Shown: positions 1 through 64,000 of the stretch, piece after piece
Layout: the number at the start of each line of letters is the position of its first letter
Numbering within the stretch: position 1 is the first letter of the stretch
NCBI GenBank assembly: GCA_027603945.1
Contig: JADIIU010000023.1
Span: 78,433-142,432 of the forward strand
Source of the DNA: Terramyces sp. JEL0728
Taxonomy: Eukaryota; Chytridiomycota; Chytridiomycetes; Rhizophydiales; Terramycetaceae
Length of the DNA stretch: 64,000 bases
Reading direction: 5' to 3'
The notes under the pieces: generated by a model
The model's database searches: none
Told to the model about the DNA's origin: nothing
Seen by the model: only the letters and a program-made list of their open reading frames with translations
Program-made: the position numbers and the translations under genes

Positions 1-597
1 CTGTTGGGCTCTTAAAGCCAGAGAGATTAAAGTAAGGATGGATGGTGATATTGGCACAGCTTTCTGGTCCATCCAACAATTCTGCTTGAGAGACAAACGT
101 CAACTCCATATCATCAAGAGTCCAAGTACAGATGAATTTGACTGTTCCCGGATATTCATCATCTCATGTTAATATCAGATTACCCAAGTGTTTTGAAGTG
201 TATGAGAATTGAACTTGTGGCGGATCCTGGGATACAATTTGATGATCCCAATATACTCTGGACAGCCCTTTTAGTCCGCCGTGAAGACTATTTGGCCCGT
301 TGTTAATAGGTAGTTGGTACTCTTTCCCGCCCAGGGTAAACTTGCCATTTTCAGTTCTACATTAGATGAATCGTACCTGTTGCATAACCTGCCGATCACT
401 TGTCCGAAATATGGTGAGTTCAGTGGTGGGTAATCGAGGGGATCGTCAAATCCAAGACAAATTTCAACTCCATCAATCAACAGGCTTGTCATTGATATCC
501 CGTAATTCAAAAACTTGGTTTTAATGTTTCCATGCTCCATTGTAATTTCGGTAATTGTGACAGAGCCATTTTTGAATTCCTGCACAGAGATTGCCAT
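1..597 (-). CDS. Aldose 1-epimerase (galactose mutarotase), 3' end cut by window edge
   Basis: Interconverts alpha and beta anomers of aldoses such as galactose. Exons on the minus strand are 597..377, 356..184 and 162..1, split by a 20-nt and a 21-nt intron. Splicing gives a continuous family-like protein with YFGQVIGRLCNR, the substrate-side motif NGPNSLHGG and the catalytic-histidine block IHPYFNLSG. The C-terminal catalytic glutamate region lies beyond the window. The ATG at 597 precedes a normal epimerase N-terminus. The identification rests on motif order; sugar specificity cannot be read. Confidence 0.88.
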
Positions 598-711
598 TTA
601 AAAACTTTAGCCCTTATGTTGCACAAATTCGGAGGAATCAGCTCAGCAATGGTATCAGGCAGGATGCTTGAACGCGACTTGTAAAATCAGAAATCGCGTT
701 GTTTGCTGGCC

Positions 712-3663
712 ATGAGCAAAGTACTAGAGGAAGAGTAATAGCAAATTTAATCATAGCTACGATGAAGATTATGAGCCTACTATAGACGGTAGCTTATTCT
801 AACCGCTAGAAATCGAGGAATACGGCCAGTTTTTAGGCATGAACCCAAAATCTGAAAAACACTTGTTGTGGATAGCTAGAGAATCTTTAAAAGCCAAACT
901 ACCACCAGACTGGAAACCTTGGTACTCTATATTAATCTAGTCAAACTGGCGATGGAAATATTTATTATTTCAACTTCAAGACGGGAGCAAGCAGTTGGGA
1001 TCATCCGTGCGATGAATACTACAAGGAACTTTATCATAAAATATTAAAGGAAGGAGATCCAAAAGGTGAAATTAAAAGAAATGAAGAGCAGAAACGGAAG
1101 GCTGCAGCATCAACGAAGCCTTCAAGTGCTTCTCATTCATTTGTACCTAAAATACCAGACACTAAATCTAGCGATTCGGCAAGTTCAAAATCGCCAGTTA
1201 GGCATGATTTCAAAAAGTCTCCCCCTAAAACAATGATCAAGATTAATTCGATTGATGATTTTGAACTATCTGATTCGAGCGGTGACAAGAAGATTGTAAA
1301 GCCAGTAATGAAACCATTGCCGTTGGAAGCAAAAGCTCTACCTTCACTTAAAATGGCGACTATTCCAATTCTGGGTTCTAAACCTGTTCTCGATGATGTT
1401 GATGATTTTGATTCTGACGATAATGTCCCTAAAACGACAGTTTCCAAACAAACTGCCATCCCAAATAACCTCAAAGAGCCAATACAAAAAACCACTATTC
1501 TACCTCCAAAAGATATTTCATCTATTTTGTCAAAAGGTGCTACTGATACTTCAAAAACTCCAATGTTGGATATCAAGAGCACATCAGAAGAGAAATTATA
1601 TTCCAAACCGTCATTATTGATGAAACCAGGAGAAAAATCGTTCCCGCATTCATCTGTATTACAGCCAAAAGCAGATGATATTGATGGTTTTGACTCGTCA
1701 TCTGAAGAAAGTAAACCTAAAAAAACAATACTCGAGGTCAAACCAATGTTGAAAAAAGAATCGCCTTCACTTGCAGAAAAAGGAGCGAAAACAAACGATT
1801 TTCCACTAATGCAGAAACAAGAGTTGGGCCAAGCGAAATTACCGGTTAGTCAGGAACTGGAAGCTAAGAAGAAAGAGCTTGAACAAAAGACACTTGAAGA
1901 ATTACAAGAATTTGAGAAGGGACAACAGAGAAAGGTCGAACAAAGGAAAGAGGAACTCGCAAATCAGTATAACAGAAAGTTTGATCAGCTGCAAGATGAA
2001 CAAGAATTGAATTTTACAAGAAAACAAAACGAGGTTTTACAAAATTTCAAAATCCAATTCAACAGTTTCCAAAACAAGTACGCCTTGCTATTTGATTCGG
2101 TTATTGAAGAATTGATCCACACTTCAGTCACATTCTCCATGGACAATTGCGATATTGAATTAAAACCGATTCAAACAGAATATAAATCTGCAGACAAGAT
2201 TGCCCACGAGCTTCAAACTGGTTTTGTTACTTTGGTCAAACAGAAATATTCACAGAGTGTTGATAGGTTAAAGGAAAAGACAAAAAAAGTCCTTGATGAT
2301 TTTGAAGTTGACCAAGTTCAGAAGTTGGACGCTGTGAGGGCAAAGAAACGCAAGGAAGCGCTTTCTGTATTAAGCCAAACGAATGATATGAAAATCTACA
2401 AAGTTTTGCAAGCGAGCGATGCTGGGAATGGCTATTTACGTAAAAGTACCAATCGTTAATTCTAGGCGTTGGAGATTTTATTTTGGCTGAAAGTGACATA
2501 GAAGCAGGTACCTTTACGGGTTACAACTTGACAACTCAAAAAGAAGGCAAACTATCCATCAATTCTGTTGAATTGGCCGATTTAAAACGAGAGGCAAGAG
2601 ATAAAGCAGAAGAGAAAATTAGACACCAAAAAGTAAATGAAGCGCAAATAGAAGCCCAACTTGAAGATCGCAAATTAGAAGAAAAGCGGTACGAAAATTC
2701 ATTGAAATTTGCTGATCTACAAAGGGAGTATGAGGAGAAATTAAAGCGATACGACCAGGATATACTAGATTTACAAAAAGAGCAAGTTGAAAAATACAAC
2801 TCGACAAAAGCAATGTGGGATAGGAGATTACATGATCTTGAGACTTTGTATGAAGCCAAATTGGAAACAATCAAGAAATCGCAAGAGATTGCAAAAGAGC
2901 AAATAGAAGCGGCTAGTGAAAGAAAAACTCCAAAGCTAGAAACATTCAGCTTCAAGGATGATAATTCTCACTCCTACTACAAAGGGAAACCGCTGTTATC
3001 ATACACTCCGGACGATTTCGATGTAACGAATGACAATCATCTGGAGTTCTCAAGCTCGTCATCGATATCCGAGTTTGAAAAATTTAGCACCGCTTTGAAA
3101 ATGGAAGGAAAGCATATTAGAAAAACAAAAGAGTATCTTTACAAGCAAAAGCAGGATATTGCGGATGTGCTCGCTGACACAGATTTTGATGAGCGCTACA
3201 AAGAACGTCTGGGGTTGGGGGTCAGGAAAGAGTATGACGCTCATCCAAATATTATTAATATACATTCACCAATGCCACATCTGCAATCGCCAGGTTTACG
3301 ATCGGAATATCCTGACATCAATGTCAACCTACACAGCCATGAAATGAACCGCCAGGAAAGAGAAATAATGTAATATCTTATTAATCTAGTCCAAAACTGC
3401 AAACTGAAATTGACTCGCGCGTTGAAAAGCAAAATAGCTATCTTCAGCAGATAGAGGAAGAATTAAACCAGCTGACAAAAGTATTAAAACAGAAAACAGT
3501 CTCTGTCGAACCGTCTGCGAGACACAAATCTTACGCAGCCGCTAGTATTAGAAATAGAAGGGGAAATGAAAACATTTGGAAAAAGGAACAAAAGCGAACC
3601 GAAGCAGTGGTGATTGAACATCAAGACTGGCTAAACCAATTACCCAACAAGCTAATCCTATAG
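712..3663 (+). CDS. CEP164-like centriolar/basal-body WW-domain coiled-coil protein
   Basis: CEP164 sits on distal appendages and docks the basal body to the membrane when a cilium or flagellum forms. Exons: 712..734, 757..788, 810..921, 941..2439, 2466..3369, 3390..3663 (947 aa; introns of 22, 21, 19, 26 and 20 nt). Residues 1-80 match the CEP164 N-terminus: an acidic start, a helical segment with LLWIARESLKAKLP, then a WW domain at about 49-79 (LPPDWKPCQTGDGNIYYFNF, SSWDHP). The middle is Ser/Lys/Asp-rich and low in complexity. The rest is long charged coiled coil (Glu/Lys/Gln). The stop is 3 bp from the stop of the convergent gene. Orthology to CEP164 is likely rather than proven, because only the N-terminal module is diagnostic. 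Confidence 0.82.
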
Positions 3664-3666
3664 AAT

Positions 3667-4038
3667 TTATTTGTCCGTATTAATTTGCTTTAATATATTT
3701 CCTAGCCTTCTTTTCGCATTCTCATATAATTCACTTGTATCCTTCTTTTCCTCCTTCTTTTCTTCTATATTTGCATCCCATTTATAATCGCTCCGACTGC
3801 CAATTGTGTCTAGTATCTGATAACTGGCTTCTTCCAGACTGTACAGGTTATCAACGTTGACAGCGCTGATTTGTAGTGCAGGATACAATGTTCTTTTTGG
3901 GTTTACGATTTTTGTTTCCAGGATAGATGACTGTGAGAGGAATTCCTGGATATCTTGGTTGTCAAGTTGCTTGCTGGACTGCTGGAACTGAGCTGATTCG
4001 TGGAATTTTGAGGTTATATTTTGATTAGAGCTTTTCAT
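3667..4038 (-). CDS. Small hypothetical protein, 123 aa
   Basis: I do not recognise the family. The product begins MKSSNQNITSKF; an upstream in-frame GTG at 4080 is less likely. It is hydrophilic, with no signal peptide or membrane segment, a middle block around LYPALQISAVNVDNLYSLEE, and a charged tail (EEKKEEKKD) ending in a helix. The stop codon is embedded in AATAAA on this strand, as in many genes here, which supports it as a real gene. It converges on the CEP164-like gene with 3 bp between stops. Confidence 0.55.
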   Translation of the reverse strand: MKSSNQNITSKFHESAQFQQSSKQLDNQDIQEFLSQSSILETKIVNPKRTLYPALQISAVNVDNLYSLEEASYQILDTIGSRSDYKWDANIEEKKEEKKDTSELYENAKRRLGNILKQINTDK

Positions 4039-4289
4039 TTTGACAGAGATTTTTTGGAGATGACAGACACATGTCAGCACATAGGGTTTAGATTAATTAC
4101 TCTCATTTGTAATTGTATCCGCAGAGGATTTTTATTATCCTGCAGTTATCGCCGAATTATTGAGTTATGTTGCGGTATACTCATCGTCGGCATGCCTCGG
4201 TGTACAGGAATAATTCAATGCAAAGGCTCCTGCCGACTTGTCCTAGTAGATCTACTGTTTTTTGGCAGTTGAATTCTTGGCCAAAAAAT

Positions 4290-5149
4290 ATGAATCCACA
4301 TGAAGGACTTTATTTAAGTTTCAGGCAATCCATCAGCAATCTGATCGACAGGATAACTACAAACCAGGATTACACGCTACAGCTGCAGTCATTTACATTT
4401 TGTTTAGAGCAGATACTAACGCATGGCTTCATTGATTCATTTTCGTTCTTGAAAAAGAAGACCTTGTGGGAATTTATATCGTCGATAAAGGACGAACTCA
4501 TTGATATTGTTTCACATATGTCTGATGATGATACGGTGCGTGTTCAAATATTCATCAAGATGTGTCTGATGCGATCTGTATTGGCAACGCATTTGAATAA
4601 TTTATACTCGCAGGATAATCTTTCAAATTGGTAACTGGTAATAATATCAGGTATGATGAATCTGCTTTTATGCGAAATCTAGATATGCGATCAGCTGTTC
4701 TTGGACTGTTGGATGGGCTAAACAAACTAGAGTTTAATATATACATCAAGGAGGAACCCAAAAAGTTGAGACCAATGAAATCAATCACAGATTTTGGTTC
4801 TAGTCTATTAAAGAATGGCGATTATTTGGTTAAATCTGGAATTAATGTCGGGATAAACGTGTTTGACAAAGTCCAGCATCAAGTCAAAGAAACAGGTAAT
4901 GAGATTCTAAAGCTAGCGCAAGTAGGTGCTAGTTATCTCCATAAAGACAAAGATCCCCAAATAGAAAAGTTGGAGCAGACCATTCTGGAGCTAATACAAG
5001 AAAAAGCAAAAATGACTAAAGAGTATGAAGAACTGCAAAAGCAAAAGATGCAACTGGAAGTAGAAATGATTGGACTAAAGATGTCTCGCGATAAAGAAGT
5101 GCAAGGTCTTCGAAATGAAATCGCCAAACTGCAAAAACAAAATTCTTAA
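4290..5149 (+). CDS. RUN-domain coiled-coil protein (RUFY/RUNDC type)
   Basis: RUN domains bind small Rab/Rap/Arf-like GTPases or motors, so a role in membrane traffic is likely. Exons 4290..4630 and 4651..5149 with one 20-nt intron; 279 aa. Residues about 10-150 carry the RUN pattern: a long N-terminal helix, LTHGFIDSFSFLKKKTLWEF, IFIKMCLMRSVLATHLNNLY, then WYDESAF, SAVLGLLDGLNKLEFNIYIK. Splicing restores the WYDES junction. The C-terminal ~70 residues are a coiled coil (QIEKLEQTILELIQEKAKM). There is no FYVE domain, unlike full-length RUFY or FYCO1. An in-frame ATG upstream near 4218 is possible, but the domain starts naturally at 4290. Confidence 0.75.
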
Positions 5150-5173
5150 TACAATTTTCATGTTAAATATTTA

Positions 5174-7261
5174 TTACAGGTATATTCCGTTTCTGGATGT
5201 TTCTTCGTTGTGAGCAGCCTGAACCGCCTGATCGATCGTACGGAAGATGTACTGCTTGGCAAATACAGCTTGGGTGCCATACTTTTCCAATCGGTCCTGC
5301 TCGATAACTCTGCTTGTGCGAGAAACATGGAAATCTGGATTTTCTGCATTTGCAACCACAGGCGTGATTTCATGGTTTGGTTTCAATAGGTTGATGAAAT
5401 ACACCAGTATATGTTCGAAATGAGGACGGACATGGGCAAAATAGAATGGCACTCTTCTGCCAGCGTAGCTCTCCACGTCTTTTCTGATATCAACTAGCGT
5501 TTGTAAGCCTGTTGCATCAATGTTGTTTACAGCAGAGAAATCAAACACAACAGCTTCAAGCACTGGTAATTCTTTCGAAGAGCTATTGTCCCACACGCCT
5601 TCAGTTTCAAGCTTTATAGCTGCATCAACTTTGCACCACAGACGATCAGCTAACCCTGCCTTTCCATTATATCTAGTTTGTTTCTGAATTTCGGTATTGA
5701 CGTAGTTTGTGATGTAGTTGGCGTTTGGATATGTCAAAGCCTCTTCGATTCTGAATACTATAATACCTGGTGGGGGTGGAACTGCATCTACTTCATCATC
5801 ATCTTGCTTAATAGTTTCTACACCAGACCATCCCCCTGCACTATCTCTGACAAGGGTATAGGCATTTGGACGGGCAACGCGATAGAGTACGACCAACAAA
5901 GCAAAGGTAACACTGCTGTAAATAGCAGTTTCAATGGAAAAGAATATCGTGATGACAAATGCAATGAGGAAGGACAAGAAATCATAGAACTCAATGTTCC
6001 ACAGTTCTACCAATAATGCTGGACGACTGATCAAATCAATGATGGCTGCAATGATCATTGCGGACAGTGCCGCACTTGGGATGTAATAAAAGGCAGGAGT
6101 GATAACATAGATGGCCAAGAGCACAATCAGCGCAGTAATTACTCCAGCAGCAGGTGTTTTAACGCCTGATCTAGACTTGATTGACGATCTGGAGAAGGAA
6201 CCCGTTGCAGCAAAACCACCAAAGAACGGAGCAAGAACATTGGTAACACCAAGAGCAATGATTTCCTGGTTTGGATCTACACGATAGCCGTTCAATCTGC
6301 CAAACGATTTGGTAACTGCAACATGTTCCAAAACACTGACAAGGAAGACAGATACGGCTGTTGATGCGAGACTTCCAAACTGATTCAAGTTAGGAACGTG
6401 AATATAATTCAGACCAGTTGGGACAGTACCTACAATTTTGAACTTTGACTTGGATAGGTTTGCATTGACACCGTAGCTAACAAGCGTGAACAAGATGATT
6501 GCAACAGCATTTGCAGCCTGTCCAATCCAAATAGCCCACTTATGACCTCTTTGGACCAAAAAGTAAGTTGCGAGTCTGAAAATGATGATAAGAGCCAGAG
6601 TGGACAAACCAATGACAATATCAAAGTTAATGTTGTTGAAGGCAGCACAGGTGTTATACAAGACCAAGTAAGCAGGATCGTTAGTGTTGATGTTTGGAAT
6701 CCCGAATAATCCTGCAATTTGGCCAATGATAATTTGGAATGCAGCACCAGAGGTAAATCCGGCAATAACTGGAATAGGAATCAAGTCTACAATAATACCC
6801 AAACGTAAGAGCCCAACAATCAACTGATAAATTCCAGTAATGACTGCTAGCGAGAGAGAATAACTGACAATGTCCATTCCAAGGCCTTTGGCATTTGCAG
6901 CTAGCAGTTGGCCAGACAGTTGGGATAATACAGCTGTTGGCCCGATAGTTACATCCTTGGATGTTGCAAATAGAAAGTAGGTAATGACCCCGACAAACGA
7001 AGTATACAATCCGTACTGTACTGGAAGACCAGCTAGCTTGGCGTATGACAGAGACTTGAATTAATAACCAAATACCTGAGGGATAACCAACATGCCAACT
7101 GTTGTCCCGGCAACCAGATCGTGCAAGAACCAGTCCAAGTTATATCTTCCAATCCAAGTAAGAACAGGGAACAAGCTAGCAACATAAGTTTTTGCGTTCT
7201 GCGGGAGATTCTTCCCAGTCTCTTTGAGTGAAGCCTTTAGTGATTCCGAGGTGATTCTCAT
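5174..7261 (-). CDS. SLC26/SulP anion transporter with STAS domain, copy 1
   Basis: A membrane anion transporter of the SulP/SLC26 family (sulfate, oxalate, bicarbonate or chloride; substrate not readable). Exons on minus are 7261..7076 and 7054..5174 with a 21-nt intron inside the signature: LVAGTTVGMLVIPQ is followed after splicing by SLSYAKLAGLPVQYGLY. 688 aa, with about 12-14 membrane segments up to residue ~450, then a STAS domain (VFDFSAVNNIDATGLQTL). The stop lies inside AATAAA. It is a tandem paralogue of the gene at 7808..9837 with the same intron position and blocks of perfect nucleotide identity (5859..6037 and 6357..6649). Confidence 0.93.
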
Positions 7262-7807
7262 TTATTTTGTCTCTGGGGATTCTTCCCTTTTTATCTTGGA
7301 ACTGGCAATTTGTCATTTCTGGGAATTCTTGCGCAACTGAATTAAGTTGTCATCCAGTAGAGATGCAATGCAAAATTGCGTGATTTACGCTAATATTGCG
7401 ATTTTAGGAAACATGGAAAACAAAAGAAAATTTGCTACAAAGACAGAAACTTGGTAAGAGTGAGGGAGGGATATTCAGAAGGATTATCGCTAGACAAGAA
7501 CGTGTTGCTTTGGGGATTTTTCTGGTATTCCTTGATTTCACTTTGCATGCCACATTGACTAATCACTTTTTCATCTACAACCAAGGGCTCCCCATCCATG
7601 AATAACGCAATTGCTCTGAATTGAACGTAATATGGGTCAATGCATTCACATGGCGATTATGGAATAGGAGTTATTGAACAGAGAATATCGGTTTGAGAAC
7701 ATATTTTTATGGATTGGTTATTAGCGGTAATAATAGGTCTAAATGCCATTGGAATCAGACACTCCAACTGAATATAATGCTAAACAAAGAAATTACTATT
7801 CAGTTTA
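7262..7807. other. Spacer between SulP copies with a 54-codon minus-strand ORF
   Basis: About 545 bp upstream of SulP copy 1. A minus-strand reading frame at 7435..7656 is protein-like, and from its only ATG (7599) encodes 54 residues beginning MDGEPLVVDEKVISQCGMQS. I cannot join it to an upstream exon with a convincing short intron. It may be a relic or a small gene. Otherwise it should hold the SulP1 promoter and SulP2 3' end; I see no clear motif. Confidence 0.3.
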
Positions 7808-9837
7808 TTATAATTCTTTTTCATGTTGTGCAGCTTCAACTGCTTGATCTATGGTTCTCCAAATGAACTTCATTGCAAAATTGGTTTGAACATCGCCTTC
7901 TTTAATCTGGCTGACAGTCGAATCTCGATGGATTTTAGTAAGTGACGGATTGGAGGCATTTGCGAGAATTGGCGCAACATCATGAGTAGGGTCAGTCAAA
8001 GTCAGGAAATACACCAAGATATGCTGGAAATGAGGTCTGGCATGAGCGAAATAGAAAGGCACTTTCTTGCCAGAATGAACCTCGACTTCTTTTCTAATAT
8101 CAACCAACGTTTGAAGCCCCGTTGAATCAATATTGTTTACAGCAGACAAATCAAAGATAACCGCTTTCAATTCTGGTAGATCAAAATGCCCTGTCTTCTT
8201 ATGTGGTGATGCATTCCATTGGTTCTCTACACCTGCATTTCCGTTATATCTGGTCGAGCTTTCAACCTTGCGGACTACATAATCATTCACGTAGTTGGAG
8301 TTGGGATAAGTCAGAGCTTCTTCAATCCTAAACACCAAGATTCCAGGCGGTGGTGGGACAGCATCTACTTTATCATCATCTTGCTTCATTGTTTCTACAC
8401 CAATCCATCCACCAGCATTGTCTCTGACTAGAGTGTAGGCATTTGGACGGGCAACGCGATAGAGTACGACCAACAAAGCAAAGGTAACACTGCTGTAAAT
8501 AGCAGTTTCAATGGAAAAGAATATCGTGATGACAAATGCAATGAGGAAGGACAAGAAATCATAGAACTCAATGTTCCACAGTTCTACCAATAATGCTGGA
8601 CGACTGATCAAATCTGTAATCGCAGCAATGATGATTGCTGATAGTGCCGCACTTGGGATGTAATAGAACCACGGAGTGATAACATAGATGGCCAACAGCA
8701 CAATCAGCGCAGTAATGAGTCCAGCAGCCGGTGTTTTAACTCCAGACCTTGATTTGATTGACGATCTGGAGAACGACCCAGTCGCTGCAAATCCACCAAA
8801 GAATGGACCAATGACATTGGTAACACCAAGAGCAACAATTTCTTGATTTGGGTCTGCACGATATCCATTCAATCTGCCAAACGATTTGGTCACTGCAACA
8901 TGTTCCAAGACACTAACTAATAGCACAGACACTGCTGTTGATGCGAGACTTCCAAACTGATTCAAGTTAGGAACGTGAATATAATTCAGACCAGTTGGGA
9001 CAGTACCTACAATTTTGAACTTTGACTTGGATAGGTTTGCATTGACACCGTAGCTAACAAGCGTGAACAAGATGATTGCAACAGCATTTGCAGCCTGTCC
9101 AATCCAAATAGCCCACTTATGACCTCTTTGGACCAAAAAGTAAGTTGCGAGTCTGAAAATGATGATAAGAGCCAGAGTGGACAAACCAATGACAATATCA
9201 AAGTTAATGTTGTTGAAGGCAGCACATGTGTTATACAAGACCAGGTAAGCAGGGTCGTTAGTGTTGATGTTTGGAATCCCGAATAATCCTGCAATTTGGC
9301 CAATGATAATCTGAATTGCAGCGCCAGAGGTAAATCCGGCAATAACTGGAATAGGAATTAGATCGACAACGATCCCCAATCTCAGGAATCCGATCGCCAA
9401 CTGATATACCCCGGTAATGAATGCCAAGGAAACTGAGTACGACACGATATCAATCCCGAGCCCTTTTGCATTTGCAGCCAACAATTGTCCAGAAAGTTGA
9501 GAAAGTACGGCAGTAGGCCCGATTGTAACATCCTTTGAGGTAGCAAACAAGAAATACATCACCACACCAACGAATGAAGTATACAGTCCGTATTGTACTG
9601 GAAGACCTGCTAATTTTGCATAAGCCAGCGACTTGTATCAAAAACAAATACCTGTGGGATAACGAGCATACCAACAGTAATTCCAGCAATCAGATCATGC
9701 AGCAGCCAGTTCAAGTTGTAATTACCAATCCACGATACAACTGGAAACAAGCTTTTCAGGTACGCAACAGATTGCTTTGGTAAATTTGCGGCAGCTTTAT
9801 TGAATTCAGAGGATACGAAGGCTCTGGTTATTCTCAT
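7808..9837 (-). CDS. SLC26/SulP anion transporter with STAS domain, copy 2
   Basis: Tandem paralogue of the gene at 5174..7261. Exons on minus are 9837..9652 and 9631..7808, with a 20-nt intron at the identical codon position (VIPQ then SLAYAKLAGL). 669 aa, the same membrane core and STAS domain (VIFDLSAVNNIDSTGLQTL). The ATG at 9837 gives MRITRAFV, matching MRITSESL of copy 1. It differs mainly in the STAS domain and termini. Two internal tracts (8436..8614 and 8934..9226) are identical to copy 1 at nucleotide level, which points to gene conversion. The stop codon overlaps AATAAA. Confidence 0.93.
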
Positions 9838-10083
9838 TTGCAAAAATAAAATTCCACCTCGCGATTTTATATCTCGCATCACTCAATTTTGACAGAAAAT
9901 CGCACAATCCAAATGCTTGGACGGCAAATGAAAACTGGCCTGGGAAATATTAAAAGTATCGTAAAAGTAGTTACGGCACTCTGTCGATGAATAATTGGGC
10001 GAGACTCTGAAAGTTGGTAACAAAGGTAACAAGTTTATTCTTGCAATTTGGATATTTTCAATGTAATGCGGGACATGGCATTG

Positions 10084-10330
10084 TCAAACCGCACGGGCCT
10101 CGGTGTTAATCTCCAGTTTTGGATCGCACTGACATTGAAGATTTGCGTATAGTGTAGAATCACTCTCAACAAGCTCTGTTTCCGGTTTAGGAGCAATTCT
10201 CAAGTTGAATACGTATCTAGGGAATCAAAAATTCCGTTGGACAATGAGCACGCCATTATTAGAACGGCTGATCTGGTGTTCACACAAGAGTGTATAGATC
10301 TCTGAAAAGATCACCTGACTATGCGAATTC
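10084..10330 (-). pseudogene. Possible decayed coding remnant upstream of SulP copy 2
   Basis: Within the 9838..10343 spacer, one minus-strand frame reads as protein for ~80 codons (IFSEIYTLLCEHQISRSNN, GVLIVQRNF, then FPRYVFNLRIAPKPETELV) but is broken by a TGA at 10225..10227 and has no start ATG. The TGA context (TTTTTGATTCCCTAG) looks like an intron 3' end, yet no GT donor restores the frame. It could be a relic exon or a chance frame. Similarity to the ORF in the other SulP spacer (7435..7656) is very weak. Confidence 0.25.
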
Positions 10331-10343
10331 TTCAAAGCATTTA

Positions 10344-11757
10344 TTACATTAACTTAAATCCATCTGCAAACTGTAATGGAACATCAACATTACCAGACTT
10401 GCGTCCCAGCAATCCAGAAAATAATTCTTCAACCATTTCTTCATGCCAAGTGCCTCTTGGTTCTGGCGCCATGAAATTCTGGATCTTTTCTTGTACATGA
10501 TACCTGATCTTTCGCCCTTTGGACGCTTTTGTATCGACATTCTTTTTAGATTTCTTGTTTTGCAATTGCTTTAGTTGTGCATATCTCATTCCTAATAGCA
10601 CAGGGTCTTCTGTATCCGTCAATCTGCTTTCTATTAGCTCCTTTAGTAATTGCTGGTAGTAGTCGCCGTCGTCAAAGATTTCTTTGTCGTAATCATTAAG
10701 ATGCTTGTCGCGAGTTTCTTCTGGCTGTTGCTCCTGTTCGGTCTACCTTAGTTTCAAATACCTTTCCAATAACTTTATAATTGCCACGATTGAGCTGTGT
10801 TCTTTTGACAAGTCTTTCAGTGTCATTTTCGATAGTTTGCAGCTGACTAACAATGGATTGGTTGATTACTTTGAATTTCTTTTGCAAAGTGACGCTATTC
10901 GCAACCTGCACTTTGTTGTTCCATTTTTCAATGGTATCGTACTTGTATTTCTTGAAACCGGATTCAATTGGTTTCAAAACTTCTTCCCAGGTAGAGTGGA
11001 GCCATTCGTCAATATCATCTTCATCTCGCTTTCTCTTGATTGAAACGTCAATCTTTTCGTTGGAATTATCCAAGAGGTCCTAATATTAGATTGATGCTAC
11101 CATTCGCATGTCTACCAAATTATTCAGCAAGCCTTGCAAGGTTGATGTAGTCTTCTGGATATTTTCATCTATACTGTCTTCATTTAAGTGGTCATAGTAT
11201 ACATCGTGCTGCGGAAAAGTATTTGCTGCCTCAACCCCTTTTTGAATTCTAACACGCAAATCCAAGATTCCATCCCATAGAGACAGCTGGGCTTTGACGT
11301 GCTGTCCCTTTTCAATTTCCGTCTTTTGATTTTCAGACATTTTCTTTAACATTGCCTTTTCATCTTGTTCTTGAAGCTCTAATCTGGACATTACCGTCAA
11401 TTCATCGTTATCATCAACTTCCTCGTCACCAATTTCACTACCTTCGCTATCACCTTCACTTGAAACATTGTTTTCAAAATCCAACTCTTCATCAGACTCA
11501 AACTTTAACTCCTCGTCAGAATCAACTTCGTAGCCCTCCAGTTCTACTTGTTTTGATAATTCCTTTCTTGTGATTTTCTTTCCGTTGTATTTTCCATCCA
11601 AAGGTATTTCAAGAGCGTCTCGAAGTTTACTTTTCCCAACCTGGACATAGTGTTCTCTGGCCTGCTGTTCATCGTTTTCAGAGTCGTCATCACTTTCAGC
11701 ATCCCAATCTGGGGCTGCAGAAGTTAAATCATCCAAGTCTAATAATTTTTTTTTCAT
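10344..11757 (-). CDS. BFR2: Bfr2/AATF ribosome-biogenesis factor
   Basis: AATF (Che-1, yeast Bfr2) is a nucleolar small-subunit processome factor. Exons on minus are 11757..11101, 11079..10747 and 10724..10344, with introns of 21 and 22 nt; 456 aa. Diagnostic features are the acidic N-terminal third (DEELDFEN), a central helical region, and the C-terminal signature KKNVDTKASKGRKIRYHVQE followed by KIQNFMAPEPRGTWHEE and a LFSGLLG end. The second intron is less certain because a 13-nt alternative keeps the same frame; 22 nt fits the window's size range. The stop overlaps AATAAA. Confidence 0.9.
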
Positions 11758-12082
11758 GTTTTTATGGAAAAAAAGAAAAAAAACACTTGAAAATTTCGAG
11801 CTGCCAACTATTAGAAAAGACTTGGCTCTTAGACATGGCCAGTTCAATATTTCCTGAGAGTTCTTGCGCGGTACGGTTAAAAATTGGGATTTTCAGATGG
11901 GACCAAGCTGAAGGTATGAGAAAACAGGAATAACAAATTGCATTTACACCGAGTATTATTGGGTAACTCGTCTTATTTGAAAATCATTGTAATTATGTTT
12001 GATGAGAAATCTCCACGGCATTGTTGCACAATAAGCAAATATATTAAAATTTAGCTGGCATGGATTTCAGCTCCGTAATCTT
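11758..12082. other. Divergent promoter region between BFR2 and AGC kinase
   Basis: 325 bp between two outward-facing start codons. It contains a run of A/T next to the BFR2 start (AAAAAAAAGAAAAAAA type on the + strand) and no convincing ORF. Presumably a shared promoter; no specific site is recognised. Confidence 0.4.
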
Positions 12083-13250
12083 ATGAGAAACTTTTTCAAA
12101 CGAAAATCTTCAGTAAAGCCAGTGGAAGCAAAAGACGATGATTTATTCAGTGTGTCGCTGTCAAATCTGGAGATAGCTGATAAACCGCAAAAACACCTAG
12201 AATATGGCATTGATCCAGCAGAGAAATTCGATCAGTTATCAGCTTCATTGTCTGATTACGAAATACTGCGGTTGGCAGGGAAAGGAGGATTCGCAAAAGT
12301 ATACCAGATTAGACGCAAGAGTGATGGCAAGATATTTGCTTTAAAAGTAATGAAAAAAGAAGTGCTGAGAAAGATGAAGCAGGTGCATATTAATTGATCT
12401 AGGTTGTACATGTGATGAATGAAAAGCATATCTTGGAAAAATCTGTTGGAGGCGGATTTATAGTGCAGTTTCTTGGCGGATTTCAAGACTCTCTAAACAT
12501 CTTTATGATACAAGAATACTTGCCAGGGGGCGATTTGTTCAATTACATCAAATCATACGGGGTATATGTCGATTGATTTAGTACCTGATAGAGGACCACG
12601 CCCGCTTTTACGCAACAGAAATATACATGGGGCTCAATTACTTGCACAGTAAAGGCATAGTATATCGGGATTTAAAGCCTGAAAATGTTTTGTTTGATGC
12701 CCAAGGTCATGCAAAACTTGCCGATTTGGGGTTTGCAAAAGAATTGGATGGTAATACTACAACAACATTTTGCGGAACACCGTCATATCTTGCACCGGAA
12801 GTATTGAATAGACAGCCTTATGGATTAAAAATAGATTGGTGGACATTTGGCGTGATAATATTCCAATTATGTTCCGGTTGCTCTCCGTTCCAAGAATCGA
12901 TACCACAAAAGACATTTGCAAGGATACTGCAGTGTAATATCAGATGGCCACCAGATCCACAGCAATATTTTTCCAATACAGTGTTTGATTTAATAATGAG
13001 ACTCTTTGAACCAGATCCAGATGAGCGACTAGATGACGAAGAGATAAAACAGCATGTATGGTTTTCCAAAGTCGATTTTGAAGCAATGGCTAATCGCGAA
13101 ATACCACCACCTGGCAAAGTACATACACATGTCAAAAACTACAGCGAAGCGATGGAAACTAGCGAAGAGTTGGGTCCAGAAACGAATATGGAATTAAGCA
13201 GAGGGAATCCAATTACCTTTTCCACCGAACAGATGTTTAGAGATTTTTAG
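12083..13250 (+). CDS. AGC-family serine/threonine protein kinase
   Basis: Exons 12083..12382, 12403..12561, 12582..13250, both introns 20 nt; 375 aa. The kinase core shows the glycine loop GKGGFAKVYQI, the lysine in FALKVMKKEVL, the catalytic loop YRDLKPEN (Asp183), the activation segment TTFCGTPSYLAPEVL and IDWWTFGVIIFQL. KVDFEAMANREIPPP after the kinase domain is the start of an AGC/PKA-type C-tail. The metal-binding motif is DLG (201-203) rather than DFG. There is no clear PH or C2 domain, and the C-tail is short. The stop codon sits in a 10-bp tandem repeat. Subfamily (PKA, Akt/Sch9 or other) is uncertain. Confidence 0.88.
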
Positions 13251-13290
13251 AGATGTTTAGAGATGTTTAGAGATGTTTAGAGATGTTTAG
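13231..13290 (+). repeat. Six-unit 10-bp minisatellite across the kinase stop codon
   Basis: Six consecutive units of AGATGTTTAG; the second is AGATTTTTAG. The first two encode the last residues of the kinase and its stop (13248..13250); the other four follow. Its length could change the protein end or 3' UTR. Confidence 0.9.
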
Positions 13291-13407
13291 ACTAAATATA
13301 ATGTAATAAAAGAATTCAGTTTATTCGAACCAATTTCATAGACAGATAAACTCATCCGTGGATGAGAAAATTATTGTAATTGACATACAAAGTGCAAATA
13401 ACCTGGT

Positions 13408-14952
13408 TTATTTCATTGATTTCCTTAGTTTCAAACCTTTTACAGCATACTTCAAAATTGGGTAAGAGGCGGCAATCGTAGTAAGCAAGAATGCATAGTA
13501 TTGGCCATTCAACTGCCACCAGGTCATCCTGGCAGTGATTGGCACTAGATGGTCATACCCAACAGTTGCAGCCATTTCAAAGAGGTTTGTCAAAGTAACT
13601 ACATGGGTTTCACTATTCAATTTGGCAACAACTTTCATTTTTTCAACGCTTTTGTGAATAACAGAACTTGGATCTGCAGATTCTTGCAGCAGTTTTGTGA
13701 TTTTCGTTTTCAATTGTTCAGGAGTGAATTTGAATTTGTCGTTTGTGTATCCGAGATGAGCTTCTTCTACCGATCTCGCATTTGCAAATTGATCAGCAAA
13801 TATTCCAGTCACGATCATGGGTACACCTGCAAACATTCCTTCGTGAACTGAAGATGCACCCCCATGTGTAAGAAATAGCTTGACAGCGGAATGTTGCAGT
13901 AGAGCGCGCTGATTCACCCATTGTTTGAATATAAATCGACCTTCTAACCCAGGAGGAGATTCAAACTGTTGATGAGTCCGGACTAATGGCCAAATAACAG
14001 CCAACTTTTCATTTTCATTCAATAGTTGCTTGGCAGTTTCATAGATTCGTTCAGCGATGGATCCACTAATGTCAGCGGCTGATCCGAATGCAATGTAAAC
14101 CACAGAAGTTCCATTCCTTTGAAAGTTGTCCAACATTTCCTTCATTTCAGGACCAAGAGGTTTTATGGTCGGCGGCAAAATTGGCCCAACAGGAATGATA
14201 TTTGGAGGTAATTCTCTAGCTTTCACAAGTCCAAATACGTTGTGAGCAAAGTATAGATGCTGCTTTGCTACACTTGCCAAGAACGGAGAATGGATTCCCG
14301 CCTGCTTTTTTATCCCACTGAATTCCTTGTACAAGCTATACAACTCTGGCAAAGCAGGGATTGTTTCTGGGAGTGTTGTCAAAAATCCAAAGTTGCGTGC
14401 AAAGAAATTCGCGAGAAGCTGTTCCTGAGAAAGTTTGGTAAAGACATCTGGGACATAATAAGTTTGACCAATTCCAAAGAAACCGAGTGGTCCTAAAATA
14501 ACGAGTCTCTTGTTGTTGGTATGGCCATAATCAATACATCCAAGGTTAAACATGTTGCACACGAGCAAATCAATGTGCTGCTCTCGATCAAACTTTTGAA
14601 TTCCGGTATAAAAATCGAGATAGGTGCTGGTCAACATATTTCCAAGAAAGCAAAGCGATCCAAGCGACATTCCGGTAGAGTTCATCAGCTGTGGAAACCT
14701 GGTTTTTACTTTTTCCATCATTAGAGATTCATCTGGATATTCAATTAATCTGGTTGTGATTTTGGGGAAATTCTTTGCAAAGGGCAATCCGTAATTCGTC
14801 GATAGGTAAGTAACTGTGTTTCCCTTGTCAATCATGGGGTGCAGGATTTCAAAGTAAGGCAGTACGTGACTAATCGATCCAAAATTTAGTGATACCGCAA
14901 TATGATATGCTGAGATACAAGACAAGAGCAGAGACAAACAACTGGTTTTCAT
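13408..14952 (-). CDS. UDP-glycosyltransferase (GT1/UGT), copy 1
   Basis: Transfers sugar from a UDP-sugar to a small acceptor, probably in the ER lumen or secretory path. 514 aa, intronless. An N-terminal signal peptide is followed by FGSISHVLPYF with the catalytic histidine (His29). The C-terminal half has the UDP-sugar block KQWVNQRALLQHS, LFLTHGGASSVHEGMFAGVP and IFADQFANA. A hydrophobic segment near the end and a basic tail (KLRKSMK) resemble a type I membrane anchor with a short cytosolic end. It is the most downstream member of four same-strand paralogues and shares its last codons and 3' flank almost exactly with copy 2. The stop overlaps AATAAA. Confidence 0.92.
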   Translation of the reverse strand: MKTSCLSLLLSCISAYHIAVSLNFGSISHVLPYFEILHPMIDKGNTVTYLSTNYGLPFAKNFPKITTRLIEYPDESLMMEKVKTRFPQLMNSTGMSLGSLCFLGNMLTSTYLDFYTGIQKFDREQHIDLLVCNMFNLGCIDYGHTNNKRLVILGPLGFFGIGQTYYVPDVFTKLSQEQLLANFFARNFGFLTTLPETIPALPELYSLYKEFSGIKKQAGIHSPFLASVAKQHLYFAHNVFGLVKARELPPNIIPVGPILPPTIKPLGPEMKEMLDNFQRNGTSVVYIAFGSAADISGSIAERIYETAKQLLNENEKLAVIWPLVRTHQQFESPPGLEGRFIFKQWVNQRALLQHSAVKLFLTHGGASSVHEGMFAGVPMIVTGIFADQFANARSVEEAHLGYTNDKFKFTPEQLKTKITKLLQESADPSSVIHKSVEKMKVVAKLNSETHVVTLTNLFEMAATVGYDHLVPITARMTWWQLNGQYYAFLLTTIAASYPILKYAVKGLKLRKSMK

Positions 14953-15305
14953 TTTGTTGGTTTTTTACGCGAATTTTCATTTATATTTACAGGTACAGTG
15001 GCGAAGCGGGGATATGAAATGAATCATCGACTGAAATACTCCGACAATTCCCAAAGCTCACAGCTAAATAGATGGTATTTCGCACAGCCAGCCACTATAC
15101 CTATCGCGATATATCCTATAACTTTTGCTGCTGTTTAGTGAGAATATCTCTGGTGCGAGTCATCGAAACGGGCCGCATATACCTTGTTTGTTCCAATCAG
15201 CCAGACACAGACCAATGGCTGAATCAATCGCAATATTAAATAGTTTACTCCATTTCGAGGATGGCCAAGGCTTGAGAACTCAACACTGAGTGCAAATAAC
15301 CTGGT
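14953..15305. other. Spacer between UGT copies 1 and 2
   Basis: 353 bp. It holds the upstream region of copy 1 (an AT-rich TATA-like stretch near 14980 on the minus strand) and the 3' flank of copy 2, which repeats that of copy 1 (compare 13391..13443). No gene seen. Confidence 0.4.
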
Positions 15306-16835
15306 TTATTTCATTGATTTCCTTAGTTTCAAACCTTTTACGACATACTTCAAAATTGGATAAGCGGCAGTGAGCGTAGTAAGCAAGAACACATAGTATT
15401 GGCCATTCGACTGCCACCAGGTCATCTTGGCAGTGATTGGCACTAGATGGTCGTATCCAACAGTAGCAGCCATTTCAAACATATTAATAACAGTCTTGAC
15501 ATGCATTTCACTATTCAAACGTGCTATTTTCTTCATCTTCTGAACGCTCTTGTAAACTAGTGAGGTAGGATCATTTGCATCACTCAAGAGGCTGCCAATC
15601 TGTATTTTCAAACCTTCTGCTGTAAATTCCAGCTTTTTGTTTTCATAGCCCAAATGTGCATGTGCTACTGCTTTAGCATTTGCGAACTGATCGGCAAAAA
15701 TACCAGTTACTATCATCGGAATTCCAGCGTAGATACCTTCGTGTATTGACGAAATGCCGCCATGTGTCAAGAATATTTTAACTGCTGGATGGACAATCAG
15801 TGCTCGTTGATTTACCCATTTTTTCAGAATAAATCTGCCTTGCAAGTCAAGTGGTATCTGCAACTGGTTGCTCTCAGTTTGGACCAAACTCCAGATTACA
15901 GCAGTATTTGGAGTATCTTGTAATACCCTTTTGCAAGCATCAAAAATCTTTTCAGAAATAGGGCCAGTAATGTTTGCTGCTGTGCCAAAGGCGATATATA
16001 TTACTGATATTCCATGTTTCTCAAAATTGTCTAGTTCTTGCTGGGTATCCTGTTCTAGCGGCTTTATTGTTTTAGGAAGCAGAGGACCAACAGCCAAAAC
16101 ATTTGGAGGCATTTCGCGAGCACCTACTAGTCCAAAAACATTGTGTGCGATATACAAGTGTTGCTTCAAGATACGTGGTAAGCCTGGAGTTTCAATCCCC
16201 AAGTTCTTTTTGATTTTTGATACCCGTTTGTTGAATCTGTACATTGATGGCTGGAGCTGCAAGCTGTCGTATTTATACTGCATACGCTTGTACCAGCTAT
16301 GGACCAATTCCTCTTGAGTAAATTCAGAGAATGCACTGGGAGAATACCAAGTTTGCGCTACCCCCATAAATCCTAAATGGCCAAGCACAATCATTTTCTT
16401 GCCGTGGTAATGCCCATAATCAATGCAAGCATAATTGTATGCGACACATACCAGTAAGTCGATATGATGCTGCTTGTCGAATTTGTCGATTCCCACATAT
16501 GCATCTTGATAACTATCAAGCAAAATTCCCATAAAGTTTCCAACGCCTTTGGAGTCCATTTTAGTATGATTGAGAGCGGACTTGAATCGCTTTATTATCG
16601 CAGACATGGTATGATTTGGATTGATTTCAATCCCGTGTGTAGCAATATTGGGATACTGCTTTGGATATCCCAGCGATTCTTTTGGAGCCAGAAAGGTAAC
16701 GGTGTTTCCTTGGTCGATCAACGGCTGGACAATTTCAAAGTAAGGTAGTACGTGTGACACCGTCCCAAGGATAATAGATATTGCTATGTGGTATGATGCG
16801 GTAGCCGTGATGAAGATTGTGCACATAAAATTCAT
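15306..16835 (-). CDS. UDP-glycosyltransferase (GT1/UGT), copy 2
   Basis: 509 aa, intronless, closest to copy 1. Signal peptide, LGTVSHVLPYFEI with the catalytic His, a divergent acceptor-binding N-terminal domain, then KKWVNQRALIVHPAVKIF, LTHGGISSIHEGIYAGIP and IFADQFANAKA. It ends with the same membrane segment and tail (KYVVKGLKLRKSMK) as copy 1. The stop overlaps AATAAA. N-terminal divergence with C-terminal conservation is usual for UGTs whose acceptors differ. Confidence 0.92.
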   Translation of the reverse strand: MNFMCTIFITATASYHIAISIILGTVSHVLPYFEIVQPLIDQGNTVTFLAPKESLGYPKQYPNIATHGIEINPNHTMSAIIKRFKSALNHTKMDSKGVGNFMGILLDSYQDAYVGIDKFDKQHHIDLLVCVAYNYACIDYGHYHGKKMIVLGHLGFMGVAQTWYSPSAFSEFTQEELVHSWYKRMQYKYDSLQLQPSMYRFNKRVSKIKKNLGIETPGLPRILKQHLYIAHNVFGLVGAREMPPNVLAVGPLLPKTIKPLEQDTQQELDNFEKHGISVIYIAFGTAANITGPISEKIFDACKRVLQDTPNTAVIWSLVQTESNQLQIPLDLQGRFILKKWVNQRALIVHPAVKIFLTHGGISSIHEGIYAGIPMIVTGIFADQFANAKAVAHAHLGYENKKLEFTAEGLKIQIGSLLSDANDPTSLVYKSVQKMKKIARLNSEMHVKTVINMFEMAATVGYDHLVPITAKMTWWQSNGQYYVFLLTTLTAAYPILKYVVKGLKLRKSMK

Positions 16836-17016
16836 TTCTCACGAGCAAAATTCGAAACTTGTGGGCTACTTTGATCCAAATTAAATATAATAATCGGCCT
16901 ATGCTAAAACGGCCGGTATTATAGTGTGAGGAAGGAATTGAGGGGTTATGACGCGTGATAATCTAGCATAAACTAAAATTTGCATAAACCCAGATATCCG
17001 ATTCGAATGGCCGAGA

Positions 17017-18441
17017 TTAGATTTTATTTTCCAAGAAATGTACTATTGAGACAAGCACGATGAATAATGTTGCAATTAAAGTGTAAAACTCGCCATGGAT
17101 TTGCCACCAGGTCATCTTGGCAGTAATTGGGACCAGATGGTTATATCCAACAGTAGCTGCCATTTCAAAAGTATTCACCAACAGCAATAAATGACTCTGG
17201 CTATTTAATCTGGCTATTTTCTTGAATCTCTGTGCACCATTGTATAATTTTGACTCTGGATCTTTAAATTGCGCCATCACTTCTTTTATCGTGCTAGTGA
17301 AATTGCTAGGTGTTATTCTGTTAATATCAACGGTAACACCTAAATTTACATTTACTAGCTTTTTTGCATTATCAAACTGATCGGCAGATATGGGAGTGAC
17401 AAGCATTGGTACTCCAGCATACATTGATTCCATAATCGACGACAGCCCACCATGGTTAATAAATAGCTTGGTTGCAGAATTCATTAATAACGCGCGCTGA
17501 TTAACCCACGATTTGATGATGATTCTATCAATGAGATCATCAGGAACATGATAACTGCGCGGATCAGTCCCTCCTAATGCAATAATCACCGCCAACTTTG
17601 GGTTTTCATTTAGCAACTGCACTATTGATGCAAATATCTTTAGTCCTGTAAAATGTGTAATGTCCAATACAGACCCATAAGAGATATAAATAACAGAGAT
17701 TCCTTTAATTTCAAAGCTGTATAATTGATCAAGCAATTCTGGTTCTAAAGGATCTATAGTTGAAGGCAATACTGGTCCAACTACAAGAACATTAGTGGGC
17801 AAGTCTCTTGGCTCGTGAAACCCAAACACGCTATGCGATATAAACAAGTGCTGGCCAATATAATCTTTTGGAATGGCCTTATCTAATCCAAGTTCCTTTC
17901 GAGTTTTCATATAGTTTTCGTATTGATTGATCGATTCAATGTATTCTGGTATCGAAGGTATTTCCGTAAGCCATTTATATATTCTGGTAAACAGGCTAGA
18001 GACTACTTGTTCCTGAGTGAAGGGCGATCCGTAAGGCGGAATGTACCAAGATCTCCCCATCCCCAGATATCCTAACGGTGCCAGGTAAACTATCTTTTTC
18101 TTGTGAAAATGCGCATAATCCAAGCAAGCTGGAGTCATGAAATCACACAGAAACAAATCTACCTTTTGTTTCCCATCAAATGCTTTTATCGTTTTAAAAT
18201 CCCGAACGTAATCCCTGTCCCATTGTTTTGACCCTGATCCAATTTGTCTCTTTAGAATACCTGGAAAGTCATCCACATGCTTTAAATATTCTTGCGGAGC
18301 GAGGAATGTAATCCTATTTCCTTGTTCCGCGAGAATTTGAAGCGCTGGTAGGAAGGGCATGATGTGGGAAATCGTACCAAACGACATTACAAGAGCAATT
18401 TTATATGTACATACGCTAACAACCAGGAATAGCCAGTTCAT
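17017..18441 (-). CDS. UDP-glycosyltransferase (GT1/UGT), copy 3, short form
   Basis: 474 aa, intronless. Signal peptide, FGTISHIMPFLPAL with the catalytic His, donor block KSWVNQRALLMNSATKLF, INHGGLSSIMESMYAGVP and ISADQFDNAKK, and a terminal membrane segment (FYTLIATLFIVLVSIVHFL). It is about 30-40 residues shorter than its neighbours, mostly within the N-terminal acceptor domain (around residues 70-110). It differs from copies 1 and 2 at several donor-block positions (THGG to NHGG). Activity is likely but less certain. Confidence 0.9.
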   Translation of the reverse strand: MNWLFLVVSVCTYKIALVMSFGTISHIMPFLPALQILAEQGNRITFLAPQEYLKHVDDFPGILKRQIGSGSKQWDRDYVRDFKTIKAFDGKQKVDLFLCDFMTPACLDYAHFHKKKIVYLAPLGYLGMGRSWYIPPYGSPFTQEQVVSSLFTRIYKWLTEIPSIPEYIESINQYENYMKTRKELGLDKAIPKDYIGQHLFISHSVFGFHEPRDLPTNVLVVGPVLPSTIDPLEPELLDQLYSFEIKGISVIYISYGSVLDITHFTGLKIFASIVQLLNENPKLAVIIALGGTDPRSYHVPDDLIDRIIIKSWVNQRALLMNSATKLFINHGGLSSIMESMYAGVPMLVTPISADQFDNAKKLVNVNLGVTVDINRITPSNFTSTIKEVMAQFKDPESKLYNGAQRFKKIARLNSQSHLLLLVNTFEMAATVGYNHLVPITAKMTWWQIHGEFYTLIATLFIVLVSIVHFLENKI

Positions 18442-18594
18442 GTTCTACAACTTGAAAAAATCAAAAAAATCAAAAGTATATGGAATTTCCCTTTGTCGTT
18501 AGTTCAAGATGAATTAGTGCTCGCAAAGTCAATTGCAAAACTGGTGCGGCTTCGATAATCTAAGCCTAAATCAATCTGATGCATGACGGTTTAT

Positions 18595-20112
18595 TTATTT
18601 TGATTTGAAAAAGAACCGAACAACAATGAATCCAATGAGCAGCGAGATGATAAGAGAATAAAACTCTCCATAAATTTGCCACCACGTCAATTTGGATGTG
18701 ATTGGCACCAAATGCGCATATCCTACAGTAGCAGCCATTTCAAACAAGTTCTTTAGATATAGCTTGTGCGTTACACTGTTCAACCGGACAATCTTTTTCA
18801 TCTTTTGGACAGATTCAAAGATTTCAGAATCTGGATCAGCGATTTCCTTGTTCAGAAATACAATTTTCTCCTTTAAACTGCTTGGGGTAAACTCCATTTT
18901 CTTGTTTTCAAGTCCAATTTTAGCTTCTTGAGCAGCGATTGCGTTCAAGAATTGATCTCCAAATATTCCAGTTACTACAATCGGCACTCCGGCATACATT
19001 GATTCATGGATTGATGCTATGCCTCCGTGAGTACAAAATACTTTGGTAGCAGGGTGTGCAAGCAGAGCACGTTGATTTACCCACTGTTTGAATAATAAAC
19101 GATCTCTAAATTCTTCTGGAACTGCTAAACTGCTTGCATCGGACTTTCCAAGTGCCCACACTGCAGCAAGGTTTGGATTTTCATGCAGTAACAACTTGAT
19201 TCCTTCAAAAATTCTATCACCAATGAATCCGGTTACGTTTGCGGCCGATCCAAAAGCAATATATACCACTGATATGCCATCTTTGTTGAATCTATCAAGC
19301 TGTGATTGTAATTCTCCATCCAACTGTCCAACATTATCAGATATCATCGGCCCAATAGGAATCACATTTGTTGGCAATTCCCTAGCTTTGTAAAATCCAA
19401 TAACATTATGTGTCAATATCAAATGCTTTTTGACAGTATCTTGCGCAGATGTAAGATCAAGTCCAAATTCCTTTTTGTCTTGTTTCAATTTCGCCATATA
19501 GCTGCGTAATGTTAAAACTTGATTTAGAGAAGGCAATCCACTGAGCTTGGCCGCCAATCTGGCACGGAAACTTCTTACTAATTCTTGCTGTGCAATGGGA
19601 TACATCAGGCTGGGAGTATACCAGCTTTCGCCTACCCCAAGACTCCCAATATTCGTAAGTAGAAAGATTAAATTCTTTTTCTCTGCGTTTGCGTATTCCA
19701 CACAAGCAGTATTGAAAATATCACAAATGAACAAGTCTGGATGGTATTTCTGATCAAACCGTTCTATTTCCAGATACGAATCTCTGAATAAATCCACAAT
19801 TCCCTTAAATAGCGGAGTTATGTCTGTCTTTGTAGCGTTCCAATCCTTTTGGCTTGAAAGTGCAATCTCCCTCACTTGTTCCTGATCCAGATTCATTTCT
19901 ACTGTCGATATCTTTGGATACTTGGACGAATATCCTAGTGTTACTGAAGGAGCAAAGTAAGTAACTTGGTTTCCTTCATCTACCAATTCTGATAGTGCTG
20001 CAAGGTACGGATTCACATGGGACGCAGTTCCAAATGTCATTGAAATCATAATGTGATACGAATAAGAACAGCCAAAGAGCAAGGCCCATTTTAAAAGCTC
20101 AAAATTCTTCAT
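18595..20112 (-). CDS. UDP-glycosyltransferase (GT1/UGT), copy 4
   Basis: 505 aa, intronless. Signal peptide, FGTASHVNPYLAAL with the catalytic His, KQWVNQRALLAHPATKVF, CTHGGIASIHESMYAGVP, IFGDQFLNA, then a C-terminal membrane segment ending FFFKSK. The start at 20112 matches the other copies in signal-peptide length. It is only 12 bp from the oppositely oriented MED4 start, so the promoters must overlap neighbouring sequence. The stop overlaps AATAAA. Confidence 0.92.
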   Translation of the reverse strand: MKNFELLKWALLFGCSYSYHIMISMTFGTASHVNPYLAALSELVDEGNQVTYFAPSVTLGYSSKYPKISTVEMNLDQEQVREIALSSQKDWNATKTDITPLFKGIVDLFRDSYLEIERFDQKYHPDLFICDIFNTACVEYANAEKKNLIFLLTNIGSLGVGESWYTPSLMYPIAQQELVRSFRARLAAKLSGLPSLNQVLTLRSYMAKLKQDKKEFGLDLTSAQDTVKKHLILTHNVIGFYKARELPTNVIPIGPMISDNVGQLDGELQSQLDRFNKDGISVVYIAFGSAANVTGFIGDRIFEGIKLLLHENPNLAAVWALGKSDASSLAVPEEFRDRLLFKQWVNQRALLAHPATKVFCTHGGIASIHESMYAGVPIVVTGIFGDQFLNAIAAQEAKIGLENKKMEFTPSSLKEKIVFLNKEIADPDSEIFESVQKMKKIVRLNSVTHKLYLKNLFEMAATVGYAHLVPITSKLTWWQIYGEFYSLIISLLIGFIVVRFFFKSK

Positions 20113-20124
20113 TTTTGAATTTAA

Positions 20125-20757
20125 ATGGAGAGAAATCTAAAGCAAGAGTCACAAGAAATATTCACAGAATACAACTCTAGAATCAGGGATTTGTTTGAAT
20201 CGTTCGAGAATATAACGCTGAATAAAGAGTACACTTCGCCAGCATCAATTACAGATGAAATCATTCGAGTTGACAAACGCTTGGACGATTTACTCTCCAG
20301 AATCAGCGAGCATCAGCAAATTCAATCCAGAATAAACCAGTACAAACAGTCGTTATTCGACGTTACGAAAACCAATATGAAATTTGCCCAGGATCTCAAT
20401 TCAAGCTACAATGAGTTGGAATTACTTTTGTTTAAAGCAAAGAGAATTTTATCTACGCAAAATGGTAATTGCAAGTTAACTAGTTGGTATTGATTCGCAG
20501 GAGTTGTTAGATTATGCGCAGAGGGTTGCCAAGCACACACTGTTGCCATTTGAGCCGCCTATACCCCAGGAACATCATATGCGCATGTCTTTGCTGTTTC
20601 AAGAAAAAGAACAAGTCCAGATTCAAGGTAATTGTTTTTGATTGTAGAAGAAGTTGTGCGCGATGAACAAGTGCAGATGGAGATTGATATGACTGGGACG
20701 AAACCAGCAACTCCGGAAGCGGCAGATGAAGATTTACTGGATTTGGATTTGTTTTAG
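20125..20757 (+). CDS. MED4: Mediator complex subunit 4 (Med4)
   Basis: Med4 belongs to the Mediator middle module that links activators to RNA polymerase II. Exons 20125..20464, 20484..20627, 20648..20757 (introns 19 and 20 nt), 197 aa. It is helical, with VDKRLDDLLSRISEHQQIQ, then ELELLLFKAKRIL, and after splicing the family signature ELLDYAQRVAKHTLLPFEPP followed by HHMRMSLLF. The acidic end DEDLLDLDLF is typical. No other ATG lies near the start. It runs divergently from UGT copy 4 with 12 bp between start codons. Confidence 0.85.
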
Positions 20758-21268
20758 TTTTAATATACGCCCTGATGGTGATTAATCAAATCGCTTTCAC
20801 ATGCAATAGCTTAATAATTTCAACTATAATGGATAGAATAAGGCTTTAATACGCTTGCCACCTTATTAAATACAAACAGAAACGTAGATCAGTGCTGTTG
20901 CTTTATTAAAAATCTCGAATTATGGTTTTTTTAATATACGTTAAATTGGGTGAAAGTTCCCGATTCATTTATTTAATATCGTTGAATGTAGAGATTTATC
21001 ACAGATTACAGTGATGGCAATAATTGTCGTACGAGCATCTCACGGTGGATTTGCTTCCAGTAAGTTACCAAGAGAAATCATGGTTGTGCGGCACATGTAA
21101 TTAACGCTATCCGCTATATATGGTTATTAGCACTGTTTTATCACATCAGTTCTAATCCTACTTTTTTTATTTCCACAATTTTTGCACCTTCGACTACAGG
21201 GGCATAGTCATTGCCAACAACCCCCTACGCAAAATCTTTTAAAAAGAAACAAGTGTCGACCTCATTAA
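20758..21268. other. Intergenic stretch with no gene seen
   Basis: 511 bp, AT-rich with several TTAATA stretches. No ORF that looks coding, no tRNA-like fold and no repeat. It should contain the promoter of the 21269 gene and the MED4 3' end (AATATA just after the stop). Confidence 0.4.
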
Positions 21269-21718
21269 ATGCAGTTAGAACGCATCTTATTATCAGTGAT
21301 AATAACCGTTTTAGGAATGCTAGCGCTTTACTTTCATCTACAAATCAAGTACTTGATGGCAAGGTTACAACAATTATCTGAAAAATTAACTGTACATAAT
21401 CCAAAACCAGTCTTGATTTTACCGCAGGAACAGCCGTTACGTAGAGATCAAGGCCAGTATCGGCCAGTATCGACGATTTCCGATGATTTCTTCCTCCATT
21501 CGCGAACAAATACAAGCAACAGCGATAGGGAATGGCTTAACAGTATCTGGGAAAATAGGCACGTAGATCCTGATGCGGAAACTGTGATTATGTCTGAAAG
21601 CGAAGTTGAATTTGTTACTTTGGCTGTAGAATACCAGGATTCTACTATATCTATTACCTGTGACGATGAATTATATGAATACTCTTGTAGGATTATCCCT
21701 TCTACCGTAGTTGAATAA
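21269..21718 (+). CDS. Hypothetical single-pass membrane protein, 149 aa
   Basis: Family not recognised. Residues about 6-26 (ILLSVIITVLGMLALYFHL) form one membrane segment, then a short basic stretch (QIKYLMARLQQLSEKL) and a hydrophilic acidic C-terminal domain (SESEVEFVTLAVEYQDSTI). This suggests an N-terminally anchored protein with a cytosolic or lumenal tail. Intronless. The ATG is the first in frame. Confidence 0.55.
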   Translation: MQLERILLSVIITVLGMLALYFHLQIKYLMARLQQLSEKLTVHNPKPVLILPQEQPLRRDQGQYRPVSTISDDFFLHSRTNTSNSDREWLNSIWENRHVDPDAETVIMSESEVEFVTLAVEYQDSTISITCDDELYEYSCRIIPSTVVE

Positions 21719-22018
21719 TTCAGTCTTGTTGATCTCATATTTATTTAATATATTGTTATTTTAATTGTAAATCTTGTGTCACTGCGGCATAGTACTATTA
21801 TGCGCTCTGATTCATTTGGTATTCCCTAGATCTCAGCAGTGCCGGATTCAACACACCATTATGACTGTGGACGAGCGACATCCGCTTCCATGCAGTCTGA
21901 ATACCGATAGTCTCGCTTGATAATTCCAAAGAAAAGAGCTCACTGATATTGTTACCAAAACTCGGGATTTTTTCCAAGCCTCACGGCCACAAAAGGACAG
22001 AGAACGAAAAGCTTTTTG
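21719..22018. other. Upstream region of the first GH18 gene
   Basis: 300 bp with no coding frame. It presumably carries the promoter of the chitinase; no confident element found. Confidence 0.35.
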
Positions 22019-23047
22019 ATGAAATTCAACTTTCTGGTACTGGTAGCAGGACTAAACGCTCAATGGCCAGCCAAGCTATTGGCACCATACACCGACATTA
22101 CCCTCTTTCCTACGCTTGACATCAACACCGTACAAAAACAAACTGGAATCAATTACTTTACCGTTGGGCCAATCATTAGTGATGCCAATGGAAACCCAGC
22201 CTGGGGAGGCACAACTCCCGCAACTGCTCAACCGCCGTTCTATTTAGATAAAATCACTACACTTAGAAGTAATGGCGGCGATGTAGTCCTGTACTTTGGC
22301 GGCCCTGGAATGGAAATCGCAAGAAATACTTCATCAGTGAACGATTTAGTACAAAAGTATCAGTCAGTAATCACCGCTTACAGCGCAACTTATATCACTA
22401 TTGATATTGAAGCCAGTGCTACCCTTGATTCTAATGCAAACGAATTGCGTAACCAAGCACTTGCAGTTATTCAAAAGAACAACCCAAAACTAAAGGTTTC
22501 ACTGACATTGCCAACCTACGTATCTGGTATTGATTATACTGGACTGGACATCTTGAAATCCACCATCAAGAACAAAGTCGTGTTGTCGTCTGTCAATCTG
22601 ATTACTGCTGACTATGGAACATCTGGAGCGCCTAACGGTGCAACTGGTATGGGCGGGTATGCTATTAGCGCTATTGAAGGAACGATTCCGCAATTGGAAA
22701 AGATTGGGTTGAAGAACCAAACCCTTGGTGTTGCTCCAATTATCGGCGCGAATAACGTCCAAGGGGAAGTGTTCAGACTGGAAGATGCGCAACAATTCGC
22801 TGCGTATGCCAACAAATCATCTGTCATTGGTGTTATTGCTTACAACAAGCTTAATAGAGATACAAATGTCAATGGCACGATTGTCCAATCTTCTCAAATT
22901 AATCAACTATTATTTGGTTTCGCTAGTATCTTTAAACCTTGGGCTGGTATCAACACCCCTACTGACACCACACCATTGCCAACCGGCGGTGCTTTGGGAG
23001 CTGTATCACTTGGTCTTGCTGTACTGTGTATGGTATTTGCCTTTTAA
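22019..23047 (+). CDS. Secreted GH18 chitinase-like glycosidase, GPI-anchored
   Basis: Glycoside hydrolase family 18, of the compact form common in bacteria. 342 aa, intronless. It has a short signal peptide, the barrel start APYTDITLFPTLDI, FGGPGMEI, and active-site strand YITIDIEAS with Asp129 and the acid Glu131 kept; the first Asp of the usual DxDxE is Thr127. Later strands include KVSLTLPTY and VNLITADYG. After a proline-rich spacer (TDTTPLPTGG) it ends in a hydrophobic tail typical of a GPI-anchor signal. The ATG at 22019 is chosen over an in-frame TTG at 22016. A paralogue follows 76 bp downstream. Confidence 0.88.
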   Translation: MKFNFLVLVAGLNAQWPAKLLAPYTDITLFPTLDINTVQKQTGINYFTVGPIISDANGNPAWGGTTPATAQPPFYLDKITTLRSNGGDVVLYFGGPGMEIARNTSSVNDLVQKYQSVITAYSATYITIDIEASATLDSNANELRNQALAVIQKNNPKLKVSLTLPTYVSGIDYTGLDILKSTIKNKVVLSSVNLITADYGTSGAPNGATGMGGYAISAIEGTIPQLEKIGLKNQTLGVAPIIGANNVQGEVFRLEDAQQFAAYANKSSVIGVIAYNKLNRDTNVNGTIVQSSQINQLLFGFASIFKPWAGINTPTDTTPLPTGGALGAVSLGLAVLCMVFAF

Positions 23048-23123
23048 TAAATTTGCGCCAGTGCTGTTTTCACATGTCAACCGTTTGAAATGGTAGGAAT
23101 TTGAATTACAACTTTCCAACTAA

Positions 23124-24125
23124 ATGAAGATTCTATTGGTTGCTTCTGTTGCATGTTCATGGCCATCAAAGATCCTAGCGCCTTATGTAGACGTTACGAT
23201 TCATCCGCGGTTTGATATCGATATCGCCCGCAGACAAACTGGAATTCAATACTATACCATCGGGCCTATTTACAGTGATAATAGCGGATATCCCGCCTGG
23301 CAAGGGAATATTACCGCCAATTCAACAAGCGGATTTTATACAAGCACTGTCAGTAATTTACGTAATAATGGTGGTGATGTAATTATTTCGTTTGGAAGTG
23401 AAGACGGATTCGAAATTGCTGCAAATGCGAGCAGTACTGATGATTTGGTTGCCAAGTACCAGTCGGTTATTACTGCATACAGCGCTTCATACATTACATT
23501 CTACACACCGTTTACAGGATACTTGGACGATTTTGAAAAGACTAACAATAGAAGAAGTGAAGCACTTGCCACTCTGCAAAAGAACAATCCTAATCTCAAG
23601 GTTTCGTTTACCTTGCCATCGGATACAACTGGGATCGATATTTATGGGATGCAGGTGCTAAAATCCGCTGGTTTGTATAATGTTGCGATTTCATCTATAA
23701 ATGTTGTTGCTGGGGACTATGCGTGCTGCGGATCAAACGGCACTGCTGTCAAATCTGCAATTTCAGCAATTGAAGGAACCAAAGGGTATATTTCGCAAAC
23801 CAAAATGCCAAACGTGGTTTATGGGATTGTACCTGTTATTGGAAAGAATGGCGATGTAGTATTTGGGCTTGATGATGCAAAGCAACTTGTTGACTATGCA
23901 AACCAAGCGCCTTGGATTGGATTATTCTCATACAGGAATATGAATAGAGACACTAATTTGAATGGGACTGTGGATCATTCATCGCTGATACAGCAAGACC
24001 TGTTTGGGTTTGCTACCATATTCAAATCATGGGCCGGCATTACAAGTGCAACTGATACTTCACCACTGCCTAGTTCTGCTTGCAAACCATTTTCATGGCT
24101 GTTCCTCCTTCTGATCGTGATTTGA
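23124..24125 (+). CDS. GH18-like protein lacking catalytic residues (pseudoenzyme), GPI-anchored
   Basis: 333 aa, intronless, clearly a duplicate of the preceding gene (APYVDVTIHPRFDI, KYQSVITAYSASYIT, NPNLKVSFTLP). At the active-site strand it reads YITFYTPF, so the catalytic Asp and Glu positions are Tyr127 and Pro129. Hydrolysis by the GH18 mechanism is therefore not expected, while the barrel, signal peptide and GPI-type C-terminal tail are intact. It may be a chitin-binding or structural wall protein (inference). The open frame with conserved flanks argues against a simple pseudogene. Confidence 0.85.
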   Translation: MKILLVASVACSWPSKILAPYVDVTIHPRFDIDIARRQTGIQYYTIGPIYSDNSGYPAWQGNITANSTSGFYTSTVSNLRNNGGDVIISFGSEDGFEIAANASSTDDLVAKYQSVITAYSASYITFYTPFTGYLDDFEKTNNRRSEALATLQKNNPNLKVSFTLPSDTTGIDIYGMQVLKSAGLYNVAISSINVVAGDYACCGSNGTAVKSAISAIEGTKGYISQTKMPNVVYGIVPVIGKNGDVVFGLDDAKQLVDYANQAPWIGLFSYRNMNRDTNLNGTVDHSSLIQQDLFGFATIFKSWAGITSATDTSPLPSSACKPFSWLFLLLIVI

Positions 24126-24311
24126 TAATAAAGAGCCTCAACAATTGTAGTTTACCTTTAGCTAAAGTTTTTGATATTCATTTGGTGCCCAGTAAACACT
24201 ACTTGAGCTGCAATGACGAAATCTAAACCAGAAATTTCAAAACATTTATACTTTATCATTTTGTCCTCCAAGAATCACTTGAAATACGAGAAACAGCATG
24301 TGTCTAATAAT

Positions 24312-25806
24312 TTATTCTTCAACGATAGTGTCACTTGTTTCAGTCCTATCACTTTGATATTCAATTTCTACGCATTCAAGTTTTCCGACATGTTCAATAT
24401 CTACCATATATGTCTCTGGAGTAAAAGCAATCATGACTACCACTGACAATGCCACAGCTACAATCGGAAACCACACACCAGCATACATATTACCCGTTTT
24501 TGCCGTTAAAGAGAATGCAATAAGAGGTGTAAACCCACTTATCACACCAGCAGTATGAAATGGAACACTTATGCTTGTATAGCGCACATTTGTAGGAAAC
24601 AGTTCAACCATAAATGCACCTATCGGACCTGGAATTAAGCAAATATTACCATACGCTATGGCGCAAAGGGCAATCATAATAAAGACCAAAAATGAAGACA
24701 GATATGGGTTGTAGGAAGCCGATGCCACCAATAAAGTGGCATTTGGGTCAACATAAGGGCCAAGCGCGCGGAGAGCGACGAATATTGGATACCAAGAGAC
24801 AACACCCAGTGCCAATCCCACCACCATGATCCATTTTCTTCCCACTCTGTCCGATAAGGACGAAAAATAGAATCCAATAGGAGTAGCAAGCCCAAGAGCT
24901 GCGCACAAAACACCCCAAGCTGTTAAATTATCATAGAGCAAGCTAGTCTGCAGATAATACAACGTGTACAGCGAAATAAAGTAGAATGTCACTCCAATAC
25001 CAACACAACAGCCAAAGAACACATTCAATACCAATTTCAAGTTTTCCCATTTACAAAAGGTGTCTATCAGAGGTGCTTTTGAACGATAGCCGTCTTCAAT
25101 TGCTTTTTCAAATACTGGAGACTCATCCAACTTGAATCTAATGTAGAGTGAAGCCGCGACCAGTAGAATAGAGATAAAGAATGGAATTCTCCATCCCCAA
25201 TTGCTAAATTCTTTCTGTCCCATTGCTAAATTACAGATGATGGTAACGAACAAGGAGAGCGCCATTCCAAAGCAAGGGGTGAGCTGTATAAACCCAGTGT
25301 AGTACCCTCTTTTGCCGGCTGGTGCGTGTTCGCCTATAAATACTGCTGCTGCTCCATATTCGCCTCCATGAGCCAAACCTTGCAATAACCTCAATACAAA
25401 TAGCAAGTATCCAGCAGCAGCTCCGATATTGTTGTATGTGGGCAGACAGCCCATCAAAAAGGTAGATATCCCCATAATACTTAGTGTACAAATGAAACTG
25501 AACTTGCGGCCAAATCTATCTCCTAAATGCCCAAACAATAACGCTCCAAACGGTTTTATCAGATACCCGACGGCAAATGTACTGAGCCATTTGATAAAAG
25601 CCGCATCCTTTGTGTCTGCTGGATAAAACATTGGAGCTAACGTTGTTGCTAGTATCCCATATAGAAAAAAGTCGTACCTGAGTTAAGAGACCATTGTACC
25701 ACTCTATTAGTGTTCCTCCCATAGCCGCAACTACTATAAGCTTGAGATCCGGCGACACTTTGGTTATTTGTCGATTTTGTTCTAATACATAGACACTGGT
25801 TTCCAT
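24312..25806 (-). CDS. MFS transporter of the metabolite:H+ symporter (MHS) type
   Basis: Proton-coupled importer of small organic acids or osmolytes, related to bacterial ProP, KgtP or ShiA-type carriers. Exons on minus are 25806..25700 and 25677..24312, with a 22-nt intron splitting the hallmark GGTLIEWYDFFLYG. 490 aa, 12 membrane segments. MFS loop motifs GHLGDRFGRKFSF and SSLSDRVGRKWIMV are present, as is GGEYGAAAVFIGEHAPAGKR. This family is mainly bacterial, so horizontal gain is possible; the intron would then be acquired later. Substrate unknown. The stop overlaps AATAAA. Confidence 0.88.
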
Positions 25807-26293
25807 TTTTGTTCTAATTTTTCAACAGTGGCGGAAAGATTAAGTCAGTGTTTCGGAAGTTGGTGGAACAACTCTCCACCTACAAACAGCGCTATTCGTA
25901 CAAATATGGATAAATCCGCTTTACAATACGTAAACGATTTCCCATCGTATACCGCAAATTCCCAGATTTAAATCTTTATAATTTTGAACATCCTGACAGT
26001 GAACAGTGATATATCTATACCGGCTCTATCTTTCGTCTTTATCTGGATCTGGCTTTATTCGTAAGAAATATCATTCTGCAAGGGTAGGACATCGATGGTC
26101 TGCTACCTATCGCAAATAATATGCCGCAGCAGCAGGATTCGAGTTTAGCGTTTTTCACTTTGGAGTGCAAGTGCATGGATAGGCCTGCAGTTGTTCTGGT
26201 TGAATAGCACGTGAACTAGTTTAGGCCTTTAAAATACAAGGAACCCGAAACCGTCCAAGATATAAATAGTACACGAATTCAATCAAGATAACA
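25807..26293. other. Divergent promoter region between MFS and DUF1254 genes
   Basis: 487 bp without a coding frame. A TATAAATA box lies at 26261..26268, 25 bp before the DUF1254 start. No other element is recognised. Confidence 0.45.
26261..26268 (+). promoter_or_regulatory. Putative TATA box of the DUF1254/DUF1214 gene
   Basis: TATAAATA ends 25 bp upstream of the ATG at 26294. If transcription starts about 30 bp after the box, the 5' UTR is only a few nucleotides or absent. Confidence 0.5.
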
Positions 26294-27716
26294 ATGAAAA
26301 TATATTCTCTGATTGCTTTCCTTTCAATTACTGTCGTCTCCCAAGATGCTGTTTCCGATGCGTTCATCTATTCCTTGCCGGCAGCTGAATTCGTCAAGAC
26401 AAAATTGCGATTACTCTACAAATTTTCAACCTCCTACAATTCTTTTGCTATTAATCAGCCGCTAGTTCCTGATGAAAATTTCTCTGCAGTAGTTGCACCA
26501 AACGTTGGTACCAATTTATCTAATCTAGACACGGTATATGCAGTAGGGCTCTTTGATCTAGCTGCTTCCCCAAGATTGATTACTGTTCCGCCAGTGACTG
26601 ATGGTCGCTATGTAGTTACAGATTTTCTTGACCCCTATGGAAATTGTCTACTTGGCTTCACTACAATTGAAAATGCAAGTGGAGGAAACTACATCTTGTA
26701 TGGCCCATCAACTACTGATGATGAAGCTCAACGACTGGCACGGGCAAAGAACGCCAAGGCGATCAAGTTCCACACCTCTGATGCGATGGGTTTGATCCGC
26801 GCAAGGTATCTATAATTAATATAGACATAACGCAACTGATGCACAACTGGCTGCCAACCTTTTGGCCGAGTACAAGGCCGAGAGATTGAACTTTGGAGTC
26901 GACGAACCAAGGCTTTTAAAATTGGGTGAATTGTTGGGTGAAATCTATTTGCAAGGTTTAAAAATGGAGGATATCACGATTACACCTACTCAGTACTCTG
27001 GATCACCTCAAAACTCCACTATCGCTTGGAAATGGGCATTTTTGGGCTTGAAGCATGTTGAACCAGCAAGCGCTGAATCTGCTGAATATGTCAAAACTTT
27101 CCAATCTGTTGTGGATGAAGCTTCCAGAAATTCTACATATTTGGCTGAAATTGCCAGTCAAGTTCCATCTATTGTCAAAACAATTCAGTCAGGTATCTTG
27201 GAAACCGGAAAGCGATATGGAAACGGATGGTCGGATACAAGCAATGCTATCATTGGAAACTTTGGTGAAAATTATTTAGTCAGAGCTGCTGTTGCATTCT
27301 CTGTCTATTTAGCTCTTCCACCATCTATTGCAATTTACTATCAAACTTCTCAAGATGTAACCACAGGCGAGCCATACAATGGATCGAACAGCTATCAACT
27401 GACTTTTAAAAACCTGCCACCAGTGAATGGGTTCTGGTCCGCTACGATTTATTACGGCATTGGAGATCCAAACTATGGGTTTTTGATCAAAAACCCAATT
27501 GAACGATTTGCTATCGGCGACCGGACTCCTGGATTGGTCCATAACTCTGATGGTTCATTGACAATTACCGTATCAGCAACTCAGCCAACCGATCCGGTTG
27601 CAATTGCCAATTGGCTTCCAGTGGGAGCAAACAGAACATTTGAATTGTTCTTGCGTGCATACAGCCCAAAAAGCACCATATCATCATTTGTCCCTCCACA
27701 ATTAACTAGACTCTAA
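26294..27716 (+). CDS. Secreted DUF1254/DUF1214-domain protein
   Basis: Exons 26294..26805 and 26825..27716 with a 19-nt intron; 467 aa. A signal peptide (MKIYSLIAFLSITVVS) is followed by a DUF1254-like domain (PNVGTNLSNLDTVYAVGLFDL, PPVTDGRYVVTDFLDPYGN) and a DUF1214-like domain (YQLTFKNLPPVNGFWSATIY, NPIERFAIGDRTPGLVHNSD, NWLPVGANRTFELFLRAY). The family occurs in bacteria, algae, some fungi and large algal viruses; its biochemical role is unsettled. The product is probably secreted. The stop codon overlaps AATAAA. The domain assignment is firm, the function is not. Confidence 0.87.
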
Positions 27717-28323
27717 ATAAAGATGTGACTATGATCTCGTTCCTACTTTCGCTCCACAGTAATAAGAGCTGCATTTTATGAATCTGAATTGTACTTTATT
27801 TATCAGTAACAGCAAATTTGCCCTACATCAAACTAGTTTGTGCGACAAACTGCGCTGAAAGATGGTAATGCTTAATATCCAGGTATGCAGCTGATCTGAA
27901 ATCATATAGAAAGGTGCCGTCTGATTGATAAGAACCTAAATGCTTCTGAATCGTTCCAACACCTTCAGTCTCGCTACCATGCGCTATAGAAAGGCTTTAC
28001 ACGGCCAGTTAAGCAGTTAAATTAACGTGGAGTCTTTTTTAATTTAACTTGTTTTTTTATTCGCACAAACCAAAACCTGCACCTTCCCAAAATTAAAAAA
28101 ATGCATCATTCTCACACCAGCCGGCAGTGGGGTTTCGATCTCTAATTATCGCAACTAACATGGCTCGCATGATTGCTTTGCGGCCATTTGAGGTGTGGTT
28201 TCGATTCTCTTTCAAACAACAGAGCCCGGATTCGGAAGCCACACGCATCGAAAGACTTGCAGGTTTTACGTCACACAAAAACCAGCCCTTAAAAGCGACA
28301 ACAAAAATAGAAACTTGCAAAAT
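27717..28323. other. Intergenic stretch with no gene seen
   Basis: 607 bp. Frames continuing upstream from the 28324 gene are open for part of it but lack coding character. T-rich near 28030. No tRNA or repeat found. Confidence 0.35.
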
Positions 28324-29154
28324 ATGTCGACAGTCGGCCTGGTAGAAAAACTGGAAATTCAGACAGATTTTTCAAAAACGTCGCAATCATCTCTCAAATC
28401 TGCTGAATCTGCTTCCAAATGTACAGACTGTGAACTTATCAGAAACAAGAAATCGTATGAAATGGAGTGGAATCTGGAACAGCTGTTATTTCAAGGAGAG
28501 CCTTCAGTTTATGGTAACGGACACTATGGCATCGACTTGCTCTGCGCTTTGTTTGGATTTTACATTTTCGTTTCATGCTATGTGTGGATTCATGAACTTG
28601 CAAACCTCTCTTCAAAATCACTGATTGCGGATGTGTTGTTTCTCGCAATCACTGTCGCTGATCGCACAACAGTATTCATATTCATGCTATACGAAATGTT
28701 TAGAATTCAAAAACTCAAAAAAACATTTAAAAATTTTAGGAAAGCCTTCAAGTATTTCTGTCTGGTATTCTTGTTTGGAGCCAACGTCCACTTTTTGGTT
28801 CTGTTTCCGTATCAGGACGAAGCCAAATTGCTACGGAGAATGGTGCTTGAATTTATTACATTTGTATTTTTCATGGCAAAATTAGCAGTTGCAGCAATGT
28901 TTATCTGGAATCTTGAAGAAAATATCATGAATGCCCTCCTTGATTCTATTGCTAAATTCGATATCGCTACTATCCTCATGTACGGCCAGTTTGTCGTGGT
29001 GGTGATAGTATTGTTCTGCCGCCTGTTTGACTTGGTCATCTACTGGAAAACTGATAGAGAAACGTTCTTTGGCGAGCTTCGAGAGCACATGAAGAAGCAT
29101 AAGGAAATCGAAATGTTTGCAGAAGATGAAAAGGAAGAAGATACCATTGTATAA
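28324..29154 (+). CDS. Hypothetical multi-pass membrane protein, 276 aa
   Basis: Not recognised. The N-terminal ~70 residues are polar with a CxxC pair (KCTDCE). About five membrane segments follow (LLCALFGFYIFVSCYVWI, LIADVLFLAITVAD, YFCLVFLFGANVHFLVLF, FITFVFFMAKLAVAAMFIW, GQFVVVVIVLFCRLFDLVI). The tail is acidic (AEDEKEEDTIV). The first ATG that fits the domain is at 28324; the open frame extends further upstream without coding character. Intronless. It could be a channel-like or organelle membrane protein, but nothing in the sequence decides. Confidence 0.6.
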   Translation: MSTVGLVEKLEIQTDFSKTSQSSLKSAESASKCTDCELIRNKKSYEMEWNLEQLLFQGEPSVYGNGHYGIDLLCALFGFYIFVSCYVWIHELANLSSKSLIADVLFLAITVADRTTVFIFMLYEMFRIQKLKKTFKNFRKAFKYFCLVFLFGANVHFLVLFPYQDEAKLLRRMVLEFITFVFFMAKLAVAAMFIWNLEENIMNALLDSIAKFDIATILMYGQFVVVVIVLFCRLFDLVIYWKTDRETFFGELREHMKKHKEIEMFAEDEKEEDTIV

Positions 29155-29287
29155 TATAATAATAGACTTGAATTTATATCTATGAGCATTGCTGTTGGGT
29201 AATAATGATCGCATAGGAACTGTAAATAACTGAAACATATAATTGAAACTGCGTGATACATCCAGCCCAATCCAGATGCCAGTGCTG

Positions 29288-29677
29288 CTAGCCCTCCGAA
29301 CCATATTGCTCCATCCTCTGCAGATACTTTTCAGCTTTGCGCTATGGTGAGTTGCAAGATACCAATAATAAACCTGGGTTCGATATTTGCTTGTCGGGCA
29401 CAATAATAAGCTGATTAAATATCCTTCCAAAAACTGGAGAGTCTAATTCTTCCTTCAAACAAACTAAATTTTCGTATTCGTTAATTGACACTGGTATGGG
29501 GATATTGTACTTGCTTGAATAACAATACAGGGCATAAATTAGCGTCCTGTTCATTTCCAACTCTTTATCCAGCCCACTCAAAAGTTCATTGTAGATATCC
29601 TCTATGCGATCGGGAACATCTTGCAACTTGAACCATTCGTACACCTGTTCCAATTCCATTTTGCTCCTCAATTCCAT
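29288..29677 (-). CDS. Small hypothetical protein, divergent to Beclin
   Basis: Exons on minus are 29677..29363 and 29341..29288 with a 21-nt intron. About 122 aa from the ATG at 29677, or 147 aa from the ATG at 29752. The longer form would overlap the Beclin start by 55 bp, so I prefer the shorter. It is helical and hydrophilic (MELEQVYEWFKLQDVPDRIE, NIPIPVSINEYENLV, RKAEKYLQRMEQYGSEG). No family recognised. Beyond the stop another frame reads LAALASGLGWMYHAV and could belong to this gene only through an unlikely 14-nt intron, so I end it at TAG 29288. Confidence 0.45.
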
Positions 29678-29697
29678 TTTTAACTTTTTGATCTGAA

Positions 29698-30845
29698 ATG
29701 AATCGGCTATTTTTCTGTCAGCAATGTGGACAGCAAATTCAACTAGATCCATCCTTATTAACAATGGAACCGCAGCCTATTCCGGAAACCACCCGAGGAC
29801 ATCTCAGTCACAGACTCTCAATTGCCAATAAATTGTTTAAACTGATATCAGAGGAAACAGATATTGATAACCCAATGTGCGACGAGTGTTCCCAGGAATT
29901 TGTTAATATACTAGAGAAAAAGATTCATGACTTGAAAAAAGAGCAAGCGCTGTACGATAATTATTTAAAGAACCACACCGAAACAAAAGTCGCAAAGAAC
30001 GATGTTGACCTGGTAGCTATAATTAACTGTAGTTGAAGAAGCGGTATGGAAAAGCAAAGGAAATGCTGATTCAGTTGGAATCTGAACGAGAAGCTATTGA
30101 TGCTGAATACGAAAAATATGAACAGGAACTGCAGGAAGTCGAACTGCAGGAGCAAGAGTAATATCTTACTAACAAGGTATTGGAGACAGCTGAATGCGCT
30201 GCAGATGGATATACAAGAACATCACGACGACCTGGCAAGCGTGAATAACCAATTTGAGCTCGCAAATAGCAGATTAGAAGTACTCTCAAAGACCAATGTA
30301 TTTAATGATACGTTTAGGATATGGCATGATGGGCCGTTTGGAACAATTAACGGGCTTCGATTGGGTAGATTGCCTTCTAGAATGGTGGAATGGCCTGAAA
30401 TCAATGCTGCTATCGGACAGACTGCTTTGCTTTTAGATACCATTGCGCAGCGAATCAATTTTTCTTTTTCCTCTTATCGCATTGTACCATTAGGGAGCTT
30501 TTCAAAGATTGAAAAGCTGGATGGCGATTTATCGGTTTATGAGCTACACGGATCTAGTGATTTTACTGGCATGCTGTTTTGGAACAGAAGATTTGATTTA
30601 GGACTAGTAGCGTTCCTTCAGTGTCTGAAAGAACTGGGCGATCATGCAGAAAGTAAAGATGGAAGGTATAAACTGCCGTACAAGTATCCATTTTCTAATG
30701 TAGAATAAGTAAAGATCGAATTGGAGATTCGTCCATCAAGCTCCAATTTAATCAAGATGAGAATTGGACGCGTGCATTGAAGTATATGCTTATTGATATC
30801 AAGTGGATGCTGGCGTTCTGCTGCAGTAGATCAGAGCAGTCCTAA
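29698..30845 (+). CDS. ATG6: Beclin-1/Atg6 autophagy protein
   Basis: A subunit of the class III PI3-kinase (Vps34) complexes that start autophagy and endosomal sorting. Exons 29698..30012, 30033..30157, 30177..30683, 30704..30845 (introns 20, 19, 20 nt); 362 aa. It starts with the family zinc-pair motif MNRLFFCQQCGQQI, has a central coiled coil, RYWRQLNALQ at the coil end, then the evolutionarily conserved domain (FNDTFRIWHDGPFGTINGLR, INFSFSSYRIVPLGSFSKIE, ALKYMLIDIKWMLAF). The last intron is read through by simple ORF calls and must be removed to get LPYKISKDRIGDSS. The BH3 region is not obvious. Confidence 0.93.
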
Positions 30846-30945
30846 CCGACGCGCTAGAACATCCTTGTGGATATTCAAATCCGTTTTTATTTTATTCTAA
30901 TAAACCGAAATCATTTCATGTACTGTTAATTTTCAAAAAATCAAA

Positions 30946-32187
30946 ATGTCATCTCAACCAGCAACGCAATGGTTCATTTCAGCACCGGCCAACCCCACAA
31001 AACAAGATACCATTGCAAAACTAAAGGAAAGATTGTCAAAACACGATTATGCTGAAATATTCCCATTCAACATCCCGGAATTCAAAGTATCTTTTCCTAA
31101 CCAAGGTCGGGACGCTAGATTCTCTCATGCTACTATCAGACGAATTAGCAAAAAACGATACTGTAATTGAGGCTGTGGTAGTTAAAATCTCTGATAGTTT
31201 AAAAACCTTGTTGAACAACGATGTCGAACAATGGAAACAAATGTTGAACGTCGGGGACAGTATCTTTCACTAACATAGAAAATGTTGCGCTATATCTGGA
31301 AGCGTTTTCTTGGAACACAATGAAGTATCGATCAGACAAGACGCTAAAAGAGTTGGCGGACAGTATTCTAAATGAAGTCAATTCAGTCGACACTGTAATG
31401 AAGGGCAAACTGCAAGCATATGGTATCACCAAGGCCGCATTACAAGGACTTCAAAGGAAGGCCACTGGAAATTTGCTCGTAAAGAGTTTGAATGACATTG
31501 TCAAAAAAGAGCATTTCGTGCTCGATTCAGAATATTTGATTACCCTTGTTGTCGCAGTCCCAAAGTATCCTTTTCTTAATTCAGAAATTCAATGAAAGAA
31601 TGGGTTGATCAATACGAAACTATAACGCAAATGGTTGTTCCACGATCATCACTGAAAATTGCTGAAGATGATGAATATGCCTTGTTCACAGTAACTCTAT
31701 TCCAAAGAATAGTAGACGAATTCACTGCCAAAGCCAGGGAAAAAAAGTTTATTGTTCGTGATTTCAAGTGGAATCCAGAGCTATTATCAGACGAAAAGAA
31801 AAAGTATCAGGAAATGATTGCAACTGAAAAAGAGCAATGGGTACATGGATTTAACGTAGAATTCCCTAGTTAGATTGTGCAAAGCGAATTTCAGTGAAGC
31901 TTTTGCTTCCTGGCACCACTTGAAAGTCCTGAGATTGTTTATCGAGTGTATACTGCGATACGGTCTCCCACCAGACTTTCAGCCAATGTATATCAGAGTA
32001 ATTATTTCTTATTTAGTCCAAACCAAAACAAGAGCGCAAAGTCCGTGATTTGTTAAACAAACACTATGCATATATCGATAAATCCAGTGCAGTAAACGAA
32101 GAGGCCATCGATGAAGCATTACAAACCCTGATTGGAGATAAAGACTACTCGCCTGTTGTGTTGTTTGCTCTTAATCCCATCATCTAA
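30946..32187 (+). CDS. VMA5: V-type H+-ATPase subunit C
   Basis: Subunit C clamps the V1 stator stalks to Vo and leaves during regulated disassembly. Exons 30946..31086, 31106..31259, 31279..31564, 31585..31840, 31860..31997, 32017..32187, with introns of 19, 19, 20, 19 and 19 nt; 381 aa, the usual family length. Clear motifs: VGTLDSLMLLSDEL, YETITQMVVPRSS, EKKFIVRDFKWN, NFSEAFASWHHLKVLRLFIE, and ILRYGLPPDFQPM. The open frame past 31841 is intronic and must be skipped. The stop overlaps AATAAA. It lies 100 bp after ATG6 on the same strand. Confidence 0.94.
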
Positions 32188-32217
32188 TAAAAAGATGTTT
32201 TCAAATTTACGCGTTCA

Positions 32218-32671
32218 ATGAGCAAAAAGAGCAGAGAAGGCAAAGAAAAGCAAGTCCAAATAGATTTAAAAACCGGCTCATTCATTTTCCCAGATGGGTC
32301 GAAATACGGTAGTTTCCATTAACACAGATGGAGAGTATCGTGAAGTTGACGGCTCAATTTATCGGCACGGACTAGGAGCTTATGAATGTGTACAAACGCA
32401 GACCACATACACTGGGCAGTGGGAATTGGACAAGATGTCTGGCAAAGGAAAGATTGAATTCGTTTCTGGAGATTCTTACGATGGAATGTGGAAAGAAAAC
32501 CAGTACAACGGTCAGGGAACTTATACATGGTCCACAACTGAAAAACTAGGGGGTGAATGGATAGATAACTGTGTACAAGGATTGGGAATATACGATGATG
32601 AAGGAAAAATCAAGTGGGCAGGCGAAGTTGCCAAAGGAGTAGCCTCAGTTATGGTGCCAAGATTAGAATAG
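32218..32671 (+). CDS. Small MORN-repeat protein
   Basis: Exons 32218..32308 and 32328..32671 with a 19-nt intron; 144 aa. At least four MORN units are visible: YDGEYREVDGS, YTGQWELDKMSGKGKIEF, YDGMWKENQYNGQGTYTW and GGEWIDNCVQGLGIYDDEG, with a degenerate fifth (KIKWAGEVAKG). MORN repeats mediate membrane or protein contacts; small MORN proteins are often flagellar or basal-body components, which would fit the CEP164-like gene here (inference). It begins 30 bp after the VMA5 stop. Confidence 0.8.
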
Positions 32672-32795
32672 GTAGATTGTGGGGCAGTTTGAATCTGTAA
32701 TAAATGACTTGGAGTTATCATTGCAATGTCAAGCAGACAAGACCCTTGTTTGGAACCTTGCCATGCCAGAACAGTGTACGAGATGATTGAAAAAT

Positions 32796-34259
32796 CTAAT
32801 AGTCGTTTATTGATGGAGTGTGGGCTTTGGTTTGTGAGGAATAGCCAGTGGATGCGTTGATTCTATTTAAAATAGCACCTGTGTACTTTAAGCAAATGAA
32901 AACCAAGATATAGTGACAGCTGATAGATAGCGCTTCAATCATATAGATCGTGTTTTGCATTTGGTCTGATCCAAGCTTGTTTGTCAAATTTAATATTCCG
33001 TACATGGCACAGTAGGCAAGAAAGTTTAGCAAGTGCACTGATATGTAAAAAGCAAATAATGGATCCTTGCTGCACAGTATGTAAAAGAATTTGGCAAACG
33101 ACATGTACTTGTCCCGGACTATTTCTATCTGATAATACTTGTATAAAAAGTAGGCGTTTGGCGAGAGATTGAAAATATAGAGGAAGAATATCCACAGATC
33201 GGCAAAAGTAAACCAGTTTTGTATGAATACTGGCCAAGTGGTGTTGTAATAAGCCGCAGCGATATAATACGGAAAGTTGAGCAGCACATTTACTGTCGTA
33301 ATCGCACTGTACACTCCTGCATTCAAATACACGTTGTTCCTGCTTCGAACCGACAACATGAAATTGGCAGTGTAGAGAACTGAGCCCAGTGTTGACAATC
33401 CAAAGAACAAATTCGCTATTTCGGTTTCCCATAGAGTTCCTAGTGCTGTTGGAGAATAAACACTCGCCAACATATAAAGTATGACATAGAATAGCCATAA
33501 GATCTGGATATATACGCGTATGTACGATTTCTTTTTACCGTATATTAATTCCGCAATTATAAATCCACACGATGTCAAGATGGCCAGCGCACTAAATGCA
33601 ATATACGCCTGGTCTGCTGGGTAATTGTAATCCATTTCCCAATATACTGGCGTAGTCCAATCAATGTAGCTTCTGTTTTTGATGTAGTATCTGTTTACCG
33701 ACACAAGTCCAAACTTGGAATCGTTAAAAACCCCATAGCTATCAGCTACTGTTGTCATGCGTCCGCTGCAGTCCATGGAATCATAGATCAAGAGTGATTT
33801 CGAATCACAAACAAATCCCAAGTTGCATACTGAATTACACAGCACGATAATTTCATTGTACCCATCCAAACTAGATGTATTGCTGGTTACTGATTTATAC
33901 AAATTATTGGCATATCCTGGTACTGCGGAGATTTTATAATCGGAAGAATAAAATACAGCACTTTCGACTCCTTTTACCGGAGAGGGAATGAAACTCGTGT
34001 AACAGCACTTACTAGGATCAACGGGCTGGTAAGCAGCACCACAAAAAGTTGTGTTAAATTCGAAATATGCGATTGATTCAACAGTTATCGGCGAAGGATT
34101 ACTGACATTAAATCCAGTCGGCGATTTTAGAATTATATTCGGAGGTCCATGGCAATACTCTAGCGACCACTGTAACTGAAAAGAATTCATTTTACAAAGA
34201 TGACGATCTATTGTTTTGCGAGGACCTGGCAATTGGGTGACATCAGTACAGCTTGGCAT
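32796..34259 (-). CDS. Seven-transmembrane protein with Cys-rich N-terminal ectodomain (receptor-like)
   Basis: 487 aa from the ATG at 34259. Residues 1-220 are extracellular-like, with about ten cysteines (CTDV, EYCHGPP, TFCGAAYQ, KCCYTSF, LCNSVCNLGFVCDS, DCSGRM) and many N-glycosylation sites. Seven membrane segments follow, from AYIAFSALAILTSCGFIIA to SCHYILVFICLKYTGAIL. This is the layout of a ligand-sensing receptor, but I cannot assign a GPCR class. The product as annotated lacks a signal peptide; an in-frame stretch upstream (34263..34517) might supply one through a 15-nt intron. AATAAA occurs just before the stop. Confidence 0.65.
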   Translation of the reverse strand: MPSCTDVTQLPGPRKTIDRHLCKMNSFQLQWSLEYCHGPPNIILKSPTGFNVSNPSPITVESIAYFEFNTTFCGAAYQPVDPSKCCYTSFIPSPVKGVESAVFYSSDYKISAVPGYANNLYKSVTSNTSSLDGYNEIIVLCNSVCNLGFVCDSKSLLIYDSMDCSGRMTTVADSYGVFNDSKFGLVSVNRYYIKNRSYIDWTTPVYWEMDYNYPADQAYIAFSALAILTSCGFIIAELIYGKKKSYIRVYIQILWLFYVILYMLASVYSPTALGTLWETEIANLFFGLSTLGSVLYTANFMLSVRSRNNVYLNAGVYSAITTVNVLLNFPYYIAAAYYNTTWPVFIQNWFTFADLWIFFLYIFNLSPNAYFLYKYYQIEIVRDKYMSFAKFFYILCSKDPLFAFYISVHLLNFLAYCAMYGILNLTNKLGSDQMQNTIYMIEALSISCHYILVFICLKYTGAILNRINASTGYSSQTKAHTPSINDY

Positions 34260-34764
34260 AAATTACCCAATTCTCAAATAGAACGAATATGCGAGCGGGA
34301 AATCAGTAAATAGAAACTGGAGTTTATTGTATTGACGGTTGGTTATTTTTTGAAATAGAAAGCCAATGCTGTCAAACATAATCCAATTTTCAGCAGTTCC
34401 ACGTACTGCTGATAGGTGTATTCCTTTGCGTTTGCGATTGGAAGGCTTTGATGGTGCAGTGTTTGCATTTCCGACAAAGAATGGATTGTTGGGTCCATAT
34501 TTATTTATGCTTGCCAAGGTCCAGTTTCAAAATAAAAAATACATAGTCTGAAGCTTCCTTAATTTTGCAATTGGATATGGGATAACTTCCAAGACCGCCT
34601 TCAGATGCAGCCGGGGTGTGCGGTAAATTAATAATTCAGAGACAATGGCGATTCGTAGTCAGTTTTAATATGACTGCTCTTTTAAGTTGCTTCCAGAATC
34701 ATCCATGCGTGGCAAAAAGTGCGTAACAATTTCAAGATTGTGAATTTCCATTTTCCGCATCTAA
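34260..34764. other. Region between 7TM gene and UBA1, with an open frame on each strand
   Basis: 505 bp. The minus frame 34263..34517 (KYGPNNPFFVGNANTAP, RKRKGIHLSAVRG) is in frame with the 7TM protein but separated by TAA, and lacks an ATG at its head. The plus frame 34366..34551 starts with ATG and also looks protein-like. They are antisense to each other, so at most one is likely real. The rest is the UBA1 upstream region. Confidence 0.3.
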
Positions 34765-37700
34765 ATGGTAAACAAAATCGACGAAGGATTGTATTCCAGA
34801 CAATTGTAAAAGCAAAATAACTGTAGATATGTATTGGGCCATGAAGCTATGCAGCAAATGAGTCAGTCTAATGTGCTCTTGGTTGGTCTTGGTGGGCTTG
34901 GTGTTGAAATTGGTACCTGCATTACTAATCTCAGCCAAAAATGTAATTCTTGCTGGTGTGAAATCAGTTACGCTATACGACAGATCAAAGATTGAAATTG
35001 CCGATCTGTCATCCCAATTCTTTTTACATGAAAATGATATTGGCCAATCAAAAGATAAAGTTACTCAGCCAAAATTAGTTGATTTGAACAGCTATGTGCC
35101 TGTCCATGTATTTGACGGTGAATTGAACGACAGTACTATTAGTAAATACCAAGTGGTGGTAGTCACTGACCGTGATCACTATGAAAAAGTTCAAATCAAT
35201 GAATTGGCAAGAAAGCATAAAGTCAAGTTTATTGCAGCAGAAACCAGAGGTTTGTTTGGCTTTGCATTTAATGACTTTGGGTTGGACTTTAAAGTCAGTG
35301 ATACTACTGGCGAAAATGCACTGTCGGGAATGATATCAGCTGTTTCAAAAGTACGCTTTATTTTAATTATAGGATGCCGATGGCGTAGTTGCATGTTTGG
35401 AAGATCAGCGTCACGGACTCGAAGACGGCGATTATGTTACATTTACCGAAGTCCAAGGCATGGCTGAACTCAATGATATCACACCACGCAAAATTACTGT
35501 TACTGGCCCATTCACATTTAAAATCGGCGATACTTTATCATTTGGAGACTACAAGACTGGAGGATACTTTAAACAAGTAAAAATGCCTAAAGTTTTACAA
35601 TTCAAAACCCTTGCCGAATCATTTGCAGAACCAGAAGTCATTATTGCTGATTTTGCAAAATACGATCGTCCAACCCAATTACACGTTGCGTTCCAAGCGA
35701 TTGGCGAATTTAAAAAGAAGCGCTCTCGTTTGCCAAATCCACGAAACGACGGAGATGCAAACGAATTTTTTGGAATTGTTAAAGAATTAGGAAGGCATTT
35801 GGCATCTCCCCCAGAATTTGATGAAAAGCTAATTAAAGAATTTGCTTACCAAGCTAGAGGTGATCTTCCACCAATGAATGCAGTATTGGGCGGTCTTGTT
35901 GCGCAAGAAGTATTGAAAGCTTGCAGTGGAAAATTCATGCCAAATTTCCAGTACTTTTACTTTGATTCTCTTGAATCATTGCCAAAATCTACTCCGCTGA
36001 CCGAAGCTGGATGTAAACCAACTGGAAGCCGCTACGATAACCAAATTGCGGTTTTCGGAAAAGATTTCCAAAATCAAATTGCCAATACTCGCCAATTCTT
36101 GGTAGGTGCTGGTGCGATTGGCTGTGAAATGTTAAAGAACTGGGCTATGATTGGTTTGGGAACAGGTCCTGAAGGAAAGATTATCATCACAGATATGGAC
36201 ACTATTGAAAAGAGTAACCTGAACAGACAATTCCTGTTTAGACCTTGGGATGTCAGCAAATTAAAGTCAGAATGTGCAGCAAGTGCAGTTGAAATAATGA
36301 ACCCAGCAACCAAAGGAAAGATCAAGGCATTTGCTGAAAGAGTAGGACCTGATACAGAAAAGATCTTTGATAAGGACTTTTGGGCTGGACTGACTGGCGT
36401 TACCAACGCGTTGGACAATATTGATGCCCGTAGATATATGGATAGAAGATGTGTATTCTATGGAAAATCACTTTTGGAATCTGGTACTTTGGGCACCAAA
36501 GGCAACACTCAAGTTGTTATTCCAGGCTTGACAGAGTCATACTCGTCTTCCAACGACCCTCCAGAAAAGTCAATTCCAAGTTGCACGCTAAAGAATTTCC
36601 CTAATGCTATTGAGCATACTATTCAGGTAAATTTTATTAATATTAGTGGGGTAGAGATTTGTTTGAAGGCTACTTTACAAAGAGCATTGAAAGCGCCAAC
36701 TTGTACTTGAATGATGCCAACTTTGTTGATTCAATGATGAAGCAAGGTGGGAATAACAAGGAAACCTTTGACAATATCCTGAGCAATCTTGTAAGCGACA
36801 AGGCAGAGAATTTTGAAGATTGTGTTACTTGGGCTCGCTTGCAATTCGAAGAGCAATACCACAACAAGATTTTGCAATTGTTGTACAACTTCCCTAAGGA
36901 TGCTGTTACATCTACCGGGATTCCATTCTGGAGTGGACCGAAACGTGCTCCTGATGCCCTGGACTTTAATGCGGATAATGTATCGGAACTCGTTAACGAT
37001 AGGAACTGCACATGTCCTTTATTGTCGCTGCTGCTAATTTGAGGGCATTCAACTATGGAATTCCACAAGAAAATGGTGTCGACATGATTAAATCCATTTT
37101 GAAGACTGTCCTAGTTCCAGAGTTTTCACCTAGATCAGGTGTTAAAATTGCAGTTTTAGAATCTGAAGCCAACCAGCAAGCTCAAGTTGATGAAAGTGAC
37201 TTGGACAGAGTTATTAAGGCTCTCCCAGACCAAGCCAGATTTGGAAGCAAGAGACTTGCCCCTGCAGATTTCGAAAAGGATGATGACACAAACTTCCACA
37301 TTGATTTCATTACTGCTGCATCTAACCTTCGTGCAACCAACTACTCTATCACAGTTGCCGACAGACACCAAACCAAGTTTATTGCAGGTAAAATCATCCC
37401 CGCTATCGCAACTACAACCGCGCTAGTCACTGGATTAGTTTGTCTTGAATTATACAAGGTAGATACTGCTTAACACCAGGTTATTGATCAAAGAAGAGTT
37501 TTGGAAGACTACAAGAACGCATTTGTAAATTTGGCCTTGCCACTCTATGCTTTCTCTGAGCCAATTGCAGCTCAAAAATTCAAATACCATGAATCAGAAT
37601 GGACTTTATGGGACAGATTCGACTTGAAAGGCGACATGTCTCTTTCCCACTTTATCAAGCACTTTAAGGACAATCACGAATTGGAAATCACAATGCTTTC

Positions 37701-37902
37701 GTGCGGTCAAACCATGGTCTACTCATTCTTTATGCCTAAAAAGAAGCTCGACGAGAGAATGAACCTCAACTTTGTGCAAATTCTCGAGCTGATTTCAAAG
37801 AAACCTGTCCCTGAACATACCAAAGTGTTGATGTTGGAAATGTGTGTCAATGATCGCGAAGGAGAAGACGTTGAAGTACCGCCTGTTGTAATTCATCTCT
37901 AA
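34765..37902 (+). CDS. UBA1: Ubiquitin-activating enzyme E1
   Basis: Adenylates ubiquitin with ATP and loads it on its own cysteine for transfer to E2s. Exons 34765..34805, 34827..34912, 34935..35350, 35373..36626, 36647..36979, 37003..37458, 37480..37902 (introns 21, 22, 22, 20, 23, 21 nt); 1002 aa, the normal length. Visible: [28 protein letters not shown], the active adenylation site [37 protein letters not shown], the catalytic cysteine in [11 protein letters not shown] (Cys585), FNYGIP-type half-domain sequences and a C-terminal ubiquitin-fold domain (LTMLSCGQ-like [15 protein letters not shown]). The stop overlaps AATAAA. Confidence 0.97.
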
Positions 37903-38496
37903 ATAAACCATTTTTGTAGTGCTTGTTAGGTTGAAGAGGAAGCTAATGACAAGTAATATGGCCACCAAAGAATCTCGCCGTCAGAAGACTCTTGAGTTAC
38001 ACATATTGTAGGGGATTGCTATTGCTCTCAGTTTTGCTTCCTTTTACCTTTTCGGTTCAAGGCTCAAACTTGGCGTAAACTCAATTCCGCTGTGGTCTTG
38101 TGACACTATTTCTGGTCGCAAACCCCATGGGGTTGAAGCTAGTTCTACTAGCAGTACCTTCTTGCGCACTTGATGAGCCTACCTCTCTTGCGGTGAATTG
38201 ACTCTGTGTCGCTGAAATCCGACACGTTTTATCAGGAAAAAACGTTTTGCAAAACAAAATGCGATGGAAAATGCAAATGAGGTGGAAAATAATCTCAACG
38301 GGTAAAATATCGAAATGCTGTATCGGTGGTAAGTTTAATGTCGACCAACGCTGCAACTGATAGTTAATCAATGAAACGTTTTTCTGGTTGACTGATAACT
38401 CGGGATCTGCCTAAATTTGGCCAGAGTGATTGTGCCGTAAAAATCCTGGGGGTACAAATACAACGAAAGGAAAGCATCTGAAATACATAGAAAGAA
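37903..38496. other. Intergenic stretch with no gene seen
   Basis: 594 bp between UBA1 and the acid phosphatase cluster. Minus-strand frames at 38081..38371 and 38364..38567 lack coding character. No repeat or RNA gene found; it presumably includes the promoter of the first phosphatase. Confidence 0.35.
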
Positions 38497-39336
38497 ATGC
38501 TCACCGCTATATTTTTAGCTTTAACTGCCCTAGCAGCTCCACACCAAAACCCACGCCACCAATTCAAGAATTACTTTGTTATTGTTTTTGAAAACCAAAA
38601 CTTTGACACTGTAATGAACAATGCTTATATGGGAAAGGTGCTACCATCTAAAGGACGCTTGTTGACAAATTATCACGCCGTAATACATCCTTCCCAGCCA
38701 AATTACATTGCCATGACATCTGGGTCACCAAGTGGAGTCATTATGGACTTCCATGCAAATGTCAACAGGAGGAATCTAGCAGATAATCTTGAAGCAGCAG
38801 GTTTGACTTGGAAAACCTATCAGCAAGACTATCCACAAGACCAAGGATGCTATTTAGGCGACAGCGGCAAATACTATCGAAAACATAATCCATTCGTGTC
38901 GTACGTTAACGTCCAAAACAACCCTGACAGATGCGCTAAAATTGTCAATGCGGATTTCTTGAAGGACGATATCGCCTACGGCAATATTCCAAATTACATT
39001 TTTTACACTCCAAACATTGATAACGATGGCCATAATACTGATGTTTCGTATGCTTCTAACTGGCTACAGGGATTCTTGGAACCTCTCTTGGAAAACCCTG
39101 TTTTTGCTGATACTCTGTTTGTGATTACTTTTGACGAAAGTGCAGCTGCTTTGGGTGTCATTGAATTTGGTGGAAACCATATCTATACTCTATTGCTTGG
39201 CTCAAGTGTTACTCCTGGCTCCCAGGATAATACTTACTACACGCACTATTCCCAGATTGCTACTCTGAACCAGCAATGGGGAGTTGACATGTTCAACCTG
39301 AAGGATACTGGTGCAGCTGGGTTTGATTTGCAATAA
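38497..39336 (+). CDS. Secreted acid phosphatase (phosphoesterase family), copy 1
   Basis: Fungal PhoA-like member of the phosphoesterase (phospholipase C/acid phosphatase) superfamily. 279 aa, intronless. Signal peptide (MLTAIFLALTALAAP), metal-site strand YFVIVFENQNFDTV, KGRLLTNYHAVIHPSQPNY with the TSGS segment, YYRKHNPFVSY, YTPNIDNDGHNTDVSY, and FVITFDES. The usual fungal residues are all present, so activity on phosphate monoesters is expected. First of three tandem paralogues and the only one without an intron. The stop overlaps AATAAA. Confidence 0.88.
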   Translation: MLTAIFLALTALAAPHQNPRHQFKNYFVIVFENQNFDTVMNNAYMGKVLPSKGRLLTNYHAVIHPSQPNYIAMTSGSPSGVIMDFHANVNRRNLADNLEAAGLTWKTYQQDYPQDQGCYLGDSGKYYRKHNPFVSYVNVQNNPDRCAKIVNADFLKDDIAYGNIPNYIFYTPNIDNDGHNTDVSYASNWLQGFLEPLLENPVFADTLFVITFDESAAALGVIEFGGNHIYTLLLGSSVTPGSQDNTYYTHYSQIATLNQQWGVDMFNLKDTGAAGFDLQ

Positions 39337-39496
39337 ATTCTCTTATTTCCTTTTGCAACCGGATACTACTCTTTCATGGCCGTTTGGTAAATAGGGACCT
39401 GCTCATTTTAGGAGTTGCCGGATGGCCAACTGACTTTGAGATCTGTGTGCGACCATGTAGTTGCCCGATTTTGGTAAATGGCTGTGGTAGATGAGA

Positions 39497-39504
39497 TATA
39501 AAAA
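39497..39504 (+). promoter_or_regulatory. Putative TATA box of acid phosphatase copy 2
   Basis: TATAAAAA ends 24 bp before the ATG at 39529. With a standard TATA-to-start distance, the mRNA would begin at or within a few bases of the start codon. Confidence 0.5.
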
Positions 39505-39528
39505 GAGAGAGAAACAGACATAATCTAA

Positions 39529-40396
39529 ATGCTTACTACTTTGTTTACTTTGGCTGTCGCGCATGCTCTCCCTACTACCTCCAACTTTGATCGCATGTTC
39601 ATTATCATTTTGGAAAATGAAAGCTACAGCACTGTAGTTGCCGATAACTACTTTGGCAAAGTGCTTGCTCCAAAAGGACGCCTGTTGACCAACTACCACG
39701 CAGTTACTCACCCATCCCAAGTACCTTTTGCTAACCTAGCCAAACTATATCGCTCTTACATCTGGATCTACTGATGGCGTTTCCATGGACAGCATTGCTG
39801 ATGTTGACAAGACTAATATTGTTGACAAGTTGGAAGCTGCCCAATTGACTTGGAAATCGTACCAACAAGCCTACCCAATTGCATCTGGATGCTACGCCGG
39901 CGACAAAGGCACTTACTACAGAGTAACTATTTATTGATGATAGAAACACAATCCATTCGCATCGTACAAAAACATCCAGTCCAGCCCTGCAAGATGTGCC
40001 AACATTGTTAACGCTAATCAACTGAACTCGGATATCGCTGCCGGCAATGTTCCAAACTACGTCTTTTACACTCCAGATATCAACAATGATGGACACGATA
40101 CTTCAACTTCTTATGCTTCCAACTGGTTGCAAGGATTCATCGAGCCGCTATTGACCAACCAGTTGTTCCAGAACACTTTGTTTGTCGTTACTTTTGATGA
40201 AAGCGCAAACTTTTTGAACATTGATACTGTCCATAACCAAATCTATACTTTGTTGGTTGGTGCTGGCGTCCCTGCAGGTACCCAGGACAACACCTATTAC
40301 ACTCATTACTCGCTCTTGAAGACTTTGCAAGCCAACTGGGGAATTGGAAGCTTGACTTCTAACGATGCCGGTGCAACCGGATTCAACTTGCGCTAG
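39529..40396 (+). CDS. Secreted acid phosphatase, copy 2
   Basis: Exons 39529..39720, 39740..39922, 39944..40396 with introns of 19 and 21 nt; 275 aa. Signal peptide (MLTTLFTLAVAHALP), MFIIILENESYSTVV, KGRLLTNYHAVTHPSQ followed after splicing by PNYIALTSGSTDG, then TYYR|KHNPF across the second intron, YTPDINNDGHDTSTSY and FVVTFDESAN. The catalytic set is kept. It shares the first intron position with copy 3; the second intron is unique in the trio. Confidence 0.88.
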
Positions 40397-40743
40397 ATTT
40401 AGACTAATAAACGTGTCTTTTGCTTTGTTTTTGCATTGTTTTTACAAGGTCAAAACGTGGTCATATTGGACGCTACAGTACTTGGCCGCTGTTCATAGCG
40501 CTCGTGAAAATTCAATTCTTCAACAGTTTGGAAAAATCGCACGAGGTAAGGAAGCCGTAGCGTAAACAGTCATTGCTAATTACAATCTCATTAGTGACTG
40601 GCAGTTTAATTAAAAATTGACTTTTTATGGCCGAAAATCCATGGGATCCCTGGCCACTCATAGGTCCGTTGGCACGTTTGGTCAAAGCACATCCTTGTGA
40701 CTCTCGAAAGCACTTAAATGCAGACAAGAGGCTCTGTTCACCA
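40397..40743. other. Spacer between acid phosphatases 2 and 3
   Basis: 347 bp. From 40627 an open frame is continuous with copy 3 and offers an upstream ATG, but it would place about 39 polar residues before the signal peptide, so I treat it as 5' flank. AATAAA follows the copy 2 stop by ~12 bp. Confidence 0.4.
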
Positions 40744-41594
40744 ATGCTCTCCTTCATTCCGTCATTGATTGCGCTCAGTGCAGCACTGCCAGCTACATCC
40801 AACTTTAACAATATTTTCATTATTGTATTGGAAAATGAAAGTTTTGGCCCTACTTTTAACCAACCTTACTTTGGCAAAGTGCTTGCTCCAAAAGGACGCT
40901 TGCTGACCAACTACCATGGTGTTACCCATCCATCCCAAGTACTATTTTGCTAACCTAGCCAAACTATATCGCAATGACATCTGGATCTACTAATGGTGTT
41001 TTCATGGATTTTACTGCTGATGTCGGCAAGACTAATGTTGTAGATAAATTAGAAGCAGCTCAGTTGACTTGGAAAACTTACCAAGAGAGCTACCCAGTTG
41101 CTTCTGGATGCTTCAAAGGTGACGCTGCCCCATACTATCGCAAGCACAACCCATTTGTCTCTTACAAAAATGTTCAATCCAATGTAGCTAGATGCAACAA
41201 TATTGTAAACGCAGATCAATTGCAAGCCGATATCGCATCCGGCCAGCTTGCAAATTACATGTTCTACACTCCAAACATTAACAATGATGGACACGACACT
41301 GACTTGGATTACGCAGCTAACTGGCTCCAAGGATTCATCGAACCATTGCTCGCAAACCCTGTCTTCTCAAAGACTTTGTTTGTCGTTACTTTTGATGAAA
41401 GTGCCAATGTCTTGGATATTGATACTGTTCACAACCAAATCTACACTGTGTTGTTGGGTGCTGGTATCCCTGCTGGTACTCAAGACAATACCTACTATAA
41501 CCACTACTCGCTCTTGAAGACTTTACAAACCAACTGGGGAATTGGAAGCTTGACTTCAAATGATGCCGGTGCAAATGCATTCAACTTGCGCTAA
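40744..41594 (+). CDS. Secreted acid phosphatase, copy 3
   Basis: Exons 40744..40938 and 40959..41594 with one 20-nt intron; 276 aa. The start at 40744 gives a signal peptide (MLSFIPSLIALSAALP); an in-frame ATG at 40627 would bury it. Motifs as in copy 2: IFIIVLENESFGPTF, KGRLLTNYHGVTHPSQ, PNYIAMTSGSTNG, YYRKHNPFVSYKN, YTPNINNDGHDTDLDY, FVVTFDESANV. The intron sits where copy 2 has its first; the YYRKHNPF site is uninterrupted. Protein and nucleotide similarity is highest to copy 2, implying recent duplication or conversion. Confidence 0.88.
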
Positions 41595-42060
41595 ACTAGA
41601 ATAAATATAGTTAGAATTATCTGTTTTACACTGGTAACTGCGCAGTTGGTCGCTGATTCTATCCTGTTATATTTCGTTTCTCGTTTAGCCTAATTTTGCC
41701 AAGGTTTTTGATGTGCATGGATGGATGCATTGACCCTGGTAATAGTTCTTCCACCATCCTGATTGGTTTAACGGGATAATATATTGGATAACACCTCAGA
41801 ACCAATTTTGATTCATTTCCATTCAGAAATATTGCCGCAAATCTCAGGATTGTTTTTAGTATTGCCTTGCGGTTGAATCGGATCTTGATATAGAAGCTGG
41901 CCAGATTCCTGCGAAGCCATCTGACATTGTGAGTTTCACTAATCCTTAATGTCTGTTTCAAGGATTCATTTTCCTATCCAATGAATTTCAAGTACCACCT
42001 CCCAAACCACCGTTTCGCCCCTTTTTTGTGGTTTGATTGCTCTTTCACCGAAATCAGGAA
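41595..42060. other. Intergenic stretch with one minus-strand open frame
   Basis: 466 bp. A minus frame (41659..41961) is open for 100 codons and somewhat protein-like (RKAILKTILRFAAIFLNG) but has no ATG at its start and no recognisable match. Otherwise it should carry the metacaspase promoter. Confidence 0.3.
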
Positions 42061-43176
42061 ATGTTCAGAGGTTTAGGAAAATTAGTCGACAATTTGGAAA
42101 AGGTAGTTGAAAAAATAGACCCAAGCCAAGTTGAAAAGGTACCTTACAAGCTAACGCAGGCGCTGGGTAAAGTGATTGGAGGAAATGAAACTACCACCGG
42201 TAGAAAACCAACTGGTTCAATGTCAACTCATACGGGAGGCAATGGCAAACGCAGAGCATTGTTAATTGGTATCAATTACGTTGGAACTCAAGCTCAATTA
42301 TCCGGCTGTGTCAATGATGTAAACAATGTTCACAATTTCATCAAGGACCAGTTTAACGATATTAGAATCTTGACTGATGATCAACAAGGACAAAGCAACC
42401 CAACCAAAGCCAATATTATCGAGTCATTCAAATGGTTGGTCTCTGGAGCTCAGCCTGGCGATTCATTCTTCTTGCATTACTCTGGACACGGTTCAACTCA
42501 AAAGGACGAAGACGGTGATGAAGTTGATGGGTTGGACAACACCATTTGTCCAGTAGATTACAATTCTGCCGGTATGATTGTCGATGATGTATATTATTAT
42601 TAATGGTAGGAAATGAACACAATCCTTGTTCAAGCTTTACCTGAAGGCTCCAGATTGGTAGCTATTTTCGATTGTTGCCATTCTGGTACCATGCTTGATT
42701 TGCCATTCATGTACACAATTGATGGAAACTTGGAAGTAACTTGCAAGAGCAACAAGCAGGCTGCATTGGAAGGCGGTATCAAAGCACTTAAAGATTTCCA
42801 AAAAGGCGACAAGCAAGCTGCGATGAAGGAAGCTTTCAGCGCTCTTTCATTGTTAACAAAACAAGAACAAAACACTCCAAACTCTGAGGCAGAAAAGAAG
42901 ACTTTGGCAACCAAATTTTCTAAAGCCGACGTACTAATGTTCTCTGGATGTAGAGATAACCAAACTAGTGCTGATGCTAAAATCAACGGCCAAGGATGTG
43001 GTGCCATGTCATGGGCTTTATTAGCTGTCCTTAGCAGCTCTAACGGAGCCAAATTGTCATTGAAAGATCTGTTGGCCCAATTGAGAGAAAAATTGCAGGG
43101 CAAGTATGAACAAATCCCTCAAATGTCTACTTCACATGAGGTAGATGTCAACAACAACCACTTTTCACTCGTTTAA
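42061..43176 (+). CDS. Metacaspase (active-site residues intact)
   Basis: Type I-like metacaspase, a calcium-dependent Arg/Lys-specific cysteine protease. Exons 42061..42588 and 42610..43176 with a 21-nt intron after VDD; 364 aa. A helical N-terminal prodomain (~55 residues, no zinc finger or long Pro-rich tract) precedes [14 protein letters not shown]. The catalytic dyad is His143 in HYSGHGS and Cys199 in FDCCHSG. The C-terminal block [17 protein letters not shown] closes the p10-like part. The start is the ATG at 42061; an in-frame TTG lies upstream. It is followed by a mutated paralogue. Confidence 0.92.
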
Positions 43177-43739
43177 CCGATGTTCAATAAATGAAGATTT
43201 CATTGATTTTCCAATTTACTTTGCGCGAGTTGGAGTTTGACGAAAAATAGCTTTGAGGTCGGATTTTAGCTAGCAGGTACGCAGTCTCTTTGATACATTG
43301 GTTTAAAGACCAAAAGTCTCTTTGGCGAATCTAAAAGTTCGAGAGCACATGGATTTGGACCAACATGAAGGGTGCTGCTTGTTGGTGATAATATAAAACT
43401 TGCACCTTGTAATGCCCAGCTCTAATTAAACAAAATTGACCAAATTTTACTGCTTTTTTGTTACATATGAATGTTCCCGCGTCAGCTAGCTAAATAATCC
43501 GTTTATTGCGAGAACAGGCCGCCAAACAGAAAAGAAATTCGCCAGTAATAGCTAATATAGCATTCATTTAGGTATTATATGCCGACCGAACTATAGCCAG
43601 TAAAACCAGAGAATGCTACATTTGCAGTCTCGCCACCGCACAGATCGCCACTGGTTCCCAGCTACGAAACCAAAAATAGCAGGTAAACTCCAACGATTCA
43701 TGTTCCGTATAAAAGTAGTTCCCATTACTAAAATAATAA
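43177..43739. other. Spacer between the two metacaspase genes
   Basis: 563 bp, AT-rich. AATAAA follows the first metacaspase stop by about 15 bp. No coding frame of interest, repeat or RNA gene seen. Confidence 0.35.
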
Positions 43740-44827
43740 ATGAATTGTTTCGCAAGCTGTTTAGGTGAAGTAGAAAAGGAAGCAAACAAAGTCAAAGATG
43801 AAGCAAGAAAAGTTACTCCGCACTCAGTAAGCTACCACTTGACATAGGCAATAACCAAAGCATTTGACGTGCAAGAATCAGCTAGTGTAAAACCAACTGC
43901 CATGATGACCCATGAAGGCGGATACGGAAAACGAAGAGCTCTGTTAATCGGCATCAACTACTTTGGCTCGCAAAACCCCTTGTCGAACTGTATTAGCAAT
44001 GTTCGCAACGTTAACGACCATCTCAAGGATTTGTATTCTGATATTCGCGTTCTAAGTGATGACCAAAGTGGTGAAAGCCTGCCTACTAGAGCCAATATTA
44101 TTGCGTCTTTCAAGTGGTTGGTTGAAGGTGCTCAACCTGGTGATTCATTCTTTTTACACTTTTCTGGTCAATCTGCTGCTGTTAAAGACCAAGATGGAGA
44201 TGAGCAAAATGGAAAAGATGATGCAATCTGTCCAGTCGACCATGCTACTGCTGGTCTGATCCTTGATGATGTAATCAATGCTAAATATAGGAAATGAATA
44301 CGCTCCTCGTGCAATCGCTACCTGTTGGTTCAAGACTTGCGGCAATCTTTGATTGTGCTCATGCTGGGACTATGCTCGACTTGCCTTTCGACTACATCAT
44401 CGATAATACAGGCCAAGTTGTTTTACAAGACAGCAAGCGCTCTATAGTAGATGGCGGATTCCAAACCTACAAGGATATCCAGAGTGGTAATGCCGCAGCT
44501 GCAGCCAAAGGTGCCTTTGGCGCATTGTCTACTTTGGCTACCATGAATCAAAAAGATGCAGCAGTAAAAAAGACTAGAGAGTTGAAATCATCGAATGCTG
44601 ACGTGATCATGTTCAGTGCTCATAGAGATGCATTTTCGAATGATGCCAATTATGTAGTTTCTAGCGCGCTCTTGTCTGTGTTGGACAAGGTAGAAAGCGG
44701 CTCCAAGCCCACTCTCAGCGACTTGCTGGTTAAGATGAAGGATAGTTTGAAGGACAAGAAACTTGAACCGCAAATGTCGACTTCCCATGCAGTAGACGTA
44801 AAAACCAACTTTTTCTCCCTTGTTTGA
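43740..44827 (+). CDS. Metacaspase-like pseudoprotease lacking both catalytic residues
   Basis: Exons 43740..43826, 43848..44270, 44291..44827 (introns 21 and 20 nt); 348 aa. It aligns along its length with the preceding metacaspase ([56 protein letters not shown]). The catalytic His position reads HFSGQS (Gln137 for His) and the Cys position FDCAHAG (Ala193 for Cys). Proteolysis is not expected. The N-terminus MNCFASCLG has cysteines suited to palmitoylation (inference). The frame and both introns are intact, so it looks maintained; it could regulate the active paralogue. The intron after LDD matches the one in the first copy. Confidence 0.9.
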
Positions 44828-44916
44828 TTCTATTTTTTTTGAATAAAACCCGATTGCACTCTGTTCCAAGTTGCTGGAGATATTCCATCTCTGAGGCTTA
44901 TCAAAATATTTTCGAA

Positions 44917-47900
44917 ATGGAAGGCCAATCTCCAACGCACAATCGTTCATCCCAATATAATAATAATGAAACAACGAGTACGAATCAGACTCTGGGAATT
45001 AATATGGCACGAAACCCTTCAACATTTTCAAGGTTAAGCACCACACAATCGCCAGGATCTTCGGTCCCCAGTCAAATAATAACGAGAAGGAGAAGCAATG
45101 CCATCCCAGCCCGTTCACATTATGCATCGAGAATAGAAGGGAAATATATTTTAATCTAGGTTCACACGAAACTGCAGCAATTTCAGTTTCAACAGCAGAA
45201 ATCAGACAAGTAAGTTGAATTAATATCAGCAAACAATGTCATGGACGTTTAGAGAATTAGCAACATATGATTCACGCTATTCCCCGATCGGAAAGGATTT
45301 CAGCTCAAGTGCTCCAACTAAACGGCCGTTCACACCATCCATTTCAATCAAACTTGATGATGAAGCCTCTTTTGTATTTGAAAGTGAAAAAGAGAGCGAA
45401 GATGAGTATGGCGAAGATGAATATTTGATACCCCCAGTATCTCCAAGTATGGATAATGAAGTGATACCCCAAGACAAAGACGCGCCGTTCTGTTTTGCAT
45501 ATATTTGGAGTATAGTGAAATTGTCAGTGTATTCACTACCGGCAGTTTGTTTGGCAGTTCTGTTGACATTACTGGATGCAGTAACATTTGCTTTATGTTA
45601 GATGTCCTATGGAATAATTGTATTTCCGCATTCTGATCCACATATTCCAGCAACTGGCCCTCAAGCAGGAATTTCAATGTTTTTAGCAAGTACAATTATT
45701 TCGCAGATTGTTTATACTGGAGGAGGCTCGGCATTTAAAGGTGCTATTGGAAGCATGATGATTGAAGTTATGCCTTTCTTGCATATAATGTGCCAAATAA
45801 TTGAAACTCAAATGGTGGGGCAAAGCGATCACAGTATTCTAGCAACCATTATGGTATCTTATGCGTCCAGTACTATTGTTACAGGGCTTGTTTTTATACT
45901 TCTTGGAGTATTTAAACTGGGGACTGTAATCCATTTTTTCCCTAGACATATTCTAGTTGGATGCATTGGAGGTATAGGATTATTTTTGATATTGACTGGG
46001 ATAGAAGTTACTGCTCATGTTCCCCCGGTCATTAATCTGGAATATTTTATGGAAATATTCAAATTATCCAATTTTATACTTTGGGGGTCAAGGTGAATCT
46101 TTATTAATCCAGTTTTGCTGCTGCTCTGGTTCTAAAACTACTCCAGAATTTCGTTGACCATCCAATGCTGGTGCCCATATTCTACGCAGTTATACCGTTC
46201 TTGTTTTATATTGTGGTATTTAGTATTGGCATACCCTTGGATGAATTACGCAAATTGGGCTGGCTGTTTAACTTTGAATCTGCAAACGATGCTCCATTTT
46301 ATATTTTCTGGACTTTCTTTGATTTTAAGCAAGTTAAATGGTCAGCGGTCATGGCAACTATCCCAACACAACTAGCTTTGACCTTCTTTGGAATTTTACA
46401 CGTTCCAATCAACGTGCCTGCATTGGCTGTTTCCACCAGACAAGATGTGGATTTATCAAACGAAATTATTGGACATGGACTAAGTAATATTCTGTCGGGA
46501 CTTGCTGGAACTACACAAAACTACCTCGTCTATTCCAATTCATTGCTTTACATTAGGTCGGGAGGGAACTCTACAACAAGCGGGGTAATATTGATTTTGA
46601 TGACGATATTCCTGTGGGTCAAAGGGAGTTTTGTCATCCAATACGTACCTACGATTATAGTTGGAGCGTAAGCAATAATTAATCCCAGTTTAATCTTCCA
46701 TTTGGGGGTTGATTTGCTTAAAGAGAGTGTTTATGACACCTGGTCGGTAGGAATGCATCCTTCAGAATATTTTACAATTATTATTATTGTAATGGTGATG
46801 GGAGTTGTTGGTTTTACGGAAGGGATCATGGTTGGTATCCTTTTAGCCTGTGTTTTCTTTGTAGTTATGTATTCCAGAAGATCCATCATCAGAGAAACCT
46901 TTTCTGGTGCGCAGCTTCGTTCCAATGTCCACCGTTTGTTTAGACAGCAACAATTCTTGGATAAAGTTGGTATTCAGATCCATATAATCAAACTCCAAGG
47001 CTTTATGTTTTTTGGAACCGTCAGCCAGCTCGATTCACATATTAAAGGGATTCAACATTGCAATTCCAAAACGCGTTTCATCATTTTGGATTTCTCCTTG
47101 ATCAGTGGTGTTGATTATTCCGGATTGGAAACTTTTCTTCGGATCAAAAGACATTTAGAAACTACAAAAACCCATCTAATATTCTGTGGTTTACAATCTA
47201 TGGAAAGCGAACTTCGACTCTCTGGAATATTTGATACAGATGATTCCATAGATACAACATTGGTTCATACATTTGAGACACTCAATAACTCTCTGGAATG
47301 GTGCGAAAACTATTTACTCTCCACATATTATCGCAAGAGTGTACAAAGCGATCCAAAATCTGGTATTATTAGTCTAATCTAGTTCCAAACTCCTCGTGGA
47401 ATATTGCCAATTTAGGACCAGATATGGCATCAACACCAAGAGGCCAGCAAGTGAGTTTTGCAGCTGATTTGATAATCAAAGCACATCCCCATGAAACTCC
47501 ACTATCCACTACTTTTAACAAGGGGCATGAACCATTTAGATTCTTGATGCAGGCATTATCAGACACAGTATCAATCAAGAGCGAACTATTGGATGTATTT
47601 GGGCCAATGTTTGAACACCAATCATACGACTCTGGTGATATCATATACAGCTATGGTTCACACTCCAAAGCTCTATATATAGTCGAAAGTGGCGAACTTG
47701 GATTGCAGGTATCTGATTCAGATAAAGACGCTAGAATAGTGGAAACTCTGCTTCCAGGAACGATGGTGGGCGAACTGGAAATGTTTTCTGGTCGACCACG
47801 TATTTGTTCACTAGTTGCGTTATCTGATGCAACTGTGTGGTGCTTGTCCAAGTACAATTTCACCCAGCTAAGCAACACACATCCCCACCTTGCACTTAAA

Positions 47901-47975
47901 TTCGTAACTGAAATTGCGGTTACGTTTGATACTGTCAGATTCTATAATACTGTCCATCATCTTGTCAACCAGTAA
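44917..47975 (+). CDS. Vsb1/YGR125w-type SulP transporter with STAS and cyclic-nucleotide-binding-like domains
   Basis: Fungal vacuolar-type SulP carrier; yeast Vsb1 acts in vacuolar basic amino acid storage. Exons 44917..45139, 45160..45209, 45230..45580, 45602..46092, 46113..46667, 46689..47362, 47383..47975; introns 20, 20, 21, 20, 21, 20 nt; 978 aa. A Ser-rich cytosolic N-terminus holds SHETAAISVS, then LLTLLDAMSYGIIVFP, TGGGSAFKGAIGSMMIEV, a SulP membrane core with IPLDELRKLGWLFN, a STAS domain (RFIILDFSLISGVDYSG) and a C-terminal cNMP-type domain (YDSGDIIYSYGSHSKALYIV, GTMVGELEMFSGRPR). The first intron has donor GG instead of GT; if it is not real, translation may start at 45236. Confidence 0.88.
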
Positions 47976-48238
47976 TTTTTTCTAACATAGTTGATTATCA
48001 CACTTGTATAAATATATTTGCGATTCGCCAATCCTTGCATTATATTTAGTAAACCGCTTGAATTCCTTTTATTTAGTTTTCCGTGTTGCGTGGAGTGAGT
48101 GCTCAGGTGGGGCGATAATTGAAATCAGCAATTGCCATGTATCTGAAAAGGTTTGAGGATGCACTCTTAATAACGTGAGGTGAATTGAAATTTTCAACCA
48201 AATTTTTGGGTCCATTTTGCTTTTCCATTTCCACTCGA

Positions 48239-49246
48239 ATGCGAATCCCACGATTGACGATATTTCGATTGCTGATCATCAGTATAACGCTGCTTTACGT
48301 AACATTCAATACTAAATCACTGAAAAGACTGGGAATTTTCTTGACTGGAAAATCAAAGTACAACCAGTGCTTCATTGACCCACGCATAGATTCTAAAATT
48401 ATATCGACAAAGAATGGATTAGAAATGGCGGCATTAATAGAGAAAGAGTGTGCGTTATTTGATAGTTCTATTCGCGACGAATGTGTTATTCCCAACGTCG
48501 TACACTTGACAATTGGTCCAAAATTTAGATTCGAGAATTACTTGTCTGTCAAATCCATGCATGATATCATCAAACCAGACATGATGTTTGCACACAGTGA
48601 TAACTTTCCAATGGACAACGAACTGTTTACTCGTGCAGTAAAGGAATTCAATTTGGAATTGGTAGTAGCTAGAAAAGGAGATACAGTCTACAACATTACG
48701 GTCGCTAAAGGCGAGCACATGTCCGATATAGTGCGCATGGAAACGCTTATTCGATACGGAGGAATGTACTTTGATTTGGACGTGTTTGTTCTAAAGGACA
48801 TGAAGCCGTTCTTTAAAAAGGAAAACGAATTTGTAATCGGATACCAAAACAAAGAAGCCGATTTTGGGTTAAACAATGGACTGATGCTGTCAAAGCGATG
48901 TTCTCGATTCATGATTTGGTGGTACCGCAATTACCGCACAATGAATCCAAAAGATTGGGATTACCATTCAGTTAAATTACCGCTTAAGCTGTACGACATG
49001 AACCCATCAAATGTGTTGGCAGTAGACAAAGAACTATTGTCCGATTGGCATCACTTGCCAATGTTCCAAAAGAAATATGATCCTGAATTTTGGAAGGATG
49101 TTCGAGCAATCCACTCTTTCTACAGACCTTATCGTAAACTAATGCAAAAGAACAAGAAGGTCGTCGATTTTGAAACTGTCAAAGACATTGACAATAACTT
49201 TGCGAGATGGGCAAGGTCCATCTTGTACGGAGGGCCGCCATTATAA
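48239..49246 (+). CDS. Type II membrane glycosyltransferase with DXD motif (Gly_transf_sug/OCH1-like)
   Basis: 335 aa, intronless. A short basic N-terminus and one membrane segment (FRLLIISITLLYVTF) give a Golgi-type II topology. The catalytic domain has VIPNVVHLTIGPKFRFENY, MSDIVRMETLIRYGGMYFDL followed by DVFVLKDM (the DLD of the sugar-binding DXD signature), and NEFVIGYQN. It probably adds hexose to a glycan or sphingolipid in the Golgi; the donor cannot be read. An in-frame non-ATG frame extends upstream but the ATG at 48239 fits the topology. The stop overlaps AATAAA. Confidence 0.83.
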   Translation: MRIPRLTIFRLLIISITLLYVTFNTKSLKRLGIFLTGKSKYNQCFIDPRIDSKIISTKNGLEMAALIEKECALFDSSIRDECVIPNVVHLTIGPKFRFENYLSVKSMHDIIKPDMMFAHSDNFPMDNELFTRAVKEFNLELVVARKGDTVYNITVAKGEHMSDIVRMETLIRYGGMYFDLDVFVLKDMKPFFKKENEFVIGYQNKEADFGLNNGLMLSKRCSRFMIWWYRNYRTMNPKDWDYHSVKLPLKLYDMNPSNVLAVDKELLSDWHHLPMFQKKYDPEFWKDVRAIHSFYRPYRKLMQKNKKVVDFETVKDIDNNFARWARSILYGGPPL

Positions 49247-49341
49247 TAAACGGATAATTGATTAGGAGTTATGTCGTTGCTGTTACATTTGTCTGAAATA
49301 TCAAGCTCAATATTTTCTTGCAATCTTGTAAAATATTACCA

Positions 49342-50686
49342 ATGAACGAGTTCAGCTCGTCGTTCGCCGTCCTAGTGACTGCCCTGGAATCGGTTAAAGC
49401 GTTGAATACCCAAAAGAAGTCTCCTGAGCCAGTACGTCCAGTTATTCAATCAATGAAAAGGAAACACTCTTTTCAGGATGAATCAGAATCCAAACACCAA
49501 CGTTTGACACCAGATCTTTCATATCGATTTGCTCAAACAGTCAATCTCATTCAGCCTGATCACAATTCGAAAATATCTAAACGAACAATGCTGCATCTCG
49601 AGCGTATGGCAAACAACAACCATGTACAGCTGCAATCGCTGGTAAATCAGTGGAATAGTAAGCTTGAAGAATTGGATTCAAATGTTTCAATGATTACAAA
49701 GAATATTTCAGATTCTTATGACGACATACAAATTATAATCACTCGAATCACAAATTTGATTGACTGGCTAGTACCAGATAAGCAAGAATTGAGAGTACTT
49801 GGTCCTAATATAGAATGTGCTACCCAAATACAAGTACACGGAGCATGTATTGGATAACTTGATTCGATTTGTTAAAATTGTTGAAGATATGAAAAGCACA
49901 AATGGACAGAGATATATCACAGGTAGTTTGTCGAGAGATACGGACGTCTTACTGGACTTGATATTAACTAAAAAAACCCTGTATGGCGATTCGTTGAGAC
50001 ACGATTGCTTGGCGTGGAAGGTATTGGGATACCCTGTACAAGATCTTTCCTCGAGGGTCATATTATTCAAGGATACTATTTTCAACAGTATCTACCACCA
50101 GCTACATCAAGTGACAAATGCGCTTGAGCATCCGCAGGCAGACTGGGTAAAAGTAAGTCGCGCTTAACGTAGCCGTTAGAAATCATCCTTAAAACCGTAG
50201 AAATAATCACTGAAACCGCCTTGTTCTTTAATGATTTCAACCAAGATCTAATTAAGGCATGTTTCAACCTGGCAGAAGTTTACCAAGAGAAATCCCTGGA
50301 TATGGTCCGGAGTGATATACCAGACACCAAGAAATGCTTTATATATGAAAATCTGACCAATTTATACACGTACTTTTTACTGACATAGATTTATAAAGCA
50401 GTTGTATTCAGAAAAGAAGATTCATCTGATCGAGACCCCTACTAGCTCGCAGTCGTCTTTATTTCCGAGCGAGCCGAGTGTACAAACGCTGTACGCCTAT
50501 TCATTGTATTTAAAAGGAATTGAACTTGCACTAGACCTTGTAACATTAGTTGGAAAGAATGAGAAGCAGTTGTTTATTGGTATTTTAAACAGACATGTCA
50601 AATCTTTGATGGCTCTGATGGAACATTGTCTTGACCATAGTGTCGTTGTTTCTTTTACCAAGTTGGTGCCCAACGATGACGAATAA
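49342..50686 (+). CDS. Hypothetical alpha-helical protein, 428 aa
   Basis: Exons 49342..49794, 49814..50152, 50173..50369, 50389..50686, introns 19, 20 and 19 nt. The three introns restore one frame, so the gene is well supported, but I do not recognise it. The N-terminal 70 residues include a basic, possibly nuclear signal (MKRKHSFQDESESKHQRL). The rest is a helical repeat-like fold without membrane segments (LVNQWNSKLEELDSNVSMIT, DVLLDLILTKKTLYGDSLRH, LIKACFNLAEVYQEKSLDMV, LDLVTLVGKNEKQLFIGIL). A role in a nuclear complex is possible. The stop overlaps AATAAA. Confidence 0.7.
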
Positions 50687-50760
50687 ACTCTTAAAAGGTC
50701 AATTGAATACTCGAATTGGCCGACTGCACTTTTAAATATCAAAAACTAGTTTATTTTACA

Positions 50761-53331
50761 CTACCCGTCCTTTCTTGTTCTGGATCCCCGTCTTGTTCGT
50801 TTCTTTATGATTTCAGGGGACGACTGGCTGCTCAGTTCGTCAGCCAGCTCATCCTCTTCTTCCAATTCATCCTCTTCACTCTCTATCTTTTTCTTTTTAG
50901 GTGTTTTCTTTGTTTTTTCTTTTTGCACTTTGATTTTCTTTGGAGGAGGAGCTTCTTTATCCTCAATCTTCATTGTTATTGGACGGATCGGTCGAGCGGG
51001 CTATATTAATCTGCTATTACATTCATTTTTGCGGCGTTCTGAGCATTTTGCAACGCAACAAATGCTGCTGCTGTTGATAAGTCGGTTTGAAGCTGCTGTC
51101 TTTGCTGAGGAGGCCTTTGTCTCATAAATAAACTGTTCTGGTCCATTCCGCGGGCAGCCAGGTATCGCTGTTGAGCTAGCATCATTGATTGAATCTGTTC
51201 TTGCGAATAATTCATCATCATTTGCTGTTTTTGAGGAGATGTCTGGAACTGCGGTCTAAACTGCATTGAATTTTGCAAATTGGCTGGCATCTGCATTTGC
51301 GGGTGCATGCCATTTTGCATGACAGGTTGCATCCCCATGTTTGTCATTTGAGATACATTTTGCATTCCTTGCATACCCTGAGGCATGTTTTGGCCCATGT
51401 TCATCGGCACCTGCATTGGCATTTGAGGAATTTGCCCTTGCATTGGCATATTGGACATTCCCATTGGAACTTGCGCTGAAACTTGTTGCAATCCGGTTTG
51501 TAATCCAGCTTGAACACCAACACCCATGCCTGCCATTCCAACACTTAAACCACCAGGTGTTGCAGGCCTACCAATCCCCATCGGACGGAATGGCACACCC
51601 ATTGGCCGAACAGGAGTTCCAAACTATGTAAATTGAAAATTACTTTATGAGCCGGAAACATTCCTGCCTGTCTATTTTGTTCGATAATTTTGTCCCGGTT
51701 TTCTTTTAATTTAGACAATTCGACAGGACGCAGAGGTGCTGCATTTAAATCAATGCCAGCAGCAATTTGAGTCTGTTTGTGAGTTTCATGAGCGGTTAGG
51801 TTGACTTGTTTCTTATTGTCTATGTTAGATTTAATTACTGGCTGGTTTATTGCCCTCGCGTTTCTTTGACAGATTGGTAATAAAATTAAAGGTGGATAGC
51901 AGTCCCAATACTTTGACCTTTTTATCTTTTTTGTTGTTTTGAGTTGCAAAGTATAAATAATCTTGTTTCGTAGTTGGTTTGTAATTGTTGGCGACGAGAT
52001 CCTTGTACTTTTCATAGCAACACCAGTCTGTTCTTTTTCTGGAATTGCCTATTCTGGATCCATTTAGAGTTGATGCTATTAGGTCCCAATTTTGATTATA
52101 TGCTTCAGCAAGGTGAAAAAGAGATTCTTCTTCTTCAGCAATCCAAACTCCGCTTGATTTTTCATATTGTACAGATTTAGGTGGTTTAACTGGATTAGCT
52201 TGTACTTACATTGCTCCTTCTCCGACGAGTCAAAAATACTGCTCTTTGGAAGTGATTTCGAATATTTATTCATTCCGGACAAGACTTTAACATCCTGGTC
52301 TACATTGCTGAATGATTCAAAGTAGTCTGCCAACATTATTTGGGAAATTTTAGCAATGTTGTCACTCTCCATATACAGCTCTGTAGTTAATTTGGGAGGA
52401 TGGTAGGTGGGAATTCCAGACATTGCCTGTGCTTGGTTGGACGAAGATGAAATGAAATAAAGATTTGACACCAGGTCTACTGTAATCGCACTAGGAGCAG
52501 GCTCTTTCACTCTAGTAGCATTAGCCTCTGGTTGAACAGGAAACGGTGCTTTGAATACTGCCGACGGATTTACAGTTGGTTGCATGGGTGCAGGTGTTTT
52601 CCACACAACAGTCTTTGTAGCCTTTACTGCATCTTCTTTTTCCTCTTCGTTTGGAGGCTCTGTTTCATTATGCACATCCTTCTCATCATTATTTACAACT
52701 TTTTCTACATAGGGTCTAGTGGATACACATAGTTTAGATTTGTCTGCGGCCAAATGCCATTCCATGCACCATCTATGTTAAGGAGCGCATACTTTGCTAA
52801 ATTATAGGCTGTACACATCTTCCACTTTCGCTCTTCCATAAAATCCACTGCCAACCACTCCATTTCTTCCAGCATGTAATCCCACTGGCACTTTACTCTT
52901 CCAGGCACCGGCTGGGGTTTTATTTGCTTTAGGGACCACATACTATCCTGTTTCAAATGATCAATTTGATCCATGACATTCAGGAACTTTACTTGATCTT
53001 GTGCTGCTTTCCAGTCTTTACAAGTAACAACCTTTTGAGCTTTGGGTAAAACCGAAGTCAATGGCTTTGCTGGTATCTTTAATTTCGTTTGCTGCAAGCT
53101 GTAACCTTTAATCCCACGTTCTTTGCGGGCGATATTCAGTTTTGGATTTACTGTTATGCGCATATACTGCTTGTTTGAGATTGGTTCTTGCAAGGTGAAT
53201 GATAAAAAGAAGCATTTTTCGATTGAATAGTTTCTCTGATACTGCTCCCATTCATTTTCATTGAATTCCTTGTGTTCTAACTGGTACAGCTCCTGCAGCA
53301 GCTTTGAATGTTGATTTTTCAAGGATTCCAT
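50761..53331 (-). CDS. EAF1: Eaf1/Vid21-like scaffold of the NuA4 histone acetyltransferase (HSA + SANT/Myb)
   Basis: Platform subunit of NuA4. Exons on minus: 53331..52771, 52744..52210, 52189..51839, 51819..51644, 51623..51021, 51000..50761; introns 26, 20, 19, 20, 20 nt; 821 aa. An HSA domain (about 105-185) contains WDYMLEEMEWLAVDFMEERK. A SANT/Myb domain (about 375-440) reads GVWIAEEEESLFHLAEAYNQ with NWDLIASTLNGS and RKRTDWCCYEKY. The last third is Gln/Met/Pro-rich (repeated NMPMQGQIPQMPMQVPM), as in fungal Eaf1. A basic-acidic tail follows. AATAAA lies just after the stop. Confidence 0.9.
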
Positions 53332-53992
53332 GTAAAAATTTCAAGAGTAAAATTGAAGCATTTATTTCAATAATTGCCGTATGCAACATGTTCAAAGCAA
53401 TGTCTATTACTAGTTATCTAGAGATTGCTTTAAAGCCTGAGTATTCCCAAGTGAATATGCGATTTCCGAGAATATTATCTATACCGAGTTGACATGTTTG
53501 GAGATCGAGTATCAAAAGATGCAGCAATACACAAGATGGCATGCCATTGAAATAGCTGTCTATAGACCAATAGAGGATATCATCGCGTGCGTCCGGCTCC
53601 TCCAGTGCAATTGCCGAATTACTGAATTGCTGAATGGAAGGAGTAAAGATATATTCGAATGGTTGGCACCGCAATGATACAGCTTGGCAATCTCCGGAAT
53701 AGCCAACATAGAGATCATTCGCAGAATATCGGTGCAGTTTGGTGACGCGTTTAATGATAGATCTGAATACATAAATGCGAGTTGGTACGATAACTTCAGG
53801 AGTGGCCATAGTCCATACCCCTTGCGCGAAATACTACCACCGAAAACCGGGAAATAAAGATTTCAAAGTAACAGATAGCAATAAAGTCATCCACTCAATT
53901 CAAATAAAACTTGGGTTTTGATAGGTTCTTCATTAAAAAACAAACCATAGTAAAGAAAATTTCTTTTCGCAAGAATATTATTACCAGGCGGC
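53332..53992. other. Region with overlapping ORFs, no gene confirmed
   Basis: 661 bp. A minus frame 53414..53809 (131 codons, ATG, MATPEVIVPTRIYVFRSIIK) overlaps another minus frame 53560..53772 (TDILRMISMLAIPEIAKLYH) and two short plus frames. None matches a family I know and no short intron links them well. One may be a real small gene; the 131-codon frame is the best candidate. Confidence 0.3.
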
Positions 53993-54922
53993 TTACTTTG
54001 CTTCGTCAGCATCGTCAGCTTTGCCTTCATCTGCTTTACCATCTACATCAGATAATCAGTTACCTTCTTGCAGATCAGAAGTCCAGAGTGTTAGGTTGTC
54101 TCTTAATAGTTGCATAATCAATGTTGAATCCTTGTATGAATCTTCACTTAAAGTGTCGAGCTCAGCAATAGCGTCATCGAAGGCTTGCTTTGCAAGATGA
54201 CAAGCACGGTCAGGAGAATTCAAGATTTCATAGTAGAACACTGAAAAGTTGAGCGCTAATCCAAGACGAATAGGGTGAGTAGGAGCTAATTCAGTTTGAG
54301 CGATTTCTGTAGCAGCTTTGTAAGCATCGTGAGCGTTGCCAGCAGCGTCTTTGCGTTTTTCTCCGGAAGAGAATTCAGCCAAGTAACGGTGGTAATCACC
54401 CTTCCTAAAAAGTTAGCACTGTTCTGATTCGAAAATGCTTTTTTACATACATTTTGTAATAAAAGACTTTGGATTCACCTGCTTCGGCGGTTGGGATTAA
54501 ATGTTGATCAAGAACAGAAAGGATATCGGAGCAAACATCAAAGAGTTCTGATTCGATTTTAACGCGATATTCCTTGATTTTGCCGACTTGTGAGTCGTTT
54601 CCTTTTGATTCTTCCTTTGCTTCAATTGAAGAAACAATACGCCAAGAAGCACGGCGAGCACCGATAACATTCTTGTATGCTACAGAAAGTAAATTGCGCT
54701 CTTCAACAGTGAGTTCTAATCCAAGCTGTTGTTAATCGAGAGTCTTACCTTTGCAACTTCCTAAAATCATCAGACTCTATCTTACCTTCATAAATGTGAC
54801 CATTTCTATGGTTAGCAAGGGTTCTTACCATCGTATCGTTCAGCTTGTTCAGCCAATTTTGCCATGTAAACTTGATCGTCTCGGGTTCCTGGCATTAGTA
54901 ACCTCGCACCTTTATCAGCCAT
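53993..54922 (-). CDS. 14-3-3 protein, copy 1
   Basis: Dimeric phosphoserine/threonine-binding adaptor. Exons on minus: 54922..54829, 54805..54786, 54760..54749, 54725..54451, 54404..54064, 54042..53993; introns 23, 25, 23, 46, 21 nt; 263 aa. Third exon is only 12 nt. Conserved: [99 protein letters not shown] and [13 protein letters not shown] separate last exon adds an acidic, Ala-rich tail ([16 protein letters not shown]). The 46-nt intron is the longest found and has a classical TGCTAAC branch motif. Confidence 0.96.
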
Positions 54923-55047
54923 GTTGGTATTTAGTTTCTAGGGTTAAAGAGATTTTACGATTGGATTTGCAACAGAAAGAAAAAGGCGCTTTCGCCACAA
55001 TAATGCCATGACGTCACAGTAGAATAGCTCTTGATAAGACCATCGAA

Positions 55048-55392
55048 ATGCAGAGTGTAGAGCTGCAATTGAAAGGAAGAGTGGTCGCGCTGATGGTGTT
55101 TGGTCTGCCATTCATGTTGGTGCTTCACCCGTAATTAATTCAGCCACACGGGATGCTTTTTCCACCATACCAAGTAAGATTCATCAATCAAAACCAACCA
55201 ACACGTAAAATGCAAGTGTTTATTCATCATTAGGTGTGCGGTAATTGCCTGGATGGTTATTTTATGACGTTCCGCGGGCTGTGAGGATTAATTGCCCACA
55301 GGATTCCTACTTTTACAGTGTGGGGAGGACGAAATGCGAGTGGAAAGATGTCCAGTTGTCCAATGAGATTGGAATTCCAAACCGCAATTTAA
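55048..55392 (+). CDS. Small hypothetical protein, four exons, 93 aa
   Basis: Reconstructed from splice signals: exons 55048..55119, 55144..55215, 55234..55280, 55302..55392, introns 24, 18 and 21 nt, each with a TTAAT or CATTAG type 3' end. The joined frame is open (MQSVELQLKGRVVALMVFG, LPFMLPHGMLFPPYQVRF, QVCGNCLDGYFMTFRGL, FTVWGGRNASGKMSSCPM). I do not recognise it. It lies between the two minus-strand 14-3-3 genes. An alternative is the unspliced frame 55245..55451, which lacks an ATG. Confidence 0.4.
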
Positions 55393-55452
55393 AAGGCAAC
55401 TCACTGGAAATTAAGGCACAAAAACGAAATTTAGTACCAGGGATTTATTAGA

Positions 55453-56295
55453 TTAACGACCTACCATTAGCACAACTAACCTTTCATGTCATTTTCCCAT
55501 AATCCCAAGTTATCGCGCAATAACTGCATGATGAATGTGGAATCCTTGTAATTTTCTTCACTTAAAGTGTCAAGTTCAGCAATCGCATCATCGAAAGCCT
55601 GCTTGGATAAGGCACAAGCTTGTTCCGGAGAGTCAAGGATTTCATAGTAGAAAACAGAGAAATTAAGGGCTAGTCCCAAGCGAATAGTATGAGTTGGTGC
55701 TAAATCAGTAGCTGCAATTTCGGTTGCTTGCTTGTAAGCTTCTAGTGCTTTGTTTGCTGCTGGCTGTCTCTTTTCTTCTACGCAGAATTCAGCAGTGTAT
55801 CTGTAATAATCACCTTGCCTGGAATTAGCACGAGTTACATTTTCAAATAAAATACTTTGGCTTCCCCATCTTGCGCTTTTGGGATTAATACAGCTTCCAA
55901 CAGCGCAAGGATTTCATTACAAATATCGGTCAATTCGACTTCAATCTTTGAGCGATATTCCTTAATCTTGTTTGTGTGTTCAGGGTTGGTTGGTTCCTCC
56001 TTTTGCTGAATTGCAGACAAGATTCTCCATGAGGTTCTTCTTCCAGTGATGACATTCTTGTAGGCTACAGACAACAGATTGCGCTCTTCAATTGATAAAT
56101 CTTGTTCAAACTGGGTTAATTCGTCATTACGTTAGATACAGTCTGATTAATCGAAACTTACTTTCATGAATTTCACCATTTCTTGGTTAATTGATTCTTA
56201 CCTTCGTATCGTTCTGCTTGTTCTGAAAGCTTGGCCATGTACACTTGGTCATCTCTGCTGCCTACCATTAGTCTCTCTGTACTGAATTTGTCCAT
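55453..56295 (-). CDS. 14-3-3 protein, copy 2
   Basis: Exons on minus: 56295..56202, 56181..56162, 56142..56131, 56110..55839, 55818..55481, 55460..55453; introns 20, 19, 20, 20, 20 nt; 247 aa. The first four intron positions match copy 1, including a 12-nt third exon (TVSN against EVAK in copy 1). Conserved: [73 protein letters not shown]. The final intron is optional: without it the protein stops at 55476 after DMKG, with it after DMKGR from an 8-nt exon. It lacks the acidic tail of copy 1. Confidence 0.94.
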
Positions 56296-56312
56296 CTTTT
56301 GCTTGTAAAAAG

Positions 56313-56892
56313 TCAAGTAGTACAGATGAGAGTCAAGGTCAATGAAGCCTGGGGGGTCAGAGTCCCATGAAATTTCTTTGGAAGATTACAGTCGTAAGGA
56401 TATTGGTTGATTATTTGAGGGGGAAACACTGAAATATTCCTACCATAGGTCTGTTTGTGATTACGAAATAGATTGCTTACCCTCATTGGTAACGCGGGGG
56501 GTTTCGACTTTTGCAATTAAATTACATCTCGATTAATGGTAGGCATTGAAAAGAACCAGCGCGAGTATGCTGAATCCAGCTTTTGATTCATATTTTTCTG
56601 TTGATTGGAGTTGGGGCGTTTTGAGCCAACGGCCAACCGCAATATTAATCTGAATGGATGCTCTAATCTTGCATAAGATAAATGCTCCACTTTACTCGGA
56701 CTGGCAGCCTGCCAGAGCGACACGAATCTAGTAAACATTATTTTCAAATATCGGGATATTTCTTGCAGGGATTGGTGTACTGCTTCATATCGCGACTTGA
56801 ATCGTAACGGTGCTGATATTTTCAAAGTTAGTATTCTATTTCACACTTAATTTTGAACTTGATAGCATCGTGAGATAAAGATCATTTAGCAT
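56313..56892 (-). CDS. Hypothetical protein, 175 aa, spliced
   Basis: Tentative. Exons on minus 56892..56847, 56812..56526, 56507..56313 with introns of 34 and 18 nt give one open frame. A further 30-nt in-frame intron is possible near 56450. Basic and helical (RFKSRYEAVHQSLQEISRYL, HPFRLILRLAVGSKRPNSNQ), then VFPPQIINQYPYDCNLPKKF. No family recognised. The first exon overlaps a 24-bp tandem duplication (56863..56910). It ends 18 bp before the 14-3-3 copy 2 start on the same strand. Confidence 0.35.
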
Positions 56893-56910
56893 CGTGAGAT
56901 AAAGATTATT
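56863..56910. repeat. 24-bp tandem duplication
   Basis: Two adjacent copies of a 24-bp unit (TAGCATCGTGAGATAAAGAT plus four bases) differing at one site. It lies at the start of the tentative 56313..56892 gene, upstream of the septin gene. Confidence 0.85.
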
Positions 56911-57081
56911 TTAGCGCCGCTCCAAAGCTCTGGCTGCCGAAACCAAATAGGCAGCTCAAATAGTGCCAACCAATGAAATTATACACAAGAACCTGTCAAA
57001 CTTTATTTGAGGGCTTTGTTGAAAACGATCGCGCCACAACGGTCTTCCGCTTCAAAACTCCTTCACTTTTTCAACTTTAAA

Positions 57082-58312
57082 ATGGCAACAGTTGGTATCT
57101 CTCATTTACCAAACCAAAGGCACAGAATAGTATCCCGCAAAGGAGCCGCTTTCACCTTGATGGTCGTTGGTAATTTTATTTTTATTCAGGTTCCTCTGGT
57201 CTTGGAAAATCCACCTTTATCAACACCTTGTTTTCAACTTTACTAAAGGATTACAAGCAGCAACCGAAACGAGTTCATGATCAAATTGAAAGAACGGTTT
57301 CCATTGACGTAGTCAGAGCTGGTATTTATTTTTTTACAAGATATCGAAGAAAAGGGCTTCAATGTTCGTCTGACTGTCATCGATACTCCTGGATTTGGAG
57401 ACTATATGAATAACCAAGATTGCTGGGTCCCAATTGTTGAATTTTTGGATGAACAGCATTTGACATACATGAAGGCAGAACAGAGTCACAAGAGATTGGA
57501 AGCCGATGATTTGAGAGTACACGCTTGTTTATATTTCATTCAGCCATCCGGACACACGTAAATATTTTTAATGTAGATTGACTTCGCTGGATATTGAAGT
57601 TATGAAGCAGCTTGGGACCAGAGTAAATCTGATTCCTGTTATTGCAAAGGGAGACACTTTAACAAGAGATGACATGAGAGCGTTCAAAAATAGAGTAATT
57701 GAAATTGACATAGGTTTTGGATTGTATCAATGCCCATGGAATCAACATGTACACTCCTCCATTAGACGATGAAGATGATGACGCTCAAGCTGTCATTGAA
57801 GCAATGCCATTTTCAATCATTTCTTCCGATGCTGATGTAACTGTCAACGGACAGAAAGTTAGAGGTAGAGAATATCTATGGGGGGTTGCTGAAGGTTTTT
57901 TATACTAATACGAGTTGAAAATGAACAACACTGTGATTTCAAAAAGCTCCGCAACTTGCTAATCAGAACAAACATGTACGATTTGATTTCATCTACCGAA
58001 GACAACCACTATGAAGAATATAGAATGCAAAGATTGACTGCTAGTGGGTTATCTGATGACGACCCAGTCAGAAACGCGCAAAAGAACATGTCTGCAAAGA
58101 TGAAGGAAGACGAGGAATCCCTTAGAAAACGATTTACCGAGCAAGTCCGTCTTGAAGAATCTAGATTCAGAAAATGGGAACAAAACGTAAGAAAGCACTA
58201 ATATTAGCTTATTGCTGAACGCGACAGACTTAATAAAGACCTTGAAGACCACCACAAAATGGTCAAGGATCTTGAAACTGAGGTTGACGATTTGCAAGCC
58301 GCCAATCGTTAA
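57082..58312 (+). CDS. Septin GTPase
   Basis: Filament-forming GTPase of cytokinesis and cortical scaffolds. Exons 57082..57169, 57190..57321, 57341..57557, 57577..57694, 57714..57894, 57915..58186, 58208..58312; introns 20, 19, 19, 19, 20, 21 nt; 370 aa. P-loop GSSGLGKST (30-38), switch DTPGFGD (88-94), AKGD (169-172), septin-unique GREYLWGVAEVENEQHCDF, and a C-terminal coiled coil (RDRLNKDLEDHHKMVKDLE). The intron after FKNR must be removed to obtain NRVLDCINAHGINMYTPP. A polybasic stretch (RHRIVSRK) precedes the P-loop. The stop overlaps AATAAA. Confidence 0.95.
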
Positions 58313-58480
58313 TAAAAATGACCTTTCCTATATGGATTTTGCTTCAATTGATTAGGGAAAGCTGCAGTATTTGCGCTTTCTGAGCCAACTGTACCTGCGT
58401 CACATCTGTTTGGCGACAAGGCAATTTCAGTAGAATATAAAGTAAAATCAGAGCGTCCAAGCAATACCAGCTGAAATTTA

Positions 58481-59125
58481 TTATTTTCCTCCAGTCTGTT
58501 GTAATTTAGCCTCGATAGTATCTCCATCATCCATGTCCAACTACAATTAAAACAAATTACAGATGCTGGAGTTGCATGATCTTCTATTCTTTCACCATCC
58601 AAAAAGAAACGATAGGTACCAGGAGGTTTGCCTTGTCGTTCACAAAAAGTATTCATGAGCTTTCCTAATGGTGTAATTCGCTTGATTCTGAAAAACACTT
58701 CAGAATCATGTGACGATACTTTGATATTGATATGTGTATCACCTCCTTCTTCGCCTTGTGGTTGGGCTGGAGTTGAATTTTCTGCTGATCCCTATATTAG
58801 CGATAAATACAGGCTCGGGTTTAACTTCGGCACCTCCCTGTTGTTCAATACTTGCATCAATAATATCGCCGTCTTCCATTTCCAAATCTTCTGGAGTATC
58901 GTCCTTGTGAATTCTCTTTCCGTCTGTATTAGGAATATGTACCATAATTGAAACGAACTGATTCCGGCGCTTTCCCTTGTCTTTCGCAGAAGGAATTCAT
59001 TAATTTACCAAGCGGTGTATGTTTCTTTATGCGGAACAATACTTCATTATCCTAGTTTATATTTCAATTACTGCTGAACTGACTTTAATGTTGATGTGCT
59101 CTACTTTCTTGTCTTCCTCTGCCAT
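58481..59125 (-). CDS. Tandem (two-domain) SUMO protein
   Basis: Two head-to-tail SUMO folds in one 188-aa protein. Exons on minus: 59125..59072, 59051..58943, 58923..58811, 58791..58561, 58540..58481; introns 20, 19, 19, 20 nt. Domain 1 (about 8-85): INIKVSSADNEVLFRIKKHT, PLGKLMNSFCERQGKAPESV, LEMEDGDIIDASIEQQGG. A ~25-residue linker (AEVKPEPGSAENSTPAQPQG) leads to domain 2 (112-187): INIKVSSHDSEVFFRIKRIT, LDMDDGDTIEAKLQQTGG, then one Lys. Each domain ends in Gly-Gly, at 84-85 and 186-187, so SUMO proteases could release two modifiers or a linked dimer. The stop overlaps AATAAA. Confidence 0.88.
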
Positions 59126-59169
59126 TGTGATTTGAGATTGGAATAATTTTTTACCAACATAAATATTTA

Positions 59170-60703
59170 ATGAGAATCAGAATCCATCCAGCAATCAAGC
59201 GCTGGAATTCAGACTACAAATCAATTCACTTGAATAATTTGCAATCCGTAGAGAAATATCCAGCTTTCAATTCCCAGCCGTTGGAATTCAGCCAAGCATT
59301 GAAAAAGCCAGCAGGCCCAGTATCAATTTGTGGAAGAGTAAAGAGCAAACGCATCCAAGGAAAGAATCTTGCATTCGTTGATATAGTGAGGGACCAGCAA
59401 GTATTGCAGGTGGTTTTGAAACGAGAGCAAATGGAGTCTTTTGATAGTGTGCACATTGGAATTGGTATTAATTCACTTATGCAAGGGGATATCTATGAAT
59501 TTGAAGGAACGGTTCATGATACTCGTAAAGGGCAAACCAGTCTGTATGCTACTAATTTGAAATTACTGGCTCCGTGTCTTTATCGAATTCCAGAAGAACT
59601 AAAAGACGATGTAACTATTAATTTATACTAGAATACAAAGCACCGTCTGCCTTGGTTGAATTTACTCGTCAATGCAGATTCCGTCCATAATCTTCAAACG
59701 AGATTCAAAGTAATTAATTACATCAGGACATTTTTAAATGAAAAGAAATTCACAGAGATCGAAACACCGGTATTATCAGCACAGTCTGGAGGAGCAAACG
59801 CGAAACCATTCAAAACTCATCTTGACACATTTGAAATGGATTTGGAGCTGAGAATAGCACCGGAATTGTATCTAAAGCAGCTGATTGTCGGAGGATTTGA
59901 CAAGGTGTATGAAATTGGCAAGCAGTTTAGAAACGAAGGTACATGTTTGTTTACTCGGGAATTGATGCAACTCATAATCCAGAATTTACTACTTGCGAGC
60001 TGTATCAAACATATACTACTGTGGAAAATATGATGGAGATGACGCAGGTACTGTTTAGGGATGTATTTCGAAATATCAATCAAACGCAGTCAACTTTTAT
60101 TGCTGTGGATGGCGAGGAACACAAGATTGATTTCAGTAAAGATTTCAAAAGGATAGATATTGTGCCTGCGCTTGAAACTATATTAGGAAAACTGCCGCCC
60201 CTGGAGAATGGTGCTCTAATTTAATGATAGAATCGATACCACAGCTATTGAATATTTGTGACCAGCACAAGATATCTGTTCCGGATCCGCAAACTTTACC
60301 ACGGATTTTGGATAAACTAGTGTCTGAATTGATTGAACCAAAGTGTATAGAGCCTACGTTCTTGATTGGCCATCCACAAGCACTCTCTCCCCTGTCAAAA
60401 TGCAAAGGTGGTGTCGCAGATAGATTTGAATTATTTATAGGCAGAAAAGAGTATGTTAACTGTTATTCGGAATTGAATGATCCTAAAGAACAGCTAAAAA
60501 GATTTCAGGATCAACAAGAGGATAGAAACAAAGGAGATGGCGAAGCGCAACAGCTGGACACTAATTTCTGCAAGGCTTTGGAGTATGGTCTACCTCCAAC
60601 AGTTGGATGGGGGCTTGGCATTGATAGATTAGTCATGCTAGTTGTTGGGACAAGACGTATCCGCGATGTTATTGCATTTCCAATCGTCAAACCAGAGAAA
60701 TAA
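59170..60703 (+). CDS. Lysyl-tRNA synthetase, class II
   Basis: Charges tRNA-Lys. Exons 59170..59610, 59632..59938, 59959..60210, 60231..60703; introns 21, 20, 20 nt; 490 aa. OB-fold anticodon domain ([20 protein letters not shown]), motif 1 region [19 protein letters not shown], motif 2 [20 protein letters not shown], motif 3 [20 protein letters not shown], and [20 protein letters not shown]. The second intron ends in GG rather than AG but is needed to restore the motif 2 block exactly. The short basic start ([12 protein letters not shown]) could be a mitochondrial presequence (inference). The start is 44 bp from the divergent SUMO start. The stop overlaps AATAAA. Confidence 0.93.
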
Positions 60704-61314
60704 AGATATTGTGATTTATCCGTCCCAGCGCTGGTTCTTATTATCCTTTGGCTAATCTACCGTCGCTGCAAGTTGTAATGAGGAGTTTTGCGATTGGTGT
60801 TACTTGTATGTACGCGTTTGCACTCCAGTGTGAATTCCCAATTGTTACAATCGCAAAGCCAATTGACAGAAACACAATATCTCAAGTCCATTGATATACT
60901 TTGGATATACTTTGGATAGACTTTCGGTTGTTCTTGCAACTAATCTCAATGGCTGGAATCCATTTGACACGAATAAACTTTAATGGGACACCTTTATATC
61001 GGTAACTTTTTAGTCTGGTGAATTAATATAATCTGGTGAACAGCCAGAAGCGTGTAATAATAAATCGGGACGATCTGAAGCTGCTGGTGACGCTTGGTTT
61101 TGTATTTCTAGATTAATTGAAATGTCGGATTGAGTCTGTCTTTTGGTTCAAGATATCATCTGCGAGCAATTCGAACTTTAAGATTTATATTACTAGCATC
61201 GATATTCCTGCGACATATTTCGTAGGATCAATCTGCAGTTTTAAATTACCTGTCTTGGGATATCACGTGAGATTGTCCAATTTGGTGGAATTTTGCTTGT
61301 TGAAATCTTGCAAA
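60704..61314. other. Intergenic stretch upstream of SAC1
   Basis: 611 bp. It contains a short plus ORF from ATG 60778 (MRSFAIGVTCMYAFALQCEF, 38 codons, signal-peptide-like) of doubtful reality, an 11-bp imperfect triplication at 60891..60922 (TTGGATATACT type), and an open frame running into SAC1 without coding character. No RNA gene seen. Confidence 0.35.
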
Positions 61315-63231
61315 ATGTCTTGCTATAATTCCCTACATCTCTTTAAATCTCAATATACATATACATTTGAACCAACAACAGCTGATGCTTTACTCCAGCG
61401 AGAATCACTAGTGATTAGAAGAAACGATGGAATTGTATCTTTAAATGGTATTCTCCTTCTGACCAAGCTCCCCCTTCTTCCACTCTAGGACAAGAAGAAC
61501 GAGTGCAATGCCACGGTATACTGGGAATCATTCATTTGAACGGAGGTGTTTTATTTTAATTCAGGAAACCACTTGATTATCATCTCTGGCAAGGAAAAGA
61601 TTGGAAACTATGAACAGCATGAAATATTCAAAGTGAAAGGAATAGAATTACTGCCAATTAACAGGAATTACAATGTCACTGAGCATCAGAAACAGGATGA
61701 TTTAAAGTATTTGGATATGGTTAATCAATTGATGGAGATGGGATACTATTTCTCGTACACTAAAGATATCACAAGAAGCGTACAGTCAGGATTGTATGTA
61801 AACAAGAATGCACCTCTCTGGCAGCAGGCGGACGACAGATTTTACTGGAACAAGTATCTGCAATCACAATTGATTGAACTAACCGAGCGCGAGCCTGACC
61901 AAAATGTAATTTCAAAGTAATTCAGTTGTCCAGATTTATTTTGCCTGTAATTTGCGGTTTCTGCTTTATCGCTGAAAGGAATTTTGGATATATTTTAATA
62001 TCTAGAAGGAACAAGTACCGTTCTGGAGCCAGGTACCATTGCAGAGGAATAGACGAACAAGCCAATGTTGCAAATTTTGTGGAAACTGAACAGATAGTGC
62101 TTTCCAAAACCGGGATAAGATCCTACGTTCAAACTCGTGGTTCTATTCCATTGTTTTGGAGACAAGAAGTAGGGCTGAAATACAAACCAAAGCTTGTGGT
62201 GGAGACAAGATCGGAAACAGTATTTGCTTTTAATTTAGGAAAACTTGTTCAAACAGCATTTTAACAAACTATTTCAGCTCTATGGCCCTCAAATCGCAAT
62301 AAATCTCATAAACAAGGATGGATATGAAAAACCATTGGGAGATGAGTTTGAAAGGCAAGCATTTTTGATGAATGACGAGCGATTAAAGTATGTTCACTTT
62401 GATTTCCATCACGAATGTAGAAAAATGCAATGGCACAATATTTCAAAACTAATTCAATCTATAGAACAAGATTTAATCACTCAATCTTACTGCAAAGTCA
62501 TTGGAGATAAAGTTTCCCGACAGCTATCTACCACGAGAACCAATTGCGTCGATTGCTTGGATAGAACCAATGTAGTCCAGAGCATACTTGCAAAACGAGT
62601 TCTAGAAATACAGTTGCGTGAAGAAGGGATATTATCAGAGGTAGACGGTTTAGAAGCTTTGGAGTTTTACAAACTATTCCAAAATGGTATCCTATTTTTC
62701 ATTTAGTGTGGTCAGACAATGCTGATGCCGTCAGTAACCAATATTCTGGCACAGGGGCTTTGAAGACTGATTTCACCAGGACGGGCAAACGCACCCCATT
62801 AGGTTTGTTTTATTAATCCAAAGGCGCTTTACAGGATTTAGGAATCTCTATAACGAGATATGTAAAGAATCATTACCAGGATGGATTCAGACAAGATGGG
62901 TTTGATTTGATACTTGGAACTTACTCTATAGAACAAACGTCACCTTTCATAAAGCGGCCCCAGGATATTATCTACACGATATTATTTGGATTCTTGGTTA
63001 CAATGATCACCATAATATTCACATTGCTATCACAGAGTAATTTCCACTAATGTAGCTTTCTATCAATTTCTAGTTCGATTTATTCTTGCTCTTGGAGCGA
63101 CATTTATGTATAGTAGGCTGCTACACGAACACCAACATGACCTGGTTTCTCTACCGCAGCTAGTGAAACCAAAAGTCAAGAGAGAGTATGCAGCGGTGGA
63201 TCAATGGCAAAATACCCTAAAGCAGCTCTAA
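61315..63231 (+). CDS. SAC1: Sac1 phosphoinositide phosphatase
   Basis: ER/Golgi enzyme that dephosphorylates mainly PI4P. Exons 61315..61447, 61489..61545, 61565..61905, 61926..62219, 62239..62686, 62707..62802, 62824..63036, 63056..63231; introns 41, 19, 20, 19, 20, 21, 19 nt; 585 aa, the family length. Visible: [59 protein letters not shown], catalytic CX5R in [12 protein letters not shown] (Cys378, Arg384), [14 protein letters not shown], then two C-terminal membrane segments ([18 protein letters not shown] and [15 protein letters not shown]) as in yeast Sac1. Confidence 0.95.
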
Positions 63232-63268
63232 GGTTTTCTGAATAAAAAATTAAAATTTTTTTGATCTA

Positions 63269-63548
63269 ATGTCCTTTGTTCCTGTAAATCCAAAGCCATT
63301 CTTGACCGAACTAACTGGCAAGCCAGTTCTAGTCAAACTCAAATGGGGCATGGAATACAAAGGGACTCTAGTCTCCATCGATTCCTACATGAATATGCAG
63401 GTACCTTTGACTAATGTAGTTGAACCACACTGAAGAGTACGTTGACGGAGCACCAACAGGAGTGTTGGGAGAAGTATTGATCAGGTGCAACAATATACTT
63501 TATGTGAGACAAATTGAAGAGGAGCAACAGGATCAAGAAATGGAATAA
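63269..63548 (+). CDS. Small nuclear ribonucleoprotein SmF
   Basis: Core Sm-ring protein of spliceosomal snRNPs. Exons 63269..63400 and 63420..63548 with a 19-nt intron exactly after YMNMQ; 86 aa. It matches SmF along its length: [70 protein letters not shown]. SmF rather than LSm6 is favoured by NPKPFL and the LIRCNN ending. The stop overlaps AATAAA. It starts 38 bp after the SAC1 stop. Confidence 0.94.
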
Positions 63549-63612
63549 ACATTTATTTTGTAGAGGATATTTTACCTGAGACATTGCAGGGTTAGATTTA
63601 TTATAGAGAAAA

Positions 63613-63699
63613 AGTTGCACTGGTAAGCGAAATATCTGAGAAGTTGCACTGGTAAGCGAAATATCTGAGAAGTTGCACGCTTAAGCGAAAATATCTTCC
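63613..63699. repeat. Three 29-bp tandem units at a gene end
   Basis: Units at 63613..63641 and 63642..63670 are identical or nearly so; 63671..63699 is a diverged third unit that contains the last codons and stop of the minus-strand gene ending at 63681. The outer units appear to be copies of that gene end. Confidence 0.85.
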
Positions 63700-64000
63700 A
63701 GTTCATCGTCAGATGGCACATCTTGTGATTCAGATGGCATATCTTGAGGATCTTTTGATTCAGATGGAATTTGAACTGTAGATACAAGCAGTTTTGTGTT
63801 TGAAGGATGTGGTGCTTTTGGTAGAGGTGGAATTGTAGGGGCACATGGTGGACGAGGGCCAACTCCTTCCCATTCCCCTAGAGTTTGGGCTGGTATAGAT
63901 GATATGATTGTGACTTTGGAGAGTAACGAGGGGTGAGGTGTTTTTGGGGGAGGAGGAACGAATTCTTTCTTTACCATCGAGGGATGCGGAACACTAGGGG
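63681..64000 (-). CDS. Proline-rich protein, C-terminal part (5' end beyond the window)
   Basis: The minus frame is open from the window edge to the stop at 63681..63683. It encodes a Pro-rich region with repeated PHPS blocks (FVPPPPKTPHPSLLSKV, IPPLPKAPHPSNTKLL) and an acidic end (QDVPSDDELEDIFA). An ATG at 63977 could start it, but the frame continues upstream in the same style, so it is probably partial. Family not identified. The stop lies in a 29-bp tandem repeat. Confidence 0.55.
   Translation of the reverse strand, partial: PSVPHPSMVKKEFVPPPPKTPHPSLLSKVTIISSIPAQTLGEWEGVGPRPPCAPTIPPLPKAPHPSNTKLLVSTVQIPSESKDPQDMPSESQDVPSDDELEDIFA

Follow-up and report, generated by a model that had tools for sequence, protein, structure and literature searches.

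Genomes whose introns are nearly all ultrashort have been reported in nucleomorphs, ciliates and mikrocytids, and our literature search found no such report for a fungus. In chlorarachniophyte nucleomorphs, as described in PMC4035089, 19 nt is the commonest intron length and most introns are 18–24 nt. Stentor coeruleus has introns in 18% of its genes (as reported in PMC9505925), and mikrocytids are parasites with 17–19 spliceosomal proteins (as reported in PMC10245619).

We analysed a window, the whole 64,000-nucleotide stretch of DNA, and a 264-kb sample with 135 genes, 192,521 nt of coding sequence and 313 short introns; the genome assembly around the window comprises 15.0 Mb in 231 contigs. 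Sequence comparison makes it very probable that the source is a Boothiomyces-like chytrid whose nuclear genes hold U2-type spliceosomal introns of about 19–22 nt, each recognised as a unit. By extrapolation, such introns would number in the thousands genome-wide.

A chytrid nuclear genome

Among the matches listed, the nearest relative by protein is Boothiomyces sp. JEL0838 (E1, 92% identity; Isy1, 93%), followed by Globomyces (69% and 54%). This agrees with the fungal nucleus proposed in an earlier reading of the sequence alone. Boothiomyces is a free-living chytrid genus, placed in Terramycetaceae, Rhizophydiales. Given the intron size we also weighed a ciliate, nucleomorph or apicomplexan source, which the chytrid protein relatives ruled out. 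A scan of the window for Rfam families and tRNA genes found none.

Introns peak sharply at 19–21 nt

With a gene finder that used neither a splice motif nor a favoured length, GT–AG introns showed a length peak at 19–21 nt that was missing for all four control dinucleotide pairs. When GT–AG introns of 12–120 nt were allowed at a flat cost of −6, 77 of 170 calls were 18–26 nt, against 8/165, 18/147, 25/160 and 22/151 for the control pairs, so that GT–AG ends were favoured above the others. The 18–26-nt excess was also visible in an earlier run with order-4 coding and a high cost (15 calls versus 2, 4, 4 and 3); those settings were overly strict and of little use. On the two strands together, the pattern GTA...YTRAY...AG at 19–22 nt was seen 88 times, whereas 40 Markov shuffles gave an expectation of 21.1.

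We then applied a model trained on 200 kb outside the window; its seed introns came out of an initial pass in which window ORFs had contributed to the coding scores. It called 94 introns in the window, 92 of them 19–25 nt (26 of 19 nt, 34 of 20, 24 of 21, 4 of 22, 3 of 23 and one each of 25, 44 and 72), and 93 of the 94 were identical to calls of the joint model. Given a reversed copy and a shuffled copy of the window, one of each, it called no genes. The joint model gave 37 window genes at a score of at least 10, and 29 of these carry 91 short introns, none of 18 or 26 nt. The sequence-only reading had placed about 87 introns in 29 genes, all but two of them 18–26 nt and mostly 19–21, in good agreement with these counts; both examples that it quoted, 922–940 and 63401–63419, were called by the model trained outside the window. 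Its view that ultrashort introns occur throughout was borne out across the genes of the 264-kb sample, where 312 of all 322 calls were at most 26 nt and 297 were 19–22 nt. The trained finder permits AG 3′ ends only, which in part presupposes canonical ends; in a relaxed run that permitted other 3′ ends, 308 of 313 calls ended in AG.

Coding sequence and paralogues support the junctions

In the ubiquitin-activating enzyme E1, six junctions compared with eight homologues (chosen among 120 listed) gave 48 of 48 gap-free windows. Spliced models covered Pfam profiles as follows: 14-3-3, 1–223 of 223; V-ATPase_C, 2–371 of 371; Syja_N, 1–305 of 305; Septin, 8–275 of 280. In four hand-picked paralogue pairs, a scripted comparison placed 8 of 11 introns at an identical codon and phase, with lengths that vary between matching positions (for example, 25 versus 19 nt). 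The 14-3-3 pair has four common positions by script and a fifth by eye, the last intron being not alignable. The genes for Prp8, Slu7, SF1 and U2AF65 themselves contain ultrashort introns.

Table 1. Window genes and their introns, in window coordinates
Gene	Position	Strand	Introns (length, nt)	Evidence and remarks
WW-domain, coiled-coil gene	712..3663	+	735-756 (22), 789-809 (21), 922-940 (19), 2446-2465 (20), 3370-3389 (20)	WW by Pfam; CEP164-like by eye only
Sulfate permease paralogue 1	5174..7261	-	7055-7075 (21)	Pfam; codon and phase match paralogue 2
Sulfate permease paralogue 2	7808..9879	-	9632-9651 (20)	Pfam, finder, paralogue comparison
V-ATPase subunit C	30946..32168 (end approximate)	+	31087-31105 (19), 31260-31278 (19), 31565-31584 (20), 31841-31859 (19), 31998-32016 (19)	Pfam V-ATPase_C
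Ubiquitin-activating enzyme E1	34765..37902	+	34806-34826 (21), 34913-34934 (22), 35351-35372 (22), 36627-36646 (20), 36980-37002 (23), 37459-37479 (21)	Homologue junctions gap-free
Phosphoesterase-family paralogues (two)	39529..41594	+	39721-39739 (19), 39923-39943 (21), 40939-40958 (20)	Pfam for first copy; first and third introns at same codon
Caspase-domain (metacaspase-like) paralogues (two)	42061..44827	+	42139-42159 (21), 42589-42609 (21), 43827-43847 (21), 44271-44290 (20)	Pfam for first copy; positions common to both paralogues
14-3-3 paralogue 1	53993..54922	-	54889-54909 (21), 54806-54828 (23), 54761-54785 (25), 54726-54748 (23), 54405-54450 (46), 54043-54063 (21)	Pfam 14-3-3 1-223 of 223; 12-nt microexon 54749-54760
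14-3-3 paralogue 2	55453..56295	-	56262-56282 (21), 56182-56201 (20), 56143-56161 (19), 56111-56130 (20), 55819-55838 (20), 55461-55480 (20)	Finder, paralogue comparison, Pfam; 12-nt microexon 56131-56142
Septin	57160..58312	+	57170-57189 (20), 57322-57340 (19), 57558-57576 (19), 57695-57713 (19), 57895-57914 (20), 58187-58207 (21)	Finder, Pfam
Lysyl-tRNA synthetase	59170..60703	+	59465-59485 (21), 59611-59631 (21), 59939-59958 (20, GG end), 60211-60230 (20)	Finder and homology
Sac1-domain gene	61315..63231	+	61448-61467, 61546-61564, 61906-61925, 62220-62238, 62687-62706, 62803-62823, 63037-63055 (all 19-21)	Pfam Syja_N
LSM-domain gene	63269..63548	+	63401-63419 (19)	Pfam LSM; SmF by eye

Longer calls and exceptional ends

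The sequence-only reading had named two longer exceptions, of 46 and 41 nt. We recovered the first, at 54405–54450 on the minus strand (GTATGT...GCTAAC...TAG), and did not find the 41-nt one in the window. Removing the 46-nt segment restores KMKGDYHRY in 14-3-3 paralogue 1, and its site is, by eye, that of the 20-nt intron 55819–55838 in paralogue 2. Judged by homology, this predicted intron is real and is the sole longer one with such support that we found in the window. A 19-nt call at 54401–54419 is an overlapping fragment of it and not a separate intron. The 72-nt call (32163–32234) was rejected as a fusion of two neighbours, V-ATPase subunit C, whose profile is matched upstream, and a MORN-repeat gene. 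For the 44-nt call (59939–59982), a 20-nt GT...GG intron at 59939–59958 is the better reading. It restores 13 residues of lysyl-tRNA synthetase and contains a branch-like TTTAC whose A, at position 15, is followed by 5 nt. Among five calls with non-AG 3′ ends, this is the only one backed by homology. Dropping 54401–54419 and adding 59939–59958 leaves the number of short window introns at 91. Elsewhere, a 30-nt call in Prp8 proved to be coding, as GNLTTKPING occurs in solved Prp8 chains, and a 15-nt call in SF1 is doubtful. At the start of Isy1, judged by the JEL0838 protein, a single 70-nt intron is no worse a fit than three ultrashort introns in tandem.

The 46-nt intron and the plausible 70-nt intron would suit a mixed genome, in which the ultrashort class stands alongside many longer introns that the finder missed, and our length comparisons end at 120 nt (flat-cost run) and 150 nt. 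We consider this very improbable. Calls of 27–150 nt showed no excess over controls in the 264 kb (GT–AG, 8; controls, 9, 4, 2 and 5), GT–AG calls of 41–80 nt in the flat-cost run were rarer than those of control pairs, and neither E1 nor Prp8 requires a longer intron.

Fixed spacing of donor, branch site and 3′ end

An exact YTRAY branch site was present in 231 of the 313 short introns and absent from 82. YTRAY is complementary to the GUAGUA stretch of U2, which the U2 of this genome contains. The best motif match put the branch A at intron position 14–15 in 261 of 313 introns and 5–6 nt from the intron end in 262, positions that are predicted rather than mapped; they fit the earlier suggestion of a branch point near the 3′ splice site. 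Frame-breaking close decoys in exons, at a 25th-percentile threshold, numbered 4 on the sense strand versus 27 on the antisense strand; codon-shuffled exons had 15.6 ± 3.2. With the threshold loosened to the 10th percentile, avoidance was weak (75, 107 and 88.0 ± 9.7, respectively). Computation demonstrates the lengths, motifs and fixed spacing, the restoration of coding sequence and the avoidance of close look-alikes in exons.

These features bear on whether the segments are introns at all. Ciliate short IESs cover a similar length range, and IES-like DNA inserts, assembly indels or translational bypass might be proposed instead. We give this almost no weight: the segments have strand-oriented GT–AG ends and a U2-complementary branch site at fixed spacing, decoys are avoided on the sense strand, paralogues share positions while lengths change, and the genome is fungal rather than ciliate.

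Under the preferred reading, spliceosomal introns recognised whole (intron definition), recognition would be by three close signals: an AAG/GTAATT-like donor, a YTRAY-like branch site with its A at 14–15, and AG 5–6 nt further on. Splicing would take the usual two steps, with a lariat loop of 14–15 nt. U1, and later U6, would pair with a stretch adjoining that of U2: with the branch A at 14–15, the predicted U1 (+1 to +6) and U2 (about 8–16) pairings abut, with 1–2 bases between, so the earlier description of almost overlapping sites is about right. A polypyrimidine tract would not fit between the branch and the intron end, so how far the AG lies from the branch would be the main determinant of 3′ splice-site choice. 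Activation would have to proceed without the extended arrangement seen in the human B complex, where PMC6692369 gives an estimated 52 nt from donor to branch.

Most splicing parts searched are present

Eight of the 11 splicing parts searched were found (U2, Prp8, SF1, U2AF65, Slu7, Prp18, Cwc25 and Isy1), including seven of eight protein families. U2 scored 140.2 bits against its Rfam model, with the branch-pairing GUAGUA intact. A genome search gave no match for U1. U6 had two weak matches of 27.4 and 26.9 bits, under the 44-bit cut-off, with ACAGAGA present and the AGC triad missing; the two sites share 98.9% identity across 3.1 kb and are probably a single locus represented twice. The conserved U6 20-mer, at up to three mismatches, occurred at three places (backward control, one), none Rfam-supported at E values up to 1. 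The RED_N profile gave no candidates in the genome in a search run without a positive control, and reading this as genuine absence of RED is unjustified.

The sequence-only reading had suggested that the spliceosome may be modified and had proposed U2, SF1, U2AF and Prp8 as places to look for divergence. U2 proved ordinary, and SF1, U2AF65 and Prp8 are present. A spliceosome substantially modified for these introns, in which factors have disappeared or been reshaped around the active site along the lines conjectured for Stentor, seems to us possible and on the doubtful side. It would accord with the missing U1 match, with the RED_N result, given that human cells need Smu1/RED for short introns (as described in PMC6692369), and with an Isy1 that begins MAPKTLAQKQE, here and in JEL0838, in place of MARN. 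Among 120 listed of 374 Isy1 relatives, 61 start with MARN and 9 with MARS; many others apparently begin at an internal Met. However, Isy1 starts are also unusual in Globomyces, Kappamyces and Gorgonomyces, Slu7 and Prp18 are both present, and the Cwc25 MGGG plug is kept, in MGGGDLNLKKSWHP, which matches the solved CWC25 homolog 5yzg_X at each of 14 residues. Loss of the plug, as in Stentor, is thereby ruled out. In yeast biochemistry, short spacing between branch and 3′ splice site is associated with dispensing with Slu7 and Prp18; an accompanying loss of the two is likewise ruled out here. The earlier suggestion is less well supported than the fungal nucleus, the ultrashort introns and the branch site near the 3′ end; the candidate change in Isy1 and the undetected RED leave room for subtle modification.

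With eight of the 11 parts searched present, any adaptation is more probably local remodelling than gross reduction of the spliceosome. One specific version strikes us as unlikely: that this chytrid, with an otherwise ordinary spliceosome, reached the lower limit of intron size independently through a rebuilt Isy1 N terminus, convergent with Stentor, and a 3′ site chosen by distance (5–6 nt), with even GG usable. The Isy1 N terminus would there be the protein tip that reaches the active site beside the intron backbone.

Introns of about 20 nt lie far under the spacing normally needed by the human splicing machinery. If they are spliced with these eight parts kept, the B-complex donor–branch spacing of about 52 nt is not dictated by those parts. 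The exact branch site in most of the introns, together with chytrid cultures held in a public collection (as described in PMC7537106), makes minimum intron size testable. For annotation, most gene models in such a genome would be broken if the minimum intron length were set higher than 20 nt.

Comparison with known ultrashort-intron genomes

Like this genome, the chlorarachniophyte nucleomorphs of Bigelowiella natans, Lotharella oceanica and Gymnochlora stellata are intron-rich with mostly GT–AG introns (as described in PMC4035089); they are reduced endosymbiont nuclei, whereas the genome here is fungal. B. natans has 5′ sites that are largely GT(A), and PMC2483917 describes no branch signature for it or for Paramecium tetraurelia, in contrast to the strong YTRAY found here. 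Paramecium and Nyctotherus, both ciliates, have solely ultrashort introns (PMC5014332), of about 25 nt. Stentor shares near-uniform tiny introns, a fixed branch position, a canonical U2 branch-pairing motif and an Isy1 N terminus that is not conserved, and, as reported in PMC9505925, differs in its 15–16-nt introns with a weak branch consensus, in the loss of the Cwc25 plug and in that Slu7 and Prp18 were not found. The mikrocytids Mikrocytos mackini and P. canceri also show very narrow sizes and conserved intron sequence; theirs are 16–17 nt, with 224 introns in M. mackini (PMC10245619), compared with 313 in our 264-kb sample alone. Among short-intron fungi, Cryptococcus neoformans is similarly intron-rich, with a mean intron of 63 nt, about three times longer (PMC8476143).

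As in ultrashort-intron genomes generally, nearly all introns here are below 27 nt and fall in a narrow range. A weak branch signature is a common trait of such genomes and not a definition, mikrocytid introns being conserved (PMC10245619). The degenerate or absent signature of B. natans, Paramecium and Stentor is not seen here, and nor, among the 11 parts searched, are missing second-step factors, another common but non-defining trait. In the earlier cases compared, the genome is reduced, factors are missing or the branch site is weak; what is new here is a fungal genome with a strong branch consensus and second-step factors retained.

Ultrashort introns in the window and the wider genome

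At lengths of 19, 20, 21 and 22 nt, the window holds 27, 26, 23 and 12 copies of the pattern GTA...YTRAY...AG, in which YTRAY is the branch-site motif, versus 5.1, 4.9, 5.8 and 5.3 expected (both strands, 40 Markov shuffles). At other lengths it was near or below expectation, except at 26 nt (7 versus 3.1). We also used a motif-free test that permitted any GT..AG of 12–120 nt at a single flat cost, with coding scores learned from long ORFs in two sources, the window itself and 20 pieces of 10 kb from elsewhere in the genome (264 kb together; 19 pieces chosen by contig number and 1 around a weak U6 match). At a cost of −6, 77 of 170 GT..AG introns were 18–26 nt long (21, 29 and 14 at 19, 20 and 21 nt). 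When other dinucleotide pairs replaced GT..AG, this size class held 8 of 165 (GA..TG), 18 of 147 (CT..GA), 25 of 160 (TG..AG) and 22 of 151 (GT..GA). At 41–80 nt, 28 GT-AG introns were called versus 74, 51, 55 and 56 for these controls, and costs of −4 and −8 gave the same picture.

A trained joint model called 322 introns in 135 genes across the 264 kb, 313 of them no longer than 33 nt. The model was also retrained without the window, although its seed introns came from the motif-free pass, in which window ORFs had contributed to the coding scores. It called 94 introns in the window, 93 of them shared with the joint model, and found no genes in one reversed and one shuffled copy of the window. 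That nearly all introns are ultrashort, as the sequence-only reading had claimed, is upheld by the joint calls (297 of 322 at 19–22 nt), by the motif-free GT-AG peak and by the window calls of the model trained elsewhere.

Protein comparisons agreed with these calls. In the ubiquitin-activating enzyme E1, all six junctions, aligned to eight homologues picked from the best 120 matches, were free of gaps within 8 residues in all 48 cases. All ten spliced window models or pieces matched a Pfam family, several over the full profile: 14-3-3 (1–223 of 223, twice), V-ATPase_C (2–371 of 371) and Syja_N (1–305 of 305). Across four chosen pairs of window paralogues, the first members carry 11 introns, and 8 of these lay at the identical codon and phase in the second; a ninth, matched by eye, is 46 nt long in one 14-3-3 gene and 20 nt in the other. 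By eye, both 14-3-3 paralogues also keep a microexon of 12 nt, flanked on each side by an ultrashort intron. We also counted exon decoys, which are intron look-alikes of 19, 20, 22 or 23 nt scored against a percentile of the intron scores; frame-keeping lengths were left out because the finder itself could have made introns of them. At the 25th percentile, these frame-breaking decoys numbered 4 in sense versus 27 in antisense and 15.6 ± 3.2 in codon-shuffled exons, and at the 10th percentile 75 versus 107 and 88.0 ± 9.7.

Intron anatomy

The 313 short introns began with GTA in 285 cases and ended in TAG (201), CAG (75), AAG (29) or GAG (8). An exact YTRAY was present in 231, among them TTAAT (75), TTAAC (54), CTAAT (43) and CTAAC (26). 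The best-matching branch A lay at position 14 in 133 introns and at position 15 in 128, and was followed by 5 bases in 141 and by 6 in 121; the predicted branch site is thus close to the 3' splice site, as first read, with 5–6 bases after the A in 262 of 313. The donor resembled AAG|GTAATT, and only 16% had a G at +5. Between position 3 and the branch motif lay 7.6 nt on average, 40% of them T. Most have two or three bases between motif and AG, which leaves no space for a downstream polypyrimidine tract. GC content was 30.5% in introns versus 40.2% in exons, and retention would bring in an in-frame stop for 47 of 66 frame-keeping introns. In the 264 kb, each kb of CDS held 1.63 introns on average, and at least one intron was present in 114 of the 135 genes; extrapolated to the whole genome, this would come to about 17,800 introns, probable haplotype duplicates included.

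Calls of 27–150 nt with a branch motif numbered 8 for GT-AG versus 9, 4, 2 and 5 for controls in the 264 kb, so longer introns, up to 150 nt, do not rise above background here. The 46-nt 14-3-3 intron, already singled out as an exception, is real: its removal restores KMKGDYHRY, and the spliced model matches Pfam. Two readings are possible for the first intron region of Isy1: three tandem units (20, 20 and 21 nt, with spacers of 1 and 3 nt) or a single intron of 70 nt. The protein of Boothiomyces sp. JEL0838 fits the single intron. The GG-ended intron of lysyl-tRNA synthetase has a TTTAC branch-like site at the usual distance from its end; the GG is possibly a sequencing error or a mutation.

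Features located in the genome (window positions unless a contig is named)
Feature	Position	Strand	Remark
Sulfate permeases (2), UDP-glycosyltransferases (4)	5174–20049 and 38497–44827 regions		Tandem; Pfam
Phosphoesterase-like genes (3), caspase-domain genes (2)	Same tandem regions		One of each by Pfam, others by eye
E1	34765–37902		
46-nt intron, 14-3-3	54405–54450	−	
12-nt microexon, 14-3-3 paralogues	54749–54760; 56131–56142	−	
Lysyl-tRNA synthetase intron	59939–59958	+	20 nt, GG end; restores 13-residue protein stretch
Isy1 first intron region	Contig C35, near 112,390	−	
U6-like matches	Contigs C199, 1501–1606; C111, 1501–1605		Extract coordinates

Genome and relatives

The genome comprises 15,016,339 bases in 231 contigs, with the window at 78433–142432 of contig C23. 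Contigs C30 and C33 are 99.2% identical over about 3.1 kb, and C199 and C111 98.9% over about 3.1 kb; both pairs are probable haplotype duplicates. Two regions of the window are tandem gene families (table). Among the matches listed in protein searches, E1 was 92% identical over 100% of its length to JEL0838, then 69% to Globomyces pollinis-pini; Isy1, on another contig than the window, was 93% identical to JEL0838, then 54% to a Globomyces. Boothiomyces belongs to the Terramycetaceae (Rhizophydiales, Chytridiomycota). In public records, several fungal E1 enzymes are oddly named 'SPS-sensor component ptr3', which is probably an annotation error that has spread.

Splicing machinery

U2 snRNA was found (140.2 bits) with a canonical branch-pairing stretch. 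A protein-family profile search of the genome matched Slu7, Prp18, SF1-HH, Isy1, the PROCN domain of Prp8, and Cir_N, whose best places are Cwc25. It also matched U2AF65, whose best place (251.7 bits) is under the whole-protein cut-off because the exons match piecewise. The same search, run without a positive control, gave no candidates for RED_N. Ultrashort introns lie inside the Prp8, Slu7, SF1 and U2AF65 genes themselves. A genome search did not find U1 snRNA, and U6-like matches were weak, at two places, with ACAGAGA present and the AGC triad absent.

The N terminus of Cwc25, MGGGDLNLKKSWHP, is the same in 5yzg_X, the human homolog of solved structure. Isy1 starts with MAPKTLAQKQE, here and in JEL0838. 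In the best 120 of 374 Isy1 relatives, 61 start with MARN and 9 with MARS, and many of the remainder appear to begin at an internal Met in the same region; no MARN- or MARS-like start was seen in the 1.4 kb upstream of Isy1. A MARN start is likewise missing from the Isy1 proteins of Globomyces, Kappamyces and Gorgonomyces. The suggestion of a modified spliceosome is less well supported: the Isy1 N terminus is a candidate change and RED was not detected, whereas U2 is canonical, SF1, U2AF65, Prp8, Slu7 and Prp18 are present, and the Cwc25 plug is intact.

Comparison with known ultrashort introns

Among the openly accessible papers listed, preprints aside, we found no report of ultrashort introns in Fungi in titles and abstract openings. 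For 644 surveyed fungal genomes, the short-intron example named is Cryptococcus (mean 63 nt), and intron density is high for chytrids, two of which are in the table (PMC8476143); in passages of PMC13391722, PMC9926174 and PMC6572847, which describe chytrid genomes, no intron lengths appear. JEL0838 proteins have clean junctions, which suggests that introns of this kind may have been encountered during its annotation; ultrashort chytrid introns may thus be known already, though not found in print.

From the anatomy, U1 and then U6 would pair with intron bases 1 to about 6 and U2 with bases from about 8 to about 16, so that one or two bases would separate the two stretches. The lariat loop would be 14–15 nt with the AG 5–6 nt further, and the branch-to-AG distance may replace the role of the polypyrimidine tract. 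Human B complexes hold two extended helices 15 nm apart and need about 52 nt (PMC6692369), so this fungus would require either shorter helices or an earlier approach of the two sites.

At mostly 19–22 nt, these introns are comparable in size to those described for chlorarachniophyte nucleomorphs (18–24 nt; PMC4035089), Stentor (15–16 nt; PMC9505925), mikrocytids (16–17 nt; PMC10245619) and Paramecium and Nyctotherus (about 25 nt; PMC5014332); dicyemids are also counted among the shortest (PMC2483917). The Stentor authors proposed that steric clash is avoided via the Cwc25 plug and the Isy1 N terminus (PMC9505925). In this fungus, by contrast, the plug is intact and the Isy1 tip is changed, so that the two Stentor proposals become separable.
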